This document shows positions 1 through 64,000 of a stretch of 64,000 nt of DNA, piece after piece. The notes under the pieces are model-generated. The model saw nothing but the letters and a program-made list of their open reading frames with translations, had not been told where the DNA came from and did not search any database. Each line of letters opens with the position of its first letter. Positions within the stretch are counted from its first letter, which is position 1. The position numbers and the translations under genes are program-made. The stretch covers positions 4,776,501-4,840,500 of the forward strand of contig CM040093.1 in NCBI GenBank assembly GCA_022496805.1. The letters run 5' to 3'. This DNA is from Pohlia nutans (taxonomy: Eukaryota; Streptophyta; Bryopsida; Bryales; Mniaceae).

Positions 1-27
1 GCCCAAAAGACCACCTTTCTACTAACA
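1..27. mobile_element. Terminus of a CACTA-like element
   Basis: The window opens inside an element whose end reads like GACCACCTTTCTACTA. The same terminus (ACCACCCTTTCTACTAGTG) closes the complete short element at 25215-25369, and CACTAGTAGAAA-type ends are typical of plant En/Spm (CACTA) transposons. Only the end is inside the window. The stretch 28-395 that follows is AT-rich and shows no gene. Confidence 0.5.
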
Positions 28-395
28 TTGCATTGCCAAATTTTTAAATTTATTGACTTTATCTTGGGGACAAAGACTACCCAACGATTTCTATTCTTTG
101 AAAGTCCATTTCCTATTGAGCACCTTTTCACACTGCCCATTTAAATATGATTCAAAATACACCTTTTCATACAATGCTAACAAATTTTTATTTTCAAGCA
201 ATATACTATCCTAGTCAAACGTATATTGTCTTCTATTCTCAATAGTATATATTATCTACACATTTATATTACTCCAACAATAAAAATTCAATCTTAAAAC
301 TTGTTTAAAAATTCACAAATATAAAGAAGATTGCCATAGAACCTTGCAGTTATTCGAATTGTCCTTGTTACATTAGTCTTGATGGTAAAAAATCC

Positions 396-605
396 TTAAC
401 TCCTAGAGGACCAAGGATTCATGATTTGAAATGACAAATTCAATTGATTAGTCATATTGTAAATTGGATAGAATTTTTTTTTTATATCACCGAAATCAAT
501 GAAGAATGTTACATGTGTTTGTCAAAAGAACAAACATAGGACCAACTAAAAAATGTTAAAAAAACATGAGGCCCAATTTGGGTTCCTTGGTCCTTTGAGG
601 GGTAA
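396..605 (-). mobile_element. TTAA MITE family III, copy a
   Basis: A 210-bp element running from TTAACTCCTAGAGGACC to CCTTTGAGGGGTAA. It shares its internal sequence and ends with copies at 25595-25809, about 52612-52825 and 57929-58166. A degenerate palindrome (AGGCCC, AATTT, GGGTTC at 569-585) lies 16 nt inside the right end. It shares its right TTAA-equivalent (GTAA, 602-605) with the next element. It has no coding capacity. Confidence 0.8.
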
Positions 606-1417
606 CCTTTTAGTGCCTAGCTGACGACATTCTAGTGACTAGCGTGTCCAAAATGCATATAACAAAAAATCCGTGAAGAATTGGATTTTGAATTGTGAAG
701 TTCAGATTTGGAGATTTATTATACACATCTTCTAGAAAAGGAAATTTTCAATTTGTAGTTGTGCAACTATCAAAATACCTATGAACAAAACTCAAAAATA
801 CTACAAATACTTGAAAATTCAATAAATACTTACAAATACAACTCATGTACTATGTTGTATTTCTTGTGTTTGGAAGTTTGCTATCTTGTTTCACTTTTTT
901 GGATTGTATTCTCTGGCTTGTTCATGTTCCAGTAGTGTATGTATTCCGATCTTGATCAATGTACTAACTCCTTTCAATATTTAACGTATAAATTTTTGTC
1001 CTGAATTGTATATGATTAAGTCACTCTTACTTATAAAATTCACAATAATTATGTGTGAATCCGTTCTTGACATGAAATATTGTAACAGAGAGGTGTTGAC
1101 ATAGTTCATTCATGAACTTCTTTATTTTCATTTTATAAAATTTAACCCAAATTCTATATAACTTTGAAGTCACACACCCTCCAAAATCTCATTTTTGAAT
1201 GTGCATGATATGGCTCAAAGACACACTATAATCTTACAATTCCACCATTGGAAGATTCTCTAATTTTGACAAATTGTCTTCACTCCAGTTGAGAATACAA
1301 TTGTATGGTTACTTTCTAATTTAATCCATTTTATTTCTCATGAATGGAAAAAACTATTGAAATCCCATCCGGAAATCCAATGCCCAAAAGCTACAATACC
1401 CTAGGCACTAAGGGTAA
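602..1417 (+). mobile_element. TTAA MITE family I, copy a
   Basis: An 816-bp copy of family I (others at 1742-2549, 4031-4838 and 29102-29908). The left end carries the family motif AGTGCCTAGCTGA and the right end CCCTAGGCACTAAGGG. Both TTAA sites have decayed to GTAA, so this is an older copy. The palindrome position (622-638) is still recognisable but mismatched. It is non-coding. Confidence 0.85.
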
Positions 1418-1741
1418 AAGGGTCAGAATAAGATCCTTCTACCTTAGCTACATTTGAGAATGGAAGTCTTTTGTCTTCTTTAGGCAAAAAAAAATTGTCC
1501 TTTCTAAGCTCCTGCATCAAAATATGAGACCATGATCCAAAGAATTTCAGGGTGTACTCTCCTTTGCAGTGTTCAATAAAATGTTCACTTGTGTCCAAAA
1601 AAAGAATTAAAAAAGATTTAATTTTAATTTCAAAAACTTAAAAAATAGATTAAATAAATACATCAGGGTTACTTTGAAGGAGTCCATGAGACTAGAAGCT
1701 GAGTCAGCATGCACAATGCTCTTCGCTCTTCTGTTCACAAG
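1418..1741. other. Short spacer without recognised genes
   Basis: AT-rich sequence between two family I elements. The small reading frame here (1401-1598, minus) has no recognisable protein features and runs into the element. Confidence 0.5.
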
Positions 1742-2549
1742 TTAACCCTTTAACGCTTTGGGTACTGTAGCAATGTTCACTGGTTTTCACTGGGTTTTTT
1801 CACTATGATTGATACTACCAGAAATAGAATGGATTAAATTAGAAAGTAATCGTACAATCGTATTCTCAACTGGAGTGCAAACGTTTTGCCAAAATTAGAG
1901 AATCATCCAATGGTGGGATTGGAAGATCATAGTATGTCTTTGAACCGTATAATGCACACTCAAAAATGAGATTTTGGAGGGTGTGTGACTTCAAAGTTAA
2001 ATAGAATTTGGGTTAAATTTTCTAAAATGAAAGTAAAGATGTTCAGCAATGACCTATGTCAACACCTCACCGTTGCAATCTTTCATGTTAAAAACGGACT
2101 CACACATAATTATTGTGAATTTTATTAGTAAGAGTGACTTATCCATGTACGGTTTGAGACAGAAAATTATACGTTAAAATATGAAAGGAGTTAGTACATG
2201 GATCAAGATCGGAATACATACACTAATGGAACATGAACAAGAGAACACAATCCAAAAAAATAAAATAATAAACTTCCAAACACAAGAAATATTGCATAGT
2301 ACATGTGTTGTATTTGTAAGTATTTATTGTATTTTCAAGTATTTACAGTATTTTCGCATTTTGTTCATAGGAGTGTTTTGATAGTTGCAAAACTCCAAAT
2401 TGAAATTTTCTTTTTCTAGAAGATGTATATTATACCGCTCATCATTTGAACTTCACAATTCAAAATCCAATTCTTCACCGATTTTCCGCTATTCGCGTTT
2501 TTGACACATCAAAGACCACAATGTGGTCACTTGAGCACTAAAGGGTTAA
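1742..2549 (-). mobile_element. TTAA MITE family I, copy c (inverted)
   Basis: An 808-bp copy of family I in the opposite orientation to its neighbours, with intact TTAA at 1742-1745 and 2546-2549. The right end carries a perfect palindrome GACCACAATGTGGTC (2514-2528), 17 nt from the TTAA. Its length is identical to the copy at 4031-4838. No open frame spans it. Confidence 0.92.
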
Positions 2550-3638
2550 GAGCATCTCCACCCAGCCTTCAAAATAGATGAGCACGACATTTTCGGATGT
2601 CAAACAAGTATTTAATGCTTGGATTGTCACATCTTTTAAAAAGGATGTTCCAATATCATGATGAGCAAGGGGGCCTCGAGGTGATGGCTTTGCCTAGCAT
2701 GAGACAAGGTAGGGAAATCAAGAGATATCCCGAACAAACAGCACGCAATGGCGTTTTGTGGAAGGCCAAGATGGAGGAGTACCATACATGGTTGGAATTT
2801 TTTTAAGAACACGCACCCATAGGACCAAAAAATGCGTGAATTGAAGATGTGAGTCAAAAGTTATGGGTCTTCAAAGTTTGTAGTATATTGGGACACGTAA
2901 ATAAGTATTGAGGGTAGGACTCAAGGTTCCCGATGATACCCTCATTGGACTGGAGCATGTTATATGTCGTTGGATAGCTAAAGAGTAGAGTTCTCCAAGT
3001 TGCTAAAGTTCTTAAGGAGAAAAGCAAGGGTTTAGAGGTTATGGCCCAACAAAGAAGGGGAGAACCGGAATCACCACCTCCTATATGAAGACCTGGAACC
3101 TTTGGGGAGGCCATAACTTCCTCAATTAGAAAAGTGAATACAACTATGTGATCTACATGATGTTAGAAGCTAGAAGTTTCGTTGGTTGGAAATTTGGAGG
3201 TCCATTGAGAGGCAATTTCGAAATGGTGACAAGGAAGTGGGTGGTTTTCCAAAACAAAAAGTGTGTCTAGGAAGTCCCTTAAACCAAGAAGATGGGGGGC
3301 TTGTTGAATCCCGCAGAATGTACTATGAGGTAGAGTGGTCTCCCTCGCCACTACCACATGGTGCCAACGCCAATTACACTAGGAGACAAGTGATTGGTTG
3401 GAAGTTAACTCTTAAACATCATTTCCTAATTTAGAAAGAAAGGAGTATTTTGAGTTTCAACCTCAAAATAGAGAAGTAATTTACATTTTATAAATGTAGG
3501 TACATACTATTCTTGTCATGTATGATGCTTGAAAAAGAAAACTCATAAAAACATTTCTTCATTGTTAGCAATTCATGGCCAAAGTGGTTTGAAACCCAAG
3601 AAAACCAAACCCGAACAATTGGAATTGACGTTTAAAGG
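2550..3638. repeat. Unclassified dispersed repeat region
   Basis: No convincing gene. It begins TAA-GAGCATCTCCACC, a PIF/Harbinger-like terminus whose counterpart GTGGAGATGCTC-TAA lies near 6930-6943, so the whole 2.55-6.94 kb block could be one old Harbinger-type element filled with later insertions. The part at about 2640-2860 resembles, inverted, the sequence at 32100-32290: the conceptual translations share LHLGL and similar blocks. It is probably part of an old transposon. Confidence 0.4.
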
Positions 3639-4989
3639 ATAACAACCAAATGCTTGAGGAGGTAAAGGCAAAACTTAGATGTGTTATAAAATGTTACATC
3701 TGCAAATTTGATGAAGTTTGGTCCAAAAATGAGTATGAGAAGCATAATGTTTAGTAATTATCTGTATGGTCAAAATTGCAAAAAATATTATAGATTCTCA
3801 TTCAATAAATTTAGAAGCATTTATAGTTGAATATTCACCAATATTATAATTTTATTTTTAGCATTTGAAATTTGATATAACTGGTTTAAAATAGACATTA
3901 TATTGTAAAATAAATAACATCAATCTTTTCAAAGGAGAGAATATCATTACTTTCTCCAATTAGTAGATTTTACAACACTCCTAGGACAATATTGAGATCT
4001 TTGTCTTTGAAAATTTCTCCTTGGTCAAGTTTAACCCTTTATTGCCTAGCTAACCATATTTTAGTCATTGGAGTGTTGGAAATGCAAATAACAAAAAATC
4101 TATGAAGAATTAGATTTTGAATTGTCAATTTTAGATTTAGAGATTTATAATACACATCTTCTAGAAAAAGAAATTTTCAATTTGGAGTTGTGCAACTATC
4201 TAATTACCTATGTTCAAAACACCAAAATACTGCAAATACCTCAAAATAAAGAAAATACTTACAAATACAACACATGTATTATATTGTATTTCTAGTGTTT
4301 GGAAGTTTTTTATCTCATTTTATTTTTATTTTTGGATTGTATTCTCTTGTTCATGCTCCAGTAGTGTATGTGTTCCGATCTTGATCAATGTACCAACTCC
4401 TTTCATTTTTAACGTATAAATTTTGTCCTAAACTGCATACAGGTAAGTCACTCTCACTTATAAAATTCACAATAATTATGTGTGAGTCCATTCTTGATAT
4501 GAAAGATTTCAATAGAGAGGTGTTGACCATAGACCATTGCCGCTTCACTTTCACTTTAGAAAATTTAATCCAAATTCTATATAACTTTGAAGTCACACAC
4601 CCTCCAAAATATCATTTTTGAGTGTGCATTATATGGTTCAAAGACATACTATAATCTTGCAATTCCACCATTGGATGGTTCTCTAATTTTGACAAATTGT
4701 CTCCACTCCAGATGAAAATACTATTGTACGGGTTCTTTCTCATTTAATTCATTCTATTTTGATAGTATCAATCACAGTAGAAAAATCTACCGAAATCCAG
4801 TGCACACAGCTACTGTACCCTAGGTACTAAAGGGTTAACTTGGATTGACATGGTTCAAATTGGGTGCGAAAGTAAACTCGATTTTCTATTTGAAAATAAT
4901 TTTAATTTTAATTTTTTTACATCTTGGGTAGCCCTTTAAAAAGGGCAGCGACCATAAAATAGTCATTTGGTTGCTAACTTAGGGGTTAA
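3639..4989 (-). mobile_element. TTAA MITE family II, copy c, split by a family I insertion
   Basis: The left part is 3639-4030 and the right part 4839-4989. Without the nested element it is about 547 bp, against 553 and 549 bp for the copies at 6352-6904 and 8055-8603. The interruption falls exactly at the TTAA of the motif AGTTTAACTCGGATTG, which is intact at about 6746-6761. The right end holds GACCATAAAATAGTC (a decayed palindrome) with a 4-nt longer spacer than its relatives. Confidence 0.9.
4031..4838 (+). mobile_element. TTAA MITE family I, copy b (nested)
   Basis: An 808-bp family I element inserted into a family II element, flanked by TTAA on both sides (4031-4034 and 4835-4838). The uninterrupted family II copy at 6352-6904 has a single TTAA there, so TTAA is a true target-site duplication. 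The left subterminal palindrome position holds TAACCA, TATTT, TAGTCA (4051-4067), 16 nt from the TTAA. Confidence 0.95.
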
Positions 4990-5035
4990 TAAAGCAACTT
5001 GCACTAGTGGTATAATCAAGTGACCTAGTCTCTAA

Positions 5036-5622
5036 TTAACCCCTAAACGTACCAAGGTGTCCCTGGAATCGACAATTTGAGAAAAATCATCATAAACTAC
5101 TATTTAGAAGAATATTTTGGAATTGATATACAAATGAAAGTTCTAGATTTTGAATTTTAGATTCCATATGTACAGTTCGATTCATAATACTATCACTAAT
5201 ATTTAATTATAAAATTTGAAAGTTAAAATTTAAAATTCCTTCTAAATTCGATTACAAACAAAATTTTGATATTTTTTGAGTAAAATTTGTTGGAATGAAT
5301 TTGAAATGAGATACTCTTAAACGTGGTCATTCTTTGAAATTTTTGTGTTTCTTAAACCTATGACCTCATTTTTGCAAGGCCACTTTTGAACTACAGTCAA
5401 TGCAATTTTGGCTTGGTCAACAACTTGACATACTTCTACATTTGTAATTTTAGAAAAATATGTAATCAAGTATGACTAAATCCAACCGTTAGATAAGACA
5501 ACAACTTGGTGAAGAATCTCCAAAAAATTGGATGACTTTCATCTAAGAATTGATGAGAACGTGAGAAGGGTTTGAATCTGTTAGTCGTCCACTTTCTGGA
5601 CGCTCTTTCGTTTAGGGGTTAA
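5036..5622 (-). mobile_element. TTAA MITE family IV, copy a
   Basis: A 587-bp element; the second copy (8600-9185, inverted) is 586 bp. The right end carries a perfect 17-nt palindrome CGTCCA, CTTTC, TGGACG (5586-5602) exactly 16 nt from the TTAA. It shares its right TTAA (5619-5622) with the next element. It is non-coding. Confidence 0.92.
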
Positions 5623-6338
5623 CCCCTAAACGCCGCCTAGACCAAAAAATGGCTTATAAATGAAGTCGTCTGTTCAATTCCAACTGCTACGTGGATGATT
5701 TCTATCCAATTCTTTATGTGAAAGGCTTTGCTTGGTGATGCCACCCCTTCAAGTTAAATTCAAATCATTCAAGCTATTTTTAGATTTTACATGGGGCCCC
5801 AACTACAAAAAGAGTCGTAAAAATGGTTCACCGTGTAGTGTATTTTGAATGTTTTTGCTTGTTCTACTTAAACTAAATTTAGGCCATGAAAATGAGTTCC
5901 ATTGCATTTGAGCTTAACTAACAAAATGAAGTTTGCCAAGCCTAGTTTGAATTTTTGGAAAAATTTGAAAATTGAGTGTTTATTGTAATTACAAGTTCAG
6001 TAGGTATCATCAAGGTGTAGCAATTTTCTAAATTTAGATACACGGATGATTTTCATCAACTAAACTTTTCTTCATTGTAATTTTCACCTTAGGTAAAAAA
6101 ATCAGAATTCTCTAGTACATTTTGTAATTGATATAGATTTTCTTTACAATCACTTCATAAAACCATAGTAATTTCAAATTTTCACCAAAATTTATGAAAA
6201 ATTCATGATTTGTAGTAGACATGTGACTTCATCTACTTAAAATATAAATTTGAATTATTGTATTATTTTTAGTAGCAAAATTGAGTGTGACAGATAAAAC
6301 ATGATTCCATGGTCATAGGCCCAACCTTTAGGGATTAA
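5619..6338 (+). mobile_element. TTAA MITE family V
   Basis: A 720-bp element from TTAACCCCTAAACGCC to CCTTTAGGGATTAA, with no other copy seen in this window. AGACCA, AAAAA, TGGCTT at 5639-5655 sits 16 nt inside the left end, with two of six arm pairs degraded. It abuts family IV on the left and lies 13 bp from family II on the right. Confidence 0.85.
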
Positions 6339-6351
6339 GTGGTCCCAAGTT

Positions 6352-6904
6352 TTAACCCCTAAAAGCCCGAGGGGTATTGGACAAAACATATATGTGTTAT
6401 AATATGTGCCTTCCATATGTTTGATGAAGTTTGGTTCAATAGACAAAATGTAGGGCATCATCTCTACAAATTATCCATACGGTCAAACTTCCAAAAATAA
6501 CTTTAAATCATTTTTTGATGAATTTAAAAGCATTATCCTTTGAAAATTTGTATAAATTATAATTTTCAATTTTAAAGTTTAAAATTTAGTATGATTGGTT
6601 AAATTGGGTTATGTATAATTGTAAACTTCAAAGAAGAAAAAGAAATGATGGAGGGAACATCACTACTTTCCCCAAATACGGTAGTAAATTTTATAACACT
6701 AAGACAATGTTGAGGTGATTCACTTTGGAAAATTCTCCGGGGTGAAGTTTAACTCGGATTGCCATAATTCAAATTGTGTTAGAAAGTAGACTTGATGTAA
6801 TATTTTAAAATATTTTTTATTTTTTCAATTTTTTTAAAATTCCGGGCAGCCCATGAGATTCGGGCAGCGACCAGAAAATGGTCGTTTGAGCATTTAGGGG
6901 TTAA
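6352..6904 (-). mobile_element. TTAA MITE family II, copy a
   Basis: A 553-bp element starting TTAACCCCTAAAAGCCCG and ending CATTTAGGGGTTAA. The right palindrome CGACCA, GAAAA, TGGTCG (6868-6884) is perfect and 16 nt from the TTAA. It contains the uninterrupted TTAA that is the empty site for the insertion at 4031-4838. Confidence 0.93.
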
Positions 6905-7520
6905 TGTGATGAAATTATCCCTTCCAAGTGGAGATGCTCTAATGAGCCTCCACTTGCTTCGCTTGCATGTCCTCAAGGGCCAATGAAAGCAGGTTGACAA
7001 TATGCTTAGAAACATTCCTAACAATCCATGAATATTCTAATATCAGAATTGAACGTTTTGTCATCTCTTAGAATCTGTGTGAATCAAATCACATGGAATT
7101 GGGAATCAGATTCCCACATTATCACAATGTCAATCAGATCCTCTTTGGACTGCCCTGGGGCTCAAGACAAAACCATCATTGCACTGTCATGCCTCCTTAG
7201 TCTTGGGCCTCATTAGTCTCCACTTTTGAAAAAATTAAATAAAAAATTTCGGAAGTTGGTTTTTTTAAAGAATGTTGTTTTAGTATGGTGAAAAAAGGTA
7301 TTTTGCAAGAAGTGTTGAAATGAAAAAATCCAAAAATAATAATCATAATTTATTTGTTTTTGATAAAAAGGGATGCTTTATTTCCTTTGTGCAACAACGG
7401 ATTACAAAACGAAGAGAGCACATTTCCGGTGTTCCCCCATAGGTGATTTATTTTTGGAATTTTCTTCTTGCAATATTTGGACTAAACCTTATGCTCCTAA
7501 TCATTTTCAACTAAGAGCGA
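6905..7520. other. Intergenic, no gene recognised
   Basis: It starts with a Harbinger-like terminus (GGAGATGCTC-TAA near 6930-6943). The rest is AT-rich with only short open frames lacking recognisable domains. Confidence 0.5.
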
Positions 7521-7529
7521 CGCCCCCAC

Positions 7530-7705
7530 CGTAAACATGAGGCCCAGGAGCAATCCCTGTCACGCACGGTGTTCCTATCAAGCAAGGAGGTATTAGCCCA
7601 CACGACGTGCATTCGATTCCGCCCTCGTTGGTGCTAATGAGTACACCTAAGGGGAACCCGTCATCTAGGTAGATTAAGGTCATTCCGGACCAAAATAATA
7701 ATAAT
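7530..7705 (+). mobile_element. Possible tRNA-derived SINE
   Basis: The stretch contains a B-box-like ATTCGATTCC near 7610, a preceding block that could be an A box, and an ATAATAATAA tail near 7690-7700. A related 3' end (GGGAAACCCACC then TTATTATTATT) lies near 11187-11223. No fold like a functional tRNA is evident. Boundaries are approximate. Confidence 0.4.
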
Positions 7706-8054
7706 TTGGCACATTAAAGTTGAACTAGCTATTAAGCTACACTGATTTTGTCTAGTTGATTTGTAAAAAATCAAGATTACACCTTTGTAACATTTCACTC
7801 CTTTGGTAACCAAAATACATGATTGAGTTCAAAACTTAAATTATAGTCCAAGGTTATGGAATTGCATACTTTGTGTAAATAGAAAAATTAATTCACCACT
7901 TTGGTGTAGCAATCTCTAAACTTTTTGTGAGTCTTTGGGGTTTTTTCAATGAGAAATTTTTCATACGGATGCCAGAAAGTTAGGTAGCAAAATGAATCAA
8001 CCAGGAATCCTTCTACACACCCCCTGTTGATATGGAGTCTTTAAACATATCTAC
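7706..8054. other. Intergenic, nothing recognised
   Basis: AT-rich sequence between the SINE-like stretch and the next TTAA element. There is no open frame of note. Confidence 0.5.
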
Positions 8055-8603
8055 TTAACCCCTAAAAGCCCGAGGGGTATTGGACAAAACATAGATGTGT
8101 TATAATATGTGCCTTCAATATGTTTGATGAAGTTTGGTTCAATAGACAAAATGTAGAGTATCATCTCTACAAATTATCCGTACAGTCAGACTTCCAAAAA
8201 TAACTTTAGATCATTTTTTAATGAATTTAAAAGCATTAACCTTTGAAAATTTGTATAAATTATAATTTTCAATTTTAGAGTTCAAAATTTAGTATGATTG
8301 GTTAAAGTTGGGCTATCTATTGTAAACTTCAAAAAAGCAAAAGAAATGATGGAGGGATCATCATTTCTTTCCCCAAATAGCAAATTTTATAACACTAAGA
8401 CAATGTTGAGGTGATCTACTTAAAAATTTCTCCCGAGTGGAGTTTATCTCGGATTGCCAAAATTCAAATTGGATTGGAAAGTAGACTTGACGTAGTATTT
8501 TAAAATATTTTTTATTTTTTCAAAAAAATATTTTTTTGTTCCGGGTAGGCCGTTAGATTCGGGCAGCGACCAAAAAATGGTCATTTGAGCCCTTAGGGGT
8601 TAA
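8055..8603 (-). mobile_element. TTAA MITE family II, copy b
   Basis: A 549-bp element with intact TTAA ends. It carries a perfect palindrome GACCA, AAAAA, TGGTC (8568-8582), 17 nt from the right TTAA. It shares TTAA 8600-8603 with the family IV copy that follows. Confidence 0.93.
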
Positions 8604-9185
8604 CTCTTAAAGGCCCAACCGACACCTGTGGAGTTGATGGATGATTTTTTTCATCCATATCTCCTTCCTCATGAACTTTTTCACCATGAAACATTTTTTT
8701 AGAGATACTTCATCCAATTGTTCTCCTATCCAATGGTAGGATTTGGTGTTCTTAGAATACATACTTCTTTAAAATTACAAACGTATAAGTATGTGAAATT
8801 TTGACCAAGTCAAAATTGCATTGACTTTAGTTCAAAAGTGGCCATGCAATAATGAGGTCATAGATTTAAGGAACACAAAAATTTCAAAAAATCACCATGT
8901 GGAGAGTATCTCATTTCAAATTCGATTCAACGTCTTTTACTCAAAAATCATTAATATATTTTTTGTAATCAAATTTAGAAGGAATTTTTAATTTTTACTT
9001 TCAAATTTTATAATAAAATATTGGTGATAGCATTGCTGAATCTAACCATACGGATGGAATCTTAAATTCAAAATCTACAACTTTCAGTTGTATATCAATT
9101 CTAAAAGATTCCTCCAAAAAATGCTTTATAATAGTTTTTCTCAAATTGTCAATTCCAAGGACACCTTGTGATCTTCAAGGGTTAA
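8600..9185 (+). mobile_element. TTAA MITE family IV, copy b (inverted)
   Basis: A 586-bp element, the reverse complement of the family at 5036-5622; its right end GGACACCTTGTG...AAGGGTTAA mirrors that copy's left end. A decayed palindrome CGACAC, CTGTG, GAGTTG (8620-8636) lies 16 nt inside the left end. Confidence 0.9.
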
Positions 9186-9262
9186 ATGTTATTTCAATAT
9201 TATATGAATAAGTTATGAATTATTGAAGCTTTGCTAACAATGTTCTCAAGAGTAGTTGTTAT

Positions 9263-9895
9263 CATTAGGGGAAATTTGAGGTCTCCAAAAGGCCTTGTAA
9301 GATAGCCCAGGTTAGGTGATTTGTCTGCCCAAATGTCCCTCCGATGGTAGAAATGTGAGTTCTTGTCGTTGCCCGCAGAGTTGATTGTGTGAATTGACAG
9401 TGTTGGAAGCGAATTGCGTGGATAGCGGGGGGCCTTATTGGCACCGACGTGTCGACGGTGTTTGACAAACGACCTTCTCATTGTATTTACTGCTCTGTAC
9501 CAGCAATAAAGGATCTTGGCAGAGTGAGTTACTAAGTGGAAGATTAAATTCTTGTTAGCCCACTTAGAATTGAACTTGGGAAGGAAGTTCGCTGGCACAA
9601 CGGTAAGTTCGCTGACACAATGATAAATTCGCTGGAACTGAAGCGTGACCCTTAAATGCATTCAGAAGTGTTTGGGCTTTGTGCACCGCAGGTGCATTCT
9701 TGTTAGCCCCGACAACGTCTCTCTTAAGGCACACACACGCTTCCTCACAATGATTGGATCGACCCATTCTCCCCGCAATGCTGGTAGTGTCGTGGCACCA
9801 TTGGTGCCAGCCTCAAAAAGTGATGGGCATACCCCAAAAAAATTGGCACGTGAGAAACCTCAGGGCCTTTTGGAGACCCCAGATTTCTCCTAATG
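9263..9895. mobile_element. Long-TIR element (MULE- or hAT-like MITE)
   Basis: A 633-bp stretch with about 34-bp imperfect terminal inverted repeats: CATTAGGGGAAATTTG at the left and its near complement (CAGATTTCTCCTAATG) at the right, both continuing into GGTCTCCAAAAGGCC. Inside lie three direct repeats of about 24 nt containing TTCGCTGG (9584-9635). No target duplication is clear. The 153-codon minus-strand frame at 9200-9661 crosses the TIR and has no domain, so I do not call it a gene. Confidence 0.6.
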
Positions 9896-10365
9896 GATGA
9901 CTCTTCAGTCATTGTACATTTACTCAACTACATAATTATTTTTAGCTTATTCGTGGAAATCGAGAAACTATTGTAGGTGGAGGATAGGATTGATAAAAAC
10001 CATTTCTTAAAATAAATGCGAAGTTTTTTGGAAAATTATTCTTACAAATGGTTTTGTATGGTGAAAAAGAGAATCTTGAAAAATGTTTGCAAATATGATC
10101 CGAAATTACCTAAAACTACCCCTAAGTGATGGAAGGCTAGTGGTAGTTCGCCGGTTTGACTCTCCATAGTGACCATGGCCTCTCTCTCTCTTTGCCTTTT
10201 GTCTTACCTTCGTAACGTTGACGACTATTTATGAAATTTTATAAATCACACACTGATATTTCAAGTATGCAAATCGTAGGGCTTTTACTTTTATAAAATA
10301 GTAGAAGACCTTTAGGGGTTAATGAAATTATACTACTCCCCGCACAGGGATTATCATCATCTCCA
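9896..10365. other. Intergenic with a solitary TTAA-element end
   Basis: CCTTTAGGGGTTAA at 10309-10322 looks like the right end of another TTAA element. A left partner (CTACCCCTAAGTG near 10117) is only weakly similar. No gene is seen. Confidence 0.4.
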
Positions 10366-10975
10366 GAGCATTCCCACCCATGCACGCTAGGACTAACTCG
10401 CTGAATTTATTCATCTACATTTGAAGGGCCCTTGCACTCACACTCCCCCACCCTTGCACATCCCTCACATATAAAAAGTGCGCATCAAATAGTCAATGGA
10501 CCAATCACAAGTAGAATGTGAGGATATAGTCAACTAAATAGTGATTTGAAGGCCCAATTTCTAGCACGCTAGGATTGAGAATTAGAGCATCCCCATTTCT
10601 ACATGCTAAAGATGACTCGCTAAAATTATTCATTTACATTTGAAGAGCCCTTGCACTCACACTCCCCCACCCTTGCACGCCCCTCATACATCAAAAGTGC
10701 ACATCAAATAGTCAATGGATCAATCACAAGTAGAATGTGGGGATATAGTCAACTAAATAGTGATTTGAAGGGCCATTTCTTAACACGCTAGGATTGAGAG
10801 TCAAGAGGCATTTTTGAAGGGCCCTTGGCACTTTTCATCTAGTTCTGTAGTGTGAGAGGCTTGGGAGGGCTGCGGTGGAGCTGTTCTCAAGAGGTATTTT
10901 TGAAGGGCCCTTGGCACTTTTCATCTACTTGTTGAGTGTGAGAGACTCTGGGAGGGCATGGGTGACCATGCTCCC
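10366..10975. mobile_element. Nested PIF/Harbinger-like MITEs
   Basis: Copy 1 (10366-10584, resuming about 10887-10975) is interrupted by copy 2 (10585-10886). Both match the complete 306-bp element at 18129-18434. Copy 2 is flanked by TTA/TCA, and the uninterrupted sequence inside copy 2 itself reads GAGAGTCAAGAGG, so the family inserted into itself. The ends GAGCATCC and GGAGCTGTTC fit Harbinger MITEs with 3-bp target duplications. Confidence 0.65.
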
Positions 10976-11186
10976 ATGGTGGCCATGGCCTCTGATCATT
11001 CTTCCACTTGTGCTTGATGGGAGCTTGCATTTGATTGTCGTGCGGCTCACACACATGCAAATGTTCCATTTGCAAAAACCTTATTTTCTTTATTTACATA
11101 TATATATATATATATTGGAGACAGATGTGCCAATGGTACTACGGTAGCTTACAAATACAGCAGTGATGGATCCCTGATGGTGATCG

Positions 11187-11225
11187 GGAAACCCACCTTA
11201 TGTGGGTGGACCTTATTATTATTCC
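11187..11225 (+). mobile_element. Possible SINE 3' fragment
   Basis: GGGAAACCCACC, a short stem and a TTATTATTATT tail resemble the tail of the SINE-like stretch at 7530-7705. Too short to be sure. Confidence 0.3.
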
Positions 11226-11361
11226 AACCAAAATTCTATACACTAAATTACACTACATGCAGGGGTGCTCATTTTGCGAACTTCTTCACATCGTTTGTAC
11301 GGAATGTTGCACAGAAATCAAATCACCTTGAAAACAATGAATGAAGACCAACATTGCATAA

Positions 11362-11852
11362 GAGCATCTGGGGATTGCACTATGAAGGTCATCCAAAAAG
11401 TCAAACCTCACCATGTTGTTCCTCACCAATATCACTCAATTAGACTCTTGAAAATAGTAAGTGAGCCACTCACAAGGCACCACGCATGGATTGTGTAATT
11501 ATGATGTGCAATTAAGAAGAGAAGATACATTAGCAAGAGTGATTTTGAGGGTCCTGGATTTTTAGTGAATTTCTAGCTATGGAAAAATGGACGAGATTGG
11601 GTTGGTGAAAAATTTATTTGGCTTGTAACACTGGATAATCCACTAGAAAACCAGGGCCCTCAAAGTCACTCAAACAAGTGTATCTCCTCTTCTTAATTGC
11701 ACATCATGATTGCAAAACCCATGCGTGGTGATTTGTGAATGGTTCACTTACTATTTTCAAGAGTCTAATTGAGTTGGTGGAGAACTACATGGTGAGGTGT
11801 GACTTTTTGGATGACCTTCAAAGTGCAATCCAGAGTGCTAATGGAGATGCTC
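11362..11852. mobile_element. Foldback PIF/Harbinger-like element with ~200-bp arms
   Basis: A 491-bp element that is almost wholly an inverted repeat. 11362 to about 11555 is the imperfect reverse complement of about 11655-11852, with a loop of roughly 100 bp. The termini are GAGCATCT and AGATGCTC, flanked by TAA on both sides (11359-11361 and 11853-11855), as expected for PIF/Harbinger. A transcript across it would form a long hairpin. Confidence 0.8.
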
Positions 11853-11855
11853 TAA

Positions 11856-12956
11856 TGTATATTGTAACTCGAGAGAGCATTGAAGAGCGTCGGAGGTTAC
11901 ACTATTGTACCCAAACATCAAGATTGGCAGGTTTGCCCAATAATTAAAAAAATTGTCGAAATGATGTGAATATTCTCTAAGATTCTCTTGTTAACCATAG
12001 AAAATAGAATTTTTTGAAAAAATAATTTCCTGAAAATTTGGGGATCTCTTTTTATAATTGTTTTTTGTTAAGGTGGAAGTACCTATTACTATCCATTTAA
12101 GCAATATGAACATCTTGGAGGACATACCAAATGTGTCACAAATTTTTGAGAGAAAGATAAATCTTGGTCATAACATTCTTTAGCAACTCCTCTATTCACC
12201 CTTGGAAATGAGGATCGTGGGCTAAAATTGTTGCAGTAATCGTAATCTTTTGGAGAATCAAAGCCATCTTTAGCTAAAGATGGCTTTGCAGCTCAACAAC
12301 CTTCTGATTTTTTAATAGTTTCTACATGTTCCACATCATCAATTCCATGTTCAGATGTTGATTCTCTCACAAGCAAAAGGGTGTATTGCAGTACTAGCTA
12401 AAGAATGTTATGGATGGAGTCATCTTTTTCCGTTAAAATTTCGATAAAATCGTGATATATTTAGCAGTCAAAGTGAAGGCAAATGGTTTGAATTTTTTTT
12501 GTAGCTTAACCTACAACTCACCCCTATATTAACACATTTTTCAATTTGTTTATGAAATTTGGGGTTTCATAACTTTTGAGCCCATTGTCCAATGTAAAAA
12601 GAATCATATTTCCACAAAGCTTATACAAGCTTGCATCTGTGATAATAATTTTGAAAAAACTCATTCAAAATTGACTTTGTGATAATCTACCAAAATTTCA
12701 AATTGTTCCTTGAGAGGACAATTTTCCTGTAGAGATTAAAGAATAACCGAGGGTAGGATACACTATGCTTTAATATTCAAACCACATGCGTTAAAATAAA
12801 ATCTAATACTAGGTAACAATCATATAATTATTTGCTAAAAAATTATCATTTTTTTCAATTGTAGATTTATATTATATTTATCATACCAAAAAGAAAAGAC
12901 CAAATTTTTCAATTTCTATTTTCTACAAAATTTACCGTTTCTAACTGGAATGATAG
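11856..12956. other. Intergenic; contains a dispersed repeat
   Basis: No gene recognised. 12071-12165 is similar to 35566-35660 (both contain CCATTTAAGCAAT and GAACATCTTGGAG), so it belongs to a dispersed repeat. GCCATCTTTAGCTAAAGATGGC near 12266-12287 is a short perfect hairpin. Confidence 0.5.
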
Positions 12957-13066
12957 AAAAATTCAATAAGAAAAATTACTAGAAAATCATGTTGAAGAAT
13001 AAAATTCTTAAAAATTCAATAAGAAAAATTACTAGAAAATCATGTTGAAGAATAAAATTCTTAAAA
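12957..13066. repeat. Tandem duplication, 53-bp unit x2
   Basis: Two nearly identical head-to-tail copies of an AT-rich unit, the second starting 53 bp after the first (ATTCAATAAG at 12961 and 13014). The identity suggests a recent duplication. Confidence 0.9.
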
Positions 13067-13800
13067 ATTCACAGAACACACCTTAATGATTATATAATCC
13101 CAGTGAAAATTTCATGTCATTTTAATGATTTTGTAATACATAATACAGGAGTAAGAAATTTTTAGCGCACGTGATTTTTAAGACATTTAGAAGTGTCCTA
13201 CCTTCGAGAATAACTCTAATGGGCTATCTTCACATAATGAAACTTCTTGATTAAGTCATGACACCGCTTAATGGTAGGGGACATTAGATTCTTGAATTGC
13301 CTTGGCTTGGATTCCTTTTCTTTAGTCCCTTATAGTCAAACATCTTTAATGGTTACCACTTTATAAGTTAAATCATGTCTATTTGTTAACGTTTTGGTAC
13401 TCACTCAAATATTACTCTAGTAATGGTTAAGTTGTTAATGGTTAAACTTTCCTACTCCCTCTAGTCTTAGCTCGGTATGAATAAAGTTTGAGCTCTAATC
13501 TTTTACAACAACTATCAAATTTATCACTTTCAAGTGGTATGATTCCAACAATGACAGCTCAAAAATATGTTTAGTCCATTTGAAGCAAAGTTTGATTTCA
13601 ATGGACCACCTAAGCTTGGTTTTGAGGATTATAAATTGAAACAAACCTTGACTCAAACCTTGATCACACCCAATGAGGAGGAAGAAGATAATGGGAAAAC
13701 TTTGTCACATGTTCCACAACATGTTCTATATTCTTTTGGCACTGCAAGCCTTGTTGTAATTCACTCATATCTGGAACAAAAAACTAGAGATACAAGTCTC

Positions 13801-15255
13801 TTAACCCTTTGAGGCGCCTGCGTCCACATAGTGAACGACGAACAGATTCAAATTGTTTAAATTCCATTCGAATTGGACAGTTTTCATCCACCAAAATTTC
13901 TCATGGTTCTTGTGCAAGTCAACTATCCTTTGTACAGTTTGGATCTTCAAAATAGGTTATTATGATTTTTGGAAAAACAACACAAGTGGTTTATGTCAAG
14001 TTTCATTCTTAGTTCAAAAAGTGAGACCTTAATCTCTAAAGGACCAGGACCGTATTCTCACAAAAAACCATGAAAAACGCAGCATTTGGAAGTTGCAGAA
14101 GAAATCATATGTTTTTTAGTTTTTTCATCATTTAACCCTAAGATCTAATACCCAACTTGAATTTTCATGTGAGCACAAAATTTGAGAGCAAAATGACCAT
14201 TAGATTCTTAGATTATAAGGATCAAAGTTGCAAAAGAAGATTTTTTGGGGTTCAATCCGGTGACAAATTTGAACTTTAGAAATTAATATCTTTTTTTTGA
14301 ATGGGTTAGAAATTCAATGAATGGCAAGGCCATGTTAACAATTGCGTTAAGTCTTCAAATATAAAATCTTGTAAGAAAAAAGCTCATATTAATTTTTTCA
14401 TAAAACAATTACTAGAAGTGGGTACAAAGTGAAAGGAAAAAGAAAATCATTAATAAGTTTGACATGGAATTGTAAAATGTCAATCTTAACGGTGAGAATG
14501 TTGTACTTGGAAATCTTCACCTAGTGCCTTTTATTTCATTAAAAAATATTGAAAATTGAGTTTAGAAATGAACTTCAAAGTCTTTTTTGTCTAAACTGCC
14601 CAAAAAACAGATCTCATAACTTTTATCCCATTGCTCAAAATGGGTAGATTAAAAGCTTCATTTGTAGATAAAGATCAACCAATCATGAATCAAAAAAGAA
14701 ATTTTGAAAAAGAGTAAAAAATAAAAAAATTCTTGCTGCCCGATCTCGCTTCAAAAACTTCAAATGCTTATAACTTTTGCAATACTTATTGGAATGACAT
14801 GAAACGAAGTGCGACATATAGAGTGTAGTTTTTGGAAGCTACACTAAAATTTTCATTGAAATTTTTAAAAATATGAGTCCCTGGAGGCTGCCCAAAAAGT
14901 GGAACGACCAGAATATAGTCGCTCAAAAATTTAGGGGTTAAAGATGATTTTCAAAATAAGTAGAATCAAATAATGGAAACCATACCATCTCGTAGTGCAT
15001 GTTATTCCAATTTTATTACATTTTTTTTTTAAAAATCCGTTAATTCATGATTTTTAATTGAATTTCAAGAGAAAACCTTGCAAAATTATTTAAAAATATT
15101 AAAAATATATATATGATAAATCCAACTGTACAGATGTGATCTTCATATTGACATTTACAACTTTTCTTTGTACATCAACTGCATTTTTGGTTTTCATTAA
15201 ACATTTTATAACGAATCTTTGAAAACAATGTTGAAGTGGGACGTTAAAGGGTTAA
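13801..15255 (+). mobile_element. TTAA MITE family VI, copy a, split by family VII
   Basis: The left part is 13801-14028 and the right part 14942-15255. Without the insertion it is 546 bp, identical in length to the intact copy at 37473-38018. A palindrome CGTCCA, CATAG, TGAACG (13821-13837, one mismatch) lies exactly 16 nt from the left TTAA. Confidence 0.93.
14029..14941 (-). mobile_element. TTAA MITE family VII (nested)
   Basis: A 913-bp element flanked by TTAA at 14029-14032 and 14938-14941, inserted at the TTAA of GAGACCTTAA in family VI. The intact family VI copy has one TTAA at this point (37704-37707). A palindrome CGACCA, GAATA, TAGTCG (14905-14921, one mismatch) sits 16 nt from the right TTAA. 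It is non-coding. Confidence 0.93.
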
Positions 15256-15748
15256 CTATATTACAAGTGTTCAAGGACTTAGCAAACCTTCACTATCAAT
15301 TTGGGATTCATCAAACTACTTTGACTTGTTGCTTTCAATGAAGAATATCTTTAGTCATTTTTATAGAGATTGCTTTTGTAATAGATAACATAGTATGTCC
15401 TCTACCTAGATATTGGTTTCATATTTATAAGTGATGTAAGTAGGTCCGAAACATCTATAAAATTTATTTGTTTACCTCTAAGTGTCCACATTACATTTAC
15501 CCTATCAAACCTCACTAGTTTCTCACAGTTTAAAATGTATTATAAATTTCTGGTATTTTTCTCATATGATTTATTGTTGAACCGATTTACCCCAATTTTT
15601 TTCATAATTATCTGAATAAAATGAATTTTATAAGATTTTTCAAAGTTTTTCTCTTGTGATATCTATAGTAATTACAAAATTCTTTAAATAGTATGATTTG
15701 TAAAGGAAAAATGTAGTGGTGAACAACAAGGTGTAGGTGGCCTACTTC
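15256..15748. other. Intergenic, nothing recognised
   Basis: AT-rich DNA with only short frames. Confidence 0.5.
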
Positions 15749-16122
15749 TTAACCCTTAAACGTCAAAGTAAGCCCCATGGGCTTATTTAAAAGAGAATAA
15801 TCAAGAAAAAAAGTAGATTTTCTCAACCAAATCAAGCGTGAATTGGTGCGTTGGAAAGCTACTGAAAAAGTGATCTAGATTGCAAATTTGCGCCTCATTT
15901 GAGAAATTGTGGAATCGTCGGTAAGCAATCAAAGTTATGAAATTGAACAAGTTTTTGAGGTTGGGGCAGCTGAGATGCCACAGTGCTACAGTGCTATAGT
16001 GTTGGCCAACAGTGTCCCGCAGAGCCGTTTTGCATTTTTTTCGTTTTTTTTTTTTTTTCCTCTGAAAATTTAGATGCCTTCCGGGCTGCCCCGGCCAGGC
16101 CCTCTTGACGTTTAAGGGTTAA
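15749..16122 (+). mobile_element. TTAA MITE family VIII, copy a
   Basis: A 374-bp element; a second copy at 24367-24738 is 372 bp. A perfect 17-nt palindrome TAAGCCC, CAT, GGGCTTA (15769-15785) begins 16 nt inside the left TTAA. The right end, CTTGACGTTTAAGGGTTAA, mirrors the left over about 19 nt. Confidence 0.93.
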
Positions 16123-17316
16123 GCTTACATGAAAAGAAAGTTGATTGAAAAGCTTTTTCTATATTGGAATTTTAGGGTTTTGAACTTAAAGTGCCGTAAA
16201 AAATGCAATTTTAACAATTTTGAATAGTAAATTGAGCTAGAAGGTAGAAGATAGTCCCCACATTTTTTTAGTTGGGACAATTTTTATTTGAAATAAGGAA
16301 CTAGCGGTGAAAATTAGCGTTTGACTAAAAAACGACCAAGTGTGGCCGTATTGGGCTTTTTAGATGCTTGGGGGTAAACTCATGTGTATTGGTAAACTTT
16401 TTGGTGCTCCCACATTATAACCTTAAAGAGGTTTGACTGTATTTACAATCCATTTTCTACAACCCCTTTTCTACATTTCCTTTTCTACAATCTCCTTTTA
16501 CTGGTAAAATCTTAAATTAAAGATTACAATACTATTATAGAGGCATCATTTCTATTGTTGAGGAACGATGCTTTACAATAATACTATAGAAAAGGACTCA
16601 AGCTAAAGCAACACAAGAATGTTATAGAGACATGAGGAGGGTGATACTAGAAAGAAAGAAAAAAATCTTCCTCACACATTCGCTGATAAGTGGATGTAAA
16701 TGCTCCAAAATGAGAGAAGGAAGTGAAATGGATGTTGTAAGAGCATGCCCACCAGTGAGGCTAGCCTCAAAATTAGATATTAGCATGACTCAGATGTACA
16801 TTAGGTGTACATGAGAAGACCATTGCATGCATAAAATCTACCCAAAAATTTGACGTACTTGCATTTAGAGGCCTCTTCAATATTATCAACATCTCCCCAT
16901 CACAAGAGATTTACTCTAATTGGTAAAGAATTTAAAAGGCTTGCAAAGGTGACTTGGATGAAAGTCATCCGAGATTATATGAGAAAGTTACAAGGCTTTG
17001 AATCTGTTCGTGATCCAGTTTCTGGACGCTGGGACGTTTAGGGATTAAAGACAAGCCGCATTTTTCATCTACTTTTTAGAGTCAATGGCTCATTCAATGT
17101 TAAGATGTGGATGCTCTAAGAGCATGTCCAACAACATTCTGAAGAGGCCCCGCCCTATGGATAACGGATGAAAACCTTACATGAAATCACTAAGGGCTAT
17201 GTAAATCTCTTAGATATCCAAAGTCGTCAACTCATCATTGAAAGTTAAGTTAAAATGAATAGTAACATGGACTAACACATGTGGTGGCACATGATTGGAT
17301 CATGCAAGATGAAATA
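16123..17316. other. Intergenic with a truncated family IV end
   Basis: About 16950-17046 resembles the palindromic end of family IV (GATCCAGTTTCTGGACG at about 17013-17029, then GACGTTTAGGGATTAA), without its other end. The rest shows no gene. Confidence 0.45.
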
Positions 17317-17674
17317 CTCCCTCTGTCCCACAAAAGACCTCATGGTATCGACTTAAATTTTGTTCCAAAATAAAACCATGATTTCCAAGTGTATTCATTC
17401 ACTACCGGCAATTAAGCTTCGCGCGCGCTTGACAATTGCTTCAGGACATTGCAGACACTCTAGCACCTTAATCCATAGATTTTGATCATGCTAATCTTGG
17501 ATTGTTGTCATGGATTTTAACCTTGTATATACTTTATTGCGGTCAAAATACTCCCTCTATACTCACCTAATCCATGTATTTGCATCACAGTCAACATACT
17601 CTCTCTGTAATCATGGGATTAAGTTTAATCCATGAATTTCACTGAAAACAAGGTCTTTTACAGGATGGAAGGAT
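17317..17674. mobile_element. Stowaway-like (Tc1/mariner) MITE
   Basis: It starts CTCCCTCTGTCCCACAAAAG and ends in a near complement (CTTTTACAGGATGGAAGGAT), flanked by TA on each side. CTCCCTCYGTCC is the classical Stowaway terminus. Two further CTCCCTC-like blocks inside suggest rearrangement or nesting. Confidence 0.7.
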
Positions 17675-17693
17675 TACACCCATTATCTAATTT

Positions 17694-17790
17694 AGTCCAA
17701 CTCAGACTATAAGGAAAGTTCGGACTAATTTTAGAATTAGAAGAAAGTCCGAGTTGGAGTAATTGAGATAACTCATAGTAATTGTGGTAA
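17694..17790. repeat. Dispersed repeat, inverted copy at 23346-23431
   Basis: Both stretches share, in opposite orientation, blocks such as GAAGAAAGTCCGAGT (here) and its complement near 23366-23385, plus AGTTATCTCAACTACTCC. The family is not identified. Confidence 0.5.
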
Positions 17791-18128
17791 TGTACGTATA
17801 GTGTGGCCTATACTTTAAAATTATCAAAATTAGTATAAATTTACCCAGCCAAATATGAATAAAATATTCTTAAAATACTATTTTTAGTTCTTTGGAAAAT
17901 AAAATATCATAATATCTTTTAAATTATTATTATTATTATATCCTCATACTAATTTGGATAGTATTATCAGAATTAGTCCGAGGATTTGTAAAAAAAAAAC
18001 AATCTAATTGTAGGTCTCAGACTAAATACGATAATTGGTGTAGTTATTTGATGTTGGGAAAGTACCCCCCTTGAATAACTCTGGATTTATTCAGAACCCG
18101 TCCGTGTTGCAGAGTTCTCCTAGACTAA

Positions 18129-18434
18129 GAACAACTCCACCGCAGCCCTCCCAGAGTCCTTCACACTCCAGAATTAGATGAAAAGTGCCAAGGGCCCTTC
18201 CAAATTTCCTCTTGACTCTCAATTCTAGCGTGTCAAGAAATGGCCCTTCAAATCACTATTTAGTTAACTATATCCCCACATTCTACTTGTGATTGGTCCA
18301 TTGACTATTTGATGTGTACTTTTGATGCGTGAGGGGCGTGCAAGGGTGGAGGAGTGTAAGTGCAAGGGCTCTTCAAATGTAAATGAATAATTTCAGCGAG
18401 TCATCTCTAGCGTGTAGGAGTGGGGGGGATGCTC
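18129..18434 (-). mobile_element. PIF/Harbinger-like MITE, complete copy
   Basis: A 306-bp element with ends GAACAACTCC and GGGGATGCTC, flanked by TAA on both sides. It is the reverse complement of the copies at 10366-10975. It is non-coding. Confidence 0.75.
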
Positions 18435-18437
18435 TAA

Positions 18438-18846
18438 TGGCCCATTCACACTAAGAAGCTGCAGCACTTGCGTTGCGTTCCTGGAATGTTGCAAAGTAAA
18501 TTTCATGCATGTGCCCATGTGCTGCAGCATTCTTTCTTGATTTGGAATGCTGCAAAGTAAATTTCATGCATGTGTCCATGTGCTGCAGCATTCTTTCTTG
18601 ACACAACTTTCTTGCGGCACTCAAAATGTATAAATTTCATGCATGTGCCCATGTGCTGCAGCATTCTTTCTTGACGCAACTTTCTTGCGGCACTCAAAAT
18701 GCATTGGAGCATTTCCTTGCATGCAATAGGTTAAAAAACATATAATAAAAAATTGCAGGAGCACACTGTAGATACCCAAAACCTCTTACATGACGAACGC
18801 AGATTCTTTGCCACACTCGCGTTGAGTGACTGGTGTAAATGAGCCA
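18438..18846. mobile_element. TIR element with internal tandem repeats
   Basis: The termini TGGCCCATTCACAC and GTGTAAATGAGCCA are inverted repeats, and the element at 26391-26695 has the same termini. 18490-18715 is a tandem array of about three 60-75-bp units containing CATGTGCTGCAGCATTC and CTTTCTTGCGGCACTC, with internal deletions. No target duplication is clear, so the superfamily (hAT or Mutator) is open. Confidence 0.6.
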
Positions 18847-20100
18847 TGAGATGCACAGCATGCAGTCAACCAGGGAAGGAAGAAACTCAAGGGGAAGGGA
18901 AGGGAGATAATAGACCTAGCCCCCCCTTCCTTCCTTCCTATAGGGCATCACCAGAAGCATGAGCAGTGAGAGAGACCCACAGTAGTGGCAGGCAGGCAGG
19001 CAGCTTGTACATGCATTGATCCACCATCACACAACTTGCAGGAACTTCGGGATAAGACTTAACAATTGGGTACACTTACCTTATTACCCCTCCGTGTCAG
19101 GCTGTCACCACGTTCCCTGGCCACCCCTTTTTCTTTTTCTTTTTTTTTCTTCTTTAAGTTCAGTTCCTTCCAACCATTTATTATTATTATTATTAATTAC
19201 GTACTACTGAGAGCAAGTTCGTAGAGATTGCTCGAGTTTCTTGTACCGTCCTTTTCTTCATCATTATCCATTGCTAACCCTAGCCACCACATATAAATTG
19301 TCTGCATCACAAATCAAAGGAAAGTGCGCTGGCCTGGCTGGGAAAGAAGGAAAGAAAGCAAACCAAACTCCTACTTCGGTTGTGACTACATGCATCCGTT
19401 GAAGGTGAGTCACTCAAGCCTGAGTTTCTCAGATCCATCCGTTCCTCTCCACTTGCCATTTCCCTGGAATCTGTACATTTTGTATTTGTATTGGTTATTA
19501 CTACAGGAAAAGCACAATCTTATAGAAAGTTCTTTGGCAACTTTTACCTGGTTCGTTAAAAACACATCACACGGTTCAAGTTTTAGTCTTTGTACTTTTG
19601 TTAATCGAAGGGTTCAGAAAGAGAAGAGAAAGAAGAGAACAGTTACGGAGTTTTTACGAATGAGGGAGTGACAGCTTTGCCTTGAAAGATGAGCTTGGCA
19701 TTATGGGTCCGTAGTCTCACTTATCTACCTTATGGGCAAGGTCTCACTTATCTACCTTGTGGGCATAGGACAAAAAGATAGATCCCAGTTTCGTACATAA
19801 TAAAAAGGAGCCCTAAAAGAATATAAGGTAAAAACATTCTCAGGTAAGGCGCCGCAATGGTCCTTCGGAATTCCACCTTTTTGCTCCGGGTCTAACCCTA
19901 AAAGTCGGAAGGCAGTCGGAAGTCGGAAGGCAGTCGAAAAACCGTTCTCGGCCGACTTAGATGGCAGCAATATCATTTACGGTCTGCTCTATTACATATT
20001 GAACGCAACGTGGTTTTCGCACAAATCGGCCAAATATGAACACATAAATGTGATACAAGATTGTTTGCCAAATATAGAGAACTTTCTGATACTTTGGCTA
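18847..20100. other. Region downstream of SAMDC
   Basis: A pyrimidine-rich stretch, ATT microsatellites (about 19183-19195) and a 27-bp tandem duplication (CTCACTTATCTACCTT at about 19713-19759). The 115-codon plus-strand frame at 19324-19671 has no recognisable domain and I do not call it. Confidence 0.4.
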
Positions 20101-20494
20101 TTCTATTTCAACGACAGTGAATGAAGCAAAGACTACGAAAAATGTGAGTAAACATTCGAATGATATTCAGCAAATCACTTGTCCATGAAGAATAAAGAGT
20201 AGTCGAAATCAATTGGAGGAACCATAATTCATATTTACCAGACGGATCATACACAAGTATGTAGCCTAATGAGAAAGATCAAGATCATATCGACAGATCC
20301 TCTCGAAAGCTATCTGATTAATGCAAAGACGGAGACTCTAAATTCTCAGCATTAAAAATGAATGACTTATCCTATGCCCGAATATAGACGCACTATGGAC
20401 TCAACTGCGTGCTTGCAGTGTCTAAAATTTGACAAATCCTCCAATATACTCTTCCGTATGCTCCAGCATGTGCTGCAAAATGCCAGCAAGTACA

Positions 20495-20627
20495 CTGCAA
20501 AAAGAACAAATAGTTGAGATGAGTAATCGATGCATAAAGCTAACACATTACTACAAAACCATCTCATATCATGTGATGATATTTTGGCATAACAAACAAG
20601 ATCCGAGACTGCAATGAAATTACTCAC
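20495..20627 (-). other. Predicted intron in the SAMDC 3' UTR
   Basis: On the minus strand the stop codon is followed 3 nt later by CAG then GTGAGT, a strong donor at 20627. TTTTTGCAG ends at 20495 as a good acceptor. The resulting 133-nt intron would lie just behind the stop, close enough not to invite nonsense-mediated decay. This is inferred from splice signals only. Confidence 0.55.
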
Positions 20628-20631
20628 CTGA

Positions 20632-21795
20632 TCACCCCTTCTGATTCTTCGCCTTCTTAATCACCACTTTCTTCGATCCACGGCTCGCACCCGCTCCACC
20701 TCGAATAAGCGGCAAGCAAGCAGCAGACGAACCAAAGCCAGTCTTCTCCTTGAATGTATGAAACACCACGATGCTACCACAAGGCAATTCCTGACAGCTA
20801 CTACCATCACAAACATAACCATCCGGACACACTGAAGCACCCCAAGAGCCTGAAGTGTGCAAAGCCTTGTTCCCATCTGTCACGTGCACGGACATAGCAA
20901 AGACAGCAGGTTTGAATGAAGCAACAACCCTCTCCACCAGTGTTGGCAGGTCCACTTGCCATGGATTGTAACCCATTGCTTCAAAACTGGCATAGCTCAG
21001 TCCATCTTCAGGAGTGACGTGAATGGTAGAGTGCGCTCCACCTTCAATACCATTCATAGAGTAGCCACATGGATCAAAGGCAAAGTCACAGATACGCGAC
21101 TCCGGCAGCATCTTGTCAATGTTGGCAGCCTTGGTCATGTCAGGACCTGTTTCCAAATTCTCCGCCTTAACAAAGTTAGCTGCTGCCTGCCTGTCAAGCT
21201 TGGTCATACACATCTCCAAAGTGTAAACAGGCTCAGCAGCGGGAACTCCATGATCCGCTGCGGTGTAGATGTGCCAGTTTGGGAACACTCCCTTAGTACC
21301 CATGACAAAAGCTTTTCCTCCATCTCCCAAATTCCCGAAATAATCCTCCAGGTAGCGAACCTCCTCGCTGAAACTCCCGTGGGGGTAAGGCTGTACAGCG
21401 GGGAACATAAAGGTGCCCCTGGTGTACTTGACTCGACTAACTTTCAAAGCCAATTTTGCAGTGGCTTCTAGAAGGAGCGGCAATGCGCACAGAAGCTGCG
21501 TAGTGCCGCAGGTCTTAATCACCATGCGCTGGGGGTAGATAAACAGGCTTGACTCAGAAAGCACATAGGAGTCAAGCTCTGTGTTACTCATTTGGGCCAC
21601 AATCGTGCACTCCGCAGCTCGCAGCATATTGTCAAGCTCACCCCGAGGTATGGCTCGCAAGCCTTGCCCTTCAGGGTCACGGAACACAGGGGCCGGATGG
21701 AACTCAATGTCAAGCCGCTTCTCAAATCCTTCAAAACCTGGACTGGCCACCGAGCCAGCCGCAGCGCCCGTATCGGTGGGAAATGAGACACCCAT
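20632..21795 (-). CDS. SAMDC: S-adenosylmethionine decarboxylase proenzyme
   Basis: Decarboxylates S-adenosylmethionine to supply the aminopropyl donor for spermidine and spermine synthesis in the cytosol. The single 387-codon frame without introns is normal for plants (about 360 residues). Self-cleavage occurs in LSESS between E81 and S82; S82 becomes the pyruvoyl group. KTCGTT carries the conserved acid-base cysteine (C96), and GYSMNG...STIHVTPE carries the processing residues near S246 and H259. The segment AADHGVPAAEPVYTLEMCM is the plant-specific block around 179-197. The C-terminus is a basic tail (KKVVIKKAKNQKG). The ATG at 21795 is the first in this exon and precedes GVSFP; the closely following core makes it the sensible start. 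Translation is expected to be repressed by the two upstream ORFs at 22028-22363. All key residues are intact, so the gene should be functional. Confidence 0.97.
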   Translation of the reverse strand: MGVSFPTDTGAAAGSVASPGFEGFEKRLDIEFHPAPVFRDPEGQGLRAIPRGELDNMLRAAECTIVAQMSNTELDSYVLSESSLFIYPQRMVIKTCGTTQLLCALPLLLEATAKLALKVSRVKYTRGTFMFPAVQPYPHGSFSEEVRYLEDYFGNLGDGGKAFVMGTKGVFPNWHIYTAADHGVPAAEPVYTLEMCMTKLDRQAAANFVKAENLETGPDMTKAANIDKMLPESRICDFAFDPCGYSMNGIEGGAHSTIHVTPEDGLSYASFEAMGYNPWQVDLPTLVERVVASFKPAVFAMSVHVTDGNKALHTSGSWGASVCPDGYVCDGSSCQELPCGSIVVFHTFKEKTGFGSSAACLPLIRGGAGASRGSKKVVIKKAKNQKG

Positions 21796-22027
21796 GGTTG
21801 GTGTATACGTTTAAAAAAATTTATAATAATCTCTCACTCGATATCTACAAGGGACAGAGAGAGCAGCAAAAAGAAAAGACGGGAGGATGAACCGCTCTCC
21901 CGAGCGGGGAGCTGATCTGCGGATTCGCAAATTGTTCGAGACGAGAACAACAGATCAGCCCCAAATACAGTGGAAAAGGGGAGGGGAATCTATTCTATCG
22001 TTTTCTGTTGATTTCCCTGAGCAAATA

Positions 22028-22355
22028 TCAGGATGGCTTGCGCACGCACTGCATCACACCGGAAAAAACCAAAAAGAACATCAATCACCTCATCCATCTC
22101 CAAACCGAAAAACCTCCTAACAAAACCATCCATTTCCAAAACGCAAAACCTCCTCCTAACAACATCGATATCCAAAAAGAAAAAATCCTCCAAACGACGA
22201 CGACGACGACAATAATCTCCACTTACGTTCGAGTATGCAGCAGTGCGGAACTTCTCACTTCCCCCGTGCGGTCGTACGTCCTCAATCACGTAACCGAGCG
22301 GACTCTCGTATTGTATCGAACTCTTCTTCGACTTCTTACCACCTTTGGTCTCCAT
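22028..22355 (-). CDS. Conserved small upstream ORF of SAMDC (spliced)
   Basis: Exon 1 is 22355-22227 (43 codons, starting METKGGKK, core ESPLGYVIEDVRPHGG, ending TAAYSN). GTAAGT follows at 22226. The acceptor GATGCAG ends at 22049 and exon 2 (22048-22028) reads CVRKPS then TGA. The joined 49-residue peptide matches the leader peptide of plant SAMDC mRNAs, including the AAYSNCVRKPS tail. In angiosperms this peptide stalls ribosomes when polyamines are high and so shuts off enzyme synthesis. Reading through the intron would give a long false frame (ending at 21990), which shows the splice is needed. Confidence 0.95.
22049..22226 (-). other. Intron inside the SAMDC upstream ORF
   Basis: 178 nt, GTAAGT...GATGCAG, splitting the leader peptide between its asparagine and the terminal CVRKPS. 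The exact restoration of the conserved peptide supports both splice sites. Confidence 0.93.
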
Positions 22356-22363
22356 TATAACAT
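22355..22363 (-). CDS. Tiny upstream ORF of SAMDC
   Basis: ATG TTA TAA, a two-codon ORF whose last base is the first base of the small ORF's ATG (ATGTTATAATGG). A tiny ORF overlapping the small ORF by one base is the canonical arrangement in plant SAMDC leaders. There it controls how often ribosomes reach the inhibitory peptide when polyamines are low. Confidence 0.92.
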   Translation of the reverse strand: ML

Positions 22364-22372
22364 ACAGATACC

Positions 22373-22566
22373 CTGAAAAAACCACCAAAAAACCTCTCCC
22401 CGTCATTTCCTCGATTCTCCTCTCAACAAAGCAAGAAAGAAAGAAAAACACCGTCACTTTCTCGATTCTCCTCCCACCAAAACAAGAAAACGACAAAAAA
22501 ACCCCGCAACGAAGCCGTTTCGAATCAGTAAACAATAAGCTCGCAAATCAATTCCGAAACACTCAC
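22373..22566 (-). other. Predicted first leader intron of SAMDC
   Basis: Donor GTGAGT at 22566-22561 and acceptor TTTTTCAG ending at 22373, only 9 nt before the tiny ORF. An intron just upstream of the tiny ORF is usual in plant SAMDC genes. The donor choice is inferred. Confidence 0.65.
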
Positions 22567-22954
22567 AATGACTTCGTCGTCGTGACTGACGGAGGAAACC
22601 CTGCACCGCCAATTGTGCCAACGCTCGTACAGTTCGCAATACGACACCAAAAGCAGCAAAAAGAGGCTTGCCGAGAAGCAGCGGCGCTGGTTTACAGACA
22701 GAACGCAAAAGGCAAGCAAGCGCAAGAGCAAGAGCAAAGAGAGGCTTGAGAGCAAGCACACAAAAAGACGGCGAGATAACCAAAACGAGGGGCGTGTATA
22801 AGAAGGCAAGAGCAAGGGCCTCGGGGGGGAGACGAACGGAATGAAGTTACTAGTAAGAGAACTAACGGCGATGTTACTAACGGCGATGGGAATGGAAAGC
22901 TCTCAAGGCACGGAAGGTTTAAGAAGGTTTTCGAAGCTGCTGCCGTCGCCGTCG

Positions 22955-22962
22955 CTTTATAG
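22955..22962 (-). promoter_or_regulatory. Probable SAMDC TATA box
   Basis: CTATAAAG on the minus strand in GC-richer sequence upstream of the leader, which would place the start near 22925-22930. An ACGTGG (G-box-like) core lies further upstream at about 23097-23102. Confidence 0.6.
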
Positions 22963-24366
22963 TGGGGCGATGGCCGAGCACTCAATGCGAGGCTGATTGT
23001 GTGAGTGGTAGGTCGTAAGGATGCCTCGGAGGTAGGTAGGTGCGGGAGGTAGGTAGGTAAAACCTTCGGGCACGCGCCTCTGGGGTCTGCCCTACGACGT
23101 GGCGACACCTGGAGCGTCGGAAAAGAGCGTTCCTTCAGTTCGCTGCGTGGCGTTCCCTTATAAAGGATTTTCTAATTTCTAGAGAAATTTTATTTTACTC
23201 AACTGTTGCTGTACACTGAAATTGAGGATTTCTCCTTGAAATAATGAAAGAATAGAAAGAAGAAACCATGCCTTGAGTTAGGGTTCATTTTATTTCAGGC
23301 ATTGAGGTGATGATTAAAATAATTAAATAATCATGCTTTGAGTACTACAAGTTATCTCAACTACTCCGACTCGGACTTTCTTCTAACTTCAAAATTATTA
23401 GTTTGAGCTTTTAATATTAGTCCGAGTCGTCTATTTTCAGGGTACATGAAGCTTAATATGGGACAGAGGAGTAGCTTCTAAAGAATACTTTCTAATTCTA
23501 TTTAAGTCATTTTGGGGTTTATGTTTACTTTTTACTTTTATTTTTAAGGGTTAATTCTTCAAGGTGTAGGACTTTGATGATTAACGAAATAAAAATTGAA
23601 TGCGTGGTAAAATAGCAAAGTTTGAAGATAAGTGTTAGGGTTAACTTAGGTGGGGGGCTTGACTGGGGGGGTAGGGGGCATGTAATCGGTTCAATAAAAT
23701 AGATCCCCACGCGTCAGTTTTATAGGGTTATAATATGAATATTATTATTGTTATTATTACTTACCCACAGGCATTATTACAGAACATTTTTATTTTGATT
23801 CCGAAAATTTGAATATTCAATTACGTGGCTGAAAATGAAGGAGATCCTGAGAGAGAAGATGCAGGGATGGTGGCTTTGCACCACATGTTGGACTTGGACC
23901 ACACTCTATTACTTAGTAGTAGTTCCCCCTATGGCCGCCCACTCCCCCCTCCCCAGTATTTGAAGCCTGAATATCAGGGATCATAACTCAATTGTCAGAG
24001 ACTGTCAGCAAACAGCACCGTGAAAGGGTTTAGTTTATTCATAAAAATCTGGTGTTGCAAGCACCCATCACGGTCAGTCTCAGAAGTTTTTTTCATTTTT
24101 ATTTTTATTTTATAAAAAATCCATTTGGCATAGATTGATCTAATGAATGTGCCTGTCACAGATTGACCGATCAAAATTGGCACTTGACCGGTTGAATTTC
24201 CAAGGCTCTAGAAAAAAATACAATATTTTTTTATGAAAACCGACATGTTTCATGTTATGATTGGTTGGTACTCTGCAAACGTGAGTAACCATTGATGTAT
24301 CTAGAGCTCATGACTAAATGATTTCAAAATAGAGGGAACTATTGTTGATTTTGAGAAAATCGGCAA
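22963..24366. other. SAMDC upstream region and intergenic DNA
   Basis: Promoter-proximal GC-richer DNA to about 23160, then AT-rich DNA without a gene. It contains the inverted partner (23346-23431) of the 17.7 kb repeat and a TTATTATTATT-type microsatellite near 23743-23760. Confidence 0.5.
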
Positions 24367-24738
24367 TTAACCCTTAAACGTCAAAAAAGCCCCCTGGGCT
24401 TTTTATAAAGGAATAATTGAGAAAAAAAAAAAATATAGTCTTTATCAACCAAATCAAACGAGGATTGGTGCGTTGGAAAGCTACTGAAAAAGCGATCTAA
24501 ATTCCAAATTTGCGCCTCATTTGGGAGATTGTGGAATCATTGGCAAGCAATCAAAGTTATTAAAATAAACAAGAGTTGAGGTTGGGGCAACTGAGGTCGT
24601 TTCTTGAAAAGTATCACGGTGCTACAGTGCCGCAACAATGGTAGTTAGCAGAACCATTTATTTTATTTTATTTCCCTCCGAAAATTTAGATTCCTTCTGG
24701 ACTGCCCCGCCCAGGCCCTCTTGACGTTTAAGGGTTAT
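24367..24738 (+). mobile_element. TTAA MITE family VIII, copy b
   Basis: A 372-bp element; the right TTAA has become TTAT. A palindrome AAAGCCC, CCT, GGGCTTT (24386-24402) lies 15-16 nt inside the left end. Compared with 15749-16122 the arms differ but remain complementary. Confidence 0.92.
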
Positions 24739-25214
24739 ATTAAAAATGGCTGATTGAAATTGACACTTAACCAGTGAAATTCCAAAGTTCATAAAAAAAA
24801 TCAATCAATAAATTATTGTGAAAACTGACACGTTTCATGCTATAATTGGTTGGTACCTTAAAAACGCACGTAACAATTGATGTATCTAGAACTCATGATG
24901 GAATGATTTTCAAAATAAAAGGAACTATCGTTGGTTTTGAATGAATGGAGAGAACGGATCAATAGTTAGCTAAAAATTGACAAATATTGAAATTGGCACT
25001 TGATTAGTTGAAAACTAAAAGAATAGGCCAATGAATTCTTAGGAATAGTGACATGTGTTGCATGTTGATTGATTGAGATCCCTAAAATAAACTTTATGAC
25101 CTACTATCAAGAAGTTGTGACCAGATGATTCCAAGAAAGAAGGCCATGCGGCTAATTCTTTCCAAATCTTCTCCAAATCCTAGTGGTTCTTCCCAAATCC
25201 TCATCAAACACTGG
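24739..25214. other. Intergenic, diverged repeats
   Basis: Loose direct similarity between about 24180-24345, 24745-24925 and 24990-25130 (GACACGTTTCATG, ATTGGTTGGTACC and AACTCATGA blocks). This suggests an old tandemly duplicated segment. No gene is seen. Confidence 0.4.
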
Positions 25215-25369
25215 TGCTAGTAGAAAAGCCATATTGGGGCACCAAGGAATAGTACGAGGGTATGGTACCCAAGGCCCATATTGGCACCACGCTAGTGCCA
25301 ATATGGGCCTTAGATACCATGCTTTGACACTATTTATCGGTGCCCAAAGACCACCCTTTCTACTAGTGT
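25215..25369. mobile_element. CACTA-like MITE with central palindrome
   Basis: The left end GTGCTAGTAGAAAAGCC and the right end CCCTTTCTACTAGTG are inverted and resemble CACTA (En/Spm) termini; both continue into GGGCACC. The centre is a near-perfect hairpin (GCCCATATTGGCACC / GTGCCAATATGGGC). The window's first 27 bases are the same right end. Confidence 0.6.
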
Positions 25370-25594
25370 AGATTGATTTTTTGTTTATCTGCTCAATAAA
25401 TCGGGAGAACCTAGAATTAGTTACAAATTGACTCATTGAAATGGACACTTGATCGGTTGCTTGCATATACAAATCTAAGGAAAAAAAACACTATAAATTA
25501 TTAGAAATAGTGACACGTTTCACATCTCTTGATTGATTGAGATCCCTTAATTTAAATCTACGACCAACTTTCAAACATCCATGATCGGATGGTT

Positions 25595-25809
25595 TTAATC
25601 CTAAAGGACGAACGATTCACAATTTTAATTGATTGATCATATTGTGAAAAATATAATAAAGATGGAACCTAATTTTATATCATTGGAATCAATAGAACAT
25701 TGTAAGTATTGGTCCAAAATTAAATAAATTTTGTCAAATGAAAGTTCCTTCATGACCTACTCCAAAACATGAGGCTCAATTTGGGCTTCTTAGTCCTTTT
25801 GGAGGTTAA
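25595..25809 (-). mobile_element. TTAA MITE family III, copy b
   Basis: A 215-bp element, TTAATCCTAAAGGACG to GTCCTTTTGGAGGTTAA. The palindrome AGGCTC, AATTT, GGGCTT lies about 16 nt inside the right end. Its interior aligns with the other three family III copies. Confidence 0.85.
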
Positions 25810-25863
25810 AAAAGAGGAGATCGTAGAGCTACTTGTAAAGTCTAGTAAAATATTACTAGAAGA

Positions 25864-25988
25864 AGAAAGACAAGGCAAAACTGGTCATCTAGTTTGAAAG
25901 GCAGGAAAGACAAGGCAGAACTGGTTATCTAGCTTGAAAGGCAGGAAAGACAAAGCAGAACTGGTTATCTAGCTTGAAAGGCAGGAAA
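25864..25988. repeat. 40-bp tandem repeat x3
   Basis: Exact 40-bp period (GGCAGGAAAGACAAGGCAGA motif at about 25899, 25939 and 25979). The copies are nearly identical and lie head to tail, with no unique spacers. Confidence 0.92.
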
Positions 25989-26275
25989 AAAAAAATTGCC
26001 TCCGTATTTTTAAACCAATCACCACGGCTTTGCATTGTTAGAGAAATTCAAACCTTGAACCTTCCCCATACTAGAGAAGCTCTCCCAAACCGCACCAGTG
26101 TTCCCACAGAGGAATCTTAGAATGCCCCCTTGTCGGCCCTACAATCTTCCAAACCTAGCGGCCTAAATTAGTTGTAATAGAGGTTGTTTGAAAATTTAAT
26201 AAAAATTCAAAAAGAGCAGCCAAAAGACAGGTTAGCCCCTCTTCCCCTTTACGGATAACTTTCATAGGTGGTTCT

Positions 26276-26325
26276 TTAACCCTTATACGTCAAAGCAAGC
26301 CCCATGGGGCTTATTTATTTGTGCT
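26276..26325 (+). mobile_element. TTAA MITE family VIII, truncated copy
   Basis: Left end only: TTAACCCTTATACGTCAAAG, then the palindrome AAGCCCCATGGGGCTTA at the family position. The rest of the element is missing. Confidence 0.75.
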
Positions 26326-26390
26326 ACTAGGCCACGGTATGAGTGAAGTTGTATTGGCAAATGACCCTAATCAGAGGACGGTATAAGTCA

Positions 26391-26695
26391 TGGCCCATTC
26401 GCACCAGTCATCTCCAACGCGAGTGCGGCGTTCGTCAAATAAGTTTTTGGAAGCTACATTGTGTTCCTTTAAATTTTTTATTTTTTTTAACCTAACGCAT
26501 GCAAGAAGCCGCTTCAACACAATTTGGGTGCTCCAAGAAATTTGCGCTCTACCAAAACGCACATGCGTTGGCCAAAAGCAGGAAGAGACAAGGCTCCGAC
26601 ACCGGAAGAAAATTGTATATTATTTTGGAAATTTACCTTGCAGCATTCCAGGAAACGCAACGCAAGTGTTGGAGCTTCTTAGTGTGATTGGGCCA
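26391..26695. mobile_element. TIR element, same termini as 18438-18846
   Basis: A 305-bp stretch with termini TGGCCCATTCGCACC and GTGTGATTGGGCCA. The terminal similarity extends through CTCCAAC...CGCGAGTG-type sequence. Plant-like inverted-repeat MITE, superfamily open. Confidence 0.6.
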
Positions 26696-28503
26696 TCAAG
26701 AGGTCCTACAATTTGAACTTCTCGGTAAGGTAGGATGTCCTAAAACCACCACCTCCCCCAATTATGACATGTAGAGCTTTCTTGGGGCCACCACAGTTGA
26801 GACTCAAAACCACCAATTTCACTATTCAAGTAAACCAATGGCATGCCAAGCATTGCGAAGAAATAGTGGTGGTTTTGGGTTAGCTCAGGAGCGGAATCTA
26901 GGAACAACAAAGTGTGAACTTAGGAAATTGGTATGTGATGTATGGGTTAGAGGTTACTTTCCACTTTGGAATTTTGTATAAAATTGACAAATGCAAATTA
27001 GATGTTGCAAATTTTTGCAATCCTCATCAAAACCTATTTCGAATGCGGTCATATTTTTTTTTCGAATTTAGCACTGCCAAAAATAAGCCAGATTGCTTAA
27101 GGTTGTTGGTTTTAGGACAACCAACCATACCTCCCGGGCAATAACCCTGTTTCTGATAAATCAATCCAGGAAAAAACAAGCGACTAGTCGCGTAGTCTCT
27201 GCCGTAGTCTCTGCCTTAGTATTTACCCTAGATTTACTTTTATGGCTTATTTATAACCATGTAACTCCTTGAAAACGATGCGTTTCCCCCTGGTAGGGCA
27301 GAGACAATAAAAACACTGCAAAATTCCGGCATAAATTATTACTAATTTGGTGATTGTTAAATGGAGCTACCACCAGATTCTGAGGGGATCCATGCTCACC
27401 TGTTTCTCATGAGAGCCGCACTAATTGGATAGAGATTTGGCCAGCTATTTTGGGTCTCCTGAAACAGAGGCCACATCTCTCAATCCCTGTTCAATTTACG
27501 TAATTTTATTCATTTTTTAATTAAAAAAATAGAGGCCACATCTAGTCATAGATCACTGTTCAATTTATGCAATTTTATTTTTTTTAAATAATTAAAAAAC
27601 AGAGGATCATCAAGGACTGCCACAGTGCGGTATCTCTCGAACCCATACGAGCACATCACGCATTATGCCACTCAAATTTATTATTTTGATCCATGTGACC
27701 ATGTGATCCTTGAGCGAAAATGCGATCAACAAGTTCAATGTATCCATCACGACAGTTTTCGAGTCAATAAGTTACACTTTGCTTGCTTGAGTGGTACACT
27801 TCCTGTGATGAAGCCTTAGCGGCTACGGATGATTGAATGAATCATGCCATCATGTGCACATTACCATTACAAAACGTGCCACGAGCATTATTAATTTTTA
27901 TTTCTCCCTGCCCAATTTCTTTTTGTCCTTAGCTTGTTTCATTGTGATCCATAATAAATAGATAGAAACTTTTGTTCTCTTTTGAGGTCAGCGTGATTAA
28001 GGTGTCTGTTTGTAATGACAATGAGCCAGTGCCCACTAGACAAAGGGTCATTGGAACAAAACTATTGGACATACCCACAATAAATACTAAGTTGTGAATT
28101 ACATTTTCGATATTCAACATTTGAAGAGGTTATCTTAAGCACATTCCACTAAATGATTATTTATTTATTTTTGCCTTTGTACTACAAATTTCTACTATAA
28201 ACTTGTAAAATTTCATTTCAATGCCAAGAAATTATGCGAAGAAATTAATTTAAAATGGTTACTTGAAGGTCTGAATTGGCACCTTAGTGTCAAAATAGTT
28301 TCTTTTTCATTAGAAAGAGTATTTGACAAAATAAAATAAATAAATTGATAGGAAGCAAAGTGCATAATGGAAACACAATCTTTTTCGTTTCGTTTTTTTT
28401 TTTAATCTTTGTCGTCGTTTTATAGACATCTCCGGCTTATTATGGCTCGGCTAAATCTGCAGCGTTTTTTCAAATATTTGAAAAATCTATACAGTCCTTT
28501 GTC
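26696..28503. other. Intergenic; one SINE-like fragment
   Basis: No gene. About 27958-28065 (TAGATAGAAAC...GGTCATTGGAAC) is a diverged copy of the SINE-like element at 37351-37457 and 53642-53739. About 27440-27600 has a short duplicated segment (AGAGGCCACATCT twice). Confidence 0.5.
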
Positions 28504-29105
28504 TTAAACCCTAAATGCCCAACCATCCGTTTTTTTGAATGATGTTCAAAATCAAACCCCATTTTCTCATTTGTCATGCACTTTTTGCAGTGTGGATTTT
28601 TTACTGTGGATTTTATAGGGAGTTGGCTTTATGCACGTGTGAACCAATTAAACAGGGGATGAATAATTGTGAAATTTCATGCTTCATTTCATATTGCATT
28701 GATTCACCAAAAATTTATGACATCTTAGTTCAAAAGTGCTCTTGAAAAAATCAACTCATAAAATCAAGCAACCAAAAAATCTTCAAAATCACTACACTTA
28801 GAGTATTACATTTCAACCTATTACAACAAATTTCATCCACAAATTGTCAATATTTTATTCATAATCGAATTACAAAATAATTTTAAATTTTAAGTTTCAA
28901 ATTTTATACAAAATATCAGTGATTGCAATCATCGATCTAACCATATGGGTAGAATCTAAAATTCATAATGTACAAATTTTATTCATACATGAAGTTCAAA
29001 ATATCCTTCTTATTTGCATTTTACAATGCATCGTTGCAATTTTCCAATTTTCGTTACAATGCATCGTTGCAATTTTGAAGAGGGTTGTGAGCATTTAGGG
29101 ATTAA
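28504..29105 (+). mobile_element. TTAA MITE family IX, copy a
   Basis: A 602-bp element, related to 33965-34539 and (inverted) 54795-55371. Its right TTAA (29102-29105) is the left TTAA of the adjoining family I element. The palindrome position is decayed. Confidence 0.87.
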
Positions 29106-29908
29106 CCCTTCAGTGCCTAGGTAACCAATAAGTGGTTATTGGGTCACCAATAAATGAAGTGTTGTAAAATATGTGAACCACCTGAGTCCGATGTCTAAAG
29201 TTCAGATGTGTAACTTTTTATTTTGCACATGATGCAATTTTTGTTTTTATTTTGAATCATAATTTTTTAGATATCCAAGTACCTATGTACAAAACACAAA
29301 AATACTGCAAGTACCTAAAAATACATAAAATACTTACAAATACAACACATGGACTATGTGGTATTTCATGTCTTTAGAAGTTTGTTATATTGTATTTATT
29401 TTTTGGATTGAGTTCTCTTGCTTGTGTTCCATTAGTGTATGTATTCCGATCTTGATCAATGTAGCAACTCCTTTCATATTTTAACGTATAAAATTTTGTC
29501 CTAAACCATACATGGATAAGTCACTTTCACTTACAAAATTTACAATAATTATGTGAGTCTGTTCTTGACATAAAAGATTGCAATGGAGAGGTGTTGATAG
29601 ATCATTGCTAAACAACTTTACTTTCATTTTTGAAAATTTAAACCAAATTCTATTTAACTTTGAAGTCACACACCCTCCAAAACCTCATTTTTGAGTGTGC
29701 ATTATACATTTCAAAAACATACTATAATCTTTGAATCCAATGGTCCGATCTTAGCAAGATTTAACCGACATTTGTTTCATTAAACTATGCTTACATTTAT
29801 ATAGTTCAATATTACCAATAGTATTCCCAATTTCAACAGAGAAAGTTTTAAAAAATGACTCCAAAAATTGTAGTTTCTCCAGAACCACCATAGGCACTAA
29901 AAGTTTAA
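29102..29908 (+). mobile_element. TTAA MITE family I, copy d
   Basis: An 807-bp element. The palindrome TAACCA, ATAAG, TGGTTA (29122-29138) is perfect and exactly 16 nt from the left TTAA. It abuts family IX. Confidence 0.93.
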
Positions 29909-30038
29909 GGTATGTGGACTCATTTTTTATATTGATCTATACTTATTTATATTGATTTATACTTGTCTATTTATACTTTGTTCCCTCCTCAGTGTGTCAT
30001 GAAGTTTTTTTTAAAGTTTTTTTTTCATTTTTTAATCC

Positions 30039-30963
30039 TTAACCCCTAAAGGACCAGGAGGACACATTGTGTCCACGAATAATTTCATTACTTGAATAAT
30101 TTGTTTGGATTTCATAATTTTGACTCAATGTTAACTAGAGAATTGAAAATGTTCGTTTCAAGAACACAAAAAAACTTCAAGATTTGCAATTACGTTGATT
30201 GATTCATTGGGAAAAAACTAAAACGTCAACGTAGGTGAACTTGGGACATAGTAGTTAGGGCGGTTGATGACTTGGAAGGCGTTTTCACACTTGGACGTCA
30301 CATTCGTTAAAAAAAAAAGTATACAATATGTAAAATATTTGCCATTATTGCATCATTAATACTATATAATAATTACGGAAAATGTTTAAATATATTTAAA
30401 ATGGAATATTTTCAAAATAATTGGAATATTTTCAACATATTTTATATTATTTGGGAATATTTTAGAATATTCCAAATATATATTTGAATTATTTAAAAAA
30501 AAATTGCAATGTAAAAATTAATAACGATCACAAACACCGGCTCAACGAGTCACCAACAAGTCACCTCACCCAAACATAAATCTTTGAGAATCAATCATTG
30601 TTGTTGTATTTAGTTTTAGAACACCATTTTTTGTGGGCACTTAGATATAGTACATCTTTGTATGCTCTTAAACTTTCAAACGCTAATCATGGTTTCTAAA
30701 TTTATGAGAAAGTTTGCAATGAATGACCTGTTGGTTTTATTCAAAATTTTCAAAAATCAACTTATGATCAAACCTTATAATCATGTAATATATACGGTAG
30801 ATTGTTCTGAAAATTAATGTACAGTCTCATGACTAAGTCCTTTATGAACTTCAACGGTGAAGTTTTCTACATGAATACCAATCAAGAGATACAATTGCCT
30901 TTCTGAAAGCATCACGAGAAAGTGATAAAATTTTAGGAATGAGCATGGTCCTTTAGGGGTTAA
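30039..30963 (+). mobile_element. TTAA MITE family X
   Basis: A 925-bp element, TTAACCCCTAAAGGACCAGG to GGTCCTTTAGGGGTTAA, with long matching ends. A perfect palindrome GGACACATTGTGTCC (30060-30074) lies 17 nt from the left TTAA. It is the longest of the TTAA elements here and non-coding. Confidence 0.93.
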
Positions 30964-31721
30964 AGGTCGCATGGTACCATACAACTTGATGATTTATAAC
31001 AATGTATTGAAAAAAATCCTTGAAAGAGAAATCTAGTGACTAGTTTTGAACAAAAGTTGTAGATTAAGAAACACAAATTACATCTATATGATTAAATGTA
31101 AAAATATCATCACCAAAGGTTACACCTAGGCTTACTATGCCTTACATTAGAAGAAATATGGGTTTGCAAGTCCACAGTGGCAGGTCCCAGTACAAAATTA
31201 AAAATTGCCAAAAAATAAAATTTAAAAAAAAATGCAAGCAGGGGTTGCAATTTTTATTTTATTTTATTTTAAATCTATTTTTAAATAATTAATAATTTTA
31301 TTAAAAACACATAAAAATAGTGCCAACTCGCATTGCAGCAGGCCCAAGGGGTGTATTTTTTCATTTTTTTGTTTTTGTTTTTTTGCATGCCCCTCTTTTT
31401 GCAACTTTCCAAAGGACTCGAGGCCTTCTACAACCCCATATTTTTTTTAATGATCCCTTCGACTCTTACCACAACTATAATCTATTATGGTTCCAAAAGT
31501 CACTATGTTTTCATTCCTTTCTATTGGGAGACATCATTTGAACAATAGTCACTAACTTGTTTTATTCCTTTAAACCAAAGCACAAGTTCTATTTTCTTGA
31601 GATTGTTATCACGAACCTTGCATAAAGTTCTCTAACCCTTCTACTATTGACATTAAAATTTTGGCCACTATTCCCAAATCAGTGTAGCACATTTAGAATC
31701 ATGGGCAAGTCCACATCATCT
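30964..31721. other. Intergenic, nothing recognised
   Basis: AT-rich DNA with short low-complexity frames only. Confidence 0.5.
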
Positions 31722-31953
31722 TTAACCCTTAAAGGTCCAAAGATCCTTTTCCGACCAATATTATACACCAATATTTCATTGTATTTGGTATAGTTCTACA
31801 CCTCCTATGGGTTTAAGATAAAAAATGAAGTTAAAATTCACGTCGACATGATTTTAATGAGCTATTGGGGTCTCAATTTAGAAATTTCTATTTACAACAA
31901 ATGTCAAATATATGCCAACGTATCTACTATCCCCATCAGCCTTTAAGGGTTAA
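31722..31953. mobile_element. TTAA MITE family XI
   Basis: A 232-bp element, TTAACCCTTAAAGG to CCTTTAAGGGTTAA. This family does not show the 17-nt palindrome at the usual position and is the exception to the rule. Confidence 0.8.
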
Positions 31954-32049
31954 CTAAAGATTGGGTGGTGAGACATCGTATTTAATGTTAAAGCTTCTAC
32001 ATAGCTAAATAACCTTATGTGAGTTTCACCCTCAATACCCATTTATAAA

Positions 32050-32339
32050 TACTTGGATGTTGCTAACTTTGAAGAGTTATACCTTTTGACTCAAAGTTTG
32101 ATTCACGAATTTGTTGGACCTATAGGTGTGCTCTCACAAGGTTTTCAACCAAGTATGGCATGCCTCCATCTTGGCCTTCTACAATACGCCATCTCAAGTT
32201 GTTCTTATAGGATACCTCTTAGTTTTCCCAACTTGTCTTTTGCAAGGTCCCTTTGGGTTTTCACCCTTGGGATCCTCCTTCCTTACCACAATGTTCCAAC
32301 TTTTTCACCAAAGACTTTTACCTTGTCTCTTGTAAGGCA
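32050..32339 (+). repeat. Dispersed repeat remnant preceding the minisatellite
   Basis: Similar to the reverse complement of 2640-2860: conceptual peptides share FQP.M..LHLGL and the following residues. Probably a fragment of an unidentified transposon; the open frame continues into the minisatellite only because the repeat lacks stops. Confidence 0.4.
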
Positions 32340-32825
32340 TAAGACGCCACTACTAAGGTCTTCCTTGCTCACTACGGACTTTCACCGTGTCTTTTGCAAG
32401 CCATAAGATGTCACGGTCCCCAAGGTCTTCTAAGTTGCTCACTACGGACTTTCACTGTGTCTTTTGCAAGGCCTCTCCTTGATCACTACAAACTTTCACC
32501 ACAAGGCCCCTCCTTGCTCACCAAAGACTTTCACTTTGTTTCTTGCAAGGCCTCTCCTTGCTCACTATGGATTTTCACCGTCTCTTTTGCAAGGCCCCTC
32601 CTTGTTCACCACATACCTTCACAACACGTGTCTCTTGCAAGGCCCCTCCTTGTTCACCACATACCTTCACAACACGTGTCTCTTGCAAGGCCCCTCTTTG
32701 CTCACTACGGATTTTTACCGTGTTTTTTACAAGGCCCATCCTTGCCCATTGCGGACTTTCACATGTCTCTTGCAAGGCCCCTCCTTGCTCACTATGGACT
32801 TTCACCGTGTCTCTTGCAAAGCTTG
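32340..32825. repeat. Minisatellite, ~44-57-bp unit, about ten copies
   Basis: Repeats of a unit containing CAAGGCCCCTCCTTGCTCAC and GGACTTTCACCGTGTCT. Two adjacent 58-bp units with ACATACCTTCACAACACGTG are identical, so they are recently duplicated. All three forward frames stay open through most of it, which explains the overlapping frames here. There is no evidence that it is coding. Confidence 0.9.
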
Positions 32826-33964
32826 AACATTCAATTGAAAGTGATGTGACATCATTCCCAAACATTATTTTCATTTTTTCTTATTCTTAGAGGTACAATT
32901 TCATTATTTCCAAAATTGTATGGGAAAAATGCTAGTGATATTTCAATTTTTATTGTTATAAATTTTAACTTTGTTACTATGATCGAATGTAATGAATGGA
33001 TGGAATGCTTGTAATAAGTTGATATTTTGTACAAGGTGGCATAAAATACTATTTAGTAATAGAATTCATATAGCCTTGAAAAAACTCAAGGTGTCATTTC
33101 TTCATAGGTAGTATGAACCCGCGACATGACTACCAATATTTATTATTTGAGACATTCACGTATATCGTATAAATGGGGTGAGGGGATTTATTTCATAAGG
33201 AAAATAAACTTGGTCGTGTAAATGTACAATAAGAGAATTTAGAAATATAGATACTAGTAGATATATGATAGGAGTATTCTTCTTGAACGACATATAATCA
33301 AAGAGGTTTATATTTTAGTCCCACATACATTTCATTCCTAATGCCAATAATGAATTGGTACCTAGGTGCGATTTTAAATATTTTCCAAAAAATAAGAAGC
33401 ATTCTAACAGTTAAACAAAAATTTAAACTAGCGTAATAGTGAGTGTTGTTGGAAACTCTTAGTTCAAAAAATAATGCTACCACATTACTTCCCGCATTAC
33501 TTATTTCCTTTGAGTTATTTTATTTTATTTTAAATATTATGGTAATTGGCTCATTTAAAAAAAAATCCCCTCTCTAATCTATTACATTAAATGCGTAGTG
33601 TCACAACCCGATGTCATGAAATCCATCACGTTTTCATCCACTACACTTTATCCAATGCACTTCGTCTACTGGAATCCATCCAATTTTTTTGTAACCCTAC
33701 TACAGTTCCCTTGCTGAAGTTCCATCTCCAACATGCATGTTTCATTGCAATAGGCTACTTGCCATTATAATATAATCGTGTCAATAATGTCTTTGCACAC
33801 ACTCAACTTCACTTGGATACATAAAGGTCATTTCAAACTAACTAAAAGCACACACTTACAAGAGCAATTCTTAGCCTTAAACACCATTTAATATGAGATT
33901 TATTGAATGCCAATAGGTACTTGTGTTTTGTTAGACTTTTCAATGACTCATTTTCTACACTCTA
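32826..33964. other. Intergenic, nothing recognised
   Basis: AT-rich, without long frames or clear repeat ends. Confidence 0.5.
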
Positions 33965-34539
33965 TTAACCTCTAAAGGACCGAGTGTCCATATTTAGGAC
34001 AATGTACAGAAACAATTATAGTTTTCTCATCCGTCATGCACTTTTTGCAGAGTGGATCTTTTACTATATATTTTATGGGAAGTTAGCTTCATGCATGCGA
34101 GATCCAATTAGAAAGAGGATGATTTGTGAATTTTTTATGGCTCATTTCATGTTGTAGTGATTCACCCAAATTTTTGAAGATTTCAGTATAAAAATGCTCT
34201 TGAAAAAGTCAACTCATAAAATTAAGCAACCAAAATATCTCCAAAAATCACTACATTTAGAGTATTACATTTCAACCAATCACAACAAGTTTCATCCACA
34301 AATTGTCAATATCTTATTCATAATCGAATTACAAAAGAATTTGATTTTTAAATTTCAAATTTTATACAAAAATATTGGTGATAGCAATCATAGATTTAAC
34401 CATGTGTATAGAATCAAAAATTCATAATGTACAACCTTTATTCATACATCAAGTTCAAAATATCCCTCTTAGTTGCATTTTATAAGACATCTTTGAAATT
34501 CTCCAAATCTGAAGAGGGGTGAGGACGTTTAGGGGTTAA
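33965..34539 (+). mobile_element. TTAA MITE family IX, copy b
   Basis: A 575-bp element. The 17-nt palindrome TGTCC, ATATTTA, GGACA (33985-34001) is exactly 16 nt from the left TTAA. A separate family IX end fragment lies at about 34570-34686. Confidence 0.92.
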
Positions 34540-34569
34540 TCAACTTGATTCCATTTTTATTTTTAATAT

Positions 34570-34686
34570 TCTAGTTTTAAAAAACCACTAAAAAAATCAC
34601 AATGCAAAAAGTGCATGATGGATGACGAAACGAAGTTTGCTTTTGTACATCATGCAAAATATGCATGGTTGGGCAGTTGGGGTTAA
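34570..34686 (-). mobile_element. Family IX end fragment
   Basis: Resembles the family IX palindromic end in inverted orientation (AAAAAGTGCATGATGGATGA ... GGTTGGGCAGTTGGGGTTAA). Only this end is present. Confidence 0.6.
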
Positions 34687-37238
34687 TTGAATTGATGTTT
34701 ATTGAGCTGATTTTCATGTAATGTCATCTTCTGTCACTCCTTTTTTGATGCCCAAAAAAACTTTTCACGAGTTTGAAGACCACCAACCTCTTACACACCT
34801 AATAATGATAGACCACCAAGATCTTTAACTATTTGGAGTGAACAAATAAGAGTATATCAAAGAAAAAATTCATGGTAGATTCTTCAAACTCAAGGTGACT
34901 TTAAGAAAAACTCTTATATCTCCCTAAAATCAAATAATGTCTGGGTTGAAAAGTAGTGTCCCAGACACTAAATTAGAGTAGGTTTAAAATAAAAAAATAA
35001 AAAAACTATATTATACATTTTTTCTCACCTTACATTTGGATTTTTTTGACTCATGATGGATAACTACTTTGTGCCAAATCACTAGAATAAAGTGACACTA
35101 AAATGTAGGAACCATTTAATGCGTTGCTGTGTCATCATATGATTAGCTTCTAAATATGTGACTTAGAGAACTTTTTGAGTTCAAAATACTGTGGCCCACA
35201 CTACTCAATGTACTAGCAAATGATGATAAAGAGATCAAACTGCTTTTGCAAAAATAAAAAAAATGGGTCAGACCCCAAAAAGGGGCCTGTTTTACAGACA
35301 CTTGACTTCACAATTGGGTAGTAAGTTATGAGTCCTGTACAATTGTACAAACACTTCATCTGCTGCAGTTTGAGAAGAATGTTGGTATTGACATTACTTT
35401 TTGTCGAAAGCTTCAAAGTTGCTACTTTTTATGTATTCTCCAAAGCATGCACAACAGCAGAAGTGACTTGCGAGACCGTAATTGCCATATAAATGTCTCG
35501 AGGACGATGATGATGTCCTGCAGTACAAAGTACAGTCCTAAGCTTAACCTTCAAGTCCGTAAAAGTGGAGGTACCTATTACCATCCATTTAAGCAATCTG
35601 AACATCTTGGAGAATATACCAGACGTGTCACAATTTTTTGAAGGGAAGATAAAATCTGAGCGGAGTTGGATCGAAGTGAAATCATATTTTTCTCATAAAA
35701 TTTGTAAGTTTTATGAATTTTCAAAGGGGTTCGTCTTGAAAATGAAAAACTAGCCTTTAGAAAATGCATTCAAGATCAGCCTATAGTTGATAAAGAAGTT
35801 ATTTGAAACTGCCCCATCTACACCTATTTACACCAAAAGAGTTCAGGTAGTTGCCTTACTAAATTGCTTCTTTCATTGTCGTAATTGCTTAATCGTGATC
35901 TCATTGAAGTAACTAAAATCGAGCTATTTACATTCAATTCCAGGTATCCCTCATACATGTCTATTATAAAATTTATAAGTTAATTTTTTTTTATAACATG
36001 ATATTAATGTCTATTTTAGACAAATTTAGTATCTCGCTTAAAAATGGAAATACAAAAGCATTTTAAAATAAGAGTGTAAACAAAAGTCCTGCAAAGTTCC
36101 TATTTAAATATAGCTTACTTAAAATAATAATATTGAAATTAATAATAAAATTCATAATGTACTAATGCTAAAAATTATGGTCACTCAAAATAAGTTCTTG
36201 TGAGACCAAGTCCACATGGAATTTTAAGTTCACTAAAGAAGTTATAGTAGTGCTAAAAATGAAGATATTCCCCCAAGCTCTAATTCCAAACAAAACCATT
36301 GTCGCATTAAGTCAAAAAGTAAAAGCACTGCCAACATTGTAAACTTGGCAAATTTCTCATCACTTTCTTACTCTATTAGATTATTTTCAAACGATCATTA
36401 TGCTACCACATAACAAATAACTTTTCAAACTTTTTCATATCTTTGGGTAAAATATGGCTCTAAAAGGCATGTAAAAAAAATACCCATGATGTATCACTAA
36501 CTGAAAAGCCAACAACATTTCCTATGTTATTTCTTTGTACTAAAAAATTCCAAGCTTATATTCCTAAGTGCACAAAAAATTCAATTTTTTTGGACATTCC
36601 ATCTTGAAGAAATTTGGATTTGGAGAATGTTGCTTCTTTTTGGAAGTTTATTTTCACAATTATGACTAACTTGATGATTATAATCTTGAAATGTTTTGTT
36701 GAGTTTTGTTGAAAATTTGTAAAGTGATGCAAAATTGGTTATCTTCAAAATTATGCAAAATTTCAGTGACGAATGTAGGTCGGAACTAGTTTAGAAAAAT
36801 GGTATTGACGACTATAGGTTTCACTTGTGGTTTTTCAACAGTAGTAAGGTTTGTAAGTAAGACGGCGAGTCGTGAGCCGGCACTTGACAGTTCTAGAGCA
36901 AGGTTTTTCTATGATGTAACCTAGCCTTTCACATCCTTGGATAGTCTTTCCATGAGTGTTCCATTCCGCCCTAAAAAACCATTATGTGAAGTAACCTACC
37001 CTTTCACGTCTTATTTAAGTTCATTGCCTTTCACTTCGTCACTGGTGGTGCGGAGAGAAATAGAGCCCTAGTTGGTTATCTACAAAATCATGCAAGTGAT
37101 AGTTTGGCCCGATCTAAATTATATTATTACAATAGGATGTACCAATTAGAAATTCAATAGCTCTTAGATTGAATGCACAAATGTTTTCAAACCAACTTGG
37201 TGCATCTTTATAAGTCAAAGGACATACCACAAAACAAA
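34687..37238. other. Intergenic; one dispersed repeat
   Basis: No gene. 35566-35660 matches 12071-12165. The remainder is AT-rich single-copy-looking sequence. Confidence 0.5.
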
Positions 37239-37310
37239 TTAACCCCTAAAGGATGTTGGGGTATTTTATACGCTCATAGTATAAGCATACATGTGATGCT
37301 AAAGGGTATA
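37239..37310 (+). mobile_element. Possible miniature (~72-bp) TTAA element
   Basis: TTAACCCCTAAAGGATG at the left; GCTAAAGGGTATAA at the right is an approximate complement. GTAT-TTT-ATAC (37261-37271) lies near the usual palindrome position. It could instead be one isolated end. Confidence 0.45.
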
Positions 37311-37350
37311 AAAGTGTGAATTTGGAGGGGAGATTTTTTGAAGGCTTAAC

Positions 37351-37457
37351 ATTTCCAATGGTCCTTTGCTCGGTGAACACTAGGTCATTGTCATTACAAA
37401 CAAACACTTTTATTCACACCGGCCTTGAAAGAGGACTGGAGTTTCTATCTATCTATC
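37351..37457. mobile_element. SINE-like 107-bp element with 12-bp TSD
   Basis: Flanked by identical TGAAGGCTTAAC at 37339-37350 and 37458-37469. One end is a short (TATC)n run and the other is ATTTCCAATGGTCC. Related copies lie at 53642-53739 (with its own 12-bp duplication) and about 27958-28065. No A or B box is obvious, so its origin is unknown. Confidence 0.75.
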
Positions 37458-37472
37458 TGAAGGCTTAACCTT

Positions 37473-38018
37473 TTAACCCTTTGACGCGCGAGCATCTATA
37501 TTCTGGACGCTAGATGATTTCTGACGCGTCCCTTCACCACATATGGTGATGTTTTTCATCCAAGCCAAAATTCTTTTGATTCTTGTGCTAGTTGACTACC
37601 ATTTGTATGGTATGGATCTTCAAAATAAGATATTGTGAATTTTTGAAAAATAACAAAAGTGGTTTATGTCAAGTTTCATTCTTAGTTCAAAAAGTGAGAC
37701 CTTAAACATGATTTCCAAAATAAGTAGAATCAAATAATGGAAACCATACCATCTTGTAGTGCATGTTATTCCGATTTCATTACAATATTTTTAATTTATT
37801 TTTGGTGTTAATTTTGGATTTTAAATTGAATTTCAAGAGAAAACCTTGCAAAATTAATTAAAAATATTAATAATAAATATGAATCCAACCGTACAGATGC
37901 TATCTTCACATTGACATTTATAACTTTTCTTTGTACATCAACTCCATTTTTGTTTTTCATCAAACATTTTATAACAAATCTTTGAAAACACCGTTGAATC
38001 GGGACGTTAAAGGGTTAA
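37473..38018 (+). mobile_element. TTAA MITE family VI, copy b (intact)
   Basis: A 546-bp element that supplies the empty site for the family VII insertion at 14029-14941. The palindrome position (37493-37509) reads CATCTA, TATTC, TGGACG, consistent with CGTCCA having lost two bases by C-to-T type changes. A further AAAGGGTTAA end at 38086-38095 may be a second truncated copy sharing its right TTAA. Confidence 0.93.
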
Positions 38019-38095
38019 TGTCTAAACAATCTCAATCAAGTTGATTTCCCTTTTAAATGTCACTTTTAAATGTCAGTGTCTGGATGTTAAAGGGT

Positions 38096-39950
38096 TAAAA
38101 TACTTGTTGGCTTATCTTTTGGGGATGTTAAGGTCTTTGTATAGAAGGAATGTACATAGTGCTATGTACCCAACTATCCCAGTCGTCACAACAAAAAGTG
38201 CTCTAACATTCCAGTCTTGAACTTCTATATTGTTTATTACGAATTGATATTTATCCATCTTATCTAAGACAATGATAGAAGAATATCGGTTGTCATAATA
38301 TGTGAATTCCATAAATTGTACTGTGAGGTGTGGGAGGAGTTTGGTAGGCGGTTTCAATCTCTATGAAAATTCTTTAATTCTTAGTATGTCATGTTTCAAG
38401 CAAGCATTGCAACATCATCTTTATGTTAGGCAAATGTAAAAGAGTAAGCAACAAGGGGCAATATTATCCAATGGTTTCTCTTCATACATTTTTGCATTCA
38501 CGAGCATGTAATTGAAGGCATTGATATTAGTTGCAAGAAGTTTCCAAATTGTGTGACTCTATCATTTTAAATGAAGTGTTTTGATGTAAAATTGGGTGGA
38601 TACATTTTAGGAGGATATGTGAGTCATGTAACAAGATCATTTGAATTGCAAATTGAGCATGTTGAGGCAAAAATAGGTGGAACCAAAAAGAAAAAACATT
38701 TTTGGACATTATTGAGATTTGAGCATCATAGATGTGTGGAATAAATCAATATTTCAAAAACCAACCCAATAATATATATATATACTTTAGGAAAAAAATT
38801 AATTAATATTTATCTACCATTGACAAATGTTGGATTTGTTAGTTGTTCTTAGACATGATTTTCTTATAATAAATTATTATGTTTAAACTTCTATTTCAGT
38901 GATAAATGTCCTTCATTTATGCCTCTTTGGTGATAATTGCCCATCATTTCTAAACTACATTTAGACGAGACAATGAACGAAAAAAATAGCGTATTTTTTT
39001 TTTCCTACTATAGTGAACCAACTATGATGGATACATTGCCAATGGAATTACATGAATGGAAAACATCCCTAAATTATTTAAGGGTTTTAGGTGTAACCAT
39101 GGTAATTACAATGATCTACTCCCTCTATCCAAAAAAGATGCAATTTTTAAAGAAATTGCCAAACTTATGTACTAGTATCAACATGAGTATTTGTAATGGT
39201 ATTGAACAAAGTGATACACTTATTTAATACCCATATACATACCAGAGGTCAACCCTGTATAAACGCACAACACTGGTACAAAGCCCCAACGCAACATTTA
39301 CCCCCATCAGCAGCACACAGCCCTTGGTACATATTTGCGACCCCTGAATCAGAACGTAATAATTCAAAAGCTTGATGAATAGAGATGCACCCGGGTGGTC
39401 AATCTGGAGCCCTCTTGTGCATCCATGGCCAAAAATGTGCTGCAAAACTTACACTACAACCCTGCCCCTCAAAGCAGATCAGACCACTACATAGAAAGTA
39501 CCATTATTTAAAAATCTTCCAGTGAATCCTGTGATCATGACTAGTGAATAAAAGCATGAAGCATGTAACGAAGGTGGAGTGTTTGAACACCTTTGATTCA
39601 TAGCTGGCATGCATAGAGTAATACATTCCAAATCCTTGTACCAAATTAATGACAGTCTCCTGGGATATCAGCCCAAGCCAGCACAGAGCCAACTTCAGAT
39701 ACGTCAACAGATAATATCAACAGATACGTCATATAATTTCTGAATCTGCACAACTGACTTGAGACTTCAGGCACATTCAAGACTTCAGGCACAACAACTG
39801 GTCTCCTAATTAAGAAACTCCAAAGAACAGGTTTTCACAAAGACTTCAAAATTGAAGGTTTAAATGAATCCTGGAATGCACTCAAAAGACATGTACACAA
39901 CAAGCATTAAAGATGAATCAGGAGTAAAATTAAACCAAACGAATTAAGTC
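38096..39950. other. Intergenic; Stowaway-like fragment
   Basis: No gene. CTCCCTCTATCCAAAAAA at 39119-39136 begins a short Stowaway-like segment reaching about 39230. A (TA)n-rich run lies near 38768-38784. Confidence 0.45.
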
Positions 39951-40278
39951 TGCAGATACCTAAAAACTAGATCTAACAAATGTACAAGAGCCAAGTTAAC
40001 AAAATTTACCACTCTGGAACCTCAGAAATCTACAGTATTTTGTGTTGGACAGGAATGCGATAGTCGACTACGAGGTTATCAAAGAGGTTTTGACCACACT
40101 ATCCACAAAGAATGGGTTAAACAGATATCAGATTTTAGTGCGAATTTCACACTAGCAACAGAAAGGGTGTCAAAAAATGTACCGAGGCAGACACTGACTG
40201 GCGGCTGATATACAACTGCAAGAGCTCATTCGTTGGAAAACCATGATATATTGTCGAAGCATCGCATCCATGACTTGT

Positions 40279-43200
40279 TTAGTTGTCCATTGGTCTTACG
40301 ATTTTTACACTCTTGTATAAACGCCGCAAATCTTTCATGGCCTCTTCCTCTTTCTGAATGTTGCGTATGGGAGAAGGGTTAGCGATTTCTGGTTTGTACC
40401 ACCGATTGGGAGTCTCTGTGGATGGGGAAGCATGACCGTCAAAGATCTGGCCGCTGCTTCCAGGTGCAGTCACCATCAAGCCTAAGGGACTGCTTAGCTG
40501 AGGGCTGCCTCGTGATGCAACGGGCCGCTGCTGCGCTTTGTGTTGCTTCACCTGCAAAAATTAAACTGGAAACTGTCAAAAATGTACAAAACATGGAACA
40601 TGATTTCAAGAGACAGACTTGTCATCAGACATATACGATCATTCTAAGGGAATACGATTAAGTTCTGTAGAGAAAAAAGATATAGAATATATACCTGCTG
40701 CACTTGGATATCCCGTAACAAAGGAGCCGAGGTTCCTGGAGATCGTCCTGCCCAGGCAGGGGGGCTATTCTCTGGATGCAATCCCTGAGAGTTCTTTGAG
40801 GATGTTACGGCAATGGGGGCCGAACTTCGAACAAACTCGCTGAGAGGTACTCGGAGCACACTTCCATCTACTCCAGTGATTGCCGACTCACTAGCTACTT
40901 CACTACGACCCAAGTTTACCTTACCGGTGCTAGAACTAGATCCTACCGAACTCGTCTTTGCAGAACTGAAGGCCGCAAGAGGATTTCTGGTCTTTGAACC
41001 AGATCCTTCACCCTTTTCCAAAATTGGGTTTACTGTCGGTTTTCCTAAACTATTCACCTTTTTCATGGCCATTTCTTGAGGACTGATTCCTAGTACAGTG
41101 GCTTTCTCGCCATTCAATGATTTACCGACAGAGCTTAGCTTTGCAGTTGGACTAATCTCAATAGGACCAACTGCTGTTACTTTTGACTGGATCAACTGTA
41201 CACTCTGCTGGGTCTGTATATCTCGTAATGATGCAGACCCCTTGGGCAGATGCATGCCTCCCCATGCTGGACCATCAATTTTCGGTACAGGAGGTGGAGA
41301 TGGAGTTAGTGGTTTGGGTGGCACTTCCAGTGCTCCGCTGAGAAACATGGACAGCCCGCCCTTTTTCGCTTTCTTCTTAGATGACTTTGGTGTTTGTGCA
41401 TTTGTCCAAGAGTCGGATGAAGCAGCTAAACCGGTTGCAGAAAACCCTGAAATTTCCTTGAATCCCACGGATGGTGGTGAAGGTCTCTGAGGAGTCTCAG
41501 GCTCAGGTATAGATGGCGCCGAAGGAGAAGGCTGACTAGGTTCTCCTATGCTCTCCAGTAAAGCGATCTGTTGAAGAGTTTCCTGCCAAGTGATCAAGAC
41601 GAATTAGGCCATTATATTTCCAGCGTATAGCAAGAGTCTTGGCAAGCGAAAAAAGAACCGAAATTTCTGGCAATAATGTGCTTATTCACGAAACTCATAA
41701 TAATACCTGAAGGTCGAAGTCTTCAACTTGATTTGCATCCTTAGATTTCACATCTGCAGGAGAACCAACAGTCTGTCCACGTCCTGCTGAACCTTTGCCC
41801 TTCCTTCGGCCGGTGCGTCCACCATGTTTGGAAGTGGTTGTATTTTCTCCTTCACGTGGCGCAGTCTTGATCTCTTTATCAACAGGGCTACTATTAACCT
41901 TCGGTACTGCTATCACTGGGGGTAATACTCCAGACTCGAGCAATGAAAGACAAATCTCTAACTCGGGTTTCGATAGAAGCTTGGCCAACTGCTGGCTATC
42001 AAGATCATGACCCTTAAGCTGTTTTAACTCAAGCGCCTCAATTTGTTGCAGCTTCTTCCGCACAGCCCTTAATTGTTTACCTACTGCATCCTCTCCTCTC
42101 GAGTCTCCAGAGAGCAAGAAACCTTCACTTGGTGTCTTCTCTCCTATGAAATCTAGCTCCCCACTTCCAACCCGCAAATTGCGTATCCGTGAATCACCAC
42201 AAGTATCACTGTCCTCTTCTTCACTGTCTATAACAACAGGGAGCGTCGCACTGGGCGTTGGTAGTAACCTCTGGCTCCATGGCTCATTGGAACTAGAGTC
42301 AAGAACCTTCTCTAACTCGGCCAAAAGGGCAGCTGGTAATTGCCCAAAAGTCGAAGAGGAGATAGTAAGAATGTAATCCAGATTACGGAATACTAGATCC
42401 TGCAAGTACCAGAGACATTACTCAAAATGGATGTAAACAAAAAAGACAGCAGGAGAAAGGTACCAAAATAAAAAGGTGAATCGCACATAGTGAAGACCAA
42501 ACCCACGCTACGAAGATATAACATTTTTAAGGGAGCTACAACCTCCGTGCGCAACAGGATTGAAAAAAAACCCAACGGTTCTCGATGCAAACTTTCAGAT
42601 ATTAACAGCCCTAATTTGCAGCTTCCCTCGAGACATCGACGAAAACATTATCATGTAATGCACATACGACGTGTATCATAAACTGATGACATGAGACTTG
42701 AACTGAAGTGATTGCTGAAGAGTGAGAGCTAGTCACCTCACAATATCGCTTCAGGTGATCTGCGCCAAGAGAATCTGCAAACTCAAGCACTTGTAAAGCA
42801 TTCTTGGGCTCTACAATGGACTTCGTGACCACCTTTTGACACAGGTCTTTCAAACTCGGTACACCATCATACACTCTACTCGGAGCTGCAGCCCCAATTG
42901 TCCCAGATTCCTCCACCTCAGCATCTTCGTCGGCAGATTCTTCACCCTCTCTAGTTGCCTTAGGTACAGCAAGCAGCTCACTGACTGGCTTTGTAGAATA
43001 AGTAGGGGCATACAGGGAAGCAACAGCCAATGAGTGAGTTTCTCCCACAGACAATCTTGTGACATGTTTTGCACCATGAACACGTACAGGAGATGGACGA
43101 ACATCTGCCTTGCTGCCTTCACCATCCCAGGCATAAACGTTCCCAGTGGTTGTTGCAACTGCGGTGCGGTACTTGCCGGCTGCAACAGCCACAGCTTGAT

Positions 43201-46163
43201 GGCCCGACATTGAAGATAGCTGCTCAAAGGTGCAACAAACAAAATGACGTGCAGGATATTGGCTATTAGTACGAAGAGATGCACACTGTGTGATGAGAAA
43301 TTACAACTCAATAGCTGTTGCACCTTGACATCTAAATAAAGGACGTGAGGAGACAAATATAAGGATTGCATCTAATGTTAGTGTCTGCAAACGATAATGG
43401 AATCCAAGATTTGAAGGTCTTAGCATGCAAGAAGACAGGATAGAACCAGATAGTCTTCAAAGCTTGATAAGAAGTCAAAAGAAATCGCAAAACAGACTTT
43501 CATAGAGAAAAAACTAATTTCAGATGAAATTTCACCTGGTAAGGACGCAGCTGTGGATCAGCAGACATCCAGTAGAAAATTAGACCATCCTCTGTGACTA
43601 ATGTACTATGAGTCATGCCTGCTGCAATAGCAACCACATGGAGACGACGATGATCCATTCGATGATACTTCAGTGGATGAGGCCCTTTCTTTCTGGTGTC
43701 TCGAGCAACAACCACACGGCGAGGAGTCACCATCTTGTAACCCCATGTCATTACCTGAGCAAGAACCAGCATCAGCGAATAAGCAGACACTATCAAAAAT
43801 AATCTAGTACCAATTTTACTGACAAAAAGCAGTAAGGATATAACTTAGAATGAATATGATTTCAGGCAACCACTTGAGAAGATTGAATGGTGCCGACTTA
43901 AAAAATTGGGGCACCATTGACACATCTGGGCCACGGTTAAGGACTTACGATTAATCAAACAAAGTGTAAAAATATATATATATATATATTCAAGATTGAA
44001 CTATTTACAAAAGAGACCTGCTGCTTCATTTACAACACTGCAATTGACAGCAACTAAACAACTTAGGAAGGTGTTTAATTACCTCCCCTTCAGCTCCAAG
44101 AACCACAGTATGGTATTTTGCAGTAGAAATGGCCACCATCGGCCTACCCTTGAGACAATCAATCAACCGTGGTGTGAAGTTGGATGCAGAATTAGAGGTA
44201 CCATAACCTAGCTGTCCCTCACTGTTACAGCCCCAAGTGTAAACTTCACCACTTTCTGTCAAAACAGCACTGTGCTTGTTTGCTGCTGCCACTGCTCCTA
44301 CACGGGCCTTCAGTGTTCCCACTTTCCGAGGTGTTGCTTGTGTATCCACGGATGGGTAACCTAAGCGACCATCTACAAGCCAATACAAATGCCAATTCTA
44401 ACATTACACACAAATGCACTTTCCAAAACGTTGATGAATAATGTACCACATTTCATAATGCTCAACTCATTCAAGGCAAGCAAGTAGCTAGGAGAAACCT
44501 ACCTCGATTGGAACCCCAGGTGTACACTTCCCCTCCATCCGTTGAAATCACAGTATGGTGTTTAGCCACAGCAATTCCTTTCACCCTCTTCCCAATAAGC
44601 CCGCTAGTAACTTGTCGAGGAATGATAACTGCAACTTGCCCACTGCATGTAAAGCGACACTTGGTCAACGCCAATAATATAGACATACAATAGACAACTA
44701 AGAGACTAAAGACAAGCATGGCAAAGTATCACAAGAAGTAAGCGCAAACCTATGTATGTCAAAATCAGGATGTCCAAGTCGACCACCGCGCCCAAATCCC
44801 CACGTGTAGACATCACCACTTGCAGTAACAGCTGCACTGTGAAATTTAGCTGCTGCAACATGTGTCACGTCAAGAGTTTGCAAAGCATCCAACCGACATG
44901 GTATTCTCTGAACACCAGCAGTTCCTATTCCAAGCTGATAATTTGCTCCATTGCCCCAGCTATACACCTCTGTCAAACCTGCAGAAATAAAAACGATCAT
45001 TTGTCAGATGATCTTCCCCTTTAAAAAGGTCAGCATGACAATATTACTAAGGATAACTTTTGGCATAGTCAAGCCAAATGAACAAGCACCATACCAGAAA
45101 AAGATCTTTTCAGGTAACATGCGTTCCCACTAGCAGTTCTGAGAAAAAAGAAATTGACCAATGACTTGCACATCGCTTCATGTTTGCAAGGCTTAACATG
45201 TGTTCAGATGCTGTACCTGAGTTTAGAGGATTGGCAATGACACGATTGACAGGGCCAGATATGAGGTCAATTGGAACTCGACCTTTCGTATCCTCAATCA
45301 CTAATGAAGCACCAGCTTCAATGAGCACACCAGCAACCGCCAGATGCCCAAAATGCAAAGCCCTGTGCAAACTGCTCCATCCTGACTCACCATCCTATCC
45401 AGGTAACGACACTTCAGACCTCAACAACGATGATTACTTACTTTGTAAACCTCTAAGGTGGCAAAATCGTGTAATTAACGACGATATAATACTGGAACCC
45501 TCGCAGAAAGAGTACAAAACTTGAAAACCAGCGAAGCACATTAACCCCTAAGCGTCTAAAACGCCCAATATGGCCATCTGCATCACTGAATTTTGCAACG
45601 GTGGTATTTTCTCATTTTACCTCGGTTTTCTGATTGCAATACATCATTTTAAAGCTCTTGTTCTATGCTACAAGATCAACAGTGACGATCATGTCAAACT
45701 GAAGTCATTTTCACACAAACAGATGATTTGCAGAAGAGGGACCAATTTTCCAACGCTACAGAAAATACACAGTGGACGCTTAGGGGTTAACGGAATTAAG
45801 GTACTCGACAAGAAGCATACTGTTCTTTAGACTAGAAGATTGGAAAATTATAATCACCACAATGATTATGTGTGGTTGTATGCAACTTACCCTAGCGTCT
45901 GGATTAGCACCAGCTGCAAGCAGGCGTCGAACAATTGGTATATAATTTCGCCACACTGCGATATGTAGAGCAGTAGACCCTAATACACTCCTAGCATCAA
46001 CATTTCCATTGCTTTTCTTTAACAGCGTTAGAGCCAGGTCCACGTCCTGGATTGAGCCATTCCGTGCAGCAGCCCAGAGATCATTGCAAGTACCCCCTCC
46101 CACTTTTCTTGGTGGAGTTTGCTTGTAGCCTGAAACAGGCGATGGCGCGATGGCAATTTCCAT
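40279..46163 (-). CDS. Ankyrin-RCC1 protein, plant IBtk-like family
   Basis: Ten coding exons (minus): 46163-45891, 45394-45217, 44978-44750, 44642-44503, 44372-44083, 43754-43536, 43219-42737, 42399-41707, 41582-40695, 40551-40279. All use GT-AG and join in frame to 1221 residues (plant relatives about 1,080). Ankyrin repeats span about 27-140 (STALHIAVWRNYIPIVRRLL, SSLHRALHFGHLAVAGVLIE). RCC1 repeats span about 154-520 (repeated EVYTWG..., GRGGRLGHPDFD, EGQLGYG). A BTB/BACK-like remnant (VPSLKDLCQK...EFADSLGADHLKRYCE) lies around 550-610. A low-complexity half follows with GGLSMFLSGALE, and the C-terminus is RWYKPEI...AMKDLRRLYKSVKIV. Animal relatives inhibit Bruton tyrosine kinase and act as CUL3 adaptors; the plant role is not established. 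The ATG at 46163 starts the conserved N-terminus. Intron 1 contains a TTAA element (45541-45790). Confidence 0.95.
45541..45790 (+). mobile_element. TTAA MITE family XII, in an intron
   Basis: A 250-bp element inside intron 1 of the ankyrin-RCC1 gene. Its ends, TTAACCCCTAAGCGTC and GACGCTTAGGGGTTAA, are perfect complements over about 16 nt. ACGCCC, AATAT, GGCCAT (45561-45577) is a degraded palindrome exactly 16 nt from the left TTAA. Confidence 0.9.
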
Positions 46164-47700
46164 GTTGCCCAACTTTATCACTACTAAAATGAATATCACC
46201 AATATTTGTTAAGTCTAAACTACATGCCCCAGCAAGAGTGAACCCTGATTCCCGTTTATCACCTTCACAAGTGGAAGGTATTATTTGGAGCTATTCCAGC
46301 CCTCTTAACATCTATCAATCATCATTACGCCCATCATCGTCAACTTCTCCTCCTGTAGAACAGGCTAATACTAAAAGCCAATTGCATGTTCTCATAGACC
46401 TTCGAAGAAATGTCACTTTGCCCAGCAGATGGTGCTGTTGTGGCCTCCAAGAGAGTGATAGCAGCATTTAGATGGTCATGTAAAACTCCTCCTTGCGCAA
46501 ATCCCATGCTCTACAACTGGAAAAACATTGTAGATACTTTCCTGTAATCAAAAAAACCAACAACAAGAGGCCAATGAGTAAACTTGGCAATAATAGTTAC
46601 AACACAATAAAATAAAATAAAATGAGACAACTACGCCATCTCTGTTTAAAAGCCAATTGTAATGCCAGTGCAATACATCAAGCGGTATCCTCAATTTCGC
46701 GGACCGTCTTTATCGACGAACTCCTAAAAGCACCCCTGACACAATTTCTGAAAGAACCGATATGGCTTGTGGAACATTACCATTAGCATCTAGAAGCTAA
46801 TGATAATTAAACCTCCCGGTCCACTTCCTCCAGCATTCCTAGTTCACTCTTTCCAAATTAAAATCTACTCAAATTTACTCAAGCTAGGAGAAAGACGTCT
46901 ATGTCCACATTCCTACTCGATCTTTTGCCTATTGAGCTGCAAATTCTCTATTACGGCCTCCAGTTCTCGTCGGTCGCGAGTACAAATAGAGATCTAAAAA
47001 ATCCTACTGTAACACTACACTCCAGAAGGCGTTCCCTGTAAAGACAAAGGAGAATGGAATTCTAGACACTCCTTCAATTTTCGAAGACGGCGAAACTTGG
47101 AAATAGTCACTACCGCACGAGAACTGACATTGACTTTCAATCTCAACTAAACGCATTTTCTCGAGTCCAGAATCTCATATTGCTTGGGAGATGAAAAGAA
47201 TGCAAGATCCCTGATCAAAGAAACTTAAGTGCAACAAAGCTGGTAGTGAATTAACTCACCTCTGCATCAAACAGAGTAGTCCAGGCAGCTCCAAGATTCA
47301 CCAACTTTTGTCTCTTCCAATCCTCCAAAGTAACGCTTAATTGGAACCCTAGGTTCTACCACCTGCGCCTCTTCCAAAACAATTAAGCGGTTCTAAGGTG
47401 CAGACCAAATCCGCACAAGATGCACGCGAATAAAGAACTCCGCTCAAAGGATTCAGCTCACAGCTATTACAGAAAAAAGAAAAACTGCAAGCGAAATTAT
47501 TTTCCTGCCAAAGAACTGACTATCACGAGCATTGCCTGGGCACTTAATCAATTACGAAGTAAACCTAAGTTGAGACCTTAATTCAAACCCTACCGCAAAG
47601 CGTGAGCCCGACTCAAGGGCTGACGAAGCACGTCAGCTCACTGGAGGCAACGACGGAACTCACTCCACGAGTAATAATTTAACTGGCCAACTAAACCAGT
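46164..47700 (-). promoter_or_regulatory. Leader and promoter region of the ankyrin-RCC1 gene
   Basis: No coding exon is evident upstream of the ATG. TTTTAG on the minus strand at about 46191-46186 could be the acceptor of a leader intron. The less AT-rich DNA up to 47.7 kb, with an ACGTCA motif near 47630, probably holds leader exons and the promoter. No exon can be fixed by eye. Confidence 0.4.
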
Positions 47701-47869
47701 TCCGTGACCACGGAAACTCGTCCAACACGGTTACTGACTTGTGCGGAAGGAATTTCAGCCAAATTTTGGCCAAAGTTAACGAGGAAAGGAGCATTGAAAA
47801 GTATGCTTAACGATTTGTGGCCGAGATTAACTGAAGCGAAAACCGCATCCGGGAATCGAAGAAAGCATG

Positions 47870-48046
47870 TGCGGCGACGACGATGGAGCATCGTCGGAGC
47901 ACCAAAATCTGGCCGAGCATCTTCTCCGCGGAGAGAGCGGACGGAAAATCCATTTCGCACGCAGTGTGAACGCACATTCCTCACGATTGATACCCACCAA
48001 TATTCATACCCTGGGTTATCAAGTCCATAGAACGTGTATCAACTTA
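47870..48046 (+). repeat. ~180-bp duplicated segment, copy 1
   Basis: Aligns directly with 49180-49366 (shared ATGGAGCATC, GGGAGCACCAAA/CGGAGCACCAAA, TGGCCGAGCATCTTCT, CGTGTATCAACTTA). This copy is interrupted at its end by a Harbinger-like MITE. Copy 2 lies directly upstream of HOP2. Confidence 0.8.
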
Positions 48047-48370
48047 GAGCCAAGTTCCGTAAGTTCCATGGGTTTGAGAAGTTGCCCATGGAAGTAGGCA
48101 AGAGGAGGGAAAAAGTGGAACTTGGGTTTGTCTCGTACCCGGACATGGAGTTGTGTACATTCCATGGACTTGCTTGAGGTGAAACATAAACAAATTTGAT
48201 TGGTTAGAGAGAAGTTGCCTTGCGGTTTTGGGCTTGAGAGCCCTTCATACTTCATGACAACTTCTTCTCAATTATTTTCTCAAAAAGTCACTTGAAATGT
48301 GAAACTTGGTCCCCTGAAGTCCCTAAAAACTTGTCTTTTAGTGAGATACTTCACACATAGAAATTGGCCC
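48047..48370 (+). mobile_element. PIF/Harbinger-like MITE, GAGCCAAGTTCC family, copy 1
   Basis: A 324-bp element flanked by TTA on both sides (48044-48046, 48371-48373). The terminal repeats are GAGCCAAGTTCC and the complement-like GAAATTGGCCC. The second copy lies in HOP2 intron 3 (50908-51221). Confidence 0.8.
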
Positions 48371-48903
48371 TTAAAGACACTTCATACTTAATCGGACAAA
48401 AAGATTTCAACAATTTGATTCGTGAAGAGCAAAATTTGAATTCACAACCCTCAAACTAATAGCCAATGGCCAAAGGTCATTTTGCGCAAAAATACTTACA
48501 TAGGAGCACTTTTTGGTAACTTTGGCGCATAACATTATTAATATCTCGTTGAACCACACCTTTTACACTATAACAACGTTGTAGAGAAACTGCTAATAAA
48601 ATAATCCAACTCTCCAATCCTTTTGCTTGAACCAATAAATTCTTTGTGATTATTTCGATCCTCTCGATCCTTTGAGAGATGCTTGAGATTCCGGGGTGAA
48701 TAATAGGGAAGCTCAAGAACCTTATGCGCCAAAAAATTGGTCACTCGGCAAAGAATTGGATGGTACAGGAATAGAAATCTAGTTCATTTTTTTAATTAAA
48801 ATTTAAAGGACAAAAATATGGCTTTTAGTTGGTTATAGTGTGACGGCTTGTGAACTTGTTCTTTAGGCTTTCACACTATGACTGACCAAAGGCTATATTT
48901 ATT
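48371..48903. other. Intergenic, nothing recognised
   Basis: AT-rich DNA between the two divergent genes with only small frames. Confidence 0.5.
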
Positions 48904-49127
48904 GCTCCCTATGTCTGAAAATAATTCTCCTAGTTTTTAACATTTTTTTTTCGGACAAAATTGTCCTATGTTTTATACTTCTAACTTGTGCCATGTCCAC
49001 TTTAAACGGATGAACAATGAGAGTGATACGAAAACTACATACTGCTATTAAATATAGATCATTTTTTGAGTACCAAGACTATTTTTTGAGTAAAAAAGCG
49101 TTTATGCGTTTTTGGACAAAGAGGATA
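48904..49127. mobile_element. Stowaway-like MITE, copy 1
   Basis: Begins GCTCCCTATGTCTGAAAATA and ends TTTTTGGACAAAGAGGATA. The interior (TGTCCTATGTTTTATACTTC, CAATGAGAGTGA, ACTACATACTGCTATTAAA) matches the element at 56343-56592. The termini are of Tc1/mariner Stowaway type. Confidence 0.65.
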
Positions 49128-49179
49128 TATTTTAATGAACTTCTACATTGCTCTCTCAGCTGAGTTGTCCAAGAACCGG

Positions 49180-49366
49180 ACCTTACAGTGACAATGATGG
49201 AGCATCTTGGGAGCACCAAATGTGGCCGAGCATCTTCTGATGGGAAATATATCACAAGCGGTGTGAACGCGTCCAGTCCACTGGTACATTCCTCTCGGCT
49301 GATACCCTTCATTATTTATACCCGTAGTTGTCAAGTCCATCAAGCGTGTATCAACTTACAGCCTTC
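49180..49366 (+). repeat. ~180-bp duplicated segment, copy 2; HOP2 upstream region
   Basis: Second copy of 47870-48046, ending about 275 bp before the HOP2 start codon. It includes TTATTTATACC at about 49313-49323, a possible TATA element, so the duplication may carry promoter sequence. Copy 1 has TTCATACC at the same place. Confidence 0.7.
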
Positions 49367-49642
49367 GTCTTCGTGAAACTCCCGCCTAGCCAGGAAGCAA
49401 GCCTTCCAGAGGAAGCTCAAATTAGGGTTTCCAAGAGAGAAAATCGTAGTGTTTGATTTCTTCTAGTTGCTGATGTATGCATGGAAGAGAGCAATGCAGG
49501 TGAATTTTTGGCGAGCGTAAAGGGGAGAAACTAGCAAATTTTGGTCAATATTTTATCTGCTTTAAGTCCACGCCAATTTAACACTAATTTTTTTGAAGAA
49601 TTGGATTGAAGGGGCTTGCTGCGTAGGTCTACTTCCGGGACC

Positions 49643-52518
49643 ATGGCTCCGAAGGCGGATAGCGTAGAAGGTAGGCGTGTGATGAATTTGAGCTGATTTT
49701 TGTTTGGGAAGGATCATTCAGTTTCCAAGTATGAAATCTCCGAAGATGTGCTTGGGACCGTGATTGATGTGGTATTCCGTGGTCTTTGCAGGGGTCATTC
49801 TAGGCTACATAAATCAGGTATGAATCTGGTTCCCAACTCGCAGCCTTCAAAACTTTTAAGTACTGTTTTGATGTTCTTATTCAGCTTGTCATTCACAGGG
49901 AATGCTTGATACAGGGGGAGGATTCCGCTCATGTTGAAATTTTGTTTTGATTTGATTTCCTGGAACTCGTTGATATTTTCGAAAGCAATGTTTCTAATTT
50001 TTTGATATTTCATGCATGTCTGATTGACAGTTTGGGGTAATGGATTTTCATGAGATTTTATTAGAATTTCCCCTGGCACAGTTGAGCTTATTACTTCGTG
50101 GAAAGGACGACTAATGAATTTAGTACCGTACTCTGGAACAATGAATTCTTTTTGGTCAAGAAACAGTTTAGCATTTTTGCTACATTTCCATGGCTTGAAG
50201 AGCAATCCAGGCTCCTTGGATGCTCTTTTCATATTAATATATACACATCTTGACTCCATGAAATCTGAAATTAAAGAAATCTGGCTATAATTCCCTCTTT
50301 TTTTCTTCATAAATCCTTTGTATCAATTATTTAGCCCAAATTTTATGTAGCAATTTAGCTAAAATTAGCAAAAACAAAAATCACTGATCTAGAAGCATGA
50401 ACATGGATGTTGCAGCAAAACAGGCCCCTGAATGCGCAAATGGTGTCCGACGCGTTACAAAGCCATGGCTTCAAAAAGCAGGCGGTGCAGAAGGTGATGG
50501 ACACGCTGGCTGCGAACGGGAAAATCTCGTTCAAAGACTATGGAAAGCAACGAGTCTGTCTGGCCAGTCAGGCGCAGTTTGAAATTCCTGACATGGACGA
50601 ACTCGATGCAATGAAGAAGCAGAATGATCAATTACAGGCAGATGTCGCATCCCTTCGCTCCCATGTAGCCGAGCTCGAAGCAGGTATGTATGTATGTACA
50701 AAACCCCCATTCAAGTTTTTAGCAACATCCTCAAGTCATTCATCTTCTGAAATCGGTTTTTGCGTGGTTCACTTGATCTACGGAATTTATTTACAGAATG
50801 GATCTCCTGTACGAATCACATCAAATAAACAAGTTCACAAGGATTCCTCTTGGATTCCAATATGCCTACAAGGGATTTCATCTTATTGACATTCTCCACT
50901 ATTGTTAGAGCCAAGTTCCATGTGTTTGAGAAGTTGCCCATGGAAGTAGGCACGAGGAGGGGAAAAGTGGAACTTGGGTTTGTCTCATACCTGACCATGA
51001 AGTTGTGCACATTCCATGGACTTGCATAAGGGGAAACATGAACAAATTTGATTGGTTAGGGAGAAGTTGCCATGAAGTCTTGGGTTTGAGAACCCTCCAT
51101 ACTTCATGACAACTTCTCCACCACCTTTTTCTCAAAAGCTCACTTGAAATGTGGAACTTGGTCCCCGAAGTCCCTAAAAACTTGTCTTTTAGTGAGATAC
51201 TTCACCCATGGAAGTTGGCTCTTAGTGTTTCGTCGAACACTTTCAGTCAAAAAACTTGACAGTCTTATGTGTAAGAGAATTATCGATTTTATCCTGTAAG
51301 GCATCCCATGGAACTAGCACCATTTTCAAATATCAGTTGTACCGAGTGTTTTCAAATGTCAACCGTACTGAGTACTAGCTTGGCATAGTCATGAAGCTTC
51401 AGGTACCATGTGTTTTTTAAAACCATTTTGGCAAACTTTGTACAGGAGTGAAGTCCACGGAATCCAACCTTACCATTGAAGCAGTCAGGGAGAAGACAAA
51501 TAAGTTAACCTCAGAGGTACGCTCATCTTGGTATTCAATTTTTTAAGTCGACCAGGAACATGGACTAGAATTTGCGCATCATTTATAAAGCTTGTTTCTT
51601 CTCTGTAGTATTTTCATTGTCATGCAGTTGAGCACGAGCAGCAGATTGAAATAATTTTTTAATGATAATCTTGAAAGTAGCACATGATGGCAGATTATGA
51701 GGGCTCACTTAACCTCATAATGAATGTCCTATACGAGTACTGCAGATGGAAGTCTTGGAAACCAAGGTGGAGGCGTTGCGAGAAGGCAGCGTCTTGGTGA
51801 CACCTGAAGAGCGCCTGGAAGTACAGGCAGCCTATGATCACAAGTTGGGGCTATGGAGGAGGAGGAAGAAAATATATCAGGAATTGTGGGGCATGATCAC
51901 CGAATCAATGACTGAAAACTTGAAAAATCTCAAGGTACTCGACCGACAGACTCCATTTCATTGAATTTATGTTGCATCTTGTTTTGAAATAGTGTCATTC
52001 TCTGTCCAGTTCAGTGATCCTTCAAGCAACTATAGCGAACTAGGGAAGAGAACCCATTCCTGTGGGTTAAAAAGTCACCCGTTTACGCCACGAAACACGT
52101 GACTTGCAAGAAATGAGATGGTTCTAAATCCTATTACAGGCAAAGATGCATCTAGATTCTGTTTCAAGGGAAGTCTAGGCTTGTGATCGGGACCCTACTA
52201 CTTCTAACTCCAGCAATTTATAACTCATTCATACAGTATTCAAATAGTACATATTTAAGTGTTCTGAAATTTCTCAAAAATGGAGACAAGGTCCTACCTT
52301 AGTTTTCAGTCACTTGCCAGTTATCCAGGCGAGACATGGTGCACGTCATTGTGTTTTATGGTGGTTCTTTCACATTATGTACTTTGTTTTGGCGGATAGA
52401 AACTGACCTCAGAAATTCTCTGCAGGAGGAGATTGGTATTGAGACCGATGAAGATGTTGGCTGCAACATCACGGACTACAGCAACTTGGGAGCCAAGAAG
52501 CAGAAAAAGGGATTCTAA
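49643..52518 (+). CDS. HOP2: Homologous-pairing protein 2 (HOP2/TBPIP)
   Basis: Six exons: 49643-49670, 49792-49817, 50416-50683, 51446-51516, 51746-51934 and 52426-52518, all GT-AG, joining to 224 residues (Arabidopsis about 226). It starts MAPKADSVEGVILGYINQ, the plant HOP2 N-terminus. A winged-helix DNA-binding domain covers about 7-75 (NRPLN...HGFKKQAVQKVMDTLA, ISFKDYGKQRV). A leucine-zipper coiled coil covers about 85-150, then WRRRKKIYQELW and EEIGIETDEDVG near the C-terminus, as in TBPIP proteins. With MND1 it stimulates DMC1/RAD51 strand exchange in meiosis and acts in the nucleus. The ATG sits in a good context (ACCATGG). Intron 3 carries a 314-bp MITE (50908-51221). No defect is seen. 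Confidence 0.95.
50908..51221 (+). mobile_element. PIF/Harbinger-like MITE in HOP2 intron 3
   Basis: A 314-bp element flanked by TTA (50905-50907 and 51222-51224) with termini GAGCCAAGTTCCATG and CATGGAAGTTGGCTC. It aligns throughout with 48047-48370. Same orientation as the gene and far from both splice sites. Confidence 0.85.
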
Positions 52519-52611
52519 GCTCAACTGAGGTGCACACTCAAATTTATCTTGTACAGTACAGTGAAGGACAAGCAGGATTGTGACCATAATTTCAAGATGC
52601 AAATGTACAAA

Positions 52612-52825
52612 TGTAAGTAGGTCGTATTTATATTTCATGTTTTTTGTTAGCATTTTGGGTAATCCTATGTGGAGTTTCTTTTGTTCAAATTTATTTGTTT
52701 TTAGACCAACACATACAATGTTCTTCATTGATTCCGATGATATAAAATTTATACCCATCTGAATTATAATTTTCAGATTAAACTTGTCATTTTCAAACCA
52801 TGAATCCCTGGTCCTTTAGGGGTAA
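52612..52825 (+). mobile_element. TTAA MITE family III, copy c
   Basis: About 214 bp just downstream of HOP2. The right end ATCCCTGGTCCTTTAGGGGTAA is clear; the left end is degraded. Its interior matches 57929-58166 in the same orientation. It may lie in the HOP2 3' UTR or flank. Confidence 0.75.
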
Positions 52826-53445
52826 AATGAAAAAAATTCTAATTAGAAGGAGATGCCTCCACTGTTGGAAGCATGAAGATGAGGCCCTCTTTACACTTGG
52901 GTTGAGAGGCCATGAAAAAAACCTCTCAAGGGACATGGTGTGTGTTCCAAAGGCTGGCCTTTGAAGATCTAGTTTTTTGCATGTGGTGTAAAGTGAGAAG
53001 GGGGCACAAATTGACTATTAACATTTTTAATACATTTTAAAAAGTAAGACAGTTTGTAACTTGAGTGTTATTTCAAAAAAAAGGAAAAGGTCCTCTAAAA
53101 TTTGTGTTGATCCCACCTCTTTTGTTGTGCGTGACAAAAATTCTGGGGATTCAAAATTTGTTCACTTTTGTTGCCATGGACAAAAGTGTTAATGTCATTC
53201 TCTCTTCTTGTCGTCCCTTGGATTGAAAATGTCAAGTGTAAAGTGACATTCCATGGTCTTCTCAGTTTTCAAAACTCTCATTGGTTGAAAATTTGTATTC
53301 GGCATCTTCTCGCCTGTAAAGAGGGCCTGATTCTTCAATCAGAAAGCATGAAGATCTTGTGACATCACACCTCTGACATCAGGTGCAAAGTTCGTTTGAC
53401 TGCTCGATCCCCACCATGCACAAAGTAATATCTGTGTGGGTACCA

Positions 53446-53450
<5 letters not shown>
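52826..53450. other. Intergenic, nothing recognised
   Basis: No open frame with recognisable domains. Confidence 0.5.

Positions 53451-53528
<78 letters not shown>
53451..53528. repeat. (TA)n microsatellite
   Basis: About 39 uninterrupted TA dinucleotides. Length polymorphism and assembly error are both likely here. Confidence 0.97.
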
Positions 53529-53532
<4 letters not shown>

Positions 53533-53641
53533 TTTTGGCACGTATGATCCATACAGGTTGCAGCGAAGAGAAGATTGATTGAGATTACTCAAAGGGCGAC
53601 ACCCACTTTGACCAATAATCAATTGCAGGCTCCCATCAAGA

Positions 53642-53739
53642 TAGATAGAAACTCCGGTCCTATAAAAGGGCCGGCGTGAATGAAGTGTCTGTTTGTGATG
53701 ACAGTGACCAAGTGTCCACCGGACAGAAGGCCACTGGAA
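53642..53739. mobile_element. SINE-like element with 12-bp TSD
   Basis: Flanked by identical CTCCCATCAAGA at 53630-53641 and 53740-53751. Starts (TAGA)n AAACTCCGG and ends GGCCACTGGAA. It contains CCGGTCCTATAAAAGGGCCGG-type dyad symmetry near 53654-53674. It is the inverted relative of 37351-37457. Confidence 0.75.
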
Positions 53740-53751
53740 CTCCCATCAAGA

Positions 53752-54766
53752 CACATAACATTCAGTAGCCTTCATGCCCAGTGCCTTCCCTTCTGCCCAG
53801 TGCCTTTCTTTCATGCACTCTGCTCATCACCTTGAGCCTCCATTTGTCATCTATTGTAGAGCCAAGGCAGGGACAGTGCATGCTACTAAATGTTATGCAA
53901 GTGAAAGATTGATTGAAGGTCATGGCCATCATGGAGAGTAGAACATGTGATGGACATTTGATTGAATTAAGAACAAATTTAGAGTATGAGCTTGTACAAT
54001 TTGTAAAAGATTCATGCACATGAGGGCAAAATGCCTTGGTACTACCAGCAGAAAGAAGAATTTGCCTTAAGAACGGCATGGTAGAACAAGGTCTTCATTT
54101 ACCTTGCCACTCAAAGTAGAGGCTATTTGCTTCGCTTGTGTGGCTCCTCTCAATTTGCCCAAAGTTTCTTCAACCCTTCCAACCCTGATGGCAGGCAGAG
54201 CCTAGGCGGACTGGGCAAGCTTGCCGAGTCTGTTTGCCTGCAACATCAGTACCCTGGTAGGGAGATTTTCGGCAGAGCATTGCCATGTGCGCCATTGACC
54301 TTCCATTTGTTCATTGTGGAGTATATACGCTGATTTTTAATTTTTTTCAAATGTGCACTAGATAGAAATTTTTGCATGAACTAAAGTATAAACAGTGACT
54401 TGGAATCAACCCTTTAATTGGATTTTTTTAGTGCCAGATTGCACCAATAAAAAATAATCTTGCTCCAACGACCAAAAACTGAATATAAGATCGCCATAAT
54501 ATCTTCAACTTTTTATAAATATTGGATGAAATCGCTAGGCTTGGATGAAAATAACATTAAAATTTGGATGAAAAGTATTCTCTATCCAAAATATGGATGA
54601 ATGTAGAAATATGTGGTTCCACCATATTATTTTGTATTGCCAATTTGACACTCTGAAAAATGCAAAAGAAAAAGGTTGCTTGGAATGAAATGTATGAATC
54701 AACTCTATAAAGAGACTTGCAAATTGACATGTGAGGAAAATTCAAACCAATGCTGAAAATTTAATT
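53752..54766. other. Intergenic, nothing recognised
   Basis: Frames at 53762-54079 (minus) and 54127-54333 (plus) have no recognisable domains and no splice support. Confidence 0.45.
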
Positions 54767-55478
54767 TAAGGTAGACACACACATTACCATCCATTTAACC
54801 CCTAAACGTCCTCACCTATGTCCAGTTTAGGCAGTTTTGCAAAGATGCATTATAAAATGCAATTAATATGAATATTTAGAACTTGATGTATGAATAAAAG
54901 TTATACATTTTTAATTTTAGATTCTATCTATACAGTTAGATCTATGACTACTATCACTAATCTTTTTTTATAAATTTTGAAACATAAAATAAAAAATTAC
55001 TTTGTAATTCAATTACGAATAAGATATTGACAATATGTGGATGAAATTTGTTGTGATGGGTTATAATGTAGTACTTTAGGTGTAGTGATTTTTGGAGATT
55101 TTTTGGATGCTTGATTTCAATAGTTTTTTTTTTCATGAACACTTTTAGACCAAGATCTTCAAGATTTTCGGTGAAACACTACAACACAAAATGAGGCATA
55201 ATTTTTTCAAAAATTATTTCCTTTTCGATCGGATCACACATACATGAAGTTAACTTCCCATAAAAAATTCAGTAAATAAATCACACCACAAAAAGTGCAT
55301 GACGGATGAGAAAATACGGATGAAATCTGTACATCAAGCCAAAAACGCCTGCTTGGGCAGTTAGGGGTTAACAATTCCACCTTCATGTATGCCCTCTTGT
55401 ATTTGTGTTCTAGAATGTACACCACTAGTACATGAGGACGGAATTGAGTGTTGGGTGGTAATAAATATGTTTACTTTA
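54767..55478. mobile_element. Small TIR MITE split by a family IX insertion
   Basis: The parts 54767-54794 and 55372-55478 belong to a roughly 135-bp MITE with termini TAAGGTAGACACAC...GTTTACTTTA. The related intact copy is 55765-55903 (inverted). The family IX element sits at CCATCCATTTAA; the intact copy reads CCATCCATTTGACAATT there, so the target was TTAA with one later difference in the relative. Confidence 0.75.
54795..55371 (-). mobile_element. TTAA MITE family IX, copy c (nested, inverted)
   Basis: A 577-bp element with intact TTAA on both sides, opposite in orientation to 28504-29105 and 33965-34539. The right-end palindrome position holds CAAGCC, AAAAA, CGCCTG (55335-55351), four of six pairs intact, 16 nt from the TTAA. 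Confidence 0.92.
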
Positions 55479-55764
55479 TTCAAAACATGATATTCAAAGT
55501 TTTGAGTTAAAAGTTTGAAACATAGTCTAAAAATAATAAACCGAAAATACCTCATTAGAGGAATAAACCGAAAATACCTCATTAGATTTTATAATCCTTC
55601 CATGTTAGTATAAAAGTTATTTTACTACATGGAAGATTTGTTTGAACCATGTATCCTTGATGTTAGGCATGCCTAAGCTTAATACTCAACATCATGTACA
55701 AAATTATGTACATTGGTCTTATTCCATGAAAAAATAAATAAGTTTAATGTACCACCATAAGTGG

Positions 55765-55903
55765 TAAGGTGGACATACCCATTAGCACCCAATGCCCAAT
55801 TCCATCTTCATATATTCCTTCGTACAATTTAGAACATAAATGCACACCTTTCGTATATGAAAGCATAATTGTCAAATGGATGGTAATGGGTGTGTTTACC
55901 TTA
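55765..55903. mobile_element. Small TIR MITE, intact copy
   Basis: 139 bp with about 27-bp imperfect inverted ends: TAAGGTGGACATACCCATTA and TAATGGGTGTGTTTACCTTA. It has the size and AT content of a Tourist- or Stowaway-type MITE. The superfamily is not fixed because the target duplication is part of the palindrome. Confidence 0.65.
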
Positions 55904-56805
55904 TACACAATAATTCAAAAAATGTCATAAATCATGCCAACTTAGCACATAGAATCCATAAAACACTACCAAATAAGCTAATTATAATTAGAGGCCGAGT
56001 GCTTAGACACTTTTTCTTTTCCGATGTTGAATTCTTGTTGATTCTAACCCTCAAGAGTGAAAACTTTGAGTTTCTTGATTGACAAACTTGGATTTTGGAT
56101 TTTGGATTTGTTTCACTCTTGGATTTTTGGAAAATTGGAACTTGTATCTAGGATTATGTAATGAGTCTATGTATTGTTATTAATGTAGGTTGGTCACATG
56201 TGAGAATGTGGTTAGCACTTCAATTTAGATGGAGCAACGTTCCAAAAAGAGTGAGAATATATCTTATATCCTCTTTCCACAAATGATCATCTTATTATCT
56301 CATAATATCGTAGGATTTTTACTTTTGTATTTGTTCAAATGGTACTTCTTCTATTGAGAGATAACTGTCCTAAGTTTTGGCATTTTTTTCTTTGAAATAT
56401 TTGTCCTATGTTTTATACTTCAAACATGAGCCTTATCTACTTCAAACAGGGTGGACAATGAGAGTGACACAAAACTACATACTACTATTAAAGATAGATC
56501 ATTTTTAGAGTACTGAGATGGCTTTTTTTGGCAAAAAATGTTATGTTAAAACATGCCAGAAACTAAAATAACTATTTCTGGATAGAGGGAATATACAATT
56601 GAATCGATCTCTTTGAAAACTCTATGATTATTTTGTTGAGTTTAGTACAAAATATGACTTTTATGAATAAGGGTCACTTTAGGATATTGAAACTTAGAGG
56701 TTAATGGTTAAATTATTTAAAATTATGCATGAATAAATTTTTTGTCAACATCTAAGTCCATATGACCTAGTTGGTAGAACTACCTCCAACAACCCAACTC
56801 TTTAT
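55904..56805. other. Intergenic; Stowaway-like MITE copy 2 at ~56343-56592
   Basis: About 56343-56592 aligns with 48904-49127 (TGTCCTATGTTTTATACTTC, ACTACATACTACTATTAAA) and ends GGATAGAGGGAATA. Otherwise AT-rich without a gene; it includes the DRC5 3' flank. Confidence 0.55.
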
Positions 56806-59800
56806 TTATGCCTTAGAATCGGAATTCTTCTTCTCCTCGGTAGTTGGAGGCTCTACATTTACACTAACCCTAGTGTCCGAGTTATGCTTTCTCTTTTCTT
56901 CTTCTTCTTCTTTCTTTTTCTTTTCTTCTTCTTCTTTTTTCTTCTCTTCTTCTAAGAAGACATCTTCTTCGTCAAATTTGCGGGCCATCAACAAGGCCTC
57001 AAATTTGGCCTCTAAATCTGCTCCAAGGCCACATTTCTTCACATTTAGTTCTCTCATTTTCTTTTTGGCTAAAAGTCCAGTGTATATTACTTGGCCCCCT
57101 GCAGCCCCAATGCCTGGATTGGCTGAAATATCAAGTTGTACAAGCTCCGATTGCGGTAAATGAAGCAATTTTGCTAATGCTTCCACACCTTCTATGGTAA
57201 ACCCGGTTCCGGACATTCTCAATCTGTGCATTGAAATTCCACAAAATGTCATACCCTTGACCTCCTAAAGGTCCCCAATTTTCACCCCAAAAATAGACAC
57301 CAGTGCAATTCCAACCCAAGAAATGAGATCCGCAAAAATTCACTGTTGAATAGTGTTTATATCTGCAATGCTTAGGGCTGTGCAGAATTGACTGTCTAGC
57401 TTACAAGATTATAATGTTCAAATTTTGCGTTCAAATTTTTATGGGGGGCCACTTTGACGCCCCTTGGGTCTTTAGAGATTAAGGTAGAAATACAATAGAC
57501 CGAGGAAAATAAGAAGTTTTGCATATTAGAAATGGGAGTTATCGCAAGGGCTTATTTTTCATAGAGAGAGATGGAAAAATCAGGAAGAGGCAATCTCATT
57601 CCATATTATTATTCCAAGTAAATAATTTTATACAAATTTTCAAAGGTGGAAAGTTTGTAAAACCCTGAAACTATTTGTTGGACTCTTCAATTTTGATAGA
57701 CAATTTTGTGGAAGGAATCACCCAAAACCGGGAGGCCATTTTGCCCATGAACTGTGCCTATCCAATTCCCTCATTAGCTCAATTTCAAAAAATATCAAAT
57801 CTTGCACCTAGAATCGTCACAGTTGTTAGACATTCTCAGAAATGAGTAAAATTTTAGATTGTGGGGTCTTTACAATTTTCCGTATTTCTACTTTAGGTCG
57901 GTTTCAACATTAAGTATGTTAAAATAGTTTAACCCCTAAAAGAGCAAGAAGCCCAAATTAGGCCTCATGTTTTTTTTTAGAAATTTTGAGTATCCTATGT
58001 AGGCTTCTTTTTTTATCAAATTTTATTTGTTGTCTGACCAACACATGCAATGTTCTTCACTGATTTCAGTGATATAAATTCAATCTCAACTGAATTATAT
58101 GTTTCACAATATGATCAATTGAATTTTCATTTTAAAACCATGAATCCTTGGTCCTTTAGGGTTTAATTTTGAAATTCATGACCCCACAAAATTCTAGTTC
58201 CTAATTTTCAAAAATTTAGAAATTTTCTAATTATGGCATTTCTTATTTCATAAAGAACTAAAAACACTCAAATAATTTTTTTATTATTATTATTATTTGC
58301 ATATTGGTCTACAAATTTTCCAAAATTCAGACATACTTCAAAATTTACTTAATTATGTACATAAATGACCCATACGGAGGGGAACTGTAGTTGGTCGTCG
58401 GGATTGACAAAACAATAATTATAATAAAGAGAAACCCAAGTCAATAGGATTTTTTCTTTTTTCAAAAATAATCTATTTTGTATGGAGTAAAAGAGAATCT
58501 TGGAAGGTATTCGTAAAGAAAATCTCAAAAATAAATAAATAAAATATGCTATTGGGCATGACTTGTTGACCCTGACAGTCGTGTATGATAATTTCCATTA
58601 AATCAATAATCATTTATCATAGAATATATTTTAAATGAATAAAGAAATTAGATTATCAATAGCTTGAATTTTTATATGTATATTAACCTGAATAACTTGA
58701 TTGTCCATCATATAATCAAATATGCGATGACCTCCATAATCTCCTAGATCATTTAGACTTAAATTTAATGATAATAAACTTTTATTGGCTGATAAAGAAT
58801 ACCCAATAGCTCGTGTACCTGAAGAAAAAAAAAAAAAAAAAAACTCATTTAAAAAATGTCATTGTTATATTAAAGTTGTTTGAAAAAAAAAAAGAAAAAA
58901 AAAGCACTTGATTGAATATTCGTTTCAAATTTATTTGTATTTTTTTTTTTTTTTAAATTTAAAAACTATATATAGACAACATTGCTAAATAAAAATATAA
59001 ACATTTAAAAAATGGCATTGAACCCAATTTATATACTTATTCATAAATTAACAAGAAGTTAATAAAATGAAAAAAATATAATATATATTACCTATGTTCC
59101 AAAAGAAAAAGCACCTTTGAAAACTTGAACCAGTGTTTCCATAGGCTTTTTTATTTTGGAACAAAGGGAGTAAGAAAGGAGATGTTTCTTATTAAAATAA
59201 TTTACTTTACCAATCTTTTTTATTTTGTTGTTGCACAGGTTGAGAAACAAAACCACACAATTCTTTGCGTCAAGAAGTTTAGCAAGATATTCACATCCAA
59301 TATCACCAATCATGTTGTGTGAAAGATCCAAATTCACAACCGTAGGATTTTTTGCCATTCCATCCACAAGAATTTTTACCTATGTACAAGAATTATTCAA
59401 GTAAATAATGAAACTAAATCATTCAATTCTTTTAAATAAATAAAATAATGATTTATGTTATGAGAAATTTAGAAATTTTTGGAATGTAAAAAATAAAATA
59501 GGAAAGAGTAATGTTGTACATGATGGTCATTTAATAAATTTGATGATAGATTGAGTTCAGTAAGTGTATACGCGACTGAACAAAAATATGTCATTGACAA
59601 ACAATCAGAGTTTAACATTCCAAAATCTTTAATATCATAATCCATGCATACATTAGGTTTTCCATATTCAATCTTTAATGAACATAAATTCCTATAATAT
59701 ATAATCATGCAGTGTAGAAGTGAATGAAATGAAATGACATTTAATGTAATGTAAACATATAATTTAAACAATGTAATAGAATTGTCAAAATAAATATTAA

Positions 59801-59844
59801 TTATATATATATATATAGATATATATATATAGATATATATATAT

Positions 59845-59886
<42 letters not shown>

Positions 59887-61016
59887 TTTCTTTTATAGTA
59901 TATTTGGATTTATTATTAAAAGAAATGTATGAATGTATCATCAAATCATAAAAATAGATAATTTGAACTTACGACTGAAATCCATCATTTATGATGAGTA
60001 ATTGCATATGAGAGGGAAATTTACGAACATCAATATTATGCACATATGGTGCACTTAACTTCATAATGTCTCGTAAATCCTCTTCCCAATCTTTGGTCAA
60101 TTCATAACTGTAATTGCATAAAAGCACAAATACTAAAATACACATCATTTGATGCTTTAAAACACTTGTAAATTTTATATTTGACTTATTTCAACAATAA
60201 CTTCAAATCATACTGATTTCTAAATAAAAATTTATTTTATTAAGTATAATAAAGCTTCATATTCACAAAGAAGTATCAATTTATAAACCTTTCCAAGAAA
60301 TCATTTAAATTGCGTTCAAAGTACAATTGTTTCCATGAATCTCCATGAGAAGCAATATCGCAATTTCGCCATCTTGGAAGAGATCTTCGTTTCCAATAGC
60401 TCTCTTCTATAATCAACTATATACATAAACCATTAGTCATCAAAAGATGGTAATTTTTTAGAAATGAAATAATCATTGTATTATTTTTGAAATATAAAAA
60501 CTAAATAATATGATACTAAATAGGATAAACATGGGTAGTAATTAATGACCATCATTTCTTGGACAGACTTACATTAACTTGTGAAGTTTTGCTCTTCAAA
60601 TCATTGTTTTGATTTCATATTGTTTTTAAAATAAAATGAGAACTTATATTTGAAAATTATATATATATATATATAAAATATAAAATTAAACCTAAAATGT
60701 AAGTGATTAAGAACGATCACCTCACATCGGAAACAAGTTCTAAAGGCAGATCAATTGGCAACAACCCAACAATACGTTCTCGGATATTTGATGGCATGTC
60801 ACCAAAATAAGGATAATCTTTATAATTTATTGCTTTAATTGGCACAAGCATATCCACTAATGTTGGTTGAAAATAGAATGGAGGTATTGGTACTCCTTCC
60901 TTCCATATTTCTTCTTTCGTCTTTGGTTTTGGAGGTAGAGGTGGCTCTTCTAGCTCACCTTCTTTTTTTCCTTCTTTGCCTTCTTTTTCCTCTTCATTCT
61001 TTGCAACATCCGCCAT
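56806..61016 (-). CDS. Dynein regulatory complex subunit 5 (DRC5/TCTE1)
   Basis: Seven exons (minus): 61016-60726, 60416-60289, 60107-59973, 59691-59520, 59379-59211, 58818-58688 and a last exon from about 57225 to 56806; about 481 residues (human TCTE1 501). After an acidic/lysine-rich N-terminus comes LPLELVSDLI...YWKRR...PRWRNCDIASHGDSWKQ then LYFERNL, the diagnostic TCTE1 block. Leucine-rich repeats (LTELNLSSNLLNDHHV, VVNLDLSHNMIGDIG, LLSLNLSLNDLGDYGG, LVQLDISANPGIG) follow. The end is a Glu/Lys-rich coiled coil. In animals and algae the protein belongs to the nexin-dynein regulatory complex of motile axonemes, so here it should serve sperm flagella. Exons 1-6 join in frame with canonical sites. 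The last junction does not: the LRR frame needs the exon to start at 57225 after AC, while the AG acceptor at 57224 gives a shifted frame. It may be a mutated allele, a missing mini-exon or a sequence error. Confidence 0.85.
57257..57482 (-). mobile_element. TTAA MITE family XIV next to the last DRC5 exon
   Basis: A 226-bp element, TTGACCTCCTAAAGG to CTTTAGAGATTAA, ending only about 32 nt before the last DRC5 exon, i.e. within the branch-point region of that intron. GGGCCA, CTTTG, ACGCCC (57446-57462) lies 16 nt from the right TTAA with four of six pairs. Confidence 0.7.
57929..58166 (+). mobile_element. TTAA MITE family III, copy d, in a DRC5 intron
   Basis: A 238-bp element with intact TTAA ends; AAGCCC, AAATT, AGGCCT (57949-57965) lies 16 nt from the left TTAA. 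It is inside the intron between DRC5 exons 6 and 7, the same intron that carries family XIV. Confidence 0.9.
59805..59886. repeat. (TA)n/GATA microsatellite in a DRC5 intron
   Basis: TA runs interrupted regularly by TAGATA, followed by AGAGAGAG. It lies between DRC5 exons 3 and 4. Confidence 0.9.
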
Positions 61017-61815
61017 TATAACAACAATGACCAAATTACAAGATTTTTTTATTTTAATAAAAGTCAAAAGGCCAATCATTCGATAAATCAATTTTGATAA
61101 TATTTCATTTGAACAAAAATTGCACTTAAAACAATATACATCCAATAATGAAAAAATATATATTTTCAATTCCACATATCTTTAGTGAATTTGATTTTGA
61201 TACAAATGGAATAATTCATATATTGACCTCTTTGTATAATGATCAAATGAATTCCAAAATCATGAGGGTTGGGTTTTAAAAAGATAAAGAAATATCATCA
61301 TCAAACCATACATGAATAGATGATACTCAAAAACTTAGAAGAAGATAAATTCAATGTCTTTACTTGTTAAATTTTAACCAAAATAGCCTATGTTGTTAGA
61401 ATTCAACTCCAAAATTTTAAAATAGGTACATTGAAATTTCATTGCAATGATTTATAATATATTAGTATGCAATGGCATTAAAAAAATTGCTAAAAATTAG
61501 GAATCAAATTGATTTATTACTGTTGCATCTATAGAATAATTTAACTGATTTTTTTTTTTTACATTAGTAAATCTATAAGCATAATAAATAAAAATCTAAG
61601 ACAAAAATTTGCATGCCAATGCATAAGGACATTTTGACATATAAAATCAATGACCTAAACTTATATATTTATATGTTTTTTCACATTCTCCATTGTCCCT
61701 ATCATGCACTAGGAACTTTTGACATAAAAACAATGACCTAAACTTATATGTTCATATATCTCTTCACATTCCCCATTTTCTTTTTGACTCCCAATGAACT
61801 ATCTTTATTTTTCCT
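61017..61815. other. DRC5 upstream region
   Basis: AT-rich leader and promoter region of the minus-strand DRC5 gene. No clear TATA position. No other gene. Confidence 0.4.
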
Positions 61816-62634
61816 TTAACCCCTAACCGTCCCGACATTCATATTTTGGACGTTTTTGGGGGTACATTCACCTTTGAAGAGCTGTAACTTTTGCAAAAAG
61901 TGTCCAAAAATAATGAAATTTTGGAAAAAAAAACCCCCACATGATGTATGGAATGTGTGGTAAAAATTTCAGATCAATCCAAGATGTATTGAATTTTTGG
62001 TGATCATTTGAAAGTAGGTATCTTTTTTTTGGACAAGTTTTGTGCATTTTGATGGCTGCAACTTCGGGGGCTTGTATCTCCTTCATCCCATGTCCGTTTT
62101 CAATAAACACTATTGGGTTGGATTCCCCTTGAAGTCTAGTTATCATGGTAAAATTTTCATGTCAATCCATGTTGTTCTGAATGTCTGAGAGTCATTTTAG
62201 TGCATGGGTCTAGTTTGGACACTTTTTGCTTTTTGGGTCAAATCGGTCACTTTTCGGGCTACTTTTTGACATTGCAAGGCCATTTTAGGGCACTTTAAAT
62301 TTTTTCATGAGTTTTTTTGGTACCAATGTGTTTATATGATGATTTTGAACTACTTTATAGTTGAAAGTTTTTTCATTTGAGTAATTTTGAAAACGAATTT
62401 CACCTCTAACTGTGTTGCTAGGAAAATTTCAGCATCCTTTTTTAACACTAAAACACTACAATCTTGCAATCTATATGGCCAAATGACCTCAAAATTGATC
62501 CACATGATCTACAACATGTATATTACAAGATTGTACGGTTGAGATTTCTATACCTCACTTACATTTAGACATATAACACATCAAAAGCAATGATGATTTT
62601 AAGCCCAAAAAAGCTAGGGACGCTTAGGGGTTAA
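61816..62634 (+). mobile_element. TTAA MITE family XIII
   Basis: An 819-bp element, TTAACCCCTAACCGTC to GACGCTTAGGGGTTAA. CATTCA, TATTT, TGGACG (61836-61852) lies exactly 16 nt from the left TTAA and looks like CGTCCA, TATTT, TGGACG after two transitions. It is non-coding; only one copy in the window. Confidence 0.92.
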
Positions 62635-64000
62635 CTCACAACAAACTATCTCTATTTTAATTGACAATGAACTATGTCTTTAAACACTTTTATTTTTATT
62701 TTACCACAAACCTGTTTCTAAATGTTTTTTTATAATTTTTTTAAAGTAAGCCTTCTAAAACTATACAACCATTAGAGTTAACCGAAAAGAGAGCCATCTA
62801 ACCTCTCTTTTTGCTCTATTTCTAAGCTCTCTTTAGAACGATACTTGCGTGAAATAGAATCTTATCCCCGGGGGTGCACTCTACATTATGTTTGAGAATC
62901 ACATGCGTTCATGACCCCTTCTAAAAACCCCCTTGTATACGAGATGTTATATGTCTAAATACCATTGTATACAAATATATTCCGTTTTAAATATATGTTT
63001 AATGTAAATATACGTGAATATTTTCAGCTCTAAGTGTGTTTATTGTATGAAAAATTTGAAATATTAGTGTTTTATTGCAATATACTACAAGTTTCAACAA
63101 AGAAAGAAATTGATGTTGTTTGTCAATTTTATTTAATAAGTTTCTTCTAGCACAATTAGGTCCCGGAATGATTGCACTTGGCCAAGTGTAAAAATAGGGA
63201 ATTGCCTGTTCTTTCCTTTGCAATGAAAAATTAATACTTTTTGTACAATCAATGGTCAATGAACATAATAATTCAAAGAAAAATCCTCAATAAATTGTGT
63301 TACAAGAAGAAATTTGAAGCATTTTAATTTGTTCTTTTGAAAATAATAATATTTACATCTATTCTAAATTCATTGTTATTAGTATAGCATGTGTTCTTTC
63401 CACAACTTCAACAACCTAACCTACGCTAAATTTCATTGTTTATTTTCTTATTGTATTTAATAAAATTCCATGAATTTTTATGGAAAAATATTTTGAAATT
63501 CAAAGTTTCTATTTAATAAGTTCAAAGCTCATGAAACCACAAATGTGTACATCCCTTCTTCAAGAACTTTCCTATCGTGTAAATAACACTTCCGTGCCTT
63601 CTAATTTAATTTCTAGAAATTCTAAATTTTGGCTAATTTCTAATTTTCATAATTTTTGATGATATTGTTTTTGAAATTCAAATGTCATCGGCTTATGAAT
63701 TGGAATCATGTATATATTTAATGTTCACACCTCTTCCACAAAGGCTTTTCAACAATACTAAGAATGCCCTCATTGCCTCCATAGCAAGCCCATATCTAAA
63801 AGACATTTACAAACAAACAAAACTTAACCTAATTGTTGAATTAAATCTTAAACGACATTTTAGGTGACGAGGGGCAATCGAAAGCATGGATTTTATGATG
63901 TTTTCTTTGCGAGCATCAAGGAGCATGACCATATATTCTTTTTTGATCCCCTCATCATATTCCAGCCTTTGCATCATTTCTCAACCTTTTATATCATATC
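62635..64000. other. Intergenic to the window end
   Basis: AT-rich, no gene. Small frames at 62999-63259 (minus) and 63682-63867 (plus) have no recognisable features. Confidence 0.5.

What the first reader, a model, noticed from the sequence alone, without database searches (positions are those of the whole stretch)
5586..61852. Fixed-position 17-nt palindrome, 16 nt from one TTAA, with covarying arms across families
Measured by eye, one end of almost every TTAA element reads TTAA, 16 nt, then a 17-nt palindrome with 6-nt arms and a 5-nt centre. Arms: TAACCA/TGGTTA (I, 29122), CGACCA/TGGTCG (II, 6868), CGTCCA/TGGACG (IV, 5586), CGACCA/TAGTCG (VII, 14905), TGTCC/GGACA (IX, 33985), GGACACA/TGTGTCC (X, 30060), TAAGCCC/GGGCTTA (VIII, 15769); decayed versions at the same place in III, V, VI, XII, XIII, XIV. 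The arm sequences change but stay complementary, usually around CCA-N5-TGG. From memory, the short-spacer end of insect piggyBac is CCCTAGAAAGATAGTC (16 nt) then TGCGTAAAATTGACGCA (17 nt, palindromic), with the other end differently spaced. Same geometry, same asymmetry. This suggests a dimeric transposase domain reading a palindrome, with each family tuned to its own arm sequence.
Basis: partly seen in the sequence, partly recalled or inferred. Interest (0 to 1): 0.92.

Follow-up and report, generated by a model that had tools for sequence, protein, structure and literature searches.

The report
Moss piggyBac transposons with matched palindromes
In a moss genome, piggyBac-type jumping genes carry at one end a palindrome, usually exactly 16 bases from the TTAA, whose two halves change together from family to family, likely because it is the docking site of a paired domain of each family's own transposase.

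Summary
In 48 window ends chosen by terminal motif alone, dyad symmetry peaks at one centre, transposon bp 25 (3.31 of 6 pairs; best other whole-base centre 2.17; best of 5000 shuffles 2.21). The genome is the moss Pohlia nutans (scaffold lengths match its paper). It encodes many piggyBac transposases (PF13843), and elements carrying them have the same kind of TTAA-CCC ends. In 32 left ends found 5' of transposases by a palindrome-blind rule, symmetry at bp 25 is 3.94 of 6 against 1.40 elsewhere; in 11 of 12 elements with both ends it exceeds the right end. Arms differ among lineages yet stay complementary (189 of 294 pairs; shuffle maximum 140). Genome-wide, CGACCA-N5-TGGTCG and CGTCCA-N5-TGGACG near TTAA occur at 4,088 and 10,962 places against 7 and 40 for reversed controls; of 100 places listed for each, 76 and 70 have spacing exactly 16. 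Nested insertions with empty-site siblings show TTAA duplication. [quoted passage not shown] Binding in moss is inferred. New members of a known kind; the novelty is a natural series of CRD-palindrome pairs in one plant genome.

The parts
4031..4838 (+). family I element, left end at 4031, inserted in a family II copy (about 3632-4989); palindrome 4051-4067 (4 of 6)
   Evidence: flanks joined with one TTAA align with the uninterrupted sibling 6352-6904; the other sibling 8055-8603 reads TTAT there
1742..2549 (-). family I element; left end at 2549, palindrome 2513-2529 (GACCACA T TGTGGTC)
29102..29908 (+). family I element; left end 29102, palindrome 29122-29138 TAACCA/TGGTTA; right end degenerate, so its end is approximate
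6352..6904 (-). family II element; left end 6904, palindrome 6868-6884 CGACCA/TGGTCG
   Evidence: same arms as transposase-linked left end L075
8055..8603 (-). family II element; left end 8603, palindrome 8567-8583 (5 of 6 pairs)
4949..4965 (-). shifted palindrome (4 nt further in) of the family II copy ending at 4989 that holds the nested family I element
5036..5622 (-). family IV element; left end 5622, palindrome 5586-5602 CGTCCA/TGGACG
   Evidence: same arms as transposase-linked L029, whose spacer is 14
8600..9185 (+). family IV element; left end 8600, palindrome 8620-8636 (4 of 6)
5619..6338 (+). family III element; left end 5619, AGACCA-N5-TGGCTT at 5639-5655; this 17-mer is identical in transposase-bearing L011, L012 and L021
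13801..15255 (+). family VI element holding a nested family VII element; palindrome 13821-13837
14029..14941 (-). family VII element nested in VI; left end 14941, palindrome 14905-14921 (CGACCA/TAGTCG on the + strand)
   Evidence: flanks joined with one TTAA match sibling 37473-38018 in 99 of 102 bases
37473..38018 (+). family VI element (uninterrupted sibling); palindrome 37493-37509 (4 of 6)
15749..16122 (+). family VIII element; palindrome 15769-15785 TAAGCC/GGCTTA
24367..24738 (+). family VIII element; arms changed to AAAGCC/GGCTTT around 24394, axis shifted by 1 nt; right TTAA degenerate, so its end is approximate
28504..29105 (+). family IX (beta) element, 1-nt insertion, palindrome decayed (2 of 6)
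33965..34539 (+). family IX (beta) element; palindrome 33985-34001 TGTCC/GGACA
54795..55371 (-). family IX (beta) element; left end 55371, palindrome 55335-55351 CAGGCG/GGCTTG; transposase-linked L067 has CAGGCG/GGCCTG
34651..34667 (-). palindrome CATGCA/TGCATG of the family IX fragment whose left end is 34686 (spacer 15)
30039..30963 (+). family X element; palindrome 30060-30074 GGACACA/TGTGTCC
57929..58166 (+). family XIV short element (pairing by eye); palindrome 57949-57965 (4 of 6)
61816..62634 (+). family XIII element; weak palindrome 61836-61852 (4 of 6)

Best explanation
[quoted passage not shown] Shown here: TTAA duplication on insertion; CCC termini; piggyBac transposases lying between such ends; a palindrome at a usually fixed place, on the left end in most elements examined; complementary change of its arms among lineages; and CRD sequences that differ with the arms. 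Inferred from solved piggyBac and piggyBat complexes: the CRD dimer bends the left end, breaks the symmetry between the two ends and so helps assemble the transpososome. Inferred: both arms must keep the half-site read by that lineage's CRD, so when the CRD drifts both arms change together, and each set of short copies follows the transposase it can recruit.
Against: No binding or transposition was tested. Several transposase left ends are imperfect (alpha AGACCA/TGGCTT 4 of 6; L017 2; L019 2; L069 3), and some lineages place the axis elsewhere (L027 at bp 24.5, delta near 24-24.5, L029 at bp 23). 18 of 50 transposase loci had no left end by my rule. In the subset of 12 elements with both ends, centre 81 scores 3.08, slightly above the 3.00 at bp 25's centre, as related copies share chance symmetry; with the best of three centres the left end is higher in 10 and tied in 2. 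Window right ends average 2.47, above their background of 1.58; 4 of 17 reach 4 of 6. Of the shuffle tests on the beta family, the number of pairs changed on both sides (25 of 500) and of further pair types (64 of 500) is not striking. Double CpG decay could mimic covariation at bp 17/33 and 18/32, though not an A-T to T-A change at 19/31. The CRD-arm correlation partly reflects shared ancestry: among pairs with CRD distance over 0.45, r is 0.22. The moss CRD matches the piggyBat CRD only weakly by sequence (E 0.41).
Confidence: 0.85

Rival explanations
1. The palindrome is only inherited: all families descend from one palindromic ancestor and nothing selects for complementarity now.
For: Short copies of one family share arms by descent; core C21-G29 is nearly constant (37 of 49 distinct ends).
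Against: At the other five pairs two to four Watson-Crick types occur while complementarity stays; slid partners and shuffled columns fall far below; both-sided changes occur inside one homologous family.
Confidence: 0.07
2. The inverted repeat works as a hairpin or cruciform (single-stranded DNA or RNA, for example a small-RNA source), not as a protein dimer site.
For: Perfect arms in many copies could extrude; PMC12324416 discusses such structures for human piggyBac-like elements.
Against: The arms are about 6 bp around an AT-rich centre, tied to the TTAA distance and mostly to one end, as in the solved CRD complexes. I did not count wobble against other mismatches separately.
Confidence: 0.04
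3. The palindrome is a site for a dimeric host factor or part of the transposase promoter.
For: It lies on the end 5' of the transposase gene.
Against: It is kept in short copies without any gene, its place is fixed to the TTAA, and arm sequence differs by transposase lineage.
Confidence: 0.04

Closest known systems
piggyBac of Trichoplusia ni (PMC7351741, passages read)
   Different: T. ni also carries the repeat on the right end behind an insertion; no common one was found on right ends here. The T. ni CRD has a PHD-like fold (PMC8086355, passages read); the moss Cys/His spacing aligns, weakly, with piggyBat.
piggyBat of Myotis lucifugus (PMC11707139 and PMC13405395, passages read)
   Same: palindrome near bp 19-30 on the left end only, read by a dimer of CRDs; comparable CRD Cys/His pattern (weak)
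   Different: piggyBat repeats its palindrome three times on one end; here one place per end stands out, with many different arm sequences in one genome
Inner or subterminal inverted repeats of invertebrate and human piggyBac-like elements (PMC12324416, passages read; a survey recalled as the source was not held)
   Same: short inverted repeats inside one or both ends, differing among elements
   Different: no fixed-axis covarying series in one genome was described in the passages read
CMITEs of corals (PMC2872659, passages read)
   Same: TTAA duplication, CCCTTTAA-like termini in some families, short copies linked to piggyBac
   Different: about 100 bp; no word beginning with palindrom occurs in that paper's main text

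Membership tests
piggyBac superfamily | TTAA target duplicated on insertion | tested here: met
   two nested insertions with uninterrupted siblings
piggyBac superfamily | terminal motif CC[C/T]T (as given in PMC2872659) | tested here: met
   window families and transposase-bearing ends begin CCCC or CCCT after TTAA, apart from decayed copies
piggyBac superfamily | DDE_Tnp_1_7 (PF13843) transposase | tested here: met
   116 scored matches in the genome; 6 of 6 proteins; transposases lie between such ends. The window's own copies are short and I found no transposase in them.
piggyBac superfamily | catalytic aspartate triad | tested here: met
   D236 and D439 in 90% or more, D322 invariant, of 34 sequences; their equivalence to the known triad is recalled
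piggyBac superfamily | C-terminal cysteine-rich zinc domain | tested here: met
   a CxxC...C...C/H...C...H motif was read, by a loose pattern, in 29 of 32 loci with a left end; zinc binding not tested
piggyBac superfamily | seamless excision and hairpin intermediate | not testable with these tools
   needs an assay
T. ni piggyBac type ends | palindrome with axis at bp 25 of the left end | tested here: met
   some lineages are shifted or imperfect
T. ni piggyBac type ends | same palindrome on the right end at a longer spacing | tested here: inconclusive
   no common strong peak in 17 window or 12 transposase right ends out to 119 nt (best 2.53 and 2.67 of 6); a lineage-specific site could be missed
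piggyBat type CRD | C1-like zinc fold | tested here: inconclusive
   weak CRD alignments; whole-model match spans residues 70-570; CRD not folded alone
Kolobok superfamily | its own transposase between TTAA ends | not tested
   no Kolobok query was run; considered because it also duplicates TTAA (recalled; one search gave a listing only)

The most novel reading that the evidence does not exclude
One moss genome holds a natural library of about ten piggyBac lineages in which the CRD and its palindrome have co-evolved as lock and key. The loop between the CRD's first two CxxC pairs (RTNQM, KCSYK, TLTN, KQN or KVQQF types) sets the half-site, which partitions thousands of short copies among non-cross-reacting transposases and gives a readable protein-DNA code for retargeting the left end.
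Probability: 0.5. Interest if true: 0.8.

Novelty: new member of a known kind. Interest (0 to 1): 0.62.

Why it matters
The asymmetry of piggyBac ends was called enigmatic in the structural paper. A series of lineages in one genome that mostly keep the axis but change the arms argues, from sequence alone, that dyad symmetry at bp 25 is under selection, and pairs each palindrome with a CRD. That makes the CRD specificity code testable and could offer orthogonal piggyBac systems for genome engineering. It also shows piggyBac-type transposons to be abundant in a moss genome whose paper reports 23.68% DNA transposons and whose main text does not contain the word piggyBac (listing; its supplement was not seen).

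Tried and rejected
Chance palindromes: rejected by centre scan, shuffles and 842 control TTAA. TTAA as part of the repeat with another target duplication: rejected by the empty sites. Rfam: no match in the window at gathering thresholds. Relatives in viral contigs: alignment A1 could not be searched; A2 found none. Other piggyBac-like ends in print: passages of PMC12324416, PMC2872659 and PMC10954464 gave no left-end sequences long enough to score. CRD against the PDB by sequence alone: inconclusive, ribosomal L32 ranks first. VIA-align lists no row for the CRD by itself.

Not in print, as far as searched: piggyBac with green algae/charophyte, with moss or Pohlia, with Physcomitr, with bryophytes and TIR, with covariation/palindrome. 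A review counts PiggyBac among angiosperm MITE superfamilies and a fern genome paper lists PiggyBac repeats. Most subscription papers are not covered.

Not answered: genome-wide counts of mismatched arms (CGACCA...TGGACG and CGTCCA...TGGTCG) and of unselected TTAACCCCTAA ends; the machine stayed busy.
Full report
What the window is. The sequence is a eukaryotic nuclear stretch, G000:C9:4776501-4840500. Its S-adenosylmethionine decarboxylase has Ceratodon and Physcomitrium as nearest named relatives, and the lengths of contigs C1 (52,153,166) and C17 (30,709,574) equal the maximum scaffold and scaffold N50 of the Pohlia nutans assembly (PMC9247546, passages read). The host is that Antarctic moss.

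The observation. I chose ends by the terminal motif after TTAA only. In 48 such ends symmetry shows a single peak at the base 25 places after TTAA (z 7.0 over 116 half-step centres). In 6-pair terms it is 3.31; no other whole-base centre exceeds 2.17 and no shuffle of 5000 exceeds 2.21. One end per cluster (35) gives 3.20 against 2.31 and 2.29. The 56 ends in 20 fetched loci give 2.25 against 2.16, and clustered (33) 2.18 against 2.21; that set mixes both ends and is not significant once clustered.

Target duplication. Family VII (14029-14941) sits inside a family VI copy. Its flanks joined with one TTAA match the uninterrupted sibling in 99 of 102 bases. Family I (4031-4838) sits inside a family II copy, and the joined flanks align with 6352-6904 across one TTAA; the second sibling, 8055-8603, reads TTAT there. 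So TTAA is the duplicated target.

Left ends. For 50 transposase loci I took the nearest suitable TTAA end 1.7-3.5 kb 5' of the catalytic domain; 32 had one and 18 had none. Mean symmetry at bp 25 is 3.94 of 6 (12 of 32 with at least 5), against 1.40 at other centres (highest 2.16) and a shuffle maximum of 2.19. The 32 include several copies of one lineage. Arms include CATGCA/TGCATG, CAGGCG/GGCCTG, CCAGCC/GGCTGG, CGACCA/TGGTCG, CGGACC/GGTCCG and GGGACA/TGTCCC. Some lineages are imperfect (AGACCA/TGGCTT) or shifted (L029 by 2 nt; L027 and the delta group by up to 1). Some picks are probably wrong (L025, L059).

Right ends. In the 12 two-ended transposase elements the left end beats the right at bp 25 in 11; the exception, L027, is better at bp 24.5 (5 against 3). 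Taking the best of three centres, the left is higher in 10 and tied in 2. In this small set centre 81 scores 3.08 on left ends, slightly above 3.00 at the expected centre, as related copies share chance symmetry. Right ends show no common strong peak out to 119 nt. In the window 17 right ends average 2.47 against a background of 1.58, with 4 of 17 reaching 4 of 6 (families I, VI twice, IX).

Covariation. Among 49 distinct 17-mers from 57 left ends, 189 of 294 cells are Watson-Crick; shuffling the 3' columns gives 118 on average and at most 140 in 2000, and sliding gives 58-89. The transposase-linked subset alone gives 90 of 150 against a maximum of 79. Pairs 17/33 and 19/31 show all four base pairs; C21-G29 is nearly fixed. 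In the beta family, whose flanks align, 12 ends give 83.3% paired against 75.0% shuffled (0 of 500) and a covariation score of 0.245 against 0.138 (3 of 500); both-sided change in 4 of 6 pairs is reached by 25 of 500 shuffles and the number of pair types by 64. CpG decay on both arms could mimic C-G to T-A changes at the outer pairs; it does not explain the A-T to T-A exchange between families II and IV.

Genome-wide. TTAA-N(5-34)-CGACCA-N5-TGGTCG occurs at 4,088 places (7 for the reversed pattern); of the 100 listed, 76 have a spacer of exactly 16, in 75 of 80 distinct loci. CGTCCA-N5-TGGACG gives 10,962 (40 reversed); 70 of 100 listed have spacer 16, in 70 of 83 loci. The lists hold only the first places of C1. 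Places count TTAA-palindrome pairs, so one palindrome can count more than once. Counts for mismatched arms could not be obtained.

Mechanism. In T. ni piggyBac two CRDs form a dimer that binds bp 17-33 of one left end and bends it, making the complex asymmetric. In piggyBat two CRDs of another fold bind a palindrome at bp 19-30 present on the left end only. The moss axis at bp 25 (about 24.5 in some lineages) and the 5' position match these. The moss CRDs differ by lineage, and CRD distance tracks arm distance (Mantel r 0.67; 0.46 given flanks; n 28; 0 of 2000), although among pairs with CRD distance over 0.45 r is 0.22. piggyBat's DNA-reading R543 and E545 fall, if chain numbering is offset by 6, in the loop between the first two CxxC pairs (alignment); that loop differs with the half-site in moss (inference). 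Binding, bending and tuning in moss are therefore inferred.

Novelty. The elements are piggyBac members and CRD palindromes are known. Inner inverted repeats of differing sequence are known in other piggyBac-like elements. New, as far as the held papers show, is a covarying series with one usual axis in one plant genome, tied to the CRDs.

Noticed in passing
window 21993-22547 (-): Conserved S-adenosylmethionine decarboxylase leader peptide (PF08132, E 4e-21) upstream of the decarboxylase ORF 20632-21795.
   Followed up: partly
window 32285-32850: Imperfect repeat array with units between about 44 and 92 nt (CTTGCAAGGCCCCTCCTTGCTCAC...), open in several frames.
   Followed up: no
window 42611-46208 (-): Exons with RCC1-like and ankyrin domains, with a short TTAA element at 45541-45790 just beside the ankyrin frame.
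   Followed up: partly
window 50401-50889 (+): Hop2/TBPIP winged-helix exon (PF07106).
   Followed up: no
window 17300-17650: CTCCCTC-type stretches that look like Stowaway-type MITE termini (by eye, recalled motif).
   Followed up: no
right ends of L009, L011, L017, L023: Right ends of the alpha and delta groups carry CCGTG or CCATG near bp 25 and ACCGTG again near bp 55, perhaps single half-sites for another part of the transposase.
   Followed up: no
L013, L019: Perfect or near-perfect inverted matches anchored on TTAA lie outside the transposase ends; nature not examined.
   Followed up: no
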